DNA from: Primulina eburnea
Lineage: Eukaryota; Streptophyta; Magnoliopsida; Lamiales; Gesneriaceae
Length of the DNA stretch: 64,000 nucleotides
Direction: 5' to 3'
Assembly (NCBI RefSeq): GCF_022965805.1
Contig: NC_133104.1
Span: 19,701,071 to 19,765,070 of the forward strand
The position numbers and the translations under genes were made by a program. Shown here one piece after another: positions 1 to 64,000 of this stretch (positions are counted from its first letter, which is position 1; every line of letters begins with the position of its first letter). Below the pieces are notes generated by a model. The model did no database searches. It was not told the origin of the DNA and saw nothing but the letters and a program-made list of their open reading frames with translations.

Positions 1-133
1 TGCGCGGAGCGTCCAGAACCATTGGCGCATATGCGCGAGTTTAGTGGCGCATATGCGCGAGTGCTAAATCTGCCGAGACAGTAGGTTCGGCGCATATGCG
101 CGAGTAATGCCGCGCATATGCGCGAGACGTGTA
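1..133 (+). repeat. GCGCATATGCGC palindrome cluster in F1 U3
   Basis: About five copies of a short motif built on the perfect palindrome GCGCATATGCGC or a near variant, spaced about 20-45 bp apart. The cluster lies just upstream of a TATA-like run, as expected for U3 enhancer or regulatory repeats. The window start cuts it; F2 has a longer version with about ten copies. Confidence 0.8.
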
Positions 134-170
134 TTGCAAAGAACAAGCCATGTGTTCGAAACATGCAAAG

Positions 171-178
171 TATATATA
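171..178 (+). promoter_or_regulatory. Putative TATA box of F1 LTR
   Basis: TATATATA lies about 40 bp downstream of the palindrome cluster. The equivalent position in F2 (11612-11624) is also a TA run. This is a positional inference only. Confidence 0.5.
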
Positions 179-3152
179 TGATTTGCCTCGATTTCTTCTC
201 AATTGCAGCAGAAGGGTTCGAGATTTCAGAGGGAAGAAAAGCTTTCAACTTTCTTTTCACTTTCAAATTGTGATTTTGCAAGATTTAGCAATCCAAAATT
301 AAATCCGACTTCGCTTTTGAACTCCTCTCTTTATTAGCTACAAGGTGATGTAAGTTTTCTTCAATTCCAGCATGTTTTGAAATATATATGTTGGGAGAAT
401 TATGGTTTAAGCTTTAGAATGTGTTTTTGTAGTTATTGACACCGTAGAAATACAATCAGATTGAAGAACGGATATCGTATGCTATTATTACGATTTTCAG
501 CATGTATAGAATGAAGTATATGCAGATTTTGAGATCTTGACTTGGATATTGTGATGATTATGAATTGAGGATATAGTTTTGTGTTGATTATGTTGTATTG
601 ATTTGACCGGTGTCGAGAATTACGTCGTTATGCCGTCAAATTGTATCAAGATCAAGTATTGAGAGTGGATAGGTGTTGATTTGGATTAGTAATTGATAAA
701 TTGTGTATCAACATTCCATTTCAGATTCATCTTACCTCGCTTCGACATCGAGACCTCGACATCGATAAAGGTTTAACAAAAAAAGGTATAAGTCATGTTT
801 TGTTTGGGGGAGATGTAACTCAAATAAGATATTATTTGAGTTTCCCAACCAAAATCACATACTAGTATTATTAGATATATTGTAACATGTTTATGAATTG
901 TGTATAGCATTATATTCAATCTTTTAACATGTTTATGCTTTGATTTCCGAATTGTATTCAAGCATGTATGATCAGGGTGATATTCAGATATGAATATGAT
1001 TATACTTTGTTTACATATTGATATTCATTGCATCTAAGATAGGAGAGTCTTTGACAGGCATTGTCAAATAGCTAGTCGTTTCGGTGTATCTCAGCATAGG
1101 AGTAGGTATTACTCCTATTTCCGCCGTTGATACAGCTCAGACCGAAGTCTAGGAATGAGACATACATTACCCCGATTGGAGGGTAGGTAGTGACGTCTTA
1201 TTCACACCGGGATCCCTAGAGTTCTAGTCGAGTCGAGTCCAGACATGGTTTGATTCGCATTGCATTGCATGTGCATTTGATGTCATTCATGATAGCATGG
1301 TTCATGTTTAATTGATTATATGCATGTATACATGTTTATACTGGGATTTGTTCTCACCGGTTTTCCGGCTGTTGTTATGTCTGTATGTGTGCATAACAAC
1401 AGGTGGGGCAGGATCTGGGTCACGCAGAGGATGAGAGATGGACATAGCGTGGTGATCTCGGGCATAGCAGAAGAACTAGTAGTTGTACTTTTGGCATGTA
1501 CTGTATTTAATTACTAGTTGTCGAATATGGTTTGGAACCAGACATATTTGTATCTTATGTTTGTATATTATGTTGTTGAATAACATAGAGACTTCTTATG
1601 TTAGCTTTCATTTGAGTTAATGTAAAAAGAAAAATTTGACCAACTTTTTATATTAATGATCCGTTTTAATCCCAAAGAAAAGAATTAGAGCCCGGGTCCC
1701 CACATGGATTGAAAATTTTGTGGACTTTATTTTGGGGTTGCCTAGGACGAAGAAAGGATGTATTCTATTTTTGTAGTTGTGGATAGATTCTCTAAGATGG
1801 CACATTTTATAGCTTGTCATGAAACCGATGATGCTTCAAACATTGCGTATTTGTTCTTTAGAGAAGTCGATAGGTTGCATGGCATGCCTAGGACTATTGT
1901 TTCTCGTCGCAATGTTAAATTTTTGAGTTACTTTTGGAATAATTTATGGGCTAAACTTGGCACAAAATTGTTGTTTTCTACTACTAGTCATCCTCAAACG
2001 GATGGACAAACTGAAGTTGTCAATAGAACTTTGGGAACACTTTTTCGTGCTATTCTTAAAAGAAACTTGGATTGACATTTCTATGGACTTTAGTTTGGGG
2101 TTGCCTAGGCCTAAGAAGAGGAGGGATTCTATTTTTGTTATTGTGGATAGATTTTCTAAGATAGCACATTTTATAGCTTGTCATAAAAGCGATGATGCTT
2201 CAAACATTGCGGATTTGTTCTTTAGAGAAGTCGTTAGGTTGCATGGCATGCCTAGGACTATTGATTCTGGTCGCGATGTTAAATTCTTGAGTTACTTTTG
2301 GAAGACTTTATTGGCTGAAATTGGCACAAAATTGTTGTTTTCTACTACTTGTCATCCTCAAACTGATGGACAAACTGAATTTGTCAATAGAACTTTGGGA
2401 ACACCTTTGCGTGCTATTCTTAAAAAGAACTTGGATTGACAATTCTATGGACTTTATTTTGGGGTTGCCTAGGACTAAGAAGGGGAGGGATTCTATTTTT
2501 GTTATTGTGGATAGATTCTCTAAGATGGCACATTTTATAGCTTGTCATAAAACCGATGATGCTTCAAACATTGCGGATTTGTTCTTAAAGAAGTTGCTAG
2601 GTTGCTTGGCATTCCTAGGACTATTGTTTCTGTTCGCGATGTTAAATTCTTGAGTTACTTTTGGAAGACTTTATGGGCTGAACTAGGCACAAAATTGTTG
2701 TCTTCTACTACTTGTCATCCTCAAACTGATGGACAAACTGAAGTTGTCAATAGAACTTTGGGAACACCATTGCGTGCTATTCTTAAAAAGAACTTGGATT
2801 GACATTTCTATGGACTTTATTTTGGGGTTTCCTAGGACTAAGAAGGGGAGGGATTCTATTTTCGTTGTTGTGGATAGATTCTCTAAGATGGCACATTTTA
2901 TAGCTTGTCATAAAACCGATGATGCTTCAAACATTGCGGATTTGTTTTTTAGAGAAGTCGCTAGATTGCATGGCATGCCTAGGACTATTGTTTCTCGTCG
3001 CAATGTTAAATTCTTGAGTTACTTTTGGAATACTTTATGGGCTAAACTTGGCACAAAATTGTTGTTTTCTACTACTTGTCATCCTCAAACTGTAGTTGTC
3101 AATAGAACTTTGGTAACACTTTTGCGTGCTATTCTTAAAAAGAACCTGGATT

Positions 3153-4607
3153 GACAATTCTATGGACTTTATTTTGGGGTTGCCTAGAACTAAGAAGGGA
3201 TGTATTCTATTTTTGTTGTTCTGGATATATTCTCTAAGATGGCACATTTTATAGCTTGTCATGAAACCGATGATGCTTCAAACATTGCGTATTTGTTCTT
3301 TAGAGAAGTCGATAGGTTGCATGACATGCCTAGGACTATTGTTTCTCGTCGCAATGTTAAATTTTTGAGTTACTTTTGGAATAATTTATGGGCTAAACTT
3401 GGCACAAAATTGTTGTTTTCTACTACTTGTCATCCTCAAACAGATGGACAAACTGAAGTTGTCAATAGAACTTTGGGAACACTTTTTCGTGCAATTCTTA
3501 AAAGGAACTTGGATTGACATTTCTATGGACTTTAGTTTGGGGTTGCCTAGGCCTAAGAAGAGGAGGGATTCTATTTTTGTTATTGTGGATAGATTTTCTA
3601 AGATAGCACATTTTATAGCTTGTCATAAAAGCGATGATGCTTCAAACATTGCGGATTTGTTCTTTAGAGAAGTCGTTAGGTTGCATGGCATGCCTAGGAC
3701 TATTGATTCTGGTCGCGATGTTAAATTCTTGAGTTACTTTTGGAAGACTTTATGGTCTGAAATTGACAAAAAATTGTTGTTTTCTACTACTTGTCATCCT
3801 CAAACTGATGGAAAAACTGAAGTTGTCAATAGAACTTTGGGAACACCTTTGCGTGCTATTCTTAAAAAGAACTTGGATTGACAATTCTATGGACTTTATT
3901 TTGGGGTTGCCTAGGACTAAGAAGGGGAGGGATTCTATTTTTGTTGTTGTGGATAGATTCACTAAGATGGCACATTTTATAGCTTGTCATAAAACCGATG
4001 ATGCTTCAAACATTGCGGATTTGTTCTTTAGAGAAGTTGCTAGGTTGCTTGGCATGCCTAGGACTATTGTTTCTGTTCGCGATGTTAAAGTCTTGAGTTA
4101 GTTTTGGAAGACTTTATGGGCTGAACTTGGCACAAAATTGTTGTTTTCTACTATTTGTCATCCTCAAACTGATGGACAAACTGAAGTTGTCAATAGAACT
4201 TTGGGAACACGTTTGCGTGCTATTCTTAAAAAGAACTTGGATTGACATTTCTATGGACTTTATTTTGGGGTTTCCTAGGACTAAGAAGGGGAGGGATTCT
4301 ATTTTCGTTGTTGTGGATAGATTCTCTAAGATGGCACATTTTATAGCTTGTCATAAAACCGATGATGCTTCAAACATTGCGGATTTGTTCTTTAGAGAAG
4401 TCGCTAGGTTGCATGGCATGCCTAGGACTATTGTTTCTCGTCGCAATGTTAAATTCTTGAGTTACTTTTGGAATACTTTATGGGCTAAACTTGGCTCAAA
4501 ATTGTTGTTTTCTACTACTTGTCATCCTCAAAAGGATGGACAAACTGAAGTTGTCAATAGAACTTTGGGAACACTTTTGCGTGCTATTCTTAAAAAGAAC
4601 CTGGATT
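3153..4607 (+). repeat. Higher-order repeat a-b-c-d, copy 2 (1455 bp)
   Basis: Four unit types in fixed order. Type a (3153-3515) has GGATGTATTC and an AAC-ATT-GCG-TAT stretch. Type b (3516-3879) has AAAAGCGATG and GATTCTGGTCGCG. Type c (3880-4243) has GTTGCTTGGC and GTTTCTGTTCGCG. Type d (4244-4607) has GGGTTTCCTAGG and CTCGTCGCAATG. The same order occurs at 1711-3152, where unit d has a small deletion, and at 7441-8895. Confidence 0.85.
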
Positions 4608-6060
4608 GACAATTCTATGGACTTTATTTTGGGGTTGCCTAGGACTAAGAAGGGATGTATTCTATTTTTGTTGTTGTGGATAGATTCTCTAAGATGGCAC
4701 ATTTTATAGCTTGTCATGAAACCGATGATGCCTCAAACATTGCGTATTTGTTCTTTAGAGAAGTCGATAGGTTGCATGGCATGCCTAGGACTATTGTTTC
4801 TCGTCGCAATGTTAAATTTTTGAGTTACTTTTGGAATAATTTATGGGCTAAACTTGGCGCAAAATTGTTGTATTCTACTACTTGTCATCCGCAAACGGAT
4901 GGACAAACTGAAGTTGTCAATATAACTTTGGGAACACTTTTGCGTGCTATTCTTAAAAAGAACTTGGATTGACATTTCTATGGACTTTAGTTTGGGGTTG
5001 CCTAGGCCTAAGAAGAGGAGGGATTCTATTTTTGTAGTTGTGGATAGATTCTCTAAGATGGCACATTTTATAGCTTGTCATAAAACCGATGATGCTTCAA
5101 ACATTGCAGATTTGTTCTTTAGAGAAGTCGCTAGGTTGCATGGCATGCCTAGGACTATTGTTTCTCGTCGCAATGTTAAATTCTTGAGTTACTTTTGGAA
5201 TACTTTATGGGCTAAAATTGGCACAAAATTGTTGTTTTCTACTACTTGTCATCCTCAAACGGATGGACAAACTGAGTTGTCAATAGAACTTTGGGAACAC
5301 TTTTGCGTGCTATTCTTAAAAAGAACCTGGATTGACAATTCTATGGACTTTATTTTGGGTTTGCCTAGGACTAAGAAGGGATGTATTCTATTTTTGTTGT
5401 TGTGGATAGATTCTCTAAGATGGCACATTTTATAGCTTGTCATGAAACCGATGATGCTTCAAACATTGCGTATTTGTTCTTTAGAGAAGTCGATAGGTTG
5501 CATGGCATGCTTAGGACTATTGTTTCTCGTCGCAATGTTAAATTTTTTAGTTACTTTTGGAATAATTTATAGGCTAAACTTGGCACAAAATTGTTGTTTT
5601 CTACTACTTGTCATCCTCAAACGGATGGACAAACTGAAGTTGTCAATAGAACTTTGGGAAAACTTTTGCGTGCTATTCTTAAAAGGAACTTGGATTGACA
5701 TTTCTATGGACTTTAGTTTGGGGTTGCCTAGGCCTAAGAAGAGGAGGGATTCTATTTTTGTTGTTGTGGATAGATTTTCTAAGATGGCACATTTTATAGC
5801 TTGTCCTAAAAGCGATGATGCTTCAAACATTGCGGATTTGTTCTTTAGAGAAGTCGTTAGGTTGCATGGCATGCCTAGGACTATTGATTCTGGTCGCAAT
5901 GTTAAATTTTTGAGTTACTTTTGGAAGACTTTAAGGGCTAAACTTGACACAAAATTGTTGTTTTGTACTACTTGTCATCCTCAAACGGATGGACAAACTG
6001 AAGTTGTCAATATAACTTTGGGAACACTTTTGCGTGCTATTCTTAAAAAGAACTTGGATT

Positions 6061-6714
6061 GACATTTCTATTGACTTTATTTTGGGGTTGTTGTGGATAG
6101 ATTCTCTAAGATGGCACATTTTATAGCTTGTCATAAAACCGATGATGCTTCAAACATTGCGGATTTGTTGTTTAGAGAAGTCGCTAGGTTGCATGGCATG
6201 CCTAGGACTATTGTTTCTCGTCGCAGTGTTAAATTTTTGAGTTACTTTTGGAATAATTTATGGGCTAAACTTGGCAGAAAATTGTTGTTTTCTACTACTT
6301 GTCATCCTCAAACGGATGGACAAACTGAAGTTGTCAATATAACTTTGGGAACACTTTTGTGTGCTATTCTTAAAAAGAACTTGGATTGACATTTCTATGG
6401 ACTTTATTTTGGGGTTGTTGTGGATAGATTCTCTAAGATGGCACATTTTATAGCTTGTCATAAAACCGATGATGCTTCAAACATTGCGGATTTGTTGTTT
6501 AGAGAAGTCGCTAGGTTGCATGGCATGCCTAGGACTATTGTTTCTCGTCGCAATGTTAAATTTTTGAGTTACTTTTGGAATAATTTATGGGCTAAACTTG
6601 GCAGAAAATTGTTGTTTTCTACTACTTGTCATCCTCAAACGGATGGACAAACTGAAGTTGTCAATAAAACTTTGGGAACACTTTTGCGTGTTGTTCTTAA
6701 AAAGAACTTGGATT
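6061..6714 (+). repeat. Two 327-bp deletion-variant units (type e)
   Basis: Units 6061-6387 and 6388-6714 lack the same 37 bp that normally follows GGGGTTG, so GGGGTTG joins directly to TTGTGGATAG. The same deletion recurs at 13377-13703, at 13704-13747 continued at 21768-22055, at 26634-26960 and at 38842-38977. One event has been amplified through the array. Confidence 0.85.
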
Positions 6715-7440
6715 GACATTTCTATGGACTTTAGTTTGGGGTTGCCTAGGCTTAAGAAGAGGAGGGATTCTATTTTTGTAGTTGTGGATAGATTCTCTAA
6801 GATGGCACATTTTATAGCTTGTCATGAAACCGATGATGCTTCAAACATTGCGGATTTGTTCTTTAGAGAAGTCGCTAGGTTGCATGGCATGCCTAAGACT
6901 ATTGTTTCTCGTCGCAATGTTAAATTTTTGAGTTACTTTTGGAATAAATTATGGGCTAAACTAGGGACAAAATTGTTGTTTTCTACTACTTGTCATCCTC
7001 AAACTGATAGACAAACTGAATTTGTCAATAGAACTTTGGGAACACCTTTTCGTGCTATTCTTAAAAAGAACTTGGATTGACAATTCTATGGACTTTATTT
7101 TGGGGTTGCCTAGGACTAAGAAGGTGAGGGATTCTATTTTGTTGTTGTGGATAGATTCTCTAAGATGGCACATTTTATAGCTTGTCATAAAACTGATGAT
7201 GCTTCAAACATTGCGGATTTGTTCTTTAGAGAAGTCCTAGGTTGCTTGGCATGCCTAGGACTATTGTTTCTGTTCGCGATGTTAAATTCTTGAGTTACTT
7301 TTGGAAGACTTTATGGGCTGAACTTGGCACAAAATTGTTGTTTTCTACTACTTGTCATCCTCAAACTGATGGACAAACTGAAGTTGTCAATAGAACTTTG
7401 GGAACACTTTTGCGTGCTATTCTTAAAAAGAACCTGGATT

Positions 7441-8895
7441 GACAATTCTATGGACTTTATTTTGGGGTTGCCTAGGACTAAGAAGGGATGTATTCTATTT
7501 TTGTAGTTGTGGATAGATTCTCTAAGATGGCACATTTTATAGCTTGTCATGAAACCGATGATGCTTCAAACATTGCGTATTTGTTCTTTAGAGAAGTCGA
7601 TAGGTTGCATGGCATGCCTAGGACTATTGTTTCTCGTCGCAATGTTAAAATTTTGAGTTACTTTTGGAATAATTTATGGGCTAAACTTGGCACAAAATTG
7701 TTGTTTTCTACTACTTGTCATCCTCAAACGGATGGACAAACTGAAGTTGTCAATAGAACTTTGGGAACACTTTTTCGTGCTAATCTTAAAAGGAACTTGG
7801 ATTGACATTTCTATGGACTTTAGTTTGGGGTTGCCTAGGCCTAAGAAGAGGAGGGATTCTATTTTTGTTATTGTGGATAGATTTTCTAAGATAGCACATT
7901 TTATAGCTTGTGATAAAAGCGATGATGCTTCAAACATTGCGGATTTGTTCTTTAGAGAAGTCGTTAGGTTGCATAGCATGCCTAGGACTATTGATTCTGG
8001 TCGCGATGTTAAATTCTTGAGTTACTTTTGGAAGACTTTATGGGCTGAAATTGGCACAAAATTGTTGTTTTCTACTACTTGTCATCCTCAAACTGATGGA
8101 CAAACTGAATTTGTCAATAGAACTTTGGGAACACCTTTGCGTGCTATTCTTAAAAAGAACTTGGATTGACAATTCTATGGACTTTATTTTGGGGTTGCCT
8201 AGGACTAAGAAGGGGAGGGATTCTATTTTTGTTGTTGTGGATAGATTCTCTAAGATGGCACATTTTATAGCTTGTCATAAAACCGATGATGCTTCAAACA
8301 TTGCGGATTTGTTCTTTAGAGAAGTTGCTAGGTTGCTTGGCATGCCTAGGACTATTGTTTCTGTTCGCGATGTTAAATTCTTGAGTTACTTTTGGAAGAC
8401 TTTATGGGCTGAACTTGGCACAAAATTGTTGTTTTCTACTACTTGTCATCCTCAAACTGATGGACAAACTGAAGTTGTCAATAGAACTTTGGGAACACCT
8501 TTGCGTGCTATTCTTAAAAAGAACTTGGATTGACATTTCTATGGACTTTATTTTGGGGTTTCCTAGGACTAAGAAGAGGAGGGATTCTATTTTCGTAATT
8601 GTGGATAGATTCTCTAAGATGGCACATTTTATAGCTTGTCATAAAACCGATGATGCTTCAAACACTACGGATTTGTTCTTTAGAGAAGTCGCTAGGTTGC
8701 ATGGCATGCCTAGGACTATTGTTTCTCGTCGCAATGTTAAATTCTTGAGTTACTTTTGGAATACTTTATGGGCTAAACTTGGCACAAAATTGTTGTTTTC
8801 TACTACTTGTCATCCTCAAACTGATGGACAAACTGAAGTTGTCAATAGAACTTTGGGAACACTTTTGCGTGCTATTCTTAAAAAGAACCTGGATT
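7441..8895 (+). repeat. Higher-order repeat a-b-c-d, copy 3 (1455 bp)
   Basis: Units a 7441-7803, b 7804-8167, c 8168-8531 and d 8532-8895 carry the same type-diagnostic bases as 3153-4607 and give exactly the same total length. Same-type units are visibly closer across copies than different types within a copy, the defining mark of higher-order satellite organisation. Confidence 0.85.
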
Positions 8896-10714
8896 GACAA
8901 TTCTATGGACTTTATTTTGGGGTTGCCTAGGACTAAGAAGGGATGTATTCTATTTTTGTTGTTGTGGATAGATTCTCTAAGATGGCACATTTTATAGCTT
9001 GTCATGAAACCGATGATGCCTCAAACATTGCGTATTTGTTCTTTAGAGAAGTCGATAGGTTACATGGCATGCTTAGGACTATTGTTTCTCGTCGCAATGT
9101 TAAATTTTTGAGTTACTTTTGGAATAATTTATGGGCTAAACTTGGCACAAAATTATTGTATTCTACTACTTGTCATTCTCAAACGGATGGACAAACTGAA
9201 GTTGTCAATATAACTTTGGGAACACTTTTGCGTGCTATTCTTAAAAAGAACTTGGATTGACATTTCTATGGACTTTAGTTTGGGGTTGCCTAGGCCTAAG
9301 AAGAGGAGGGATTCTATTTTTGTAGTTGTGGATAGATTATCTAAGATGGCACATTTTATAGCTTGTCTTGAAACCGATGATTCTTCAAACATGGCGGATT
9401 TGTTCTTTAGAGAAGTCGCTAGGTTGCATGGCATGCCTAGGACTATTGTTTCTCGTCGCAATATTAAATTTTTGAGTTACTTTTGGAATAATTTATGGGC
9501 TAAACTTGGCACAAAATTGTTGTTTTCTACTACTTGTCATCATCAAACGGATGGACAAACTGAAGTTGTCAATAGAACTGTGGGAACACTTTTTCGTGCT
9601 ATTCTTAGAAGGAACTTGGATTGACATTTCTATGGACTTTAGTTTGGGGTTGCCTAGGCCTAAGAAGAGGAGGGATTCTATTTTTGTTATTGTGGATAGA
9701 TTTTCTAAGATAGCACATTTTATAGCTTGTCATAAAAGCGATGATGCTTCAAACATTGCGGATTTGTTCTTTAGAGAAGTCGTTAGGTTGCATGGCATGC
9801 CTAGGACTATTGATTCTGGTCGCGATGTTAAATTCTTGAGTTACTTTTGGAAGACTTTATGGGCTGAAATTGGCACAAAATTGTTGTTTTCTACTACTTG
9901 TCATCCTCAAACTGATGGACAAACTCAATTTGTCAATAGAACTTTGGGAACACCTTTGCGTGCTATTCTTAAAAAGAACTTGGATTGAAAATTCTATGGA
10001 CTTTATTTTGGGGTTGCCTAGGACTAAGAAGGGGAGGGATTCTATTTTTGTTGTTGTGGATAGATTCTCTAAGATGGCACATTTTATAGCTTGTCATAAA
10101 ACCGATGATGCTTCAAACATTGCGGATTTGTTCTTTAAAGAAGTTGCTAGGTTGCTTGGCATGCCTAGGACTATTGTTTCTGTTCGCGATGTTAAATTCT
10201 TGAGTTACTTTTGGAAGACTTTATGGGCTGAACTTGGCACAAAATTGTTGTTTTCTACTACTTGTCATCCTCAAACTGATGGACAAACTGAAGTTGTCAA
10301 TAGAACTTTGGGAACACCTTTGCGTGCTATTCTTAAAAAGAACTTGGATTGACATTTCTATGGACTTTATTTTGGGGTTTCCTAGGACTAAGAAGGGGAG
10401 GGATTCTATTTTCGTAGTTGTGGATAGATTCTCTAAGATGGCACATTTTATAGCTTGTCATAAAACCGATGATGCTTCAAACATGACGGATTTGTTCTTT
10501 AGAGAAGTCGCTAGGTTGCATGGCATGCCTAGGACTATTGTTTCTCGTCGCAATGTTAAATTCTTGAGTTACTTTTGGAATACTTTATGGGCTAAACATG
10601 GCACAAAATTGTTGTTTTCTACTACTTGTCATCCTCAAACTGATGGACAAACTGAAGTTGTCAATAGAACTTTGGGAACACTTTTGCGTGCTATTCTTAA
10701 AAAGAACCTGGATT
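8896..10714 (+). repeat. Expanded higher-order repeat a-f-b-c-d (1819 bp)
   Basis: Units a 8896-9258, f 9259-9622, b 9623-9986, c 9987-10350 and d 10351-10714. One extra unit of type f is inserted relative to the four-unit repeat, as unequal exchange would produce. Confidence 0.8.
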
Positions 10715-11299
10715 GACAATTCTATGGACTTTATTTTGGGGTTGCCTAGGACTAAGAAGGGATGTATTCTATTTTTGTTGTTGTGGATAGATTCTCTAAG
10801 ATGGCACATTTTATAGCTTGTCATGAAACCGATGATGCTTCAAACATTGCGTATTTGTTCTTTAGAGAAGTCGATAGGTTGCATGGCATGCCTAGGACTA
10901 TTGTTTCTCGTCGCAATGTTAAATTTTTGAGTTACTTTTGGAATAATTTATGGGCTAAACGTGGCACAAAATTGTTGTTTTCTACTACTTGTCATCCTCA
11001 AACGGATGGACAAACTGAAGTTGTCAATAGAACTTTGGGAAAACTTTTGCGTGCTATTCTTAAAAAGAACTTGGATTGACATTTCTATGGACTTTAGTTT
11101 GGGGTTGCCTAGGCCTAAGAAGAGGAGGGATTCTATTTTTGTTGTTGTGGATAGATGTAAGGCTCAAAGATTTAGTTATCATAATCAGATGGATTCGTTG
11201 ATAATTAAGATGATTGTAGATGTATTTCATTGGACTAGAAAAGAAAGGGGAATGTATAATAAAGATGTGAAAGATAGTCAAAAGAATAAGTAAGGCCGA

Positions 11300-11570
11300 A
11301 GCTATGGCGCATATGCGCGAAGGAATGCGCGCATATGCATGAGAATTCCAGTAGCATTGGCGCATATGCGCGGAAAGAGTGGCGCATATGCGCGACATGT
11401 ACAGTAGCCTTGGCGCATATGCGCGAGAGTAGTGGCGCATATGCGCGGAGCGTCCAGAACCATTGGCGCATATGCGCGAGTTTAGTGGCGCATATGCGCG
11501 AGTGCTAAAATCTACGAGACAGTAGGTCTCGCGCACATGCGCGAGTAATGCCGCGCATTTGCGCGAGACG
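11300..11570 (+). repeat. GCGCATATGCGC palindrome cluster in F2 U3
   Basis: About ten copies of a motif centred on GCGCATATGCGC, some degenerate (GCGCACATGCGC, GCGCATTTGCGC), spaced about 20-45 bp. A TA-rich run follows at 11612. The position corresponds to the GC-rich clusters of LTRs A, B and D, but the motif differs. Confidence 0.85.
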
Positions 11571-11611
11571 TGTGCTTCAAAGGGTGAGCCATGTGTTCGA
11601 AACATGCAAGG

Positions 11612-11624
11612 TATATATATATAT
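11612..11624 (+). promoter_or_regulatory. Putative TATA box of F2 LTR
   Basis: A TATATATATATAT run lies directly downstream of the palindrome cluster and matches 171-178 in F1. The transcription start cannot be placed from sequence alone. Confidence 0.45.
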
Positions 11625-13086
11625 GATTGCCTCGAATTCTTCTTATTTCAGCAGCAAGGATCGAGGTTTCTGAGGAGGAAAGGCTTTCAAATTTCTCCTT
11701 CACTTATAATGGTGATTTTGTAAGATTTAGTAACCCAAATTGAAATCCGACTTCGGTTTTGAGCTCCTCTCGGTATTGACTACAAAGTGACGTAAGTTTT
11801 CTTTGATTCCAGCATGTTTTGAAATATATGGATTGGGGAAATTATGAATTACACTAGATTATGTGTTCTTGTTAAGTTGAGGATTGTAGAATCGAAACCG
11901 GATTGAAAAACGGATGTCATATGCTATTTTAATGGAATTTTAGTTATATACTTGAGTTATGCGCGGATTTGGGAGAGTATAATGTATTTATGAGATCGAT
12001 TGTTGATTCTTGAAATGGGATATTGGTCTATGTTAAGATTTGGATTGATCGGTATCGAGAATTACGTCGTTATGCCGTCAGATTTTATAGAGATCACGTA
12101 GTGACTTGGTTATGTGTTGATTTAGATAAAAGATTGATAGAGTGCATATCCACATTTCCATTTCAGATTCGTATTGACGACCGTGACAGCGATTCTACGA
12201 CGAAAGGTATAGTACATGTTTTGTTTGGGGAATCACGACTCAAATGAGATCACATTTGAGTTTCCCAACCAAAATCACACACTTGTTTTATTGTTTATAC
12301 CTTGATATGATTATGATTGTTATAGAACTTGTATGCAGATCGTGCTATGCTTTGTTTACAGATCATGTAGCATTGCATTATGCTTGTTTACAGATTTTGT
12401 ATTCATGCATTAAGATAGGGCAGTCTGGAGATCAGGCAGACTACTAGATGTTCGGCGATATCTCAGCTTAGGGGAAGATCACCGCCCCTTTGTAGACGTG
12501 GATACAGATCAGGCCGAAGTCTAGGAATAAGACGTACAGCACCTCGATTGGTAGGGTAGGTGACAGCCAGTGACGTCTTATTCACAACGGGATCCCTAGA
12601 GTTTTAGTCGAGTCGCATCTAGACATGATTAGGCTCGCATTGCATGATTATATATGAATGACATTCATATTAGCATGTTTCATGTTTTAGATTGTTATAT
12701 GCATGTTACATGTTTATACTGGGATTTGTTCTCACCGGTTTTCCGGCTGTTGTTATGTCTGTATGTGTGCATAACAACAGGTGGGGCAGGATCTGGGTCA
12801 CGACAGAGATGAGCGATGGACATAGCGTGGTGATCACGGGCCTAGCAGATGGACTAGTAGAGTACTTTTATCTTGTACTGTATTTCACTACAAGTTACAG
12901 AGGATGGATTAAAACAAGAAATGTTGTATCCTATGTTTGTATATTACGTTTGCATGTTGTAAAATAAATAAAGAACTGATGTTGTTTAGTTACATTTGAG
13001 TAATGTAAAAAGCAAAAATTTGACCCACTTATATATTATTGATCCATTTAATCCCAAGAAAAAGAATTAGAGCCCGGGTCCCCACA

Positions 13087-13747
13087 TAGATTTTCTAAGA
13101 TGGCACATTTTATAGCTTGTCCTAAAAGCGATGATGCTTCAAACATTGCGGATTTGTTCTTTAGAGAAGTCGTTAGGTTGCATGGCATGCCTAGGACTAT
13201 TGATTCTGGTCGCAATGTTAAATTTTTGAGTTACTTTTGGAAGACTTTATGGGCTAAACTTGACACAAAATTGTTGTTTTCTACTACTTGTCATCCTCAA
13301 ACGGATGGACAAACTGAAGTTGTCAATATAACTTTGGGAACACTTTTGCGTGCTATTCTTAAAAAGAACTTGGATTGACATTTCTATGGACTTTATTTTG
13401 GGGTTGTTGTGGATAGATTCTCTAAGATGGCACATTTTATAGCTTGTCATAAAACCGATGATGCTTCAAACATTGCGGATTTGTTGTTTAGAGAAGTCTC
13501 TAGGTTGCATGGCATGCCTAGGACTATTGTTTCTCGTCGCAATGTTAAATTTTTGAGTTACTTTTGGAATAATTTATGGGCTAAACTTGGCAGAAAATTG
13601 TTGTTTTCTACTACTTGTCATCCTCAAACGGATGGACAAACTGAAGTTGTCAATATAACTTTGAGAACACTTTTGTGTGCTATTCTTAAAAAGAACTTGG
13701 ATTGACATTTCTATGGACTTTATTTTGGGGTTGTTGTGGATAGATTC
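13087..13747 (+). repeat. Integrase-core array, block 2
   Basis: Continuation of the array between insertions F2 and A: the rest of a b' unit to 13376, a complete 327-bp e unit (13377-13703), and the first 44 bp of another e unit that resumes at 21768 after element A. Confidence 0.92.
13743..13747. other. Target-site duplication of element A (left copy)
   Basis: GATTC is repeated at 21768-21772. The interrupted e unit is 332 bp once A is removed, 5 bp longer than intact 327-bp units, confirming a 5-bp duplication. Confidence 0.9.
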
Positions 13748-15342
13748 TGTGGGGACCCGGGCTCTAACTCAATTCCTTTGGGATTTAATTGGATCTTTGC
13801 TAGAAGTGTGGGTCAAAAATTTGCTTTTAACATTAATTCAAATGTCTAATTAAAGCATATCATGTCTTTATATTAAATAACAACATAATGTAAATACATG
13901 TCTGTTTTATACAATCATACACTAGTGTTTAAGAGTTTCGGTACAAGTCTAGTACAAACAACTAGTAAGCTGCAACGCCCGAGATCACCACGCTATCAAC
14001 AATCTCTCATCTTCCTCGTGACCCAGATCCTGCCCCACCTGTTGCCATGCACACATACAGACACGACAACAGCCGGATAACTCCGGTGAGAACATATCCC
14101 AGTATAAAACATGGATGCATGCAATGTAATAATCATATACAAAAGCATAGCATATATCAAGTAACATGAATGATAATCTAAACATGTAGAAGAATACAAA
14201 TCTGTATTCAACATTTAAATCTTGACTCTACTCATTTCTAATCTAGGGATCCCGGTGTGAATAAGACGGTCTGTCACCTACCCAACCACTCGGGGCAACG
14301 GTACGTCTTATTCCTAGACTTCGGTCAACTCTGTATCGAATGTCTACACGTAGAGAAACTCGGCAACTACGCGACGATACACCGAACGTCTAGTCTGACA
14401 CATCTGTCAGTCTCGCCTATCTCAGGACTCGAATACAATCAATAAACAAGATATTACATAATCAAATGTAATAACAATCGAGTATGTGATTTAGGGAAAC
14501 TCGTATCAAATCTGAATCGATTTGTGCAATCCCAAGGCCACATGAATTATACCTTTGTCGTCCCGGTCTGAGGAAGACGATGACCTGTACTCAAATCTGT
14601 CCATATCCAATCTGAAAAGACAATATCGAATACACTGTATCAATGAATAATTCAATTCACAATCTGTTCTGATCAATACATAACTCAGTACATAATCTGA
14701 TCAAAGTCTGAACAATGAACAATCTGATTCATATCGACGAATATCACGATGAAATCTAAATCATAACTGAATCTGATACATCTGACTCAACTGATGTTTT
14801 AACGGTACAATAATACAGTCTTGATAACTCCGTCAATCTCAATATCATAGATATCATAACAAATTCCTACTCAGAGAACACTGACTTTCAGAATACAAAC
14901 ATGCGGTATAATTTCTTTGATCTGACTTCACCTATATACTGAATAATCTATTCAGACTACATAAGAATAATAAATTCTCAGTTCTTGAATCAAGAACAAT
15001 ACCGTTCTAGTTTTTCATCTCCGTCAATATCTTCTGAAATTCATAACAATTGTATAAACAGTCTGTTCTAAAATCTGACCTCGTTTATACAATGTCTACG
15101 GTAGTAGAAACACTATATCTGAATCATATTCAGTCCTGACAACATCATATTTATAAAACATCTCAAAACGTAATAAAGCTTACGTCCAGTTGTAGCTCGT
15201 GTCGAGAGGAACACGCTGCTGCGTTCAGATTCGAATTCTGATACCCGGATTCTTCGAAATCACCAATCGAAAAGGCGTACGGATTTTCCTCTTCAAAATC
15301 TCGACCCTTTTCTGAAATTCTGATGAATTCACGTGTCAACCT

Positions 15343-15353
15343 CTATATATATA
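15343..15353 (-). promoter_or_regulatory. Putative TATA box of A 3' LTR
   Basis: A TATATATATA run lies, in sense orientation, about 50 bp downstream of the GC-rich repeat cluster. The counterpart in the other LTR is 21300-21310. Confidence 0.45.
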
Positions 15354-15402
15354 CTGCATGCAAAGTCTGAAACATGGCATCATTTCGCATGCAACACGCA
15401 TG

Positions 15403-15604
15403 ACCGCGGGTGCGGTAGCTCAGGAGCGCGGGTGCGCTGTGCTCACGGCGAGTTCATCCAAAAATGTAGCACCTAGACCGCGGGTGCGGTCTCACCCTGC
15501 GGGCGCGGTCTTGCTAACACTGCGGGTGCGGTGTCTGTTCGCACAAAACTCATTTTTCTATCTTTACACCGCGGGTGCGGTGATGTTAATACCGCAGGTG
15601 CGGT
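15403..15604 (-). repeat. ACCGCACCCGCGGT motif cluster in A 3' LTR
   Basis: About seven copies of ACCGCACCCGCGGT or one- to two-base variants on the sense strand, between the LTR start and the TATA run. The same motif, in the same orientation relative to transcription, occurs in LTRs B, D1 and D2. Confidence 0.85.
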
Positions 15605-15787
15605 CTTGTCTCGGCCATGCTTACTCAAACTCACATTTTTCATGTCATGCATAATCCTCTTCAACACCTGGTTTCTCCAGTCTTTTCTTCCCTCATTGCA
15701 TGACATGCATTCTCATATCTTCCAAATCTCTCGATAATGAAGATTGATAATCTTGATTTATCAATTCAATAATTCTCGGGCATTACA

Positions 15788-15801
15788 TTTCTCCCCCTCT
15801 T
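15788..15801 (-). other. Polypurine tract of element A
   Basis: On the minus strand AAGAGGGGGAGAAA directly abuts the TGTAATG start of the 3' LTR, the expected plus-strand DNA primer site. Element B has a matching tract at 58377-58390. Confidence 0.85.
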
Positions 15802-15802
15802 A

Positions 15803-18359
15803 GATCTGAGTTCGTCCCCGAACTCATAAACCATCACTTCGGAGATAACAAAGGAAATGCATACCAGAGTTAAATCAAAACTCAAATGTCTGATTCCGGT
15901 CTGGAATAAGAATTTACTAAGTATAAGGTCATAATACTTCTCCAATTCTTTCTGCTAGAATCAATCTCGCATTACTGGGTATACAGCATCCGTATATATC
16001 GATCTATAGCTCACGACATATCAGTACTATCAGCTATTATCAAATCTGTTTATCTCAAGCAAAGACATATATAATCTTTAGTCTCAATTACCAATCATCA
16101 TCATTCGCCGTTGGTTGCTTTAGTCTGTCCATTCTGAACTACATTCATTCTGTTCTGCTTTCTCTGTAAAAGAATTCTGTAGTATTCACTGTATAATATC
16201 TTGTCTATAGCTATCTCATTACCCATCTGATAATCTGAGAGTTATAATTATACCATAATTCATATAATGACAATATGAACTATCATCTAGTGCTAACATC
16301 CAGCACTTCAGTTCTCTGAATATCTTCCAATATCTGGATAGTATACTCTGACTGTCTGTCAATCTGTAAATACTCTGCAAAATAACTTATGGTATGATCT
16401 GTTATAATTGCTATCTCAATCAAAATCACCATCTGCTATAATCTAGTCACTCTGACTATGTTCTGACAACAATCTGTGTCATTTGGTTCTGTTTGTACGT
16501 TATCTGGTACAAACTAATAGATATAGATTGAGCAATCTGTCAATCATAATCATATCATCTTACCATCTGAAGAAAATGGCGGTAATGTCATTACTAAAGC
16601 CATAGAAAGGTACTCCCATTTCCATTCAGAAGTATACAATTTCTGTAATAATTCTTCTGATTTCTGTCTTTCTATCTCTTCTGTTAGCGATTTCGACATA
16701 TCAGTACAATTTCTGCCAACATTTTTGCACAAATTCTGTCACGACTGATCTAATCTGTCTATATCATACCTGTCTGTTCAGATCTCATACATTCTCAATC
16801 AGCAAAATGAACACTGAATCCACTACAATGCATTTCTGACACTATCTGAAATTTCAGATTTCAAACTATTCGGTATAAACAAATCAGTTAATAATGAAAT
16901 TTAAGAAAAATACCTACCTGGAATTCGGCTCTGATTATAATTATCAACTCTGTTATACAATTCTGAAACATTCTGATATTATATCACAATCAGTCTAATA
17001 CAAAATCCTAAATCACATATCTGTTTTTCTGACCGATACTCTGCTCTGATTATCGCAATACTGTTCTGACCACTCTGATCACGTTTCTGAACTGCTGAAA
17101 TTCTCGAATTCATTTCTGATACAAGCTGAACTGTATATACTCTCAACGGTTCATAAAATCTGTATCAATACTGATTCAAAATCACCATACTCTATACTAA
17201 TCTAGTAAATATATAGGATTGTAAGTTCTAACAATACTATCGTTTCTGGCAAATCAATCAAATCTTCATGCCATTCTGATCAACTGCTATATATCATCTG
17301 CAAGTATAATATGCTCCCCAAACAATACAATTTGTATAAAATACTGATCTAGAAGCAATCATTCTCGAGCAGTTCAAAACACAATCATATCAGATAATCT
17401 GTCAACTCATAGAATATCAGTCTCTGACAATTCTGACATTTCCGATTTCCTGATTTTTCTGATATCGGTATCTGATCAGTCACTGATCATAATATCAACT
17501 GTCTCAAAATCAATCAGTATACTAACATCAGATATCATCTATTCTGAATACAATATGTTTCAAACAAAATACATATCTGAACAATTTCTGTATACAATCA
17601 TTATAGTTCTCAGAATATTCAATACAATCTTCAGATATTCTCTTCAATCAATCAAATGCTAGAAGTATATCAAAATCTCACAGATATAACAAGCATAAAA
17701 TCATCAGAACATCTCTGAATATACTGAAACATACCCAAGAGAAACACTAAATCAGATGTAACTCCTGGTTGGTACTCTTCTACTGATCTTACAATTCACT
17801 CTGTATCATTCTGGTCATTCCATATCATTCTGTACTGAATTCTAACATACAATCAATGTCTGATCTCAATTCAATTCTGAACTCTATCTTTCTGATATAG
17901 CACACAAATCTGAAATCTTATCTAGGCAAACATCAGCCAACTCATACATCATTGACATATCTGTCAATGTTAGGCTCGATTTCAGTAGGTCTACTGAATA
18001 TATAGGGATGCAATCTGCTCCTTTCTGTATTAATCGAGTCATTTACAATACAGACATCAAATGAATTCTAAATTTAGGATCCTTATCGTGGTATCTCCAC
18101 TGATCAGTCATCTCTGATCCGACTTTTACCAATTCTGGAAAATTCTACAATATATCTGTACTTGTTTATCCTATACATATCAATAATGCGTTCAAATCAG
18201 AATACACAAGTATGTCATAATCTATCTCTATTTCAGTCTCATCTTACTGTAGTATACAATATATACAGAAATCTCTGATATCAACACTTCCTCAACAAGC
18301 AAGGACATCAATACTACAGTACATACAAACCCAATAGATACAGCATATTTCCATGCAAC
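15803..18359 (-). pseudogene. Decayed pol region of element A
   Basis: No long ORF survives, but fragments are recognisable. At 17950-18045 a stretch aligns with the protease-RT spacer of element B (shared QKGAD followed by IY.VD). At 16550-16732 a 60-codon frame carries SEWKWEYLSMALV, matching the H2C2-to-integrase junction of B ([13 protein letters not shown]), with the first catalytic Asp replaced by Ala. The rest is AT-rich and conspicuously full of the words TCTGA and CTGAT. Its length (~2.5 kb) is well below a full pol, so parts are deleted as well as mutated. Confidence 0.75.
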
Positions 18360-19328
18360 TTAGTCAAAGATATTCTTAACAATTGCATTAGTATATTTCA
18401 ATACATATGCAATAGAATCATAAAGAATAGTACCTATTGTAAATTCTGGATCTGTGGTTTCAAGTGAACTCTGTTCCCTACGATCTTCGGGAACGCTTCT
18501 GGGACAGACTTTAGCAAAGTGTCCCGGCTGTCCACAAATATTGCATCTACCAATCACTCCCTGGCATTGCTCGGTGAAATGTCTCCCTCCGCAACTCCTG
18601 CAATACACTCCAGTATAGCTCGGACTAGAACTACTAGAACTCGAGGAACCACTTCCTAACTTCTTGAATGGCTTCTTCTGAGCCTTCAGCAAATCTTGCT
18701 TCCCACTCGTACTGCCGTGATCATATCGAAGAGGGGATTGTTGTGCCTGAAGTGGCTTCACACACAACCTTGTCAATTGTCTAATCAGACTCGCCTCAGC
18801 TCTCTTTGCTCTACTCAGGATGTCAGCAAAATGGTAAGGTCGTTGCAAATTCATAAATGCAACTACCTCTGAATTCAGTCCTCTGATGAACTGATTCACT
18901 ACAACTTCATCATTTCCAGCTATCTGAGGGGCAAAACGCAGTAGAATCGAGAATTTAGCAGCATATTGGTCAATATTCAGCTGCCCTTGGCTCAAATTCT
19001 CAAACTCTGCTTTCTTGTCCTCTCGGTACGAGACTGGGAAAAATCTTCGATAAAATTCAGTTCCGAATATTTCCCACGAAATCACTGTACCTCTCTGTTC
19101 CCACATTCTTTTACTGGTAATCCACCAACTCCTGGCGGCTTCTCGTAACTGATAAGGCACCATTTTAACCCTCTGTTCATCTGTACAATCAAGCAAATCA
19201 AACAAGATTTCTATCTCATCAAACCAGTTCTGACAATCTTCAGATGTCTCAGTACCACTCAGAATCGGCGGCTGTAATAACTCAAACTCTTTCATCTTTT
19301 CTTCTAACTGAGCTTCTGATACATCCAT
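18360..19328 (-). CDS. gag: Gag polyprotein of element A (322 codons)
   Basis: Open frame from an ATG at 19326-19328 to a stop at 18360. The first ~190 residues resemble a Ty3/gypsy Gag capsid domain (WF.E.E.LF, ARSWW, FYRRFFP, NID.Y..KF). Two cysteine motifs follow, CRSCGGRHFTEQC (about residues 243-255) and the CCHC knuckle CNICGQPGHFAKVC (about 262-275), which would bind element RNA during packaging into cytoplasmic particles. The last ~25 residues look like a degraded protease start (TILYDSIAYVL). Upstream, the frame is open, but the codon matching B's gag ATG (63009-63011) is ATA here, so the start may have shifted to this downstream ATG. It is closely related to gag of B. Confidence 0.85.
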   Translation of the reverse strand: MDVSEAQLEEKMKEFELLQPPILSGTETSEDCQNWFDEIEILFDLLDCTDEQRVKMVPYQLREAARSWWITSKRMWEQRGTVISWEIFGTEFYRRFFPVSYREDKKAEFENLSQGQLNIDQYAAKFSILLRFAPQIAGNDEVVVNQFIRGLNSEVVAFMNLQRPYHFADILSRAKRAEASLIRQLTRLCVKPLQAQQSPLRYDHGSTSGKQDLLKAQKKPFKKLGSGSSSSSSSSPSYTGVYCRSCGGRHFTEQCQGVIGRCNICGQPGHFAKVCPRSVPEDRREQSSLETTDPEFTIGTILYDSIAYVLKYTNAIVKNIFD

Positions 19329-19686
19329 CTGTTCAGACGAAGTGCTACCCCTTTCTGGAAATCTCCGAGGCGGTATATCTGAATATCAAACAGATTAGTA
19401 CCCAATCTATACTGTCTCAGCCCTCCTCTGATCATATACCTCTGATCCAGACTCAATTCTGATTCAGGCTTGGTAATTACATGCTGTAATCAACTCAGAT
19501 AACAAACGACATGTAATAGGAAAAGCAATAAATCATGCTAGCACACACAATGTTATTCAACATTGAAACAAATCTCATGCTAGCAATCATATGCAAGGAA
19601 GACAATTCAATCTACCCCGCTCATTCTCTACTATCTCATTCTAAAAGATCTATCAATTCTGACTATCTCAATCTAAAGGATCTATC

Positions 19687-19698
19687 GCTCTGATACCA
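19687..19698 (-). other. Primer-binding site of element A (tRNA-iMet type)
   Basis: The minus strand reads TGGTATCAGAGC five bases after the 5' LTR end at 19704, the usual complement to the 3' end of initiator tRNA-Met used to start reverse transcription. Confidence 0.92.
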
Positions 19699-19703
19699 CC
19701 TGT

Positions 19704-21767
19704 TGTGGGGACCCGGGCTCTAACTCAATTCTTTTGGGATTTAATTGGATCTTTGCTAGAAAGTGTGGGTCAAAAATTTGCTTTTAACATTAATTCAAAT
19801 GTCTAATTAAAGCATATCATGTCTTTATATTAAATAACAACATAATGTAAATACATGTCTGTTTTATACAATCATACACTAGTGTTTAAGAATTTCGGTA
19901 CAAGTCTACTACAAACAACTAGTAAGCTGCAACGCCCGAGATCACCACGCTATCAACAATCTCTCATCTTCCTCGTGACCCAGATCCTGCCCCACCTGTT
20001 TCCATGCACACATACAGACACGACAACAGCCGGATAACTTCGGTGAGAACATATCCCAGTATAAAACATGGATGCATGCAATGTAATAATCATATACAAA
20101 AGCATAGCATATATCAAGTAACATGAATGATAATCTAAACATGTAGAAGAATACAAATCTGTATTCAACATTTAAATCTTGACTCTACTCATTTCTAATC
20201 TAGGGATCCCGGTGTGAATAAGACGGTCTGTCACCTACCCAACCACTCGGGGCAACGGTAAGTCTTATTCCTAGACTTCGGTCAACTCTGTATCGAATGT
20301 CTACACGTAGAGAAACTCGGCAACTACGCGACGATACACCGAACGTCTAGTCTGACACATCTGTCAGTCTCGCCTATCTCAGGACTCGAATACAATCAAT
20401 AAACAAGATATTACATAATCAAATGTAATAACAATCGAGTATGTGATTTAGGGAAACTCGTATCAAATCTGAATCGAGTTGTGCAATCCCAAGACCACAT
20501 GAATTATACCTTTGTCGTCCCGGTCTGAGGAAGACGATGACCTCTACTCAAATCTGTCCATATCCAATCATAAAAGACAATATCGAATACACTGTATCAA
20601 TGAATAATTCAATTCACAATCTGTTCTGATCAATACATAACTCAGTACATAATCTGATCAAAGTCTGAACAATGAACAATCTGATTCATATCGACGAATA
20701 TCACGATGAAATCTAAATCATAACTGAATCTGATACATCTGACTCAACTGATGTTTTAACGGTACAATAATACAGTCTTGATAACTCCGTCAATCTCAAT
20801 ATCATAGATATCATAACAAATTCCTACTCAGAGAACACTGACTTTCAGAATACAAACATGCGGTATAATTTCTTTGATCTGACTTCACCTATATACTGAA
20901 TAATCTATTCAGACTACATAAGAATAATCAATTCTCAGTTCTTGAATCAAGAACAATACCGTTCTAGTGTTTCATCTCCGTCAATATCTTCTGAAATTCA
21001 TAACAATTGTATAAACAGTCTGTTCTTAAATCTGACCTCGTTTATACAATGTCTACGGTAGTAGAAACACCATATCTGAATCATATTCAGTCCTGACAAC
21101 ATCATATTTATAAAACATCTCAAAACGTAATAAAGCTTACGTCCAGTTGTAGCTCGTGTCGAGAGGAACACGCTGCTGCGTTCAGATTCGAATTCTGATA
21201 CCCGGATTCTTCGAAATCACCAATCGAAAAGGCGTACGGATTTTCCTCTTCAAAATCTCGACCCTTTTCTGAAATTCTGATGAATTCACGTGTCAACCTC
21301 TATATATATACTGCATGCACATTCTGAAACGTGGCATCATTTCGCATGCAACACGCATGACCGCGGGTGCGGTAGCTCAGGAGCGCGGGTGCGCTGTGCT
21401 CACGGCGAGTTCATCCAAAAATGTAGCACCTAGACCGCGGGTGCGGTCCTTACATGACCGCGGGTGCGGTCTCACCCTGCGGGGGCGGTCTTGCTAACAC
21501 CGCGGGTGCGGTGTCTGTTCGCACAAAACTCATTTTTCTATCTTTACACCGCGGGTGCGGTGATGTTAATACCGCAGGTGCGGTCTTGTCTCGGCCATGC
21601 TTACTCAAACTCACATTTTTCATGTCATGCATAATCCTCTTCAACACCTGGTTTCTCCAGTCTTTTCTTCCCTCATTGCATGACATGCATTCTCATATCT
21701 TCCAAATCTCTCGATAATGAAGATTGATAATCTTGATTTATCAATTCAATAATTCTTGGGCATTACA
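19704..21767 (-). repeat. Element A 5' LTR (2064 bp)
   Basis: Pairs with 13748-15787 and would contain the active promoter. It carries the TATA run at 21300-21310 and a GC-motif cluster at 21360-21584 with one more repeat than the 3' LTR. It is followed at 21768 by the second GATTC target copy and the rest of the broken array unit. Confidence 0.92.
21360..21584 (-). repeat. ACCGCACCCGCGGT motif cluster in A 5' LTR
   Basis: About eight copies on the sense strand, upstream of the TATA run at 21300-21310. The extra copy relative to 15403-15604 shows that the cluster changes copy number between the two LTRs of one element. Confidence 0.85.
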
Positions 21768-24700
21768 GATTCTCTAAGATGGCACATTTTATAGCTTTTC
21801 ATAAAATCGATGATGCTTCAAACATTGCGGATTTGTTGTTTAGAGAAGTCGCTAGGTTGCATGGCATGCCTAGGACTATTGTTTCTCGTCGCAATGTTAA
21901 ATTTTTGAGTTACTTTTGGAATAATTTATGGGCTAAACTTGGCAGAAAATTGTTGTTTTCTACTACTTGTCATCCTCAAACGGATGGACAAACTGAAGTT
22001 GTCAATAAAACTTTGGGAACACTTTTGCGTGTTATTCTTAAAAAGAACTTGGATTGACATTTCTATGGACTTTAGTTTGGGGTTGCCTAGGCTTAAGAAG
22101 AGGAGGGATTCTATTTTTGTAGTTGTGGATAGATTCTCTAAGATGGCACATTTTATAGCTTGTCATGAAACCGATGATGCTTCAAACATTGCGGATTTGT
22201 TCTTTAGAGAAGTCGCTAGGTTGCATGGCATGCCTAGGACTATTGTTTCTCGTCGCAATGTTAAATTTTTGAGTTACTTTTGGAATAATTTATGGGCTAA
22301 ACTAGGCACAAAATTGTTGTTTTCTACTACTTGTCATCCTCAAACTGATGGACAAACTGAATTTGTCAATAGAACTTTGGGAACACCTTTGCGTGCTATT
22401 CTTAAAAAGAACTTGGATTGACAATTCTATGGACTTTATTTTGGGGTTGCCTAGGACTAAGAAGGTGAGGGATTCTATTTTGTTGTTGTGGATAGATTAT
22501 CTAAGATGACACATTTTATAGCTTGTCATAAAACTGTTGATGCTTCAAACATTGCGGATTTGTTCTTTAGAGAAGTCCTAGGTTGCTTGGCATGCCTAGG
22601 ACTATTGTTTCTGTTCGCGATGTTAAATTCTTGAGTTACTTTTGGAAGACTTTATGGGCTGAACTTGGCACAAAATTGTTGTTTTCTACAACTTGTCATC
22701 CTCAAACTGATGGACAAACTGAAGTTGTCAATAGAACTTTGGGAACACTTTTGCGTGCTATTCTTAAAAAGAACCTGGATTGACAATTCTATGGACTTTA
22801 TTTTGGGGTTGCCTAGGACTAAGAAGGGATGTATTCTATTTTTGTAGTTGTGGATAGATTCTCTAAGATGGCACATTTTATAGCTTGTCATGAAACCGAT
22901 GATGCTTCAAACATTGCGTATTTGTTCTTTAGAGAAGTCGATAGGTTGCATGGCATGCCTAGGACTATTGTTTCTCGTCGCAATGTTAAATTTTTGAGTT
23001 ACTTTTGGAATAATTTATGGGCTAAACTTGGCACAAAATTGTTGTTTTCTACTACTTGTCATCCTCAAACGGATGGACAAACTGAAGTTGTCAATAGAAC
23101 TTTGGGAACACTTTTTCGTGCTATTCTTAAAAGGAACTTGGATTGACATTTCTATGGACTTTAGTTTGGGGTTGCCTAGGCCTAAGAAGAGGAGGGATTC
23201 TATTTTTGTTATTGTGGATAGATTTTCTAAGATAGCACATTTTATAGCTTGTGATAAAAGCGATGATGCTTCAAACATTGCGGATTTGTTCTTTAGAGAA
23301 GTCGTTAGGTTGCATGGCATGCCTAGGACTATTGATTCTGGTCGCGATGTTAAATTCTTGAGTTTTTTTTTGGAAGACTTTATGGGTTGAAATTGGCACA
23401 AAATTGTTGTTTTCTACTACTTGTCATCCTCAAACTGATGGACAAACTGAATTTGTCAATAGAACTTTGGGAACACCTTTGCGTGCTATTCTTAAAAAGA
23501 ACTTGGATTGACAATTCTATGGACTTTATTTTGTGGTTGCCTAGGACTAAGAATGGGAGGGATTCTATTTTTGTTGTTGTGGATAGATTCTCTAAGATGG
23601 CACATTTTATAGCTTGTCATAAAACCGATGATGCTTCAAACATTGCGGATTTGTTCTTTAGAGAAGTTGCTAGGTTGCTTGGCATGCCTAGGACTATTGT
23701 TTCTGTTCGCGATGTTAAATTCTTGAGTTACTTTTGGAAGACTTTATGGGCTAAACTAGGCACAAAATTGTTGTTTTCTACTACTTGTCATCCTCAAACT
23801 GATGGACAAACTGAAGTTGTCAATAGAACTTTGGGAACACCTTTTCGTGCTATTCTTAAAAAGAACTTGGATTGACATTTCTATGGACTTTATTTTGGGG
23901 TTTCCTAGGACTAAGAAGGGGAGGGATTCTATTTTCGTTGTTGTGGATAGATTATCTAAGATGGCACATTTTATAGCTTGTCATAAAACTGTTGATGCTT
24001 CAAACATTGCGGATTTGTTCTTTAGAGAAGTCCTAGGTTGCTTGGCATGCCTAGGACTATTGTTTCTGTTCGCGATGTTAAATTCTTGAGTTACTTTTGG
24101 AAGACTTTATGGCACAAAGTTGTTGTTTTCTACTACTTGTCATCCTCAAACGGATGGACAAACTGAAGTTGTCAATAGAACTTTGGGAACACTTTTTCGT
24201 GCTATTCTTAAAAGGAACTTGGATTGACATTTCTATGGACTTTAGTTTGGGGTTGCCTAGGCCTAAGAAGAGGAGGGATTCTATTTTTGTTATTGTGGAT
24301 AGATTTTCTAAGATAGCACATTTTATAGCTTGTGATAAAAGCGATGATGCTTCAAACATTGCGGATTTGTTCTTTAGAGAAGTCGTTAGGTTGCATGGCA
24401 TGCCTAGGACTATTGATTCTGGTCGCGATGTTAAATTCTTGAGTTACTTTTGGAAGACTTTATGGGTTGAAATTGGCACAAAATTGTTGTTTTCTACTAC
24501 TTGTCATCCTCAAACTGATGGACAAACTGAATTTGTCAATAGAACTTTGAGAACACCTTTGCGTGCTATTCTTAAAAAGAACTTGGATTGACAATTCTAT
24601 GGACTTTATTTTGTGGTTGCCTAGGACTAAGAATGGGAGGGATTCTATTTTTGTTGTTGTGGATAGATTCTCTAAGATGGCACATTTTATGGGCTGAACT

Positions 24701-26994
24701 TGGCACAAAATTGTTGTTTTCTACAACTTGTCATCCTCAAACTGATGGACAAACTGAAGTTGTCAATAGAACTTTGGGAACACTTTTGCGTGCTATTCTT
24801 AAAAAGAACCTGGATTGACAATTCTATGGACTTTATTTTGGGGTTGCCTAGGACTAAGAAGGGATGTATTCTATTTTTGTTGTTGTGGATAGATTCTCTA
24901 AGATGGCACATTTTATAGCTTGTCATGAAACCGATGATGCCTCAAACATTGCGTATTTGTTCTTTAGAGAAGTCGATAGGTTGCATGGCATGCTTAGGAC
25001 TATTGTTTCTCGTCGTAATGTTAAATTTTTGAGTTACTTTTGGAATAATTTATGGGCTAAACTTGGCACAAAATTGTTGTTTTCTACTACTTGTCATCCT
25101 CAAACGGATGGACAAACTGAAGTTGTCAATAGAACTTTGGGAACACTTTTTCGTGCTATTCCTAAAAGGAACTTGGATTGACATTTCTATGGACTTTAGT
25201 TTGGGGTTGCCTAGGCCTAAGAAGAGGAGGGATTCTATTTTTGTTATTGTGGATAGATTTTCTAAGATAGCACATTTTATAGCTTGTGATAAAAGCGATG
25301 ATGCTTCAAACATTGCGGATTTGTTCTTTAGAGAAGTCGTTAGGTTGCATGGCATGCCTAGGACTATTGATTCTGGTCGCGATGTTAAATTCTTGAGTTA
25401 CTTTTGGAAGACTTTATGGGTTGAAATTGGCACAAAATTGTTGTTTTCTACTACTTGTCATCCTCAAACTGATGGACAAACTGAATTTGTCAATAGAACT
25501 TTGGGAACACCTTTGCGTGCTATTCTTAAAAAGAACTTGGATTGACAATTCTATGGACTTTATTTTGTGGTTGCCTAGGACTAAGAATGGGAGGGATTCT
25601 ATTTTTGTTGTTGTGGATAGATTCTCTAAGATGGCACATTTTATAGCTTGTCATAAAACCGATGATGCTTCAAACATTGCGGATTTGTTCTTTAGAGAAG
25701 TTGCTAGGTTGCTTGGCATGCCTAGGACTATTGTTTCTGTTCGCGATGTTAAATTCTTGAGTTACTTTTGGAAGACTTTATGGGCTGAACTTGGCACAAA
25801 ATTGTTGTTTTCTACTACTTGTCATCCTCAAACTGATGGACAAACTGAAGTTGTCAATAGAACTTTGGGAACACCTTTTCGTGCTATTCTTAAAAAGAAC
25901 TTGGATTGACATTTCTATGGACTTTATTTTGGGGTTTCCTAGGACTAAGAAGGGGAGGGATTCTATTTTCGTTGTTGTGGATAGATTATCTAAGATGGCA
26001 CATTTTATAGCTTGTCATAAAACTGTTGATGCTTCAAACATTGCGGATTTGTTCTTTAGAGAAGTCCTAGGTTGCTTGGCATGCCTAGGACTATTGTTTC
26101 TGTTCGCGATGTTAAATTCTTGAGTTACTTTTGGAAGACTTTATGGGCTGAACTTGGCACAAAATTGTTGTTTTCTACAACTTGTCATCCTCAAACTGAT
26201 GGACAAACTGAAGTTGTCAATAGAACTTTGGGAACACTTTTGCGTGCTATTCTTAAAAAGAACCTGGATTGACAATTCTATGGACTTTATTTTGGGGTTG
26301 CCTAGGACTAAGAAGGGATGTATTCTATTTTTGTTGTTGTGGATAGATTCTCTAAGATGGCACATTTTATAGCTTGTCATGAAACCGATGATGCCTCAAA
26401 CATTGCGGATTTGTTCTTTAAAGAAGTCGCTAGGTTGCTTGGCATGCCTAGGACTATTGTTTCTGTTCGCGATGTTAAATTCTTGAGTTACTTTTGGAAG
26501 ACTTTATGGGCTGAACTTGGCACAAAATTGTTGTTTTCTACTACTTGTCATCCTCAAACTGATGGACAAACTGAAGTTGTCAATATAACTTTGGGAACAC
26601 TTTTGCGTGCTATTCTTAAAAAGAACTTGGATTGACATTTCAATGGACTTTATTTTGGGGTTGTTGTGGATAGATTCTCTAAGATGGCACATTTTATAGC
26701 TTGTCATAAAACCGATCATGCTTCAAACATTGCGGATTTGTTGTTTAGAGAAGTCGCTAGGTTGCATGGCATGCCTAGGACTATTGTTTCTCGTCGCAAT
26801 GTTAAATTTTTGAGTTACTTTTGGAATAATTTGTGGGCTAAACTTGGCACAAAATTGTTGTTTTCTACTACTTGTCATCCTCAAACAGATGGACAAACTG
26901 AAGTTGTCAATAAAACTTTGGAAAAACTTTTGCGTGCTATTCTTAAAAGGAACTTGGATTGACATTTCTATGGACTTTAGTTTGGGGTTGCCTA
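21768..26994 (+). repeat. Integrase-core array, block 3 (~15 units)
   Basis: Resumes inside the e unit broken by A, then f 22056-22419, c' 22420-22781, a 22782-23144, b 23145-23509, c 23510-23873, hybrid d' 23874-24225, b 24226-24589, truncated c 24590-24816, a 24817-25179, b 25180-25543, c 25544-25907, d' 25908-26270, an a/c hybrid 26271-26633, e 26634-26960 and the first 34 bp of a b' unit. The segment from 22782 is repeated from 24817 at an offset of 2035 bp, with a-b-c-d' order in both. Two units carry internal deletions. Confidence 0.92.
26990..26994. other. Target-site duplication of element C1 (left copy)
   Basis: GCCTA is repeated at 38507-38511. The interrupted b' unit sums to 369 bp across the insertion, 5 bp more than 364. 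Confidence 0.92.
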
Positions 26995-29055
26995 TGTTAG
27001 AGTAGGTGCACGTCGAGCCAAGTGTTGGCCGACTGTTCACGATGAAACTCTTTGTATAAACGATCTTTATTTTAATAATATTTGAATTTATTAATTTGGC
27101 GCATCTTTATCTTTATACCCATGCTAGCTGCATAGATAAAGCCCTTGAATATACAAATAGTAGAAAGAATATGAGATGCTCATATGATGAGTATCATGAA
27201 ACTCATATTTGTAATACTGTATATTCTAAACCGTTCCTAGTCGATTCAGCCGCCACTAAGAAGGATAAAGGCCGCTCGAGTTAGAGACTAGTATCTGCGA
27301 TGTGAGTACCATGTTTCATTGGTAGGGGACATTGTGATGTCCGAGCATGCAGATAGGTGCTCCTGGTAGAGTGCACTGAACAACCCTCCATAAAAGGACT
27401 TTCCAAGTGGTTCTCACTTATCGAGTGGAAAAGTCCTGGTTTATGGTTGTACACCATTAGTCCTTATGACCCGGGACAACATTGAGACTCTATATGCTAG
27501 CGTTTCACTTTGACTTGTTTACCGACTCTTATGGGGTCATTAGGTGGCAAGATTGGGTGTTACGGCGAAACATATAGGAGTCGATGCATTGTAGTCGGGG
27601 ATTCACCGCTTACCTACGGGTATGGATATCCTATGTGTTTTTCATGTATGTGTGGGTTGAAATCTCTGATCAGAGTATGGTGGTAATTATGAAAGGGGTT
27701 TCATAGATTACACCATCGTTGCAACCACGACATGACACATAGTATCGATTCATTGACAACTCTCGATAGACCAATAGTTGTCGAATCAGTCGGGATATAT
27801 GAGTTGAAGGGACCGTACTGTACGCTAACCATAATTGAATGGTTCTTGCAGGCACTATCATGTGATACCTAGGGAATCACGTAAGCGATGCTGCTAGGCG
27901 TTTAACGTGATTGGTTGGGTACTATCAGACTTGAGTTCTGACGTTCTTACTATCAAGGAGTTGATAAGTAAGAATGGAGCAATTGGGGTATGCTCGAATA
28001 AGGACATGTTTAGTCCGAATCACATAGAGATGTGAACCCACGGCTAGTTGTATCAATGAACCATTGAGGGCCACACAAATACTTGCTTAGTAAATCCCGA
28101 AGAGAAGTAAAATAGTTCAATGTGTTGAACGGCTTATAAAAGTGTTTATAAACGTAAAGAAAATTAGAAGTATGACTTCTATGAGAGATATAAATTTTAA
28201 TTTATGGAAGTGTTCCTAAGATTAAAATTTGGCCAAGTAAATAATGTAGTTGAAAATTGTGATTTTCATAAACATTATTGTGGACTAAATTAAATTAATT
28301 CAAGTGTTGAATTAATTAAACACTAGTGGACCTAGTAGAGTCTAAATAATTAAATTAATTCAAGTGTTGAATTAATTAAATAATATTGAGTCTTGTAGAG
28401 CTCAATTTAAATAATTATTTAACTAGTGGGACTTGATTAAAATCAAGTAATATTTAATTAATCTCAAATGTGTTTGAGATAATAAAATTTAGTCTATGGT
28501 TTTTAATGTGTTAAAAACCATATAATATATGTGAGACATGCTAGGGTTTGCATGTTTGGGAGGTGAAAGGTTGTTGATTACTTTTTATTAAAAAATTCCA
28601 AAAGCATGCAACTTTTGAGAGACAACTTTACACAACAACCTAGGCTAGTCTCCCACACTCATCTCACACTTCACTTGGCCGAATTTTTGGGGTGGTTTTC
28701 TCTCTCATTTTTCAAGTTTTTGTTCTTCATTTTGGAGAGCAAAAATCATTCTCTTTGAAAAATCCTCAAGTTTTTCTAGTGCAAAACTTGAGGGGATTTA
28801 CCTTGTTAAGTAGTGGGCTTGATTTTTGGAGGAAGGAAGCTTGTAGACTTATCTTGCCAAGAAGAGCTTAGTTGCTTGCAACTAAGTTGGAGCCATCATC
28901 AACTTCTTGAAGTTGATAGGTAAAAATTCTAAAACATCCTATGTATGTTTTGTTTTGTAAATATTGCATGAAAACCAAGGTGGCCGAAATTTGTATGTTT
29001 TTCGAAAATTTATGCTTCCGTTGTGTTTCCGGCCACCGTAACCGGTCCGCTTTCA
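26995..29055 (+). repeat. Element C1 5' LTR (2061 bp)
   Basis: Starts TGTTAGAGTAGG and ends CCGCTTTCA. It contains an internal near-duplicate of ~70 bp around 28275-28400, each half holding the inverted repeat TTAATTCAAGTGTTGAATTAA. The 62-codon frame near 27096 starts at TTG and has no known domain. Confidence 0.95.
28290..28400 (+). repeat. Imperfect tandem duplication with inverted repeats in C1 LTR
   Basis: A segment built on AATTAAATTAATTCAAGTG, then its partner GTTGAATTAATTAAA, occurs twice and is separated by a CTAGTAGAGTC-type linker. It recurs in the other C1 LTR and in both C2 LTRs. Each half could form a short hairpin. Confidence 0.7.
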
Positions 29056-29057
29056 AG

Positions 29058-29069
29058 TGGTATCCGAGC
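29058..29069 (+). other. Primer-binding site of element C1
   Basis: TGGTATCCGAGC begins two bases after the 5' LTR. It is one base off the usual initiator tRNA-Met complement, and the same variant is present in C2 at 42701-42712, so it is a family feature. Confidence 0.85.
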
Positions 29070-30878
29070 TTAGGTTACGGTTTTTGTGCTATATTTACGT
29101 AATATTGTATTGAGATCGATTTCTAACCGCTTGAGAATTTTTTGTGCAAGTTTTTCATAGGGCCGAAAATTCTATTTCAAAAACAAAAAAAAAATAAATT
29201 TTCGGGCAGCATGTTGCTGCCCGAGGGCTGCCCGAGCTGCCCGGAAATTTCGGGCAGCAAAGGGCAGCCCGAGGGGGCTGCCCGAAAATGCAGTTTTTAA
29301 AAATAAAAAAAAAAATTTTTTTTGTTGCCGGAATCCGGCGACGGAGCTCCGGCGACGGCGATGACGGCTAGGGTTTCCAAAAGTGTTTTGGACAATCTTA
29401 GTGTCATGGGCCTTGAGTTGTTGGGCCATTAGATGGTCAACATAATTTTGTAAAATTTAAATGGGCCAAACTATTTTTGTTGAAAAATGAGTTTTGGGCC
29501 CTTAAGTTTAAATTTACAATTGTTGCACATATTTTCTCATAAAATAAATAATTGAAGTAGGACTTTAATTATTTATAGTAAATTGTGATTTATAAGAAAT
29601 TCGATTATAAATAAATTAATTTGAAAGTAGACAAAGGTGTTTGTATACTTTGTTAATTTAATTTATAATTGTAGCGGTTAGTGATTGGATCAAGATATAT
29701 AATATTGGATCAATTAATCATAGTGATAATTAATTGATGGTGTATGATATATGATATTGTGCATGAAGGATGATCAAAAGCCCAAGCCCAATTTGCTAGG
29801 TGTATGCTAGGATATTTGTGTTGTATAATTGTAATAATTATCAATTTAAAGTGGGCTTGGTTTATGGCCCGTTCCCACCCCATGAGATGTATCCCTATGT
29901 GCCATGGATATTTAATTGTAAATATTAGAATAGGGAAAGATCAAGATTGGAAGATGGTGGCCTTGGTGATTATGAAGATCGAAGACATGTAATATTGGAT
30001 GCTAATGTAATAGTATAGTTGCATTGCATCCCGTGCATTTACCCTCGGATTGGACCTAGGCCCGTGTTTAGCTCACACGGGCCATTAGTGTTGGGGCAAT
30101 TGATCATCCTTGTACTGTTTTCTATTTATAATATATGCATGATATGTTATAAATAATGAGTATGTGCGTTATTATTATTATAATAACAAAGTTGCATGAA
30201 TCCGGCAAACATACGATCAAACATGGCGAGCTTTTAAAATAAAATTAATCATGAGACCTTTCAAAATTAAAAAACCCTCATTTTGAATTAGATTCAAAAT
30301 TAATATCAAGTCCGAAAAGGGGAATTATAAATTTGTTTATAATTTCCTTGTCTTCCATCGACAATGGGTGCATGATGAACGCTACCCGTACTCAGGGCTC
30401 GGCTCAGATAATTGAGGGGGCCCTGGGTGCCGGAAAGCTGTGACATCCATTGACATAGTGATGTGAACTACGTGGAACTCCCATGACTTCGGCTCAGATA
30501 ATTGAGGGAACTCATGGCGACCGTCCATTAAGGTTCAACATCGATGGGTAAGGATTGACACGTAAAGATGAACGACGTCTATAATGGGTCCTAATCAAAC
30601 GTGAGACAAAAGTTTACGTTAAGGGTTGCATTGTGATGCAATTGGGAAACTACCTTTTAGGAATTGTGATTGGCTGTATAAACGGGATCATAATTCGCTA
30701 ATTGGACCTTACGTACCTACTGAGGAAAGTGTTTCCCGTTTTCACTAGAGGGTAGTGAAAATGTCAAAACAGTGGGAGCGATTATTTATAAAGTAAAAGT
30801 CCAAACTTTATATCTTATTAAATATTTTAAAATAGTCATTAACATTTATCTGTTTTACTTTTCAGTACAATCTTTGAC
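29070..30878 (+). other. C1 untranslated leader
   Basis: 1.8 kb between primer site and gag with no convincing coding frame. At 29203-29288 it holds repeated CGGGCAGC/GCTGCCCG inverted elements flanked by A-rich runs, then a CCGGCGACGG repeat near 29336-29362. Both are conserved in C2 (42842-42912 and about 42958-42985). Such GC stems in a retroelement leader could serve RNA packaging, dimerisation or translation, but no such role can be shown from sequence. Confidence 0.7.
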
Positions 30879-32367
30879 ATGTCATCAATTCGCAACCCGT
30901 TTTCCGTCATTCTCGAAAAACACATTCTAACCGGACCAAACTATATCACTTGGCTAAGAAATTTAAAGATTGTCCTAAACTCGGAGAAGATCGCGTATAC
31001 ACTGACTGAGGCGCCCCCTGCTGAGGCTCCTATAGGCTGCACTCCTGAGGAATTGCAGACCTACAAGGAATGGTGTGACCATGACTTGAAGGCGAAGTGT
31101 TATATGCAGGCTTCGATGAACGATGAGCTGCAAAGGCGATTCGAGGATGCTAAGAATGCTGCTGACATTCATATGCACCTCAAGGAGCTCTTCGGTGAGC
31201 AGACTCGGCCTTTGAGGCATGCCACAGTAAAGGAGCTCATCACTTTACGCATGCGAGATGGGACTTCGGTCCATGAGCATGGCCTAAAGTTGATTGGGCT
31301 CGTGGACAAGCTCGTAGGCATGGATTTGGTGTTGCCTTCGGAGTTGACCACTGATGTGTTACTGATGTCGCTGCCTAGCTCTTTCGATCCTTTCGTTGTG
31401 AACTTCAATATGAACAAGCTCGAGCCCAGCCTTGAAGAGTTGGTGGACATGCTTGTGACCTTTGAGTCCACAATCAAAAAGGAGAAGCAGGTTCTTTATG
31501 TGGGCTCTTCATCTGGCACGAAGACCGGTCCACCTGGGAAGGGAAAGAAGCGTTCTTTCCAGCGTACCAAGAAGAGCGAGCCCTTGAAGAGGCAGACTTC
31601 GAGTCCCGTTGTGGCAGCCGCGCCAGTGAAGGCTGAAAAGACTGTTGACATCTGTCACCACTGCAAGAAGCCTGGACATTGGAGGCGTAACTGCAGGGAA
31701 TATCTTGCGCAGAAGGGTTCTGGCAAAGGTATGTTCTTTATTGAAGTAAATATCTCGATTAACTCTACTTCTTGGGTATTGGATACCGGCTGTGGCTCAC
31801 ATCTCTGTAATGATTTGCAGGCGATGGGAAGAAGTAGGAGGCTCCGAGAGGGTGAGACCTTCTTGAAGATGGGCAATGGAGCAAGAGTTGCTGCCAAAGC
31901 CGTAGGAGATGTTTGTTTAATTTTGAACAATGATTTTAAGCTTATTTTGAGAGATGTTTTATTTGTACCAGACTTGATTAAAAACATTATTTCCATTCCT
32001 ATGCTTGATATCGATGGATTTTCTTGTTTATTTGGCAAAGGTGTTTGCAATATTTACAAGAATGAATGTTTAGTTGGTACCGGTGAACTTGAAAACAATC
32101 TCTACACCTTAAAATTAAAAGATATTCCACTTAACAATGTCCAAACGATAACAACAACAAATAAGCGCAAACAAGATACTCTTAATGCGGCACAATTATG
32201 GCATGCTCGATTAGGTCATATTTCCTCAAGAAGGATGAACAAGCTAGTGGGAGTTGGCATGTTTGATATGTCTGATATTAATGCTCTCACGACTTGTGAA
32301 TCCTGTCTGAAAGGAAAGATGACCAAAATTCCCTTTAAGGGCCATGCGGAGCGAGCCAAAGGGTTAT
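30879..32367 (+). CDS. gag-pol: C1 Gag-protease-pre-integrase part of copia polyprotein (interrupted)
   Basis: ATG at 30879. The frame stays open until solo LTR D1 begins at 32368 and supplies a stop (32370-32372). Residues 1 to ~215 form a copia-type Gag (LTGPNYITWLRNLK near the N-terminus). A CCHC knuckle, CHHCKKPGHWRRNC, lies at residues 259-272. The aspartic protease site DTG is at 302-304 (WVLDTGCGSH). A GAG-pre-integrase segment with LWHARLGH lies near 440-450. In the particle, protease would cleave the polyprotein. The frame resumes in phase after D1, at 33988, so the insertion is the main break. Confidence 0.9.
32363..32367. other. Target-site duplication of D1 (left copy)
   Basis: GTTAT is repeated at 33983-33987, immediately after the D1 end GTGTCACA. 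Confidence 0.88.
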
Positions 32368-33982
32368 TGTAATAGCTGAGCCCGGTGTACGGCACGGTTT
32401 AAGCTTTATTGTGTTATTTGGGTTTATGATTAGTTGTTTATAGTTGTGTTTTGGGCTATAGTATTATTGGTTATTATTTATTTGAGGTATTAGTTGGTGT
32501 TGATTGTTCGTTTCAGCGTTTCGGATCGATTTTAGTTGAGTTTGTACTGTTCATTGCCGTGAGTAGAGTGCACCCGCGCTCTTAGATGAGTGCCCCCGCG
32601 GTGTACTATTCATCATTTTGCATTTGGAAGGCCGTGGCACCACCGCACCCGCGGCAGTGCAAGGACCGCACCCGCGGTGTGCACCGCACCCGCGGTAATT
32701 GTAGCACCGCACCCGCGGTGATCGTGCATGGGATTTATTTTGGAATGCCGTGAGCATGGCGCACCCGCGGTGCTTGTGTTGGCGCACCCGCGGTGTAAGT
32801 ATGGGCGAGTTATTTAGTACCTTTTTGATTGAGTTGACTTCATTCCATACCTTATTCTATCTACTTTTCGAGATTTTCTCTCAAATACCAAGGGTTTTCA
32901 TCCATTTCTTTTGCTTCCTATCTTTGATTCTTGGCTTTGTTTGGATTTCCGACTTTAGATCAACGTTCTCCATGGTATAAGGAAGCTTAGGTAAGTTTTT
33001 GGTGCGATTCTAACGAGGTTTTGAGTTAAGGGTTATTTTGGATTTGATGTTTGAGTTGTTTAATGGATTATTTGGCTTGTACTTGTGGATCTAGAGTTGA
33101 TATTGGTGTTATTTATGGATTATTGTTGTAGGTGGTGTACCAAGAGCTTATTTGAGGTGTTCTATTGGTTTGTAAGTGGAATTTCATCCTTTTTGCTCAC
33201 ATGATATTATATGTATTGTGTTTTAAAGGTTTCAAAGTGTTATTCCCTTCAATTGATTCATTGTTATATATTGATTCCATTGCTATGTTCATTGGAGGCA
33301 TTGTATGTCTCACCATTGTTATAAAGGGAATACAAGATATATTATGAGATTGCGAAACGACGGCCTTAAATGCTATTGAGAATTCAAATGTTTTATTGGA
33401 TTGATTTATCATAGCCATGGCATTGCATGCAATTAGATGATCATCGACCATAGGCTTTTATCCCCTCACAGTTATCGATTTATATCGATGGGATATTGGC
33501 AACCACAGTTACAGATACTATTGATATCAATCCAACCATAGAAAAGAGAATACCATCGTTTTGCTATCTATTGCCATTGCTATTGCTACAGTTATTGCTA
33601 CGTTATTCATGTTTCAGAGTCGATGGTATTTATGATTTAAAAGCCATGTTTTACAGTGTATACTATGTATCATTGCTATGTAAGAGTTCCACTTGCTGAG
33701 ATTTATTCTCATTTCAGTTTATTCATGTGATGCAGATAAGAGCGACAGACCGGGGCAGTGATCGTGGATGGGGGTCATATGCATGCACCGTTGGAAGGAA
33801 GGATATTTTGTATCATTTTGGGACATGATCATAAGAATGATTATTTTGTATTTTGTATGTCATTTGAATGATCATGTGTTTATTTTGTAAACATTTTATG
33901 AAATGTATTTTGAAACTCCTTCCATTTGAAAGAAAATTTTAAATTCCGCTGTATTTTAATTGTAACGGGTCAGGGTGTCACA
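32368..33982 (+). mobile_element. D1: solo gypsy-type LTR inside C1 (1615 bp)
   Basis: Starts TGTAATAGCTGAGCCCGG, ends GGGTGTCACA and is bordered by GTTAT on both sides. It is homologous over much of its length to the D2 LTRs (46056-47883), which are followed by a tRNA-iMet primer site, so D is an LTR family. No internal region is present. It contains the GC-motif cluster at 32569-32794. ORFs inside it are short and match no known family. Confidence 0.9.
32569..32794 (+). repeat. ACCGCACCCGCGGT motif cluster in D1
   Basis: About eight copies or variants (CACCGCACCCGCGG, GGCGCACCCGCGGTG) on the sense strand in the first quarter of the LTR. D2 has four copies in the matching place. Confidence 0.88.
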
Positions 33983-33987
33983 GTTAT

Positions 33988-36431
33988 TGGATTTGATCCA
34001 TACCGATGTGTGCGGTCCGCTTAGCATCACCACTAAGCATGGACATGCCTACTTCATCACCTTTACCGATGACTATTCGAGGTATGGGTATGTGTATTTG
34101 ATGAAATACAAGTCTGAAGCCTTTGAACGGTTCAAAGAATTCAGAAGTGAAGTAGAGAAACAATTGGGACGAAGCATCAAGACACTTCGATCGGATCGAG
34201 GTGGCGAGTACTTGAGTGGCGAGTTCCAAGAGTATCTAAGGGAGAATGGGATTCTCTCGCAGTGGACTCCGCCTGCTACACCGCAGTTGAATGGTGTATC
34301 GGAGCGTCGTAACCGGACCTTGATGGACATGGTTCGGTCTATGATGGGGTTCACGGAGTTGCCGCCATCCTTTTGGGGATATGCGCTTGAGACAGCGGCA
34401 CTGTTGTTGAACCATGTCCATACAAAAGCAGTTGATAAGACACCATATGAGATATGGATGGGTAAGCCACCCAAATATTCTTATTTTAGAATATGGGGGT
34501 GCCCTGCTTATGTGAAGCAGGTAGTGGGAGATAAATTGGATAGTCGATCCATTTTATGCTACTTTGTGGGATATCCAAGGAATTCAGCTGGATATTATTT
34601 CTATCATCCTCAAGAAACAAAAGTATTTGTTTCTAGGAATGCAACCTTTTTGGAAAAGGAATTTCTATTGGATAGAAAAGGCGAGATGATAGAACTCGGA
34701 GAGGTTCGAGAGACACCCACAGTTGTAGAACCCACACCCGAGAAGCCAAGTGAGGAGATACAAGTTCCTAGAAGAACCGAGAGAGTCTCGAGACCACCTG
34801 TGAGGTATGGTCTGCTTCTTGAAGAGGGCCATGATGAGCCTAACCTTGGATGTGATCCAAGGACTTTCAAGGAAGCGTTGTCGGATGCCGATTCATCCAA
34901 GTGGCTTGAAGCAATGGAATCTGAGATGAATTCCATGCATTCGAACCAAGTGTGGAATCTCGTGGATCCACCTGAGGGAATTGTTCCCATAGGGTGTAAA
35001 TGGATTTACAAGAGGAAACTTGGGGCGGATGGGAAGGTATTGACCTTCAAGGCGCGATTGGTAGCAAAAGGGTATACTCAAAGGCAAGGTGTTGACTATG
35101 AGGAAACCTTTTCTCCAGTTGCGATGTTCAAGTCCATTAGGATATTGCTAGCCATAGCTGCATGGTATGACTATGAGATATGGCAGATGGATGTTAAGAC
35201 AACCTTCCTTAATGGGGATATTAAGGAAGAAATTTACATGTCTCAACCTGAGGGTTTCACATCTATCGGAAGTGAGCATATGGTATGCAAACTTCAAAGA
35301 TCTATTTATGGTCTTAAGCAGGCATCGAGGAGTTGGAACCTCATATTCGATAGTACAATCAAAGAGTTTGGTTTTACTAAGAATCCTGAGGAACCCTGTG
35401 TGTATAAGAAGGTCAGTGGGAGTGCTGTGACATTCCTAGTTCTTTATGTTGATGACATTCTACTCATTGGGAATGATGTAGGAATGTTGCAATTAACTAA
35501 GATATGGTTAGCATGTAAGTTCTCAATGCAGGACTTGGGTGAAGCATCTTTTGTATTGGGAATACAGATCTATAGAGATAGATCAAAAAGATTGCTTGGT
35601 CTCACCCAGTCCACATACATTGATACCATCGTGAAGCGGTTCTCGATGGATGAGTCCAAGAGAGGACATCTACCAATGTGTCATGGCGTGTCCCTATCCA
35701 AGTCTATGTCTCCCAAGACTGATGCAGAGATAGCGGCGATGACACGAATTCCGTATGCTTCAGCCATTGGTAGTATCATGTATGGGATGATATCTACACG
35801 TCCTGACGTGGCATTTGCACTAAGTGTAGTGAGTAGATATCAATCCAACCCCGGTCTTCCACACTGGAAAGCTGTGAAAGACATCCTCAAGTATTTTAGA
35901 AGGACCAATAAGTTGTTCTTGGTCTATGGGGGTGGAGAACTGAAATTGGAAGGCTATACCGACTCTAGCTTCCAAAGCGATGTTGATGACTCGAAGTCAA
36001 CCTCCGGATTCATATTCATGCTCAATGGTGGTGCTGTCTCTAGGAAGAGTTCCAAGCAAGACAGTACTGCGGATTCCACCACTGAGGCAGAATACATTGC
36101 TGCATCGGCTGCAGCAAAGGAGGCTGTTTGGATTAGGAATTTCGTCCAAGAGTTGGGCGTCATTCCAAATGGAGTTGCTCCTATCCCGGTGATGTGCGAC
36201 AACACGGGAGCCATAGCTCAGGCGAAGGAGCCAAGGTCTCATCAGAAGTCCAAACACGTACTGAGAAAGTACCACATCCTCAGAGAGATCGTGGAAAGAG
36301 GAGATGTCGTGATTGACAAAGTCGGCTCCGCAGATAATGTTGCTGATCCACTAACTAAGCCTTTACCAGGACCATCATTCGAGAAGCATCGCGAATCAAT
36401 GGGTCTAAAGAGTATAGGTAGTTGGCTCTAG
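33988..36431 (+). CDS. pol: C1 integrase-RT-RNase H part of copia polyprotein
   Basis: Open from D1 to the stop ending at 36431; the frame extends upstream into D1, but coding sequence proper starts at 33988. Residue numbers here count from 33975. Integrase core: HTDVCGP near 10, RSDRGGEY near 73, GVSERRNRT near 110, giving the D-D-E triad. RT: KWIYKRKL near 340, MDVKTTFLNG, and catalytic YVDD at 491-494. RNase [13 protein letters not shown] near 700 and the ADPLTK region near the C-terminus. This order is that of a Ty1/copia pol, which copies element RNA in cytoplasmic particles and inserts the cDNA in the nucleus. No internal stop or frameshift is visible. Confidence 0.92.
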
Positions 36432-36433
36432 TG

Positions 36434-36445
36434 CAAGTGGGAGAT
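36434..36445 (+). other. Polypurine tract of C1
   Basis: CAAGTGGGAGAT directly precedes the TGTTAGAG start of the 3' LTR. The same tract lies at 55956-55967 in C2. Confidence 0.82.
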
Positions 36446-38506
36446 TGTTAGAGTAGGTGCACGTCGAGCCAAGTGTTGGCCGACTGTTCACGATGAAACT
36501 CTTTGTATAAACGATCTTTATTTTAATAATATTTGAATTTATTAATTTGGCGCATCTTTATCTTTATACCCATGCTAGCTGCATAGATAAAGCCCTTGAA
36601 TATACAAATAGTAGAAAGAATATGAGATGCTCATATGATGAGTATCATGAAACTCATATTTGTAATACTGTATATTCTAAACCGTTCCTAGTCGATTCAG
36701 CCGCCACTAAGAAGGATAAAGGCCGCTCGAGTTAGAGACTAGTATCTGCGATGTGAGTACCATGTTTCATTGGTAGGGGACATTGTGATGTCCGAGCATG
36801 CAGATAGGTGCTCCTGGTAGAGTGCACTGAACAACCCTCCATAAAAGGACTTTCCAAGTGGTTCTCACTTATCGAGTGGAAAAGTCCTGGTTTATGGTTG
36901 TACACCATTAGTCCTTATGACCCGGGACAACATTGAGACTCTATATGCTAGCGTTTCACTTTTACTTGTTTACCGACTCTTATGGGGTCATTAGGTGGCA
37001 AGATTGGGTGTTACGGCGAAACATATAGGAGTCGATGCATTGTAGTCGGGGATTCACCGCTTACCTACGGGTATGGATATCCTATGTGTTTTTCATGTAT
37101 GTGTGGGTTGAAATCTCTGATCAGAGTATGGTGGTAATTATGAAAGGGGTTTCATAGATTACACCATCGATGCAACCACGACATGACACATAGTATCGAT
37201 TCATTGACAACTCTCGATAGACCAATAGTTGTCGAATCGGTCGGGATATATGAGTTGAAGGGACCGTACTGTACGCTAACCATAATTGAATGGTTCTAGC
37301 AGGCACTATCATGTGATACCTAGGGAATCACGTAAGCGATGCTGCTAGGCGTTTAACGTGATTGGTTGGGTACTATCAGACTTGAGTTCTGACGTTCTTA
37401 CTATCAAGGAGTTGATAAGTAAGAATGGAGCAATTGGGGTATGCTCGAATAAGGACATGTTTAGTCCGAATCACATAGAGATGTGAACCCACGGCTAGTT
37501 GTATCAATGAACCATTGAGGGCCACACAAATACTTGCTTAGTAAATCCCGAAGAGAAGTAAAATAGTTCAATGTGTTGAACGGCTTATAAAAGTGTTTAT
37601 AAACGTAAAGAAAATTAGAAGTATGACTTCTATGAGAGATATAAATTTTAATTTATGGAAGTGTTCCTAAGATTAAAATTTGGCCAAGTAAATAATGTAG
37701 TTGAAAATTGTGATTTTCATAAACATTATTGTGGACTAAATTAAATTAATTCAAGTGTTGAATTAATTAAACACTAGTGGACCTAGTAGAGTCTAAATAA
37801 TTAAATTAATTCAAGTGTTGAATTAATTAAATAATATTGAGTCTTGTAGAGCTCAATTTAAATAATTATTTAACTAGTGGGACTTGATTAAAATCAAGTA
37901 ATATTTAATTAATCTCAAATGTGTTTGAGATAATAAAATTTAGTCTATGGTTTTTAATGTGTTAAAAACCATATAATATATGTGAGACATGCTAGGGTTT
38001 GCATGTTTGGGAGGTGAAAGGTTGTTGATTACTTTTTATTAAAAAATTCCAAAAGCATGCAACTTTTGAGAGACAACTTTACACAACAACCTAGGCTAGT
38101 CTCCCACACTCATCTCTCACTTCACTTGGCCGAATTTTTGGGGTGGTTTTCTCTCTCATTTTTCAAGTTTTTGTTCTTCATTTTGGAGAGCAAAAATCAT
38201 TCTCTTTGAAAAATCCTCAAGTTTTTCTAGTGCAAAACTTGAGGGGATTTACCTTGTTAAGTGGTGGGCTTGATTTTTGGAGGAAGGAAGCTTGTAGACT
38301 TATCTTGCCAAGAAGAGCTTAGTTGCTTGCAACTAAGTTGGAGCCATCATCAACTTCTTGAAGTTGATAGGTAAAAATTCTAAAACATCCTATGTATGTT
38401 TTGTTTTGTAAATATTGCATGAAAACCAAGGTGGCCGAAATTTGTATGTTTTTCGAAAATTTATGCTTCCGTTGTGTTTCCGGCTACCGTAACCGGTCCG
38501 CTTTCA
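36446..38506 (+). repeat. Element C1 3' LTR (2061 bp)
   Basis: Same length as 26995-29055, with about seven single-base differences. Followed by the second GCCTA target copy and the remainder of the broken b' unit. Confidence 0.95.
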
Positions 38507-38977
38507 GCCTAGGCCTAAGAAGAGGAGGGATTCTATTTTTGTTGTTGTGGATAGATTTTCTAAGATGGCACATTTTATAGCTTGTCCTAAAAGCGATGAT
38601 GCTTCAAACATTGCGGATTTGTTCTTTAGAGAAGTCGTTAGGTTGCATGGCATGCCTAGGACTATTGATTCTGGTCACAATGTTAAATTTTTGAGTTACT
38701 TTTGGAAGACTTTATGGGCTAAACTTGACACAAAATTGTTGTTTTCTACTACTTGTCATCCTCAAACGGATGGATAAACTGAAGTTGTCAATATAACTTT
38801 GGGAACACTTTTGCGTGCTATTCTTAAAAAGAACTTGGATTGACATTTCTATGGACTTTATTTTGGGGTTGTTGTGGATAGATTCTCTAAGATGGCACAT
38901 TTTATAGCTTGTCATAAAACCGATGATGCTTCAAACATTGCGGATTTGTTGTTTAGAGAAGTCGCTAGGTTGCATGG
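38507..38977 (+). repeat. Integrase-core array, block 4
   Basis: Rest of the b' unit broken by C1 (to 38841) and the first 136 bp of a 327-bp e unit, cut by element B at 38978. The b'-e order repeats that at 5697-6387 and 11078-13703. The array presumably continues beyond element B, outside the window. Confidence 0.92.
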
Positions 38978-40457
38978 TGTGGGGACCCGGGCTCTAATGC
39001 TTTTTCTTGGCATTAAATGGATCATTATTCTAAAACGTGGGTCAATTTTTCGCTTTTACATTTAATCAAATGTAATTAAACAAGCAACAATCTTTATTTC
39101 ATTTACAACATACAAACATAATATACATGTCGTATTCTGTATGTCCTCAACTAACCAGTATTAAAAGACAGTACATAATAAAAGACAACTACGGGTCCAT
39201 CTGCTACGCTCGAGATCTCCACGCTAACACGATCATCTCTGTCTCGACCCAAATCCTGCCCCACCTGTTGTTATGCACACATACAGACATAACAACAGCC
39301 GGAAAACCGGTGAGAACAAATCCCAGTATAAACATGTATACATGCAGTAAAACAATCTAAAACATGAAACATGTTAATATGAATGTCATGCATACATAAT
39401 CATGTAATACGAGTCTAATCATGTCTAGACGCGACTCGACTAGAACTCTAGGGATCCCGTTGTGAATAAGACGTCACGGTTTGTCACCTACGCTCCCAAT
39501 CGAGGTGCTGTATGTCTTATTCCTAGACTTCGGCCTGATCTGTATCCACGTCTACAAAGGGGCGGTGATCTTCCCCTAAGCTGAGATATCGCCGAACATC
39601 TAGAAGTCTGCCTGATCTCCAGACTGTCCTATCTTAATGCATGAATACAAAATCTGTAAACAAGCATAATCATTCTAATGCAATGCCACATGATCTGTAA
39701 ACAAAGCATAGCAAGATTTGTATACAAGTTCTATAAACAAATCTATAAACAATCATAATCATATCTAGATATAAACAATAAAACAAGTATGTGATTTTGG
39801 TTGGGAAACTCAAATGTGAGCTCATTTGAGTCGTGATTCCCCAAACAAAACATGTACTATACCTTTCTTGATCACTCGTTATCGATGTCGAGGTCTCGAT
39901 GTCGAAGTGAAGTGAAACAATCTGAAATGGAAATTTATAATAAATACACGATCAATTACTAACTCTAGTCAATACCTACACTATCAATAATCAATCTCGG
40001 TATAGACTTCGACGGCATAACGACGTAAATTCTCAATACCGGTCAATACACACCTCAATCCTCAATTATTCTCATTCATAATCCACCACAATATCAATCT
40101 AACACAACAATTATGCTCCAACTATTCATAAACCATGCTGAAATTCATAGGAATTGCATACGATATCATTTCTTCGTTCCGGTTTCAAATCTACAATCCT
40201 TGTAATCATAAGAACATATTTCTTTACTTAAATCATAATTCTCCCAACACATATGAATCAAAACATGCTGGAATTTGACAAAACATATACCCTTTTGAAG
40301 CCCTTGATACAAGGAGTTCAAAACCGAAATCGAAACTAAATTCGGATGGCTAAATCTTAAAATATCTTACCTCAAACCTTGAAGGAAACTTGAAGAATTC
40401 TAATAGATTCTCTCGATTCTCAGTTCTGAAACGATGAAAGGGTGAATCAGCACTAAG

Positions 40458-40465
40458 TATTTATA
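40458..40465 (-). promoter_or_regulatory. Putative TATA box of B 3' LTR
   Basis: Sense-strand TATAAATA, about 50 bp downstream of the GC-motif repeats, matching the layout in A and F LTRs. Confidence 0.55.
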
Positions 40466-40516
40466 CCTCAGGCCATGTGTCAACATAAGAACAAAGGTGG
40501 ATTTCTCGGAAGTATG

Positions 40517-40552
40517 ACCGCGGGTGCGGTAACGCTAGGAGCGCGGGTGCGC
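40517..40552 (-). repeat. GC-motif cluster of B LTR, part interrupted by C2
   Basis: Two motif copies (40517-40530 and a GCGCACCCGCGC variant at 40541-40552) end at the C2 insertion point. Five more lie beyond C2 at 58149-58280. Confidence 0.82.
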
Positions 40553-40556
40553 TATG
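40552..40556. other. Target-site duplication of C2 (left copy)
   Basis: CTATG is repeated at 58110-58114, right after the C2 3' LTR end. Confidence 0.92.
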
Positions 40557-42698
40557 TGTTAGAGTAGGTGCCCGTCGAGCCAAGTGTTGGCCGAGTGTTC
40601 ACAATGAAACTCTATGTATAAGCAATCTTTATTTTAATAATATTTGAAATTATTATTTTGGCGAATCTTTATCTGTATACCCATGCTAGCTGCATAGATA
40701 AAGCCCTTGAATATACAAATAGTAGAAAGAATATGAGATGCTCATATGATGAGTATCATGAAACTCATATTTGTAATACTGTATATTCTAAACGGTTCCT
40801 AGTCGATTCAGCCGCCACTAAGAAGGATATAGGCCGCTCGAGTTAGAGACTAGTATCTGCAATGTGAGTACCATGTTTCATTGGTAGGGGACATTGTGAT
40901 GTCCGAACATGCAGATAGGTGCTCCTTGTAGAGTGCACTGAACAACCCTCCATAAAAGGACTTTCCAAGTGGTTCTCACTTATCGAGTGGAAAAGTCCTG
41001 GTTTATGGTTGTACAGAATTAGTCCTTATGACCCGGGACAACATTGAGACTCTATGTGCTAGAATTACACTTTGACTTGTTTACCGACTCTCATGGGGTC
41101 ATCAGGTGGCAAGGTTGGGTGTTCTGTCGAAACACATAGGAGTCGATGCATTGTAGTCGGGGATTCACCGCTTACCTTCGGGTATGGATATCCTATGTGT
41201 TATCATGTGTATGTAGATCGAAATCTCTGGCCAGAGTATGGTTGTAATTATGAAAGGTGTTTCATAGATTACACCATCGATGCAACTACGACATGACACA
41301 TAGTATCGATTCATTGACAACTCTCGATAAACCAATGGTTGTCGAATCGATCGGGATATATGAGTTGAAGGGACCGTACTGTACGCTAACCATAATTGAA
41401 TGGTTCTTGCAGGCACTATCATGTGATACCTAGGGAATCACGTAAGCGATACTGCTAGGCGTTTAACGTGATTGGTTGGGTACTATCAGACTTGAGTTCT
41501 GACGTTCTTACTATCAAGGAGTTGATAAGTAAGAATGGAGCAATTGGGGTATGCTCGAATAAGGACATGTTTAGTCCGAATCACATGGAGATGTGAACCC
41601 ACGGCTAGTTGTATCAATGAACCATTGAGGGCCACACAAGTGCTAGCTTTGTAAATCCCGATGAGAAGTAAAATAGTTCAATGTGTTGAACGGCTTATAA
41701 AGGAGTTTATAAGCGTAAGGAAAATTAGAAGTATGACTTCTATAAAGGAGAGAATAGTTCAAAGTGTTGAACGGCTTATAAATGTGTTTATAAGTGTAAA
41801 GAAAAATAGAAGTATGACTTCTATGAGAGAAATATAAATTTTAATTTATGGAAGTGTTCCTAGATTAAAATTTGTCCAAGTGACTAATGTTTTTGAAAAT
41901 TGTGATTTTCATGAACATTATTATGGACTAAATTAAATTAATTCAAGTGTTGAATTAATTAAACACTAGTGGGCCTAGTAGAGCCCAAATAATTAAATTA
42001 ATTCAAGTGTTGGATTAATTAAATAATATTGAGTCTAGTAGAGCTCAATTAAAATAATTATTTAACTAGTGGGACTTGGGTAAATTCAAGTAATGTTTAA
42101 TTAGTCTCAAATATGTTTGAGATAATTAAATTTAGTCCAAAGTTTTTAATTTGATTGAAAACTATATTATATGCATGCATGGGAGGTGAAGGGTTGGAGA
42201 TTACTTTTGAATAAAATAATGGCATGGCAAGCTACTTTTTGCCTTTTGCTTTTCTCACAACCAAGACAATGAATTAACTCATTCTCCTCCCTCCTCCAAG
42301 CATGATGGCCGAAACTTCCATCCAAATTCTCTCAAGTTTTTCTCTCCATTTTGTGTTCTTGATTTGTTTAAGAACACACACACTTCTCTTTGAAAAATCC
42401 TCATAATTTTCTAGTGCAAATTAAGAGGGGATTTACCTAGTTGGTGGTGGGCCTTATTTTGAAGGAAAGGGAGTTGGAGCTTGTAGATCTTCATGCCTTG
42501 AAGAGCTTTGTTGTTTGACAACAAAGTTGGAGCCATACAATCCATCTTTTAAAGATTGATAGGTAATCTTTCTTACATCCTATGTATGTTGTTTTAGTAA
42601 ATATTGCACAATTTCTTGGGGTGGCCGAAAATTTGATTAAAAATTCGAAAATTTTTGCTTCCGTTGCGCTTCCGGCCACCGTAACCGGTCCGCTTTCA
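40557..42698 (+). repeat. Element C2 5' LTR (2142 bp)
   Basis: Starts TGTTAGAGTAGG and ends CCGCTTTCA. It is about 80 bp longer than C1 LTRs, partly through a duplicated AAGTATGACTTCTAT segment near 41727-41824. It differs from 55968-58109 at about a dozen positions seen by eye. Confidence 0.93.
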
Positions 42699-42700
42699 AG

Positions 42701-42712
42701 TGGTATCCGAGC
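42701..42712 (+). other. Primer-binding site of element C2
   Basis: TGGTATCCGAGC two bases after the 5' LTR, identical to the C1 variant. Confidence 0.85.
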
Positions 42713-44506
42713 TTAGGTTACGGATTTTGTGTAATATTTACGTAATATTATGTTGAGATCGATTTCTAACCGCTTGAGAAATTTTTTGGTGCAAGATTTG
42801 ATAGGGCCGAAATTTTGAAGATAAACAAAAAAAAAATGTTTTTCGGGCAGCCCGAGGGGCTGCCCGAGGGGGCTGCCCGAATATTTCGGGCAGCTCGGGC
42901 TGCCCGAAATGTTACCTTTTTTAAATTAAAAAAAAAAATTTTTTGTTGTTGCCGGAATCCGGCGACGGAGCTCCGGCGACGGCGATGACGGCTAGGGTTT
43001 CCAAAAGTGTTTTGGTTAATCCAAGTGTCATGGGCCTTGAGATGTTGGGCCATTGGATGGCCAACATAATTTGTGAAATTTAAATGGGCCAAAGTATTTT
43101 TGGTGAAAAATGGTTTTTGGGCCCTTAAGTTTAAATTTACAATTGTTGCACATGTTTTCTCATAAAATAAATAATTGAAGTTGGACTTTAATTATTTATA
43201 GTAAATTGTGATTTACAAGAAATTCGATTATAAATAAATTAATTTGAAAGTAGACAAAGGTGTTTGTATACTTTGTTAATTTAATTTATAATTGTGGCGG
43301 TTAGTGATTGGATCAAGATATATAATATTGGATCAATTAATTATAGTGATAATTAATTGATGGTGTATGATATGTGATATTATGCATGAAGGATGATCAA
43401 AAGCCCAAGCCCAATTTGCTAGGTGTATGCTAGGATATTTGTGTTGTATGATTGTAATAATTATCAATTTAAAGTGGGCTTGGTTTATGGCCCGTTCCCA
43501 CCCCCCATGAGATGTATCCCTATGTGCCATGGATATTTAATTGTAAATATTAGAATAGGTGAAGATCAAGATTGGAAGATGGTGGCCTTGGTGATTATGA
43601 AGATCGAAGACATGTAATATTGGATGCTAATGTAATAATATAGTTGCATTGCATCCCGTGCATTTACCCTAGGATTGGACCTAGGCCCGTGTTTGGCTCA
43701 CACGGGCCATTAGTGTTGGGGCAATTGATCATCCTTGTACTGTTTTCTATTTATAATATATGCATGATATGTTATAAATAATGAGTATGTGCGTTATTAT
43801 TATTATAATAACAAAGTTGCATGAATCCGGCAAACATACGATCAAACATGGCGAGCTTTTAAAATAAAATTAATGATGAGACCTTTCAAAATTAAAAACC
43901 CTCATTTTGAATAAGATTCAAAATTAATATCAAGCCCGAAAAGGGGAATTATAAATTTGTTTATAATTTCCTTGTCTTCCATCGACAATGGGTGCATGAT
44001 GAACGCTACCCGTACTCGGGGCTCGGCTCATATTATTGGGGGGGCCCTGAGTGCCGGAAAGCTGTGACATCCATTGACATAGTGATGTGAACTACGTGGA
44101 ACTCCCATGATTTCGGCTCATATTATTGAGGCAACTCATGGCGACCGTCCATTAAGGTTCAACATCGATGGGTAAGGCTTGACACGTGAAGATGAACGAC
44201 GTCATATTATTGGGTCCTAATCAAACGTGAGACAAAAGTTTATGTAGAGGGTTGCATTGTGATGCAATTGGAAACTACCTTTTAGGAATTGTGATTGGCT
44301 GATATTATTCGGGATCACAATTCGCTAATTGGACCTTACGTACCTACTGAGGAAAGGAGTTTCCCGTTTTCACTAGAGGGTAGCGAAAGATGTCAAAACA
44401 GTGGGAGCAAATATTTATGAAGTAAAAGTCCAAACTTCATATCTTACTAAATATTTTAAAATAGTCATCAACATTTATCTGTTTTACTTTTCAGTACAAA
44501 TTGACA
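42713..44506 (+). other. C2 untranslated leader
   Basis: Homologous to the C1 leader, with no coding frame of note. It keeps the GGGCAGCCCG inverted repeats at 42842-42912 between A-rich runs. The word ATATTATT recurs at four separate places between 44028 and 44298 where C1 has other sequence. Confidence 0.7.
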
Positions 44507-45367
44507 ATGTCTTCGATGCGCAATTCGATATCTGTAATACTCGACAAACACATATTAACTGGACCTAATTACCTCACTTGGCTAAGAAATTTGAAAATAG
44601 TCTTAAATTCGGAAAGGGTAACATATACACTGACTCAGTCGCCCCCTGTTGAGGCCCCGACTGACTGCACTCCTGAGGAATTGCAGGCCTACGAGGAATG
44701 GTGTGACCATGACTTGATAGCCAGGTGTTATATGTTGACTTCTATGAACGATGAGCTACAGAGGCGTTTTGAGGGTGCAAAGAGTGCTTCTGACATTCAT
44801 TTGCATCTCAAAGAGCTCTTTGGTGAGCAAACACGACCTCTAAGGCATGCTACCGTCAAGGAGCTGATCACTTTGCGCATGCGAGATGGGACCTCGGTCC
44901 ATGAGCATGGCCTAAAGGTGATCGGGCTCGTGGACAAGCTCGTTGGCATGGATCTGATCTTGCCTTCGGAGTTGACCACCGACGTGTTGCTGTTATCACT
45001 GCCTAGCTCATTTGATCCTTTTGTGGTGAATTTCAACATGAACAAGATGGAACCGACCCTTGAGGAGTTGGTGAACATGCTTGTTACGTTTGAATCCACC
45101 ATCAAGAAAGAGAAGTTGGTTCTTTATGTGGGTTCTTCATCTGGTACGAAGATTGATCCACATGGGAAGGGAAAGAAGAGTTCTTTCCAACGTCCCGAGA
45201 AGAACGTGCCCTTGTTGAGGCAATCTCCGAACCCTGTTGAGGCAGCCAGACCAGTTAAGGCTGACAAGACTAATGATGTATGTCATCACTGCAAGAAGCC
45301 TGGACATTGGAGGCGTAATTGCAAAGAATATCTTGCCCAGAAGTGTTCTGGAAACGGTATGTTCTAA
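44507..45367 (+). CDS. gag: C2 copia Gag (stops shortly after the zinc knuckle)
   Basis: ATG at 44507 and open to 45367. Clearly homologous to C1 Gag (LTGPNYLTWLRNLK near the N-terminus), with the CCHC knuckle CHHCKKPGHWRRNC near residue 262. The frame stops before the protease, at a point where C1 reads on, so protease and everything downstream are separated from Gag. Gag alone could in principle still be made; expression is unknown. Confidence 0.85.
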   Translation: MSSMRNSISVILDKHILTGPNYLTWLRNLKIVLNSERVTYTLTQSPPVEAPTDCTPEELQAYEEWCDHDLIARCYMLTSMNDELQRRFEGAKSASDIHLHLKELFGEQTRPLRHATVKELITLRMRDGTSVHEHGLKVIGLVDKLVGMDLILPSELTTDVLLLSLPSSFDPFVVNFNMNKMEPTLEELVNMLVTFESTIKKEKLVLYVGSSSGTKIDPHGKGKKSSFQRPEKNVPLLRQSPNPVEAARPVKADKTNDVCHHCKKPGHWRRNCKEYLAQKCSGNGMF

Positions 45368-46055
45368 ATTTAAGTAAACATTTTAATTAACTCTACTTCT
45401 TGGGTATTAGATACCGGTTGTGACTCACATCTCTGTAATGGGTTACAGGTGATGGGAAGAAGTAGGAAGCTTAAGGAAGGTGTGACCTTCTTGAGGATGG
45501 GCAATGGAGCAAGAGTTGCTGCCAAGGCTATTAAGGATGTTTACTTATTGTTGAACAATGACTTTAAGTTAATTTTAAGAGATGTTTTGTTTGTACCTGT
45601 TTGGTGTAAAACATTGTTTCCATTTCTATTGTGATAAAAATGGATATTCTTGTTTATTTAGCAAAGGTGTTTGCAACATTTACAAGAATGAATGTTTAAT
45701 TGGTACTTGAGAACTTGAAAAACGATCTCTATAACTTAAAAGTAAAAGATATTCTACTAAATGTCCATTCAAAGGCAGATACCATATGAGATATGGATGG
45801 GTAAGCCTCCCAAATATTCTTATCTTAGAATATGGGGAGCCCTGCTTATGTGAAGCAGGTAAGTGGGAGATAAATTGGATTGTTGATCCATTTTATGTTA
45901 CTTTGTGGGATATCCAAGGAATTAAGTTGGATATCATTTCTATCATCCCCAAGAAACAAAAGTGTTTGTTTCTAGGAATGCAACCTTTTTGGAAAGGGAT
46001 TTTCTATTGGATAGAAAAAGGCAGATGATAGAACTCGAAGAAGTTCGAGAGAAAC
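45368..46055 (+). pseudogene. C2 protease and pre-integrase remnants
   Basis: Fragments in shifting frames match C1: the protease motif WVLDTG with DSH instead of GSH around 45400-45430, then GRSRKLKEG...MGNGARVAAKA at 45449-45634. Near 45770 homology jumps to the C1 region around 34440 (YEIWMGKPPKYSY). The integrase catalytic core present in C1 is therefore deleted. The region ends at the D2 insertion. Confidence 0.82.
46051..46055. other. Target-site duplication of D2 (left copy)
   Basis: GAAAC is repeated at 54262-54266. Confidence 0.9.
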
Positions 46056-47883
46056 TGTAATAGCCGAGCCCGGTGTACGGTATGGTTTAAGATTTTGTAT
46101 GATTATTGGCTATTTGGGTAAGTTTATGTATATTTTGGATGTTAAGAGTTTCGAGTTAGGATTTATAGTATGGTTGGTTATAGATGATGTGTAGTGTTAT
46201 TGTAGCGGCGTTACATTTAAATTCATGATAAATGGTATATTGATCCAAATGAGGTGAGGCCAATTGGAGTGGTTAGATAAGACATAAGGCTATAACTTTC
46301 GTATTTTGAGTTTTGTTCAAATCATTGTGGAAGGTAAGCCAAAAGTGTCCCGAAGAGTGTTGTGTGTTTCGACGTTCCTCCAGTGACACAGGTTGGGAGA
46401 TTTAGCATAACTTTTTACTCAGACCTCCAAATGATCTGAAATTTTGAGGGAGTCAAGATAAGACATAGAGCTACAACTTTGTAGTTTATTACTTTTTCCA
46501 ATTCGGACGGGAAGAGGCGTTTCTGAGGCGATCTTTGTAGAAGCTGTGCGCAGAGTAAGATTTGGTCCGAAGGTGGAGCGCACCCGCGGTCATGTAAGGA
46601 CCGCACCCGCGGTCTTAGTGGTTCAGAAAATGGTTTTTTGGTCGTAGGCTTGGCGCACCCGCGGTCCTTGTGTTGGCGCACCCGCGGTCATGCATTATTG
46701 AGGTATGGGCGAAGCTTTAAGTTGCTTTTTGGTTGAGTTGACTTCACTTTTCACCTTACCTTTCCTCCATTCTCGTTTTTCCTCTCTAGAAACAAGGGTT
46801 TCCTTCATTTCATTTCATTTCCTACCTTTGATTCTTGGATCTAGTTCGATTTTCGACTTGAGATCGAGGTTCTCCTTGGTGCTAGGAAGCTTAGGTAAGT
46901 TTTTGGTTGAATTCTATCATGGTTTTGGAAATGGCATGCTATAGGTTGGAGTATTGGTTGGTTCTATGGATTATTTAACTTGTATTTTTGGATATTGAGT
47001 TGATGTTGGTGTTATTTATGGATTATTGTTGTAGGTGGTGAACCAAGAGCTTATTTGAGGTGTTCTATTGGGTTGTAAGTGGAATTTCATCCCTTTGCTC
47101 ACATGATATTATATGTATTGTGTTTTAAAGGTTTTAAAGTGTTATTCCAATCCATTGATCCATTGTTATGTATTGATTTCATTGATTATCTATTGGAGGC
47201 ATTGTATGTCTCACTATTGTTAAAAAGGGAATACAAGAGATATTATGAGATTGCGAAACGACGGCTTTAAATGCTATTCAGAGTTCAAATGTTTTTATTG
47301 GATTGATTAATCATAGTCAGAGCATTGCATGCAATTAGATGATCATCGACCATAGGCTTTTATCCCCTCACAGTTATCGATTTATATCGATGGGATATTG
47401 GCAACCATAGTCACAGATACTATTGATATCAATCCAACCAGAGAAAAGAGAAATACCATCGTATTGCTATCTATTGATATGCTATTGCTACAGTTATTGC
47501 TACAGTATTCATGTTTCAGAGTTGATGGTATTTATGATTTCAAAGCCACGTTTTACAGAGTATACTATGTATCATTGTTATGTAAGAGTTCCACTTGCTG
47601 AGATTTATTCTCATTTCAGTTATTTCATGTGATGCAGATCAGAGTGGCGGCCCGGGACGTTGACTGTGGACAGGGAGTCATATGCATGTACCGTTGGAAG
47701 GATGATTTTGATGGCATGATCATAGGACTGATGTTTTGTATTTTATTATACCTTTTGAATGATCATGTATTTATTTTGGTTGTTAAATGTTTTAAAGAAA
47801 ATGTATTTTGAAACTCCTTCCATATTTTAAAGAAAATTTTTATTCCGCTGCGTATTTTATTTAAAGAGGTCAGGGGTGTCACA
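46056..47883 (+). repeat. Element D2 5' LTR (1828 bp)
   Basis: Starts TGTAATAGCCGAGCCCGG, ends GGGGTGTCACA. Equal in length to the 3' LTR with about seven differences seen by eye. Related to solo LTR D1. Several 60-80-codon ORFs inside it (for example 47398-47601) have no recognisable domain. Confidence 0.93.
46578..46688 (+). repeat. GC-motif cluster in D2 5' LTR
   Basis: Four copies of GCGCACCCGCGGTC/CCGCACCCGCGGTC on the sense strand; identical positions in the 3' LTR at 52957-53067. Confidence 0.88.
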
Positions 47884-47888
47884 TTTAG

Positions 47889-47900
47889 TGGTATCAGAGC
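47889..47900 (+). other. Primer-binding site of D2 (tRNA-iMet type)
   Basis: TGGTATCAGAGC five bases after the 5' LTR, identical to sites of A, B and E. Confidence 0.92.
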
Positions 47901-47944
47901 GGTGTTCTTCGGACCAATGCATATGACTTCGTCTACTTTCAACT

Positions 47945-47949
47945 GTCCG
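47945..47949. other. Target-site duplication of E (left copy)
   Basis: GTCCG is repeated at 52181-52185. Confidence 0.92.
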
Positions 47950-48069
47950 TGTAGTAGCCCGAATTCCAAATTGGGTAATTAACGGAGTAATGGTGATTAA
48001 GAAGGTTTAATGTGTAATTTTGACCGAGTCATGATCGGACGGACCGAAGATGGTTCGGAAGCACCGAAG

Positions 48070-48320
48070 AGGTCGGAAGGTCCGAAGTGAGTTCGGTGGA
48101 TCCGATCATTAGGTGTCAAGAGTTGATCGACACGTGGGAGTTCGGACGTTCCGAAGTGTAGGTTCGGTGGATCCGATTATGAGGTGTCAAGAGCAGCTGG
48201 ACACGTGCATGTTCGGACGGTCCGAAGTGTATGATCGGAGGATCCGATCATGAGCTGTCAAGAGCCGATGGACACGTAAGAGTTCGGACGTTCCGAAGAG
48301 GGTTCGGACGATCCGAACAT
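48070..48320 (+). repeat. 71-bp tandem repeats in E U3
   Basis: Three consecutive starts of TTCGGACG lie at 48141, 48212 and 48283, exactly 71 bp apart, and a diverged earlier copy starts near 48070. Each unit holds a near-palindrome of the TTCGGACGTTCCGAA type, a GGATCCGATC segment, GTGTCAAGAG or CTGTCAAGAG, and a G-box-like core (CACGTG at 48131 and 48202, CACGTA at 48273). A matching block lies 2728 bp downstream in the 3' LTR. Confidence 0.88.
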
Positions 48321-48324
48321 GGCC

Positions 48325-48332
48325 TATAAATA
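48325..48332 (+). promoter_or_regulatory. TATA box of E 5' LTR
   Basis: TATAAATA right after the tandem repeats; a duplicate lies at 51053-51060. Transcription of E would start some 30 bp downstream. Confidence 0.7.
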
Positions 48333-49456
48333 GTGGTCGGATTTCCTCATTTTGACTCGCCAATTCAGAGAATTCCATAGCATTTCAGTCGTTTCTGACA
48401 GGTTCTAGTCTTGTTCCGAGATTTGGGCACTAGCGGGGAGCTGCTGGTCTTGTAGCAGAGCTGTGCTCTAGTTGGGAGCTAGCGGCATCAGCGGGCTAGC
48501 GACGGACGAAGGTTTGGAATTTTATCAGTATTTATCTCAGGATTATCTAGTTAAGTCTGGTAGATAAGTTTAGTGATGGTTTTCACTTGATGAATAGGCT
48601 TGGATTAGACCTGTTGTCTGGTGGTTCCAGTGGATTAGGATTGCTGTGATAGAGGTACGAAAGTACTATCCGAGATATCCTGGTTGAGTATACATTCTTA
48701 TATGTGTTGCATGATTATGTGGTGCATTGATATATGTCATATGATGCATGCTATTATGTCACGTTTATTACTGCACGTTGCATTTCATGTTGAGCCGTAT
48801 CTTCTTCGAGATAGCCTTTACTGTTGAGCTGTATCTCTTTCGAGATAAGCTATATCTTGGGGCCGCTCAGCCCTGTCTTGTGGACGCATGGACACCGAGA
48901 GTACACAGTGGCCGACGGGTCGGGAGGGCTTCGGTGGTCCGGGACATTTTAGGTCCACGTCTGTCTTGTAGTGGATGCAGTGACCCAGAGGTTGGACCGC
49001 GCGGCACTATCCACTTGGCGCCTCTAGACTGAGCATTGTTGAGATCCTTTTGTGACTCCTGTTTCTTGACTACCCCAGTATCATGATCATAGCATGTGCA
49101 TTTCATATAGGTCTGTATACTCATACTTTTGTACTGGGCGTTCTTATCGCTCACGTCCTCGGTTTTGTTTATTCTTGGACACCCCATTTCCCACGGGGCA
49201 GGCCTCAGGTTGGACAGCTCAGGAGGAGCAGGAGGAGGACGTTGAGTAGCTGGTTGGTTTAGTTTATCGGTATTGTTTTGATTCGATATGGTTGTATTGG
49301 ATATTTTATTTGGAGTTATTCTAGACTTCGATTGGGTTGTATAACTATTATTTTTTGTTGACTATTTCCGCTGTTATCTCTGATTATTGTTAATTAGGTT
49401 AATTGCATGCTTAGTTTTTGATTAGTAGGTGATTCTGGAACGGGTCACTACATTTA

Positions 49457-49468
49457 TGGTATCAGAGC
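49457..49468 (+). other. Primer-binding site of E (tRNA-iMet type)
   Basis: TGGTATCAGAGC four bases after the 5' LTR. Confidence 0.92.
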
Positions 49469-49550
49469 ATGCATGCGATTTTGGGATATAGATTCTGTTT
49501 TAGGATTTCCGTTGACCAATTTACTAGTTCCCCATTCTATTGTTGTAGCG

Positions 49551-50576
49551 ATGGCTGACCACTTTGGTGACGGGAGTAGTCAGGGGAGTGTAGGTCGATG
49601 GGGTGACCAGGACGATCGTAGGCGTCATCGTGAACATCGTCATCGTCGGGATGGTCCTAGGCGTTTCGATATGCATCGTTTCATGCAGATGGGGCCTAAG
49701 CCTTTAGTTGGCGGTGAGACTCCCGATGATGCGGAAGATTGGTTAGAGCGCATGGAGAGTTGTTTTCGTGCATTCCAATGCACCGATGAGCAGAAGATGG
49801 AGACCCTTAGTTTTCTTCTCGAGGGCCGTGCTCGCAGGTGGTGGCGATCGACTTCTGCGCCGATAGTTCAGTCGCAGGGTAGAGCGACTTGGGTCGATTT
49901 CCGTGCAGCGTTCATGCAGCTGTACTTTCCTCCAGCCCTTCGCCAGGCCAAGACGATTGAGCTCCTGAACCTTAAGCAGGGGAGTATGTCTGTTGATGAG
50001 TATCAGCAGAAATTCTTTGAGTTATTACCCTTCGCTCCTCATATCAGTGGCAGTTCTGAAGCCAAGTACGATCATTTCCTTCAGGGCCTTAACCAGGAGA
50101 TTTTTGATCGTGTCACCGTCTGTGATAATCCTACTTCGTACGATGGGTTGGTGAACCGGTGTCGCCAGGCAGAGATCAGTCTCCAGCGTGGTAGGGCTAT
50201 TTTTTCTTCTAGACCTTCGCATACTTTGAGCCCTCGACCTCAGTCTTTCAAGAAGTCAGGTTCTTCTTCTTCTGGATCTGGATCAAGGTCTAGCGGTGAT
50301 GTTCGCTTTGGTGAGAAGAAGGATGCTTGTGTGCATTGTGGGAAGAACCATCCATCGGAGCAATGCCGAGTAGCCGCAGGAGCTTGTTATCAGTGCGGAG
50401 AGATGGGGCATATTAAGAAGAATTGTCCTCAGTTGCGAGGTGGAGCAGGATCTGGTTCTGGATCCCAGACGACTGTTCAGCAGAGGAGACAGGGTCAGGC
50501 AGTGGGTAGTTCGAATCTTCGACCTCGTGCCCAAGGTCAGGTTTTTGCGCTGAACCAGGATCAGCCTGGGATGTAA
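49551..50576 (+). CDS. gag: Gag polyprotein of element E (341 codons)
   Basis: The frame is open from 49473, but the ATG at 49551 (MADHFGDGSSQG) fits a gypsy Gag start better; the 26 residues before it look like translated leader. Central part is a retrotransposon Gag capsid domain (EDWLERMESCF, ARRWWRS, FMQLYFPPALRQAK, SVDEYQQKFFELLPFAPHIS). A Ser/Gly-rich linker follows, then CVHCGKNHPSEQC and a CCHC knuckle CYQCGEMGHIKKNC (about residues 279-292 from 49551), then a Gln/Gly-rich tail ending FALNQDQPGM. It ends where a protease would begin. Intact Gag in a young pol-less element implies selection or recent mobility through Gag in cis with a helper in trans. Confidence 0.9.
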   Translation: MADHFGDGSSQGSVGRWGDQDDRRRHREHRHRRDGPRRFDMHRFMQMGPKPLVGGETPDDAEDWLERMESCFRAFQCTDEQKMETLSFLLEGRARRWWRSTSAPIVQSQGRATWVDFRAAFMQLYFPPALRQAKTIELLNLKQGSMSVDEYQQKFFELLPFAPHISGSSEAKYDHFLQGLNQEIFDRVTVCDNPTSYDGLVNRCRQAEISLQRGRAIFSSRPSHTLSPRPQSFKKSGSSSSGSGSRSSGDVRFGEKKDACVHCGKNHPSEQCRVAAGACYQCGEMGHIKKNCPQLRGGAGSGSGSQTTVQQRRQGQAVGSSNLRPRAQGQVFALNQDQPGM

Positions 50577-50663
50577 TTGTTATACAGTTGTAATGAAGAA
50601 TATTTGCAGTGTATTACAATGGTGTTTTATTCTCTTGCCTAGATTTCGAGGACGAAATCTTTT

Positions 50664-50677
50664 TAAGGGGGGGAGAA
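50664..50677 (+). other. Polypurine tract of E
   Basis: AAGGGGGGGAGAA-type purine run abutting the 3' LTR at 50678, preceded by TTTCGAGGACGAAATC, a sequence usual at gypsy 3' ends (D2 has the similar TTTCGGGGACGAAATTCC). Confidence 0.9.
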
Positions 50678-52180
50678 TGTAGTAGCCCGAATTCCAAATT
50701 GGGTAATTAACGGAGTAATGGTGATTAAGAAGGTTTAATGTGTAATTTTGACCGAGTCATGATCGGACGGACCGAAGATGGTTCGGAAGCACCGAAGAGG
50801 TCGGAAGGTCCGAAGTGAGTTCGGTGGATCCGATCATTAGGTGTCAAGAGTTGATCGACACGTGGGAGTTCGGACGTTCCGAAGTGTAGGTTCGGTGGAT
50901 CCGATCATGAGGTGTCAAGAGCAGCTGGACACGTGCATGTTCGGACGGTCCGAAGTGTATGATCGGAGGATCCGATCATGAGCTGTCAAGAGCCGATGGA
51001 CACGTAAGAGTTCGGACGTTCCGAAGAGGGTTCGGACGATCCGAACATGGCCTATAAATAGTGGTCGGATTTCCTCATTTTGACTCGCCAATTCAGAGAA
51101 TTCCATAGCATTTCAGTCGTTTCTGACAGGTTCTAGTCTTGTTCCGAGATTTGGGCACTAGCGGGGAGCTGCTGGTCTTGTAGCAGAGCTGTGCTCTAGT
51201 TGGGAGCTAGCGGCATCAGCGGGCTAGCGACGGACGAAGGTTTGGAATTTTATCAGTATTTATCTCAGGATTATCTAGTTAAGTCTGGTAGATAAGTTTA
51301 GTGATGGTTTTCACTTGATGAATAGGCTTGGATTAGACCTGTTGTCTGGTGGTTCCAGTGGATTAGGATTGCTGTGATAGAGGTACGAAAGTACTATCCG
51401 AGATATCCTGGTTGAGTATACATTCTTATATGTGTTGCATGATTATGTGGTGCATTGATATATGTCATATGATGCATGCTATTATGTCACGTTTATTACT
51501 GCACGTTGCATTTCATGTTGAGCCGTATCTTCTTCGAGATAGCCTTTACTGTTGAGCTGTATCTCTTTCGAGATAAGCTATATCTTGGGGCCGCTCAGCC
51601 CTGTCTTGTGGACGCATGGACACCGAGAGTACACAGTGGCCGACGGGTCGGGAGGGCTTCGGTGGTCCGGGACATTTTAGGTCCACGTCTGTCTTGTAGT
51701 GGATGCAGTGACCCAGAGGTTGGACCGCGCGGCACTATCCACTTGGCGCCTCTAGACTGAGCATTGTTGAGATCCTTTTGTGACTCCTGTTTCTTGACTA
51801 CCCCGGTATCATGATCATAGCATGTGCATTTCATATAGGTCTGTATACTCATACTTTTGTACTGGGCGTTCTTATCGCTCACGTCCTCGGTTTTGTTTAT
51901 TCTTGGACACCCCATTTCCCACGGGGCAGGCCTCAGGTTGGACAGCTCAGGAGGAGCAGGAGGAGGACGTTGAGTAGCTGGTTGGTTTAGTTTATCGGTA
52001 TTGTTTTGATTCGATATGGTTGTATTGGATATTTTATTTGGAGTTATTCTAGACTTCGATTGGGTTGTATAACTATTATTTTTTGTTGACTATTTCCGCT
52101 GTTATCTCTGATTATTGTTAATTAGGTTAATTGCATGCTTAGTTTTTGATTAGTAGGTGATTCTGGAACGGGTCACTACA
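50678..52180 (+). repeat. Element E 3' LTR (1503 bp)
   Basis: Near-identical to 47950-49452, with the tandem repeats and TATA box (51053-51060) at the same offsets. Followed by the second GTCCG target copy. Confidence 0.95.
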
Positions 52181-52185
52181 GTCCG

Positions 52186-52433
52186 GATATGTTTTCTTGC
52201 ATCTATCCATTGTTATATATTGATATGTCTTTTGTGAGCACATTGTAGAGTAGAGGATGCCACCTAAGAGGAAAGCTATAGAGGTTGTGATGGGTTTTTG
52301 GCTTCTATGGTTGATGTAGATAGCATGGTTAAGTTGAATATTGATGATATTGATGAGATGAGAGAGAGATATCCTGAGTTGTTCGTGCAGTGACGTCAAT
52401 TTCGGGGACGAAATTCCTCTAAGGAGGGGAGAT
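52186..52433 (+). pseudogene. D2 residual coding region: gag start joined to pol end
   Basis: An ATG at 52257 begins MPPKRKAIEVV, the style of gypsy Gag N-termini (B has MPPRR), and stops after 20 codons. About 100 bp on, a frame ends in DEMRERYPELFVQ (stop near 52391), resembling the last residues of gypsy pol such as the [10 protein letters not shown] end of B. Between them the whole of Gag, protease, RT, RNase H and integrase is missing. The polypurine tract AAGGAGGGGAGA follows at about 52421. Confidence 0.75.
52420..52433 (+). other. Polypurine tract of D2
   Basis: TAAGGAGGGGAGAT immediately before the 3' LTR start TGTAATAG at 52434. Confidence 0.85.
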
Positions 52434-54261
52434 TGTAATAGCCGAGCCCGGTGTACGGTATGGTTTAAGATTTTGTATGATTATTGGCTATTTGGGTAAG
52501 TTTATGTATAGTTTGGATGTTAAGAGTTTCGAGTTAGGATTTATAGTATGGTTGGTTATAGATGATGTGTAGTGTTATTGTAGCGGCGTTACGATTAAAT
52601 TCATGATAAATGGTATATTGATCCAAATGAGGTGAGGCCAATTGGAGTGGTTAGATAAGACATAAGGCTATAACTTTCGTATTTTGAGTTTTGTTCAAAT
52701 CATTGTGGAAGGTAAGCCAAAAGTGTCCCGAAGAGTGTTGTGTGTTTCGACGTTCCTCCAGTGACACAGGTTGGGAGATTTAGCATAACTTTTTACTCAG
52801 ACCTCCAAATGATCTGAAATTTTGAGGGCGTCAAGATAAGACATAGAGCTACAACTTTGTAGTTTACCACTTTTTCCAATTCGGACGGGAAGAGGCGTTT
52901 CTGAGGCGATCTTTGTAGAAGCTGTGCGCAGAGTAAGATTTGGTCCGAAGGTGGAGCGCACCCGCGGTCATGTAAGGACCGCACCCGCGGTCTCAGTGGT
53001 TCAGAAAATGGTTTTTTGGTCGTAGGCTTGGCGCACCCGCGGTCCTTGTGTTGGCGCACCCGCGGTCATGCATTATTGAGGTATGGGCGAAGCTTTAAGT
53101 TGCTTTTTGGTTGAGTTGACTTCACTTTTCACCTTACCTTTCCTCCATTCTCGTTTTTCCTCTCTAGAAACAAGGGTTTCCTTCATTTCATTTCATTTCC
53201 TACCTTTGATTCTTGGATCTAGTTCGATTTTCGACTTGAGATCGAGGTTCTCCTTGGTGCTAGGAAGCTTAGGTAAGTTTTTGGTTGAATTCTATCATGG
53301 TTTTGGAAATGGCATGCTATAGGTTGGAGTATTGGTTGGTTCTATGGATTATTTAACTTGTATTTTTGGATATTGAGTTGATGTTGGTGTTATTTATGGA
53401 TTATTGTTGTAGGTGGTGAACCAAGAGCTTATTTGAGGTGTTCTATTGGGTTGTAAGTGGAATTTCATCCCTTTGCTCACATGATATTATATGTATTGTG
53501 TTTTAAAGGTTTTAAAGTGTTATTCCAATCCATTGATCCATTGTTATGTATTGATTTCATTGATTATCTATTGGAGGCATTGTATGTCTCACTATTGTTA
53601 AAAAGGGAATACAAGAGATATTATGAGATTGCGAAACGACGGCTTTAAATGCTATTCAGAGTTCAAATGTTTTTATTGGATTGATTAATCATAGTCAGAG
53701 CATTGCATGCAATTAGATGATCATCGACCATAGGCTTTTATCCCCTCACAGTTATCGATTTATATCGATGGGATATTGGCAACCATAGTCACAGATACTA
53801 TTGATATCAATCCAACCAGAGAAAAGAGAAATACCATCGTATTGCTATCTATTGATATGCTATTGCTACAGTTATTGCTACAGTATTCATGTTTCAGAGT
53901 TGATGGTATTTATGATTTCAAAGCCACGTTTTACAGAGTATACTATGTATCATTGTTATGTAAGAGTTCCACTTGCTGAGATTTATTCTCATTTCAGTTA
54001 TTTCATGTGATGCAGATCAGAGTGGCGGCCCGGGACGTTGACTGTGGACAGGGAGTCATATGCATGTACCGTTGGAAGGATGATTTTGATGGCATGATCA
54101 TAGGACTGATGTTTTGTATTTTATTATACCTTTTGAATGATCATGTATTTATTTTGGTTGTTAAATGTTTTAAAGAAAATGTATTTTGAAACTCCTTCCA
54201 TATTTTAAAGAAAATTTTTATTCCGCTGCGTATTTTATTTAAAGAGGTCAGGGGTGTCACA
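52434..54261 (+). repeat. Element D2 3' LTR (1828 bp)
   Basis: Same length as 46056-47883. Contains the GC-motif cluster at 52957-53067. Followed by GAAAC and C2 sequence. Confidence 0.93.
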
Positions 54262-54266
54262 GAAAC

Positions 54267-55931
54267 CCACAATTATAGAACCCACACCCGATGAGCCAAG
54301 AGAGGAGATACAAGCTCCTAGCAGATACGAGAAAGTCTCGAGACCACCTATGAGGTATGGTCAGCTTCTTGAAGAAGACCATGATGAGCCTAACCATGGA
54401 TGTGATCCATGAACCTTCAAGGAAGCGTTATCTGATGCCAATTCATCCAAGTGACTTGAAAAAATGGAATATGAGTAGAATTCCATGCATTCGAACCAAG
54501 TGTAGGATCTTGTGGATCCACCTGTGGGAACTGTTCCCACAGGGACTTGGGGAGGATGGGAAGGTGTTGACCTTCAAGGCGCGATTGGTGGCAAAAGGAT
54601 GTACTCAAAGACAAGGAGTTGACTTTGAGGAAACCTTTTCCCAATCGCAATGTTCAAGTCCATAAGGATTTTATTAGCCATAGCTGCATAGTATGACTAT
54701 GAGATATGGCAGATGGATGTCAAGACAAACTTTCTTAAATGGGGATTTTAAGAAAGTTATTTACATGTCTAAACCTGAAGGGTTTACATCTATCGGAAGT
54801 GAGCATATGGTATGCAAACTTCAGAGATCTATTTATGATCTAAAGCAGGCATCTAGGAGTTGGAACCTCAGATTCGACAGTACAATCAAATAGTTTGATT
54901 TACTAAGAATCATGAGGGACCCTATGTGTATAAGAAGGTCAGTGGGAGTGTTGTGACATTCCTGGTGTTATATGTTGATAACATTCTACTCATTGGGAAT
55001 GATGTAGGAATGTTGCAATCAACAAAGATATGGTTAGCGAGTAAGTTCTCGATGAAGGACTTGGGTGAAGCATCTTTTGTATTGGGATACAGATCTATTG
55101 AGATAGATCGAAAAGATAGCTTGGTCTCACCCAGTCCACATACATTGATACCATCGTGAAGCAGTTCTCGATGGATGAGTCCATGAGAGGACATCTACCA
55201 GTGTGTCATGGCGTGTCCCTATCCAAGTCTGTCTCGCAAGACAGATGCAGAGATAGTGGCGATGACACGCATTCCGTATGCTTCGGAAATTGGTAATATC
55301 ATGTATGGGATGATATCTACACGTCCTGACGTGGCGTTTGCACTATGTGTAGTGAAAGGATATCAATCGAACCCTGGTCTTCCACACCTGAAAGCTGTGA
55401 AAGACATCCTCAAGTAGTTGAGAAGGACCAATAAGTTGTTCTTGGTCTATGGGGTAGAGAACTGAAATTGGAAGGCTATACCGACTCTAGCTTCCAAAGC
55501 GATATCGATAACTCGAAGTCAACCTCTAGTTTTGTATTCATGCTCAACGGTGCTGCTGTCTCTTGGAAGAGTTCCAAGCAAGACAATATTACGGATTCCA
55601 GCACAGAGGCCGAATACATTGCTGCATCAGATGCAGCAAGAGAGGCTGTTTGGATAAGGAATTTCGTCTAAGAGTTGGACGTCATTCCTAATGGAGTTGC
55701 TCCAGTCCCGGTGTTGTGTGACAACACGGGAGCTATAGCTCAAGCAAAGGAGCCTAGGTCTCATCAGAAATCCAAACAAGTATTGAAAAGGTACCACATC
55801 CTCGGAGAGATTGTGGAAAGAAGAGTAGTGTCTATTGACAAAGTCGGCTCCGCAGATTATGTTGTTGATCCACTAATTAGGCCTTTACCTGGACCATTAT
55901 TCGACAAGCATCGCGAATCAATGGGTTTTTA
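54267..55931 (+). pseudogene. C2 RT and RNase H remnants
   Basis: Homologous to C1 34700-36400 but with many stops and shifts. Fragments: RT start (KVLTFKARLVAKG, 54560 on), PEGFTSIGSEHMVCKLQRSIYDLKQASRSW (split over 54770-54890), RT active site altered to YVDN around 54971-54985, RNase H with [11 protein letters not shown] (55468-55671) and the C-terminal part (55675-55932). The active-site change together with the stops means this copy cannot make RT. Confidence 0.85.
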
Positions 55932-55955
55932 GCATATGGGTAGTTGGCTCTAGTG

Positions 55956-55967
55956 CAAGTGGGAGAT
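55956..55967 (+). other. Polypurine tract of C2
   Basis: CAAGTGGGAGAT immediately before the 3' LTR start at 55968, identical to C1. Confidence 0.82.
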
Positions 55968-58109
55968 TGTTAGAGTAGGTGCCCGTCGAGCCAAGTGTTG
56001 GCCGAGTGTTCACAATGAAACTCTATGTATAAGCAATCTTTATTTTAATAATATTTGAAATTATTATTTTGGCGAATCTTTATCTGTATACCCATGCTAG
56101 CTGCATAGATAAAGCCCTTGAATATACAAATAGTAGAAAGAATATGAGATGCTCATATGATGAGTATCATGAAACTCATATTTGTAATACTGTATATTCT
56201 AAACGGTTCCTAGTCGATTCAGCCGCCACTAAGAAGGATATAGGCCGCTCGAGTTAGAGACTAGTATCTGCAATGTGAGTACCATGTTTCATTGGTAGGG
56301 GACATTGTGATGTCCGAACATGCAGATAGGTGCTCCTTGTAGAGTGCACTGAACAACCCTCCATAAAAGGACTTTCCAAGTGGTTCTCACTTATCGAGTG
56401 GAAAAGTCCTGGTTTATGGTTGTACAGAATTAGTCCTTATGACCCGGGACAACATTGAGACTCTATGTGCTAGAATTACACTTTGACTTGTTTACCGACT
56501 CTCATGGGGTCATCAGGTGGCAAGGTTGGGTGTTCTGTCGAAACACATAGGAGTCGATGCATTGTAGTCGGGGATTCACCGCTTACCTTCGGGTATGGAT
56601 ATCCTATGTGTTATCATGTGTATGTAGATCGAAATCTCTGGCCAGAGTATGGTTGTAATTATGAAAGGTGTTTCATAGATTACACCATCGATGCAACTAC
56701 GACATGACACATAGTATCGATTCATTGACAACTCTCGATAAACCAATGGTTGTCGAATCGATCGGGATATATGAGTTGAAGGGACCGTACTGTACGCTAA
56801 CCATAATTGAATGGTTCTTGCAGGCACTATCATGTGATACCTAGGGAATCACGTAAGCGATGCTGCTAGGCGTTTAACGTGATTGGTTGGGTACTATCAG
56901 ACTTGAGTTCTGACGTTCTTACTATCAAGGAGTTGATAAGTAAGAATGGAGCAATTGGGGTATGCTCGAATAAGGACATGTTTAGTCCGAATCACATGGA
57001 GATGTGAACCCACGGCTAGTTGTATCAATGAACCATTGAGGGCCACACAAGTGCTAGCTTTGTAAATCCCGATGAGAAGTAAAATAGTTCAATGTGTTGA
57101 ACGGCTTATAAAGGAGTTTATAAGCGTAAGGAAAATTAGAAGTATGACTTCTATAAAGGAGAGAATAGTTCAAAGTGTTGAACGGCTTATAAATGTGTTT
57201 ATAAGTGTAAAGAAAAATAGAAGTATGACTTCTATGAGAGAAATATAAATTTTAATTTATGGAAGTATTCCTAGATTAAAATTTGGCCAAGTGACTAATG
57301 TTTTTGAAAATTGTGATTTTCATAAACATTATTATGGACTAAATTAAATTAATTCAAGTGTTGAATTAATTAAACACTAGTGGGCCTAGTAGAGACCAAA
57401 TAATTAAATTAATTCAAGTGTTGGATTAATTAAATAATATTGAGTCTAGTAGAGCTCAATTAAAATAATTATTTAACTAGTGGGACTTGGGTAAATTCAA
57501 GTAATGTTTAATTAGTCTCAAATATGTTTGAGATAATTAAATTTAGTCCAAAGTTTTTAATTTGATTGAAAACTATATTATATGCATGCATGGGAGGTGA
57601 AGGGTTGGAGATTACTTTTGAATAAAATAATGGCATGGCATGCTACTTTTTGCCTTTTGCTTTTCTCACAACCAAGACAATGAATTAACTCATTCTCCTC
57701 CCTCCTCCAAGAATGATGGCCGAAACTTCCATCCAAATTCTCTCAAGTTTTTCTCTCCATTTTGTGTTCTTGATTTGTTTAAGAACACACACACTTCTCT
57801 TTGAAAAACCCTCTTAATTTTCTAGTGCAAATTAAGAGGGGATTTACCTAGTTGGTGGTGGGCCTTATTTTGAAAGAAAGGGAGTTGGAGCTTGTAGATC
57901 TTCATGCCTTGAAGAGCTTTGTTGTTTGACAACAAAGTTGGAGCCATACAATCAATCTTTTAAAGATTGATAGGTAATCTTTCTTACATCCTATGTATGT
58001 TGTTTTAGTAAATATTGCACAATTTCTTGGGGTGGCCGAAAATTTGATTAAAAATTCAAAAATTTTTGCTTCCGTTGCGCTTCCGGCCACCGTAACCGGT
58101 CCGCTTTCA
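55968..58109 (+). repeat. Element C2 3' LTR (2142 bp)
   Basis: Equal in length to 40557-42698, ends CCGCTTTCA, followed by CTATG (58110-58114) and the remaining B LTR. Confidence 0.93.
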
Positions 58110-58114
58110 CTATG

Positions 58115-58376
58115 GCTTCGGCAGAATTTTTATTTTTCACAAGTGATGACCGCGGGTGCGGTCATGTAAATACCGCGGGTGCGGTCTAATTCTACCGCGG
58201 GTGCGGTGTGGCTACGGGAATTTTACCAACTTTCTGCCCATGCACCGCGGGTGCGGTGCTTGCCAGACCGCGGGTGGGGTCTTGCACAGCTAAAATTTCA
58301 TATTTTCTCGCATCGTTTTGCCCTGTCTGTTCTTGCGTTTCGTATTCAACTGTCTACAAGAATCTTAGGCATTACA
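58115..58376 (-). repeat. Element B 3' LTR, second part
   Basis: Completes the LTR split by C2. Its sense-strand start is TGTAATGCC, like LTR A. It contains five GC-motif copies at 58149-58280. Confidence 0.9.
58149..58280 (-). repeat. ACCGCACCCGCGGT motif cluster of B LTR, second part
   Basis: Five copies on the sense (minus) strand, one with a base change. Together with 40517-40552 they made one cluster of at least seven before C2 inserted. Confidence 0.88.
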
Positions 58377-58390
58377 TTTCTCCCCCTCTA
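58377..58390 (-). other. Polypurine tract of element B
   Basis: Minus strand TAGAGGGGGAGAAA abuts the 3' LTR, nearly identical to that of element A. Confidence 0.87.
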
Positions 58391-58477
58391 AGAAATGATT
58401 TCGCCCTCGAAATCGCACATCATTCTATCAATGCAAGTATAAACAATAATAACATTAAAGTTAAATCAATACTTACA

Positions 58478-59374
58478 TCATTGAAATAGTTCGGGGTATT
58501 TCTGGCGCATATTTGCTTCCGTCTCCCACGTCGCTTCTTCGATACCATGACGACTCCACTGAACTTTCACAAGTGGAATAGTCTTCGTTCTGAGTTGCTT
58601 ATTTTTCCGATCAAGAATCTGTATCGGTTGCTCCACATAGCTCAAAGTCTGATCAAGTTCAGCTTCGTCGGGTTGAATGACATGAGAAATATCTGGCATA
58701 TATCTTCGCAACATTGATACATGAAACACGTCATGTATTCCGGATAGAGAAGGAGGAAGTGCAAGTCGATAAGCTCGATCGCCAATCTTCTCAAGAATCT
58801 CGTAAGGACCAATGTATCGAGGAGATAGTTTCCCGCGTTTGCCAAATCGAACGACTCCTCTAAATGGAGAAATCTTTAAGAATACTCTATCTCCTGTCTC
58901 AAATACTAACGGTCTACGTCTGATATTGGCATATTTTGCTTGTCGATCTTGTGCTGTCTTCATCCTCTTCTGAATGAGTTTCACCTTTTCTGTCATGTCA
59001 CGAATCATGTCTGGCCCAAGTTCTGGTACATCTGAGATATCATCCCAATATAGCGGAGATCTGCACTTCTTGCCATACAAAGCTTCAAACGGTGTCATTT
59101 CAATGCTCGTCTGATAGCTGTTATTGTAAGAAAATTCGCAAAGAGGTAGAGAATCTTGCCAACTAATGCCAAAATCTAGCACGACGGTTCTCAACATATC
59201 CTCTAAAGTCTGGATAGTCCGTTCTGACTGTCCGTCTGTCTGAGGATGATAAGCAGTACTCAGGTGTAAAGTCGTACCTAAGGCCTGCTGTAAACTGTGC
59301 CAAAAGTGAGAAGTAAATCGTGGATCACGATCTGATACGATAGACTTCGGCACTCCATGCAATCTGACTACCTC
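58478..59374 (-). pseudogene. pol: B integrase C-terminal half and chromodomain-like tail
   Basis: Open frame downstream of a TGA at 59375-59377. It begins with the second half of the integrase core: [15 protein letters not shown] with the second catalytic Asp, then HPQTDGQSE with the catalytic Glu. [17 protein letters not shown] segment of the integrase C-terminal domain follows. The end, [17 protein letters not shown], resembles the chromodomain tail of Tekay/Del-type chromoviruses, thought to guide insertion to particular chromatin. Reaching it from RT requires crossing the stop. Confidence 0.88.
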
Positions 59375-61318
59375 TCAAATATATATCTCCGCCATCTGAT
59401 CTTGTCTATACGTCATTCGGTACGGAATGAAACAAGCAGATTTGGTCAATCTGTCATTAATGACCCAAATCGCGTCACAGCCTTTCGATGATCGAGGTAA
59501 CTTCGTCACAAAATCCATGGAAATGTGGTCCCATTTCCATTCTGGAATAGATAAACTCTGAAGTAACCCCCCGGGCTTCTTCCTTTCAGCTTTTACCTGT
59601 TGGCAGTTCAAACACTTAGACACGAATTCTGCAATATCTGATTTGATATGTTTCCACCAGAATTGTGTCTTCAAGTCATTACACATCTTCCTGCCACCAG
59701 GATGAATACTGAACCGACTACAATGTGCCTCTGACAGAATCTGCTGTTTCAACTCTGCAACATCTGGTACAACAAGACGGTTATTCACGTACAGCACATG
59801 ATCACGTACCTGATATTCCGACATGTGCCCTGTTTGGACCATTTGAATTGATTTCTGCACATTTTGATCTGTTCTTTGTGCTTCTTTGATTCTCATTATC
59901 ATGTCTGGTTCAACTCGAATCATAGCAAGTCGTAGTGGCTTACTATCTGTATCAAATGTTAATCCAGCCAAACAACAGTCTTTAATCATATTCGTAACAC
60001 CAATCGCCGACAAGGATAAAGAACATACCTTTCGACTCAAGGCATCTGCTGCTGCGTTTGACTTTCCTGGATAATATTTGATTTCACAATCAAAATCTTT
60101 TAATAGATCAAGCCATCTACGCTGCCTCATGTTCAGTTCTGATTGAGAAAATAGGTACTTTAGGCTCTTGTGATCGGAAAAGATCTCAAATTTCTCGCCA
60201 TAGAGATAATGACGCCAAATCTTTAATGCAAATACGATAGCCGCCAATTCCAGATCATGAATGGGGTATCGAACTTCATGTGGCTTCAATTGTCTCGAGG
60301 CGTATGCGATCACATGGACTCGCTGCATAAGAACACATCCCAAACCTCTATGAGAAGCATCACAATATACAACGAAATCACCCGTACCTGAAGGTATCGT
60401 CTGTACTGGAGCACTGGTCAGCCTTTTCTTCAACTCTAGAAAGCTAGACTCGCACTCTTCTGACCAAACGAATGGCATATTCTTCTGTGTCAATTGTGTG
60501 ATTGGTTTTGCAATACTGGAGAAATCTTGAATAAATCTTCGGTAATAACCTGCCAGACCCATGAAACTGCGTATTTCTGGTACCGAAGTCGGTCTTGGCC
60601 AATTAATAACAGCTTCCACTTTACTCGGATCAACAGAAATACCATCTCCAGAAATGATATGCCCCAAGAATACAACTCGATTCAGCCAAAACTCACACTT
60701 TGACAATTTTGCATACAATCTCTCATTTCTTAGTGTCTGCAACACAATTCTGAGATGATCTGCATGCTCATTCCTGTTCTTAGAATACACCAGGATATCA
60801 TCTATGAAAACGATCACAAAATCATCTAAATACCTCTGAAACACTTGATTCATCAAGCCCATAAATACCGCAGGAGCATTGGTTAAACCAAAATGCATGA
60901 CAATAAATTCGTAATGTCCATACCTGGTTCGAAATGCTGTCTTCGGTATATCTACATCTCGAACTCTGAGCTGATGATAACCAGAACGCAAATCAATCTT
61001 CGAATACACGGAGGATCCCTGCAACTGATCAAATAAATCATCAATCCTAGGCAAAGGATATTTATTCTTGATCGTTGCCTTGTTCAGTTGCCTGTAATCA
61101 ATACACAAACGCATCGATCCATCTTTCTTTCGCACAAATAGCACCGGAGCGCCCCAAGGAGATACACTAGGTCTGATATATCCCTTGGCCAGAAGATCTT
61201 CTAATTGTGCTTTCAATTCCTTTAGTTCAATAGGTGCCATCCTATACGGAGCTCTCGAAATAGGAACGGTGCCTGGTACAAGTTCAATGCTAAAATCTAC
61301 CTCTCGCACTGGAGGTAA
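59375..61318 (-). pseudogene. pol: B reverse transcriptase, RNase H and integrase N-terminal half
   Basis: A ~644-codon open frame between stops at 61319-61321 and 59375-59377. [37 protein letters not shown], and the catalytic FIDD near 60791-60811. RNase [14 protein letters not shown] and [10 protein letters not shown]. An H2C2 zinc segment ([19 protein letters not shown]) leads to the integrase core with first catalytic Asp in [11 protein letters not shown]. All key residues are present, so the element was active before its stops arose. RT before integrase marks it as Ty3/gypsy. Confidence 0.9.
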
Positions 61319-61657
61319 TCATGGGATTTCATCTGGAAAAATATCTGGAAATTCCCGTACTACTGGCAAATCCGCCAATGCCGGGCTCGATTTCTGCATA
61401 TCTACAGCATAAATAAAGAAACCATCTGCTCCTTTTTGTAACAATCTGTTCATAGTAAGAGCCGAAATCAAGGGAATCCGAGATCTGGAACCCTTTCCGT
61501 AGAATTTCCACTCGTCTGTCATCTCGGGTCTGAATCTGACAATCTTGTGGAAACAATCCACGGTAGCTCTGTACTTCGTTAGCATGTCAATACCGACTAT
61601 ACAATCAAAATCAGCTAGACCCAATACTATACAATCTAGGTCAATCTCATGCCCCTA
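61319..61657 (-). pseudogene. B protease-RT spacer segment
   Basis: Open between a TAG at 61655-61657 and a TGA at 61319-61321. Contains DCIVGIDMLTKYRATVDC, typical of the end of gypsy protease, and EFPDIFPDEIP, the usual lead-in to RT. Homologous to the remnant at 17950-18045 in element A. Confidence 0.85.
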
Positions 61658-62008
61658 AAACTGTAGAATGCAATGTTTAACCGTAGTTACAGATATCAAT
61701 CCACTTCCCAACGGAGAATTAATAGATACAACTTCTAACAAAGACTCAACAGGCAATGAATGCAACAATGCAAATCGCTCCGAAATGAATGTATGCGATG
61801 CACCTGTATCTATCAAGATATAAGCAGGATAACCATAAAGAGAGCAGTTACCTGCTATAACATCATCTGGTGCATCTTGTGCTTGCTCTTCGGTCAATGC
61901 AAACACTTGGGCCTGTTGCCTCGGAGGTTGAGTCACAGTCTGACTACCTCGGCCTCTGGGTTGAGTCTGTGCCGGTGGAGGCTGAAAAGAGTGAACTGAT
62001 GATGCCTA
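61655..62008 (-). pseudogene. B aspartic protease
   Basis: In frame with Gag's second half beyond a TAG at 62006-62008. Carries the active-site motif LIDTGASHTFIS (around 61785-61815), the aspartic protease that would process the polyprotein. Closed downstream by TAG at 61655-61657. Confidence 0.87.
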
Positions 62009-63011
62009 CCGCTCAAATTGAGGTACGGAACCGGATGCTCTTCCACTCTGGCCTTGCTGTACACTCCTCTGGGGACAGACTTTGGCAAAATGCCCCGGCT
62101 GCCTACAAATGTTACATCGGCCTGTAACTCCTTGGCATTGTTCAGTCGCATGCCTACCTCCGCAAGAATTGCAGTAGACACCTGGATTCCTTGAACTTTG
62201 ATCAAAACCAGTCTGTCTTGATCCGCTGGAGCTCGACGAACTGCTCCCAGGTCGCTTAAACTGTTTCCCCTTCGCCTTCAGCTGTTCCTTTCTGCCACTG
62301 CTACTACCGCCACTATCAAATCTTGGAGGGGGTGGAATGGTAGATGCTGGTGGTCTCGGTATCAGAGCAACATAAGGAGCACTCCGCTGCCTCAACAATC
62401 CTGCTTCTGCACCCTTGGCTCGATTCAATGCATCCGCAAAGTTATTAGGTCTTCCCGTGTTTACCAAGGTAAAGATGTCCGGGTTCAAGCCATTTTATAA
62501 ATTGGTCCGCCACCGCCTCGTCACTACCTGAAACATGGGCTGCAAAACGAAGCAAAGAAGAGAATTTGGCAACGTACTCCTCAATGTTCAGTGGCCCTTG
62601 CCTTAGATTGGAAAATTCTGCACCTTTATCCTTGCGATAGGAGATGGGAAAGAAACGTTGATAGAACTCCGTCTTGAATACTTTCCAAGTAATCTCGGTA
62701 CCCCGCTGCTCTAAAGCTCTCTTAATGTTCAACCACCAATTCTTGGCTATATCTTGCAATTGATGGCCAATTAGCTTTATTCTCTTCTCGTCACTGTACT
62801 CCAAAGAGTCGAATAACATTTCAATGTCCTCAAGCCAACTTTCGCACTCAATGGCATTCTCGGTACCTTTTAATGTGGGAGGTCGAAAGGATTGGAATCG
62901 CTTCAGCAACGTCTCCATAGGGGTCGCCGTAACATCCATAGGATCTCCGGATGTGCTCCCCTATTCTGGCGCTGCTGGTCGTAGAGGTACGGCTGCTCTT
63001 CTAGGAGGCAT
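62006..63011 (-). pseudogene. gag: B Gag, broken by a nonsense codon and a frameshift
   Basis: Likely original start is the ATG at 63009-63011 (MPPRRAAVPLRP). A TAG follows at 62961-62963, and a second in-frame ATG at 62937-62939 opens 164 codons of capsid domain (CESWLEDIEMLF, KNWWLN, FYQRFFPISYR, NIEEYVAKF). A one-base insertion near 62490-62495 moves the rest into another frame (62006-62488). That part holds a Ser-rich linker, CNSCGGRHATEQC and the CCHC knuckle CNICRQPGHFAKVC. Closest relative in the window is Gag of element A. Confidence 0.88.
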
Positions 63012-63244
63012 ATCTAATAAACCAACGGATTAGTAAATAAAATGTACAACTGTCTCAGCCATCCTCTAGTCAGTTACCTCTGATCTAGAATCAGTTCTGA
63101 TTCAGTCAATCACATGTTGAACGAAATCAAATAACAACAACATGTAATAAGGAAAGCACTAATCATGCTAGCACATCATAAGCAAGGAAGAAGACTCGAT
63201 TTACCCCGCTCATTCTATCCTATCTTAGTCTAAAGGAACTATCG

Positions 63245-63256
63245 GCTCTGATACCA
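63245..63256 (-). other. Primer-binding site of element B (tRNA-iMet type)
   Basis: Minus strand TGGTATCAGAGC five bases inside the 5' LTR end at 63262, same spacing as in A. Confidence 0.92.
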
Positions 63257-63261
63257 CCTGT

Positions 63262-64000
63262 TGTGGGGACCCGGGCTCTAATGCTTTTTCTTGGGATTAA
63301 ATGGATCATTATTCTAAAACGTGGGTCAATTTTTCGCTTTTACATTTAATCAAATGTAATTAAACAAGCAACAATCTTTATTTCATTTACAACATACAAA
63401 CATAATATACATGTCGTATTCTGTATGTCCTCAACTAACCAGTATTAAAAGACAGTACATAATAAAGGACAACTACGGGTCCATCTGCTACGCCCGAGAT
63501 TTCCACGCTAACACGATCATCTCTGTCTCGACCCAGATCCTGCCCCACCTATTGTTATGCACACATACAGACATAACAACAGCCGGAAAACCGGTGAGAA
63601 CAAATCCCAATATAAACATGTATACATGCAGTAAAACAATCTAAAACATGAAACATGTTAATATGAATGTCATGCATACATAATCATGTAATACGAGTCT
63701 AATCATGTCTAGACGCGACTCGACTAGAACTCTAGGGATCCCGTTGTGAATAAGACGTCACTGTCTGTCACCTACCCTCCCAATCGAGGTGCTGTACGTC
63801 TTATTCCTAGACTTCGGCCTGATCTGTATCCACGTCTACAAAGGGGCTGTGATCTTCCCCTAAGCTGAGATATCGCCGAACATCTAGAAGTCTGCCTGAT
63901 CTCCAGACTGTCCTATCTTAATGCATGAATACAAAATCTGTAAACAAGCATAATCATTCTAATGCAATGCCACATGATCTGTAAACAAAGCATAGCAAGA
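63262..64000 (-). repeat. Element B 5' LTR, truncated by window end
   Basis: 739 bp matching 38978 onward with a few differences, for example TCTTGGGATT here against TCTTGGCATT. The promoter portion lies outside the window. Confidence 0.92.

Follow-up and report, generated by a model that had tools for sequence, protein, structure and literature searches.

An array of head-to-tail units of about 364 bp, situated between positions 1705 and 38977 of the 64,000-nucleotide stretch of DNA analysed here (the window), looks like young, satellite-like, non-coding tandem DNA. The array very probably goes back to a single tandem duplication of a ~364-bp segment from the integrase core of a plant-type Ty3/gypsy element. 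Unequal exchange, replication slippage or gene conversion would then have multiplied and partly homogenised the units, giving rise to a local four-unit order and later to the duplication of a nine-unit block, after which LTR elements would have inserted into the array.

Organization of the tandem array

The window is plant-type DNA packed with LTR retrotransposons. The array spans positions 1705–38977 with interruptions and amounts to 15,796 bp, or 43.5 unit equivalents, once the insertions are removed. Because the array stops at an LTR edge on each visible side, this length of ~15.8 kb is a minimum. The GC content of the array is 36.7%, compared with 39.1% for the window.

An iterated profile search of the window gave 50 matches, comprising 49 plus-strand pieces within 1705–38996 and one minus-strand match (59220–59532) that belongs to another element. 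Rejoining of the pieces separated by insertions reduced the 49 pieces to 45 unit positions, which consist of 41 pieces of at least 320 bases, 2 insertion-split units, 1 large-deletion unit, and 1 partial unit at the right end. The plus-strand array is divided into 4 blocks: (i) U01–U26 and the start of U27 (1705–11155; TRF and profile search); (ii) the remainder of U28, U29, and the start of U30 (13087–13747; profile search); (iii) U31–U46 and the start of U47 (21768–26994; TRF and profile search); and (iv) U48 and the partial U49, which is truncated by the right-hand gypsy element (38507–38977; profile search). TRF gave overlapping rows at 1705–11156, 13086–13748, and 21767–26990 with periods of 364, 327, and 227 and 92–96% matches, and no row for the last array piece (38507–38977). 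The commonest lengths among the 49 pieces are 364 bp (18 pieces) and 363 bp (13 pieces). Four pieces of 327 bp each have a 37-bp deletion, 2 pieces of 352 bp (U04 and U37) have differing small deletions, and a single unit is ~227 bp long.

Like a satellite, the array has a long unit and many head-to-tail copies, with 45 unit positions and 44 junctions, as anticipated by the original prediction of about 45 units in one array. The splits that it placed at 11156, 13748, 26995, and 38978 coincide with the first bases of the interrupting elements. Its unit length of ~364 bp is exact for 18 pieces and has to be supplemented by the 363-bp class; the resemblance of 364 bp to the length of two nucleosome repeats is a coincidence of size.

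The unit derives from an integrase core

Read in frame, the 364-bp unit comprises 121 codons (WIDISMDF...RAILKKN). In U19, an example unit of type B on the plus strand (8162–8525), this 121-residue fragment matched the Pfam integrase core family rve over profile positions 9–102 of 102 with an E-value of 6.3e-07 and a score of 30.0 bits, which is below the curated score of 32.6. The search with the unit protein returned 7,194 matches, and the figures for relatives given here are from the 120 matches listed. P0001, the best-scoring listed relative, shares 86% identity with the unit across all 121 residues and, like the unit, contains PWIDISMDF. Regarding the segment ends, SMDF is present in 37, VNRTL in 36, and SDRD in 40 of the best 45 of the 7,194 matches. 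Several relatives have P-L-P-I-P or P-L-P-V-P ahead of the core and K-T-W-E-D-C-L-P-H as its continuation; the array has neither.

A second relative, L001, is a contig of 4,999 bp deposited as Bradyrhizobium sp. MOS002. It encodes a 1,326-residue polyprotein frame that has no closed 5′ end and contains zinc-knuckle (weak match), RT, RNase H, integrase zinc finger, rve, and SH3-like domains. To judge by its sequence, this contig is plant-type Ty3/gypsy DNA in a bacterial assembly, apparently host contamination. L001 has 82% protein identity to the unit, and the segment is located inside its uninterrupted polyprotein. All 121 residues of U19 can be aligned to both P0001 and L001, and the consensus DNA is 78% identical to L001 over 324 bp. 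By these similarities, the unit is derived from a Ty3/gypsy integrase core of plant type, and its sequence type may be that of the CRM clade. The predicted gypsy integrase origin thus agrees with the rve match and with both relatives. The predicted extent from SMDF to LRAILKKNL is right for the core and needs correction at the ends, since the segment starts at W-I-D-I-S-M-D-F and stops at K-K-N.

The parent element was not found in the window by profile search or protein comparison, and viral_contigs yielded no confirmed relative of the unit protein. The minus-strand integrase of the window (59220–59532) was considered as a parent and rejected, because P0001 and L001 are far closer to the unit: the unit protein is 52% identical to its C-side piece over 65 residues and 41% identical to its N-side piece over 51. 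The minus-strand gypsy RT–integrase frame is split by an in-frame stop at 59375–59377.

A single junction and the founding duplication

A 26-nt junction pattern (AAGAACYTGGATTGACAWTTCTATGG), searched with at most 3 mismatches, occurs 44 times in the window, always on the plus strand and always within the array, whereas its mean count in 100 shuffles was 0.00. The same 26-mer has 0 exact matches in viral_contigs. One junction is common to all 44 unit boundaries; therefore, one founding tandem duplication, as originally predicted, explains them most simply.

The founding join would have fused the segment end (..AAGAACT) to the segment start (TGGATTGAC..), possibly by end-joining or by slippage of the template where a few bases were shared. 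Four distinct internal unit deletions, read by eye, share 3–6 bp at their breakpoints (GTTG, AAACTG, TTTAT, and TGG), which suggests that slippage or microhomology joining acted at the array locus and may also have produced the founding join. On the 5′ side of the segment, L001 has CCTTGGGAGG, and in the array the K-N-L run is encoded by AACTTG; CTTG was thus possibly shared at the founding join, L001 being a relative that diverges at its own 3′ side. Because the parent element was not found within the window, we infer the founding breakpoint from relatives.

The left LTR edge (1704/1705) falls a few bases from the founding junction of the unit, and 3 of the 8 differences between the edge unit U01 and the D consensus are located in the first 16 bp. 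This edge may mark the original array edge, or its position may be due to chance.

Translation across a junction gives a 208-residue ORF (5436–6059 of the window), for which 6,286 matches were obtained in the protein collection, with 120 listed. Of 311 collected proteins, 191 match this ORF, and the sole aligned piece starting before residue 75 is that of P0277, which begins at residue 52 and is a 34-residue run-on and not a whole frame-shifted half. None of the proteins among the matches listed for the ORF stems from such an array. The top score belongs to P0241, because P0241 is itself an integrase dimer. This protein (312 residues; source ncbi; 1,537-bp contig) has 2 tandem in-frame integrase cores, the second starting at S-V-F-V-V-V-D, and its duplication covers nearly the same segment as the array unit with a different breakpoint. 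The dimer could be real or an assembly product.

Unit order and block duplication

Each unit was assigned to the nearest of 8 hand-picked representatives, which gave the type order DABCDABCDCDgcceBDABCDfABCDgcceBDABBABDABBBcgc. The mean distance within types A to D is 1.2–2.7%, compared with 5.0–8.5% between them; type means are 3.9–8.5% apart overall, and 7 unit clusters are obtained at a 4% cut-off. The steps D>A, A>B, B>C, and C>D account for 21 of the 44 transitions, compared with 5.6 ± 2.1 (maximum 14) in 20,000 shuffles. The predicted higher-order structure, a D-A-B-C unit order, is therefore real but imperfect. The mean distance at lag 4 is weakly low over the whole array (p 0.09), which indicates that the four-unit order is local. 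Among the 20 lags, the lowest nominal p values, uncorrected for the number of lags, were those of lags 15–17 (0.003–0.009) and lag 6 (0.013).

The lag-15 signal fits the repetition of a nine-unit block, U11–U19 (DgcceBDAB), as U26–U36, with 36 differences in 3,192 sites (1.1%). The block duplication predates the insertion of a solo LTR and a gypsy element, because both are located in the second copy and not in the first. A further mark of satellites is concerted evolution or higher-order structure, which the D-A-B-C order and the block duplication supply here, although lag 4 stands out little over the whole array (p 0.09).

Insertions, array edges and other elements

Three LTR insertions split the array. 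A plus-strand solo LTR (11156–13086) interrupts unit U27/U28, with a target duplication of TAGA (4 bp) or, if its terminal A is counted as target, ATAGA (5 bp); short palindromic repeats (GCGCATATGCGC) are present in tandem at 11305–11502. A minus-strand gypsy element (13748–21767) with a gag ORF at 18360–19385 interrupts unit U30/U31; its LTRs (13748–15793 and 19704–21767) differ by K = 0.0104. A plus-strand copia element (26995–38506) interrupts unit U47/U48, and its LTRs are 99.66% identical (K = 0.0034). The gypsy and copia insertions are flanked by perfect 5-bp target duplications, GATTC and GCCTA, respectively.

On the left, the array is bounded by the 3′ part of a plus-strand LTR (1–1704), which ends in ...GGGTCCCCACA, abuts the first unit, extends left of the window, and resembles the solo LTR and the reverse-oriented gypsy LTRs. 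On the right, the array is cut by the 3′ LTR of a minus-strand gypsy element (38978–64000) that contains nested insertions, has a sub-threshold chromodomain match, and extends beyond the window; its LTR divergence, from the visible part, is 0.0164 over 739 sites. At substitution rates of 1.3e-8 or 7e-9 per site per year, the gypsy insertion would be about 0.4–0.7, the copia insertion about 0.13–0.24, and the right-hand gypsy about 0.6–1.2 million years old. The interrupted units are older than the insertions.

The copia polyprotein has a top-ranked match, among those listed, of 74% identity, and the organism-named listed matches are from flowering plants, save one filed under Salmonella. In the young copia element at 26995–38506, the polyprotein is interrupted at 32373–33965, and the region 32679–33983 is 84% identical to LTR-like repeats at 46573–47891 and 52951–54262; by this similarity, the interrupting stretch is probably a nested LTR. 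A second copia element (40557–58109) is nested in the right-hand gypsy. Inside it are direct repeats at 46056–47883 and 52434–54261 (99.6%), and within this pair a further pair at 47950–49452 and 50678–52180 (99.87%) flanks a gag-like ORF (49422–50576). Apparently, 4 elements lie here one inside the other. The innermost has, in its terminal repeats, 71-bp tandem repeats (48068–48321 and 50796–51049) with palindrome-like TTCGGACGGTCCGAA motifs.

Alternative origins of the array

The array could have a structural role as a satellite of the centromere or pericentromere and stem from a centromeric retrotransposon of the CRM type, a reading that we regard as possible though unlikely. The maize arrays CRM1TR and CRM4TR arose from CRM elements in or near centromeres, as described in the accessible portion of PMC3648361. 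At a threshold of E 0.001, L001 has no Pfam chromodomain; this and the sub-threshold match of the window gypsy would fit CRM groups A and B as they appear in the accessible text. Against this, only one stretch of 15.8 kb is seen, and any chromatin or centromere role is putative.

A slimmer chance attaches to a broader proposal, that tandem duplications have arisen repeatedly from the integrase core in this plant Ty3/gypsy group and here gave a satellite possibly forming pericentromeric or centromeric blocks. P0241 has a separate duplication of nearly the same segment.

We give little credence to the array being an internal tandem repeat of one retrotransposon family, spread by transposition in the manner of Ogre 3′ repeats. 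Such cases are common, with 9 Ogre-borne satellites in Lathyrus sativus according to the available text of PMC7004042, and both visible array ends are LTR edges. However, units are interrupted by all three insertions and by the right-hand element, and perfect target duplications flank the gypsy and the copia, so that the presence of the array in every copy of one family, named beforehand as a finding that would speak against a satellite, has no support within the window. Furthermore, the end of the left LTR is followed by unit sequence and not by a primer-binding site of the form expected after an LTR, and the unit is integrase coding sequence, not UTR. The profile search of the window revealed no unit-like stretch in the splitting or cutting elements besides the distant integrase of the right-hand gypsy. 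Ogre-type repeats are located between the LTRs of one element and outside its coding region, which is not the arrangement at this locus.

Absence of coding constraint on the array

Coding selection on the array, or an integrase-derived peptide produced from it, is hardly credible, even though, among the 18 units of exactly 364 bp, 17 have no internal stop and can be read through all 121 codons. Three lines of evidence indicate that no coding constraint acts on the array: (i) a unit of 364 bp shifts the reading frame at every junction; (ii) variation is spread evenly over the codon positions; and (iii) the second catalytic Asp is gone. Coding constraint would load variation onto codon position 3. 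In the U19 register, the numbers of variable columns at positions 1, 2, and 3 are 39, 45, and 42, and those of columns with the minor base in at least 2 units are 17, 24, and 18; these counts already contradict the coding reading.

The second Asp of SDRD has a catalytic role in integrases. The middle of the L001 core reads SDRD with this Asp, as do 96 of 120 relatives among the matches listed. The Asp is present in 0 of 46 array rows, which represent 43 distinct units holding the site (3 split units entered the count twice, once merged and once raw); the array reads SRRN, SVRD, SGRD, SGRN, SGHN, or SRRS instead. Because GAT, GTT, and CGT can each be reached from GGT (Gly) in one step, the simplest reading is that the founder copy was already without the Asp and hence may have been dead. 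The stop-free units count against a non-coding satellite-like array founded by one duplication, since a long non-coding history need not have kept the frames open; they suggest that the array is young or well homogenised.

An assembly artefact expanding one or two real units, also named beforehand as a possible refutation, is unlikely, and close to negligible, for although tandem repeats are hard to assemble, the diverged clusters and types follow a patterned order and different units carry insertions, 2 of them with perfect 5-bp target duplications.

Relation to known satellites and significance

The birth of a satellite from a coding part of a retroelement is uncommon but not unheard-of. In the accessible parts of the sources, the known cases compare with the present array as follows: (i) CRM1TR and CRM4TR, for which founding by illegitimate recombination was proposed, are likewise wholly derived from Ty3/gypsy elements and contain later retrotransposon insertions usable for dating, but they consist of CRM LTR plus UTR, with CRM4TR monomers of ~1.4 kb, whereas the present unit is integrase core only and 364 bp long (PMC3648361); (ii) the wheat and rye centromeric 250-bp repeat, from the cereba gag region, and rye E3900 are also plant tandem repeats linked to a coding part, but they come from gag and upstream sequence, and the amino-acid similarity of the 250-bp repeat to gag is 53%, compared with 82–86% protein identity to integrase relatives here (PMC9659126, PMC3648361); (iii) the Lathyrus FabTR satellites, from Ogre 3′ tandem repeats, share a retrotransposon origin but grow out of repeats that the element itself contains downstream of its coding region (PMC7004042); and (iv) the Chenopodium CACTA-derived Jozin satellite, the LINE-derived PROsat, Pvc 20, and chicken HinfI are likewise TE coding sequence, but from transposase or LINE ORF2 of other TE classes (PMC9659126).

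The satellite sources given in the accessible text of a review are LTRs, UTRs, gag, LINE ORF2, and CACTA transposase, and the word integrase occurs 0 times in that text (PMC9659126). No satellite consisting purely of integrase core was found in the accessible open-licence literature, which is weak evidence of absence. The unusualness claimed in the original prediction therefore stands for an integrase-only unit and not for satellites from retroelement coding parts in general, which have been published.

The array is a record of how satellite DNA can originate from an arbitrary stretch of retrotransposon coding sequence; nothing in the unit points to an earlier repeat, an LTR, or a UTR. It also preserves an order of events, from one join through the divergence of unit types, the multiplication in a local order, and the duplication of a block to the invasion by elements with rough LTR dates. 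If the unit were abundant and centromeric, it would be an integrase-core case of retrotransposons renewing centromeric satellites.
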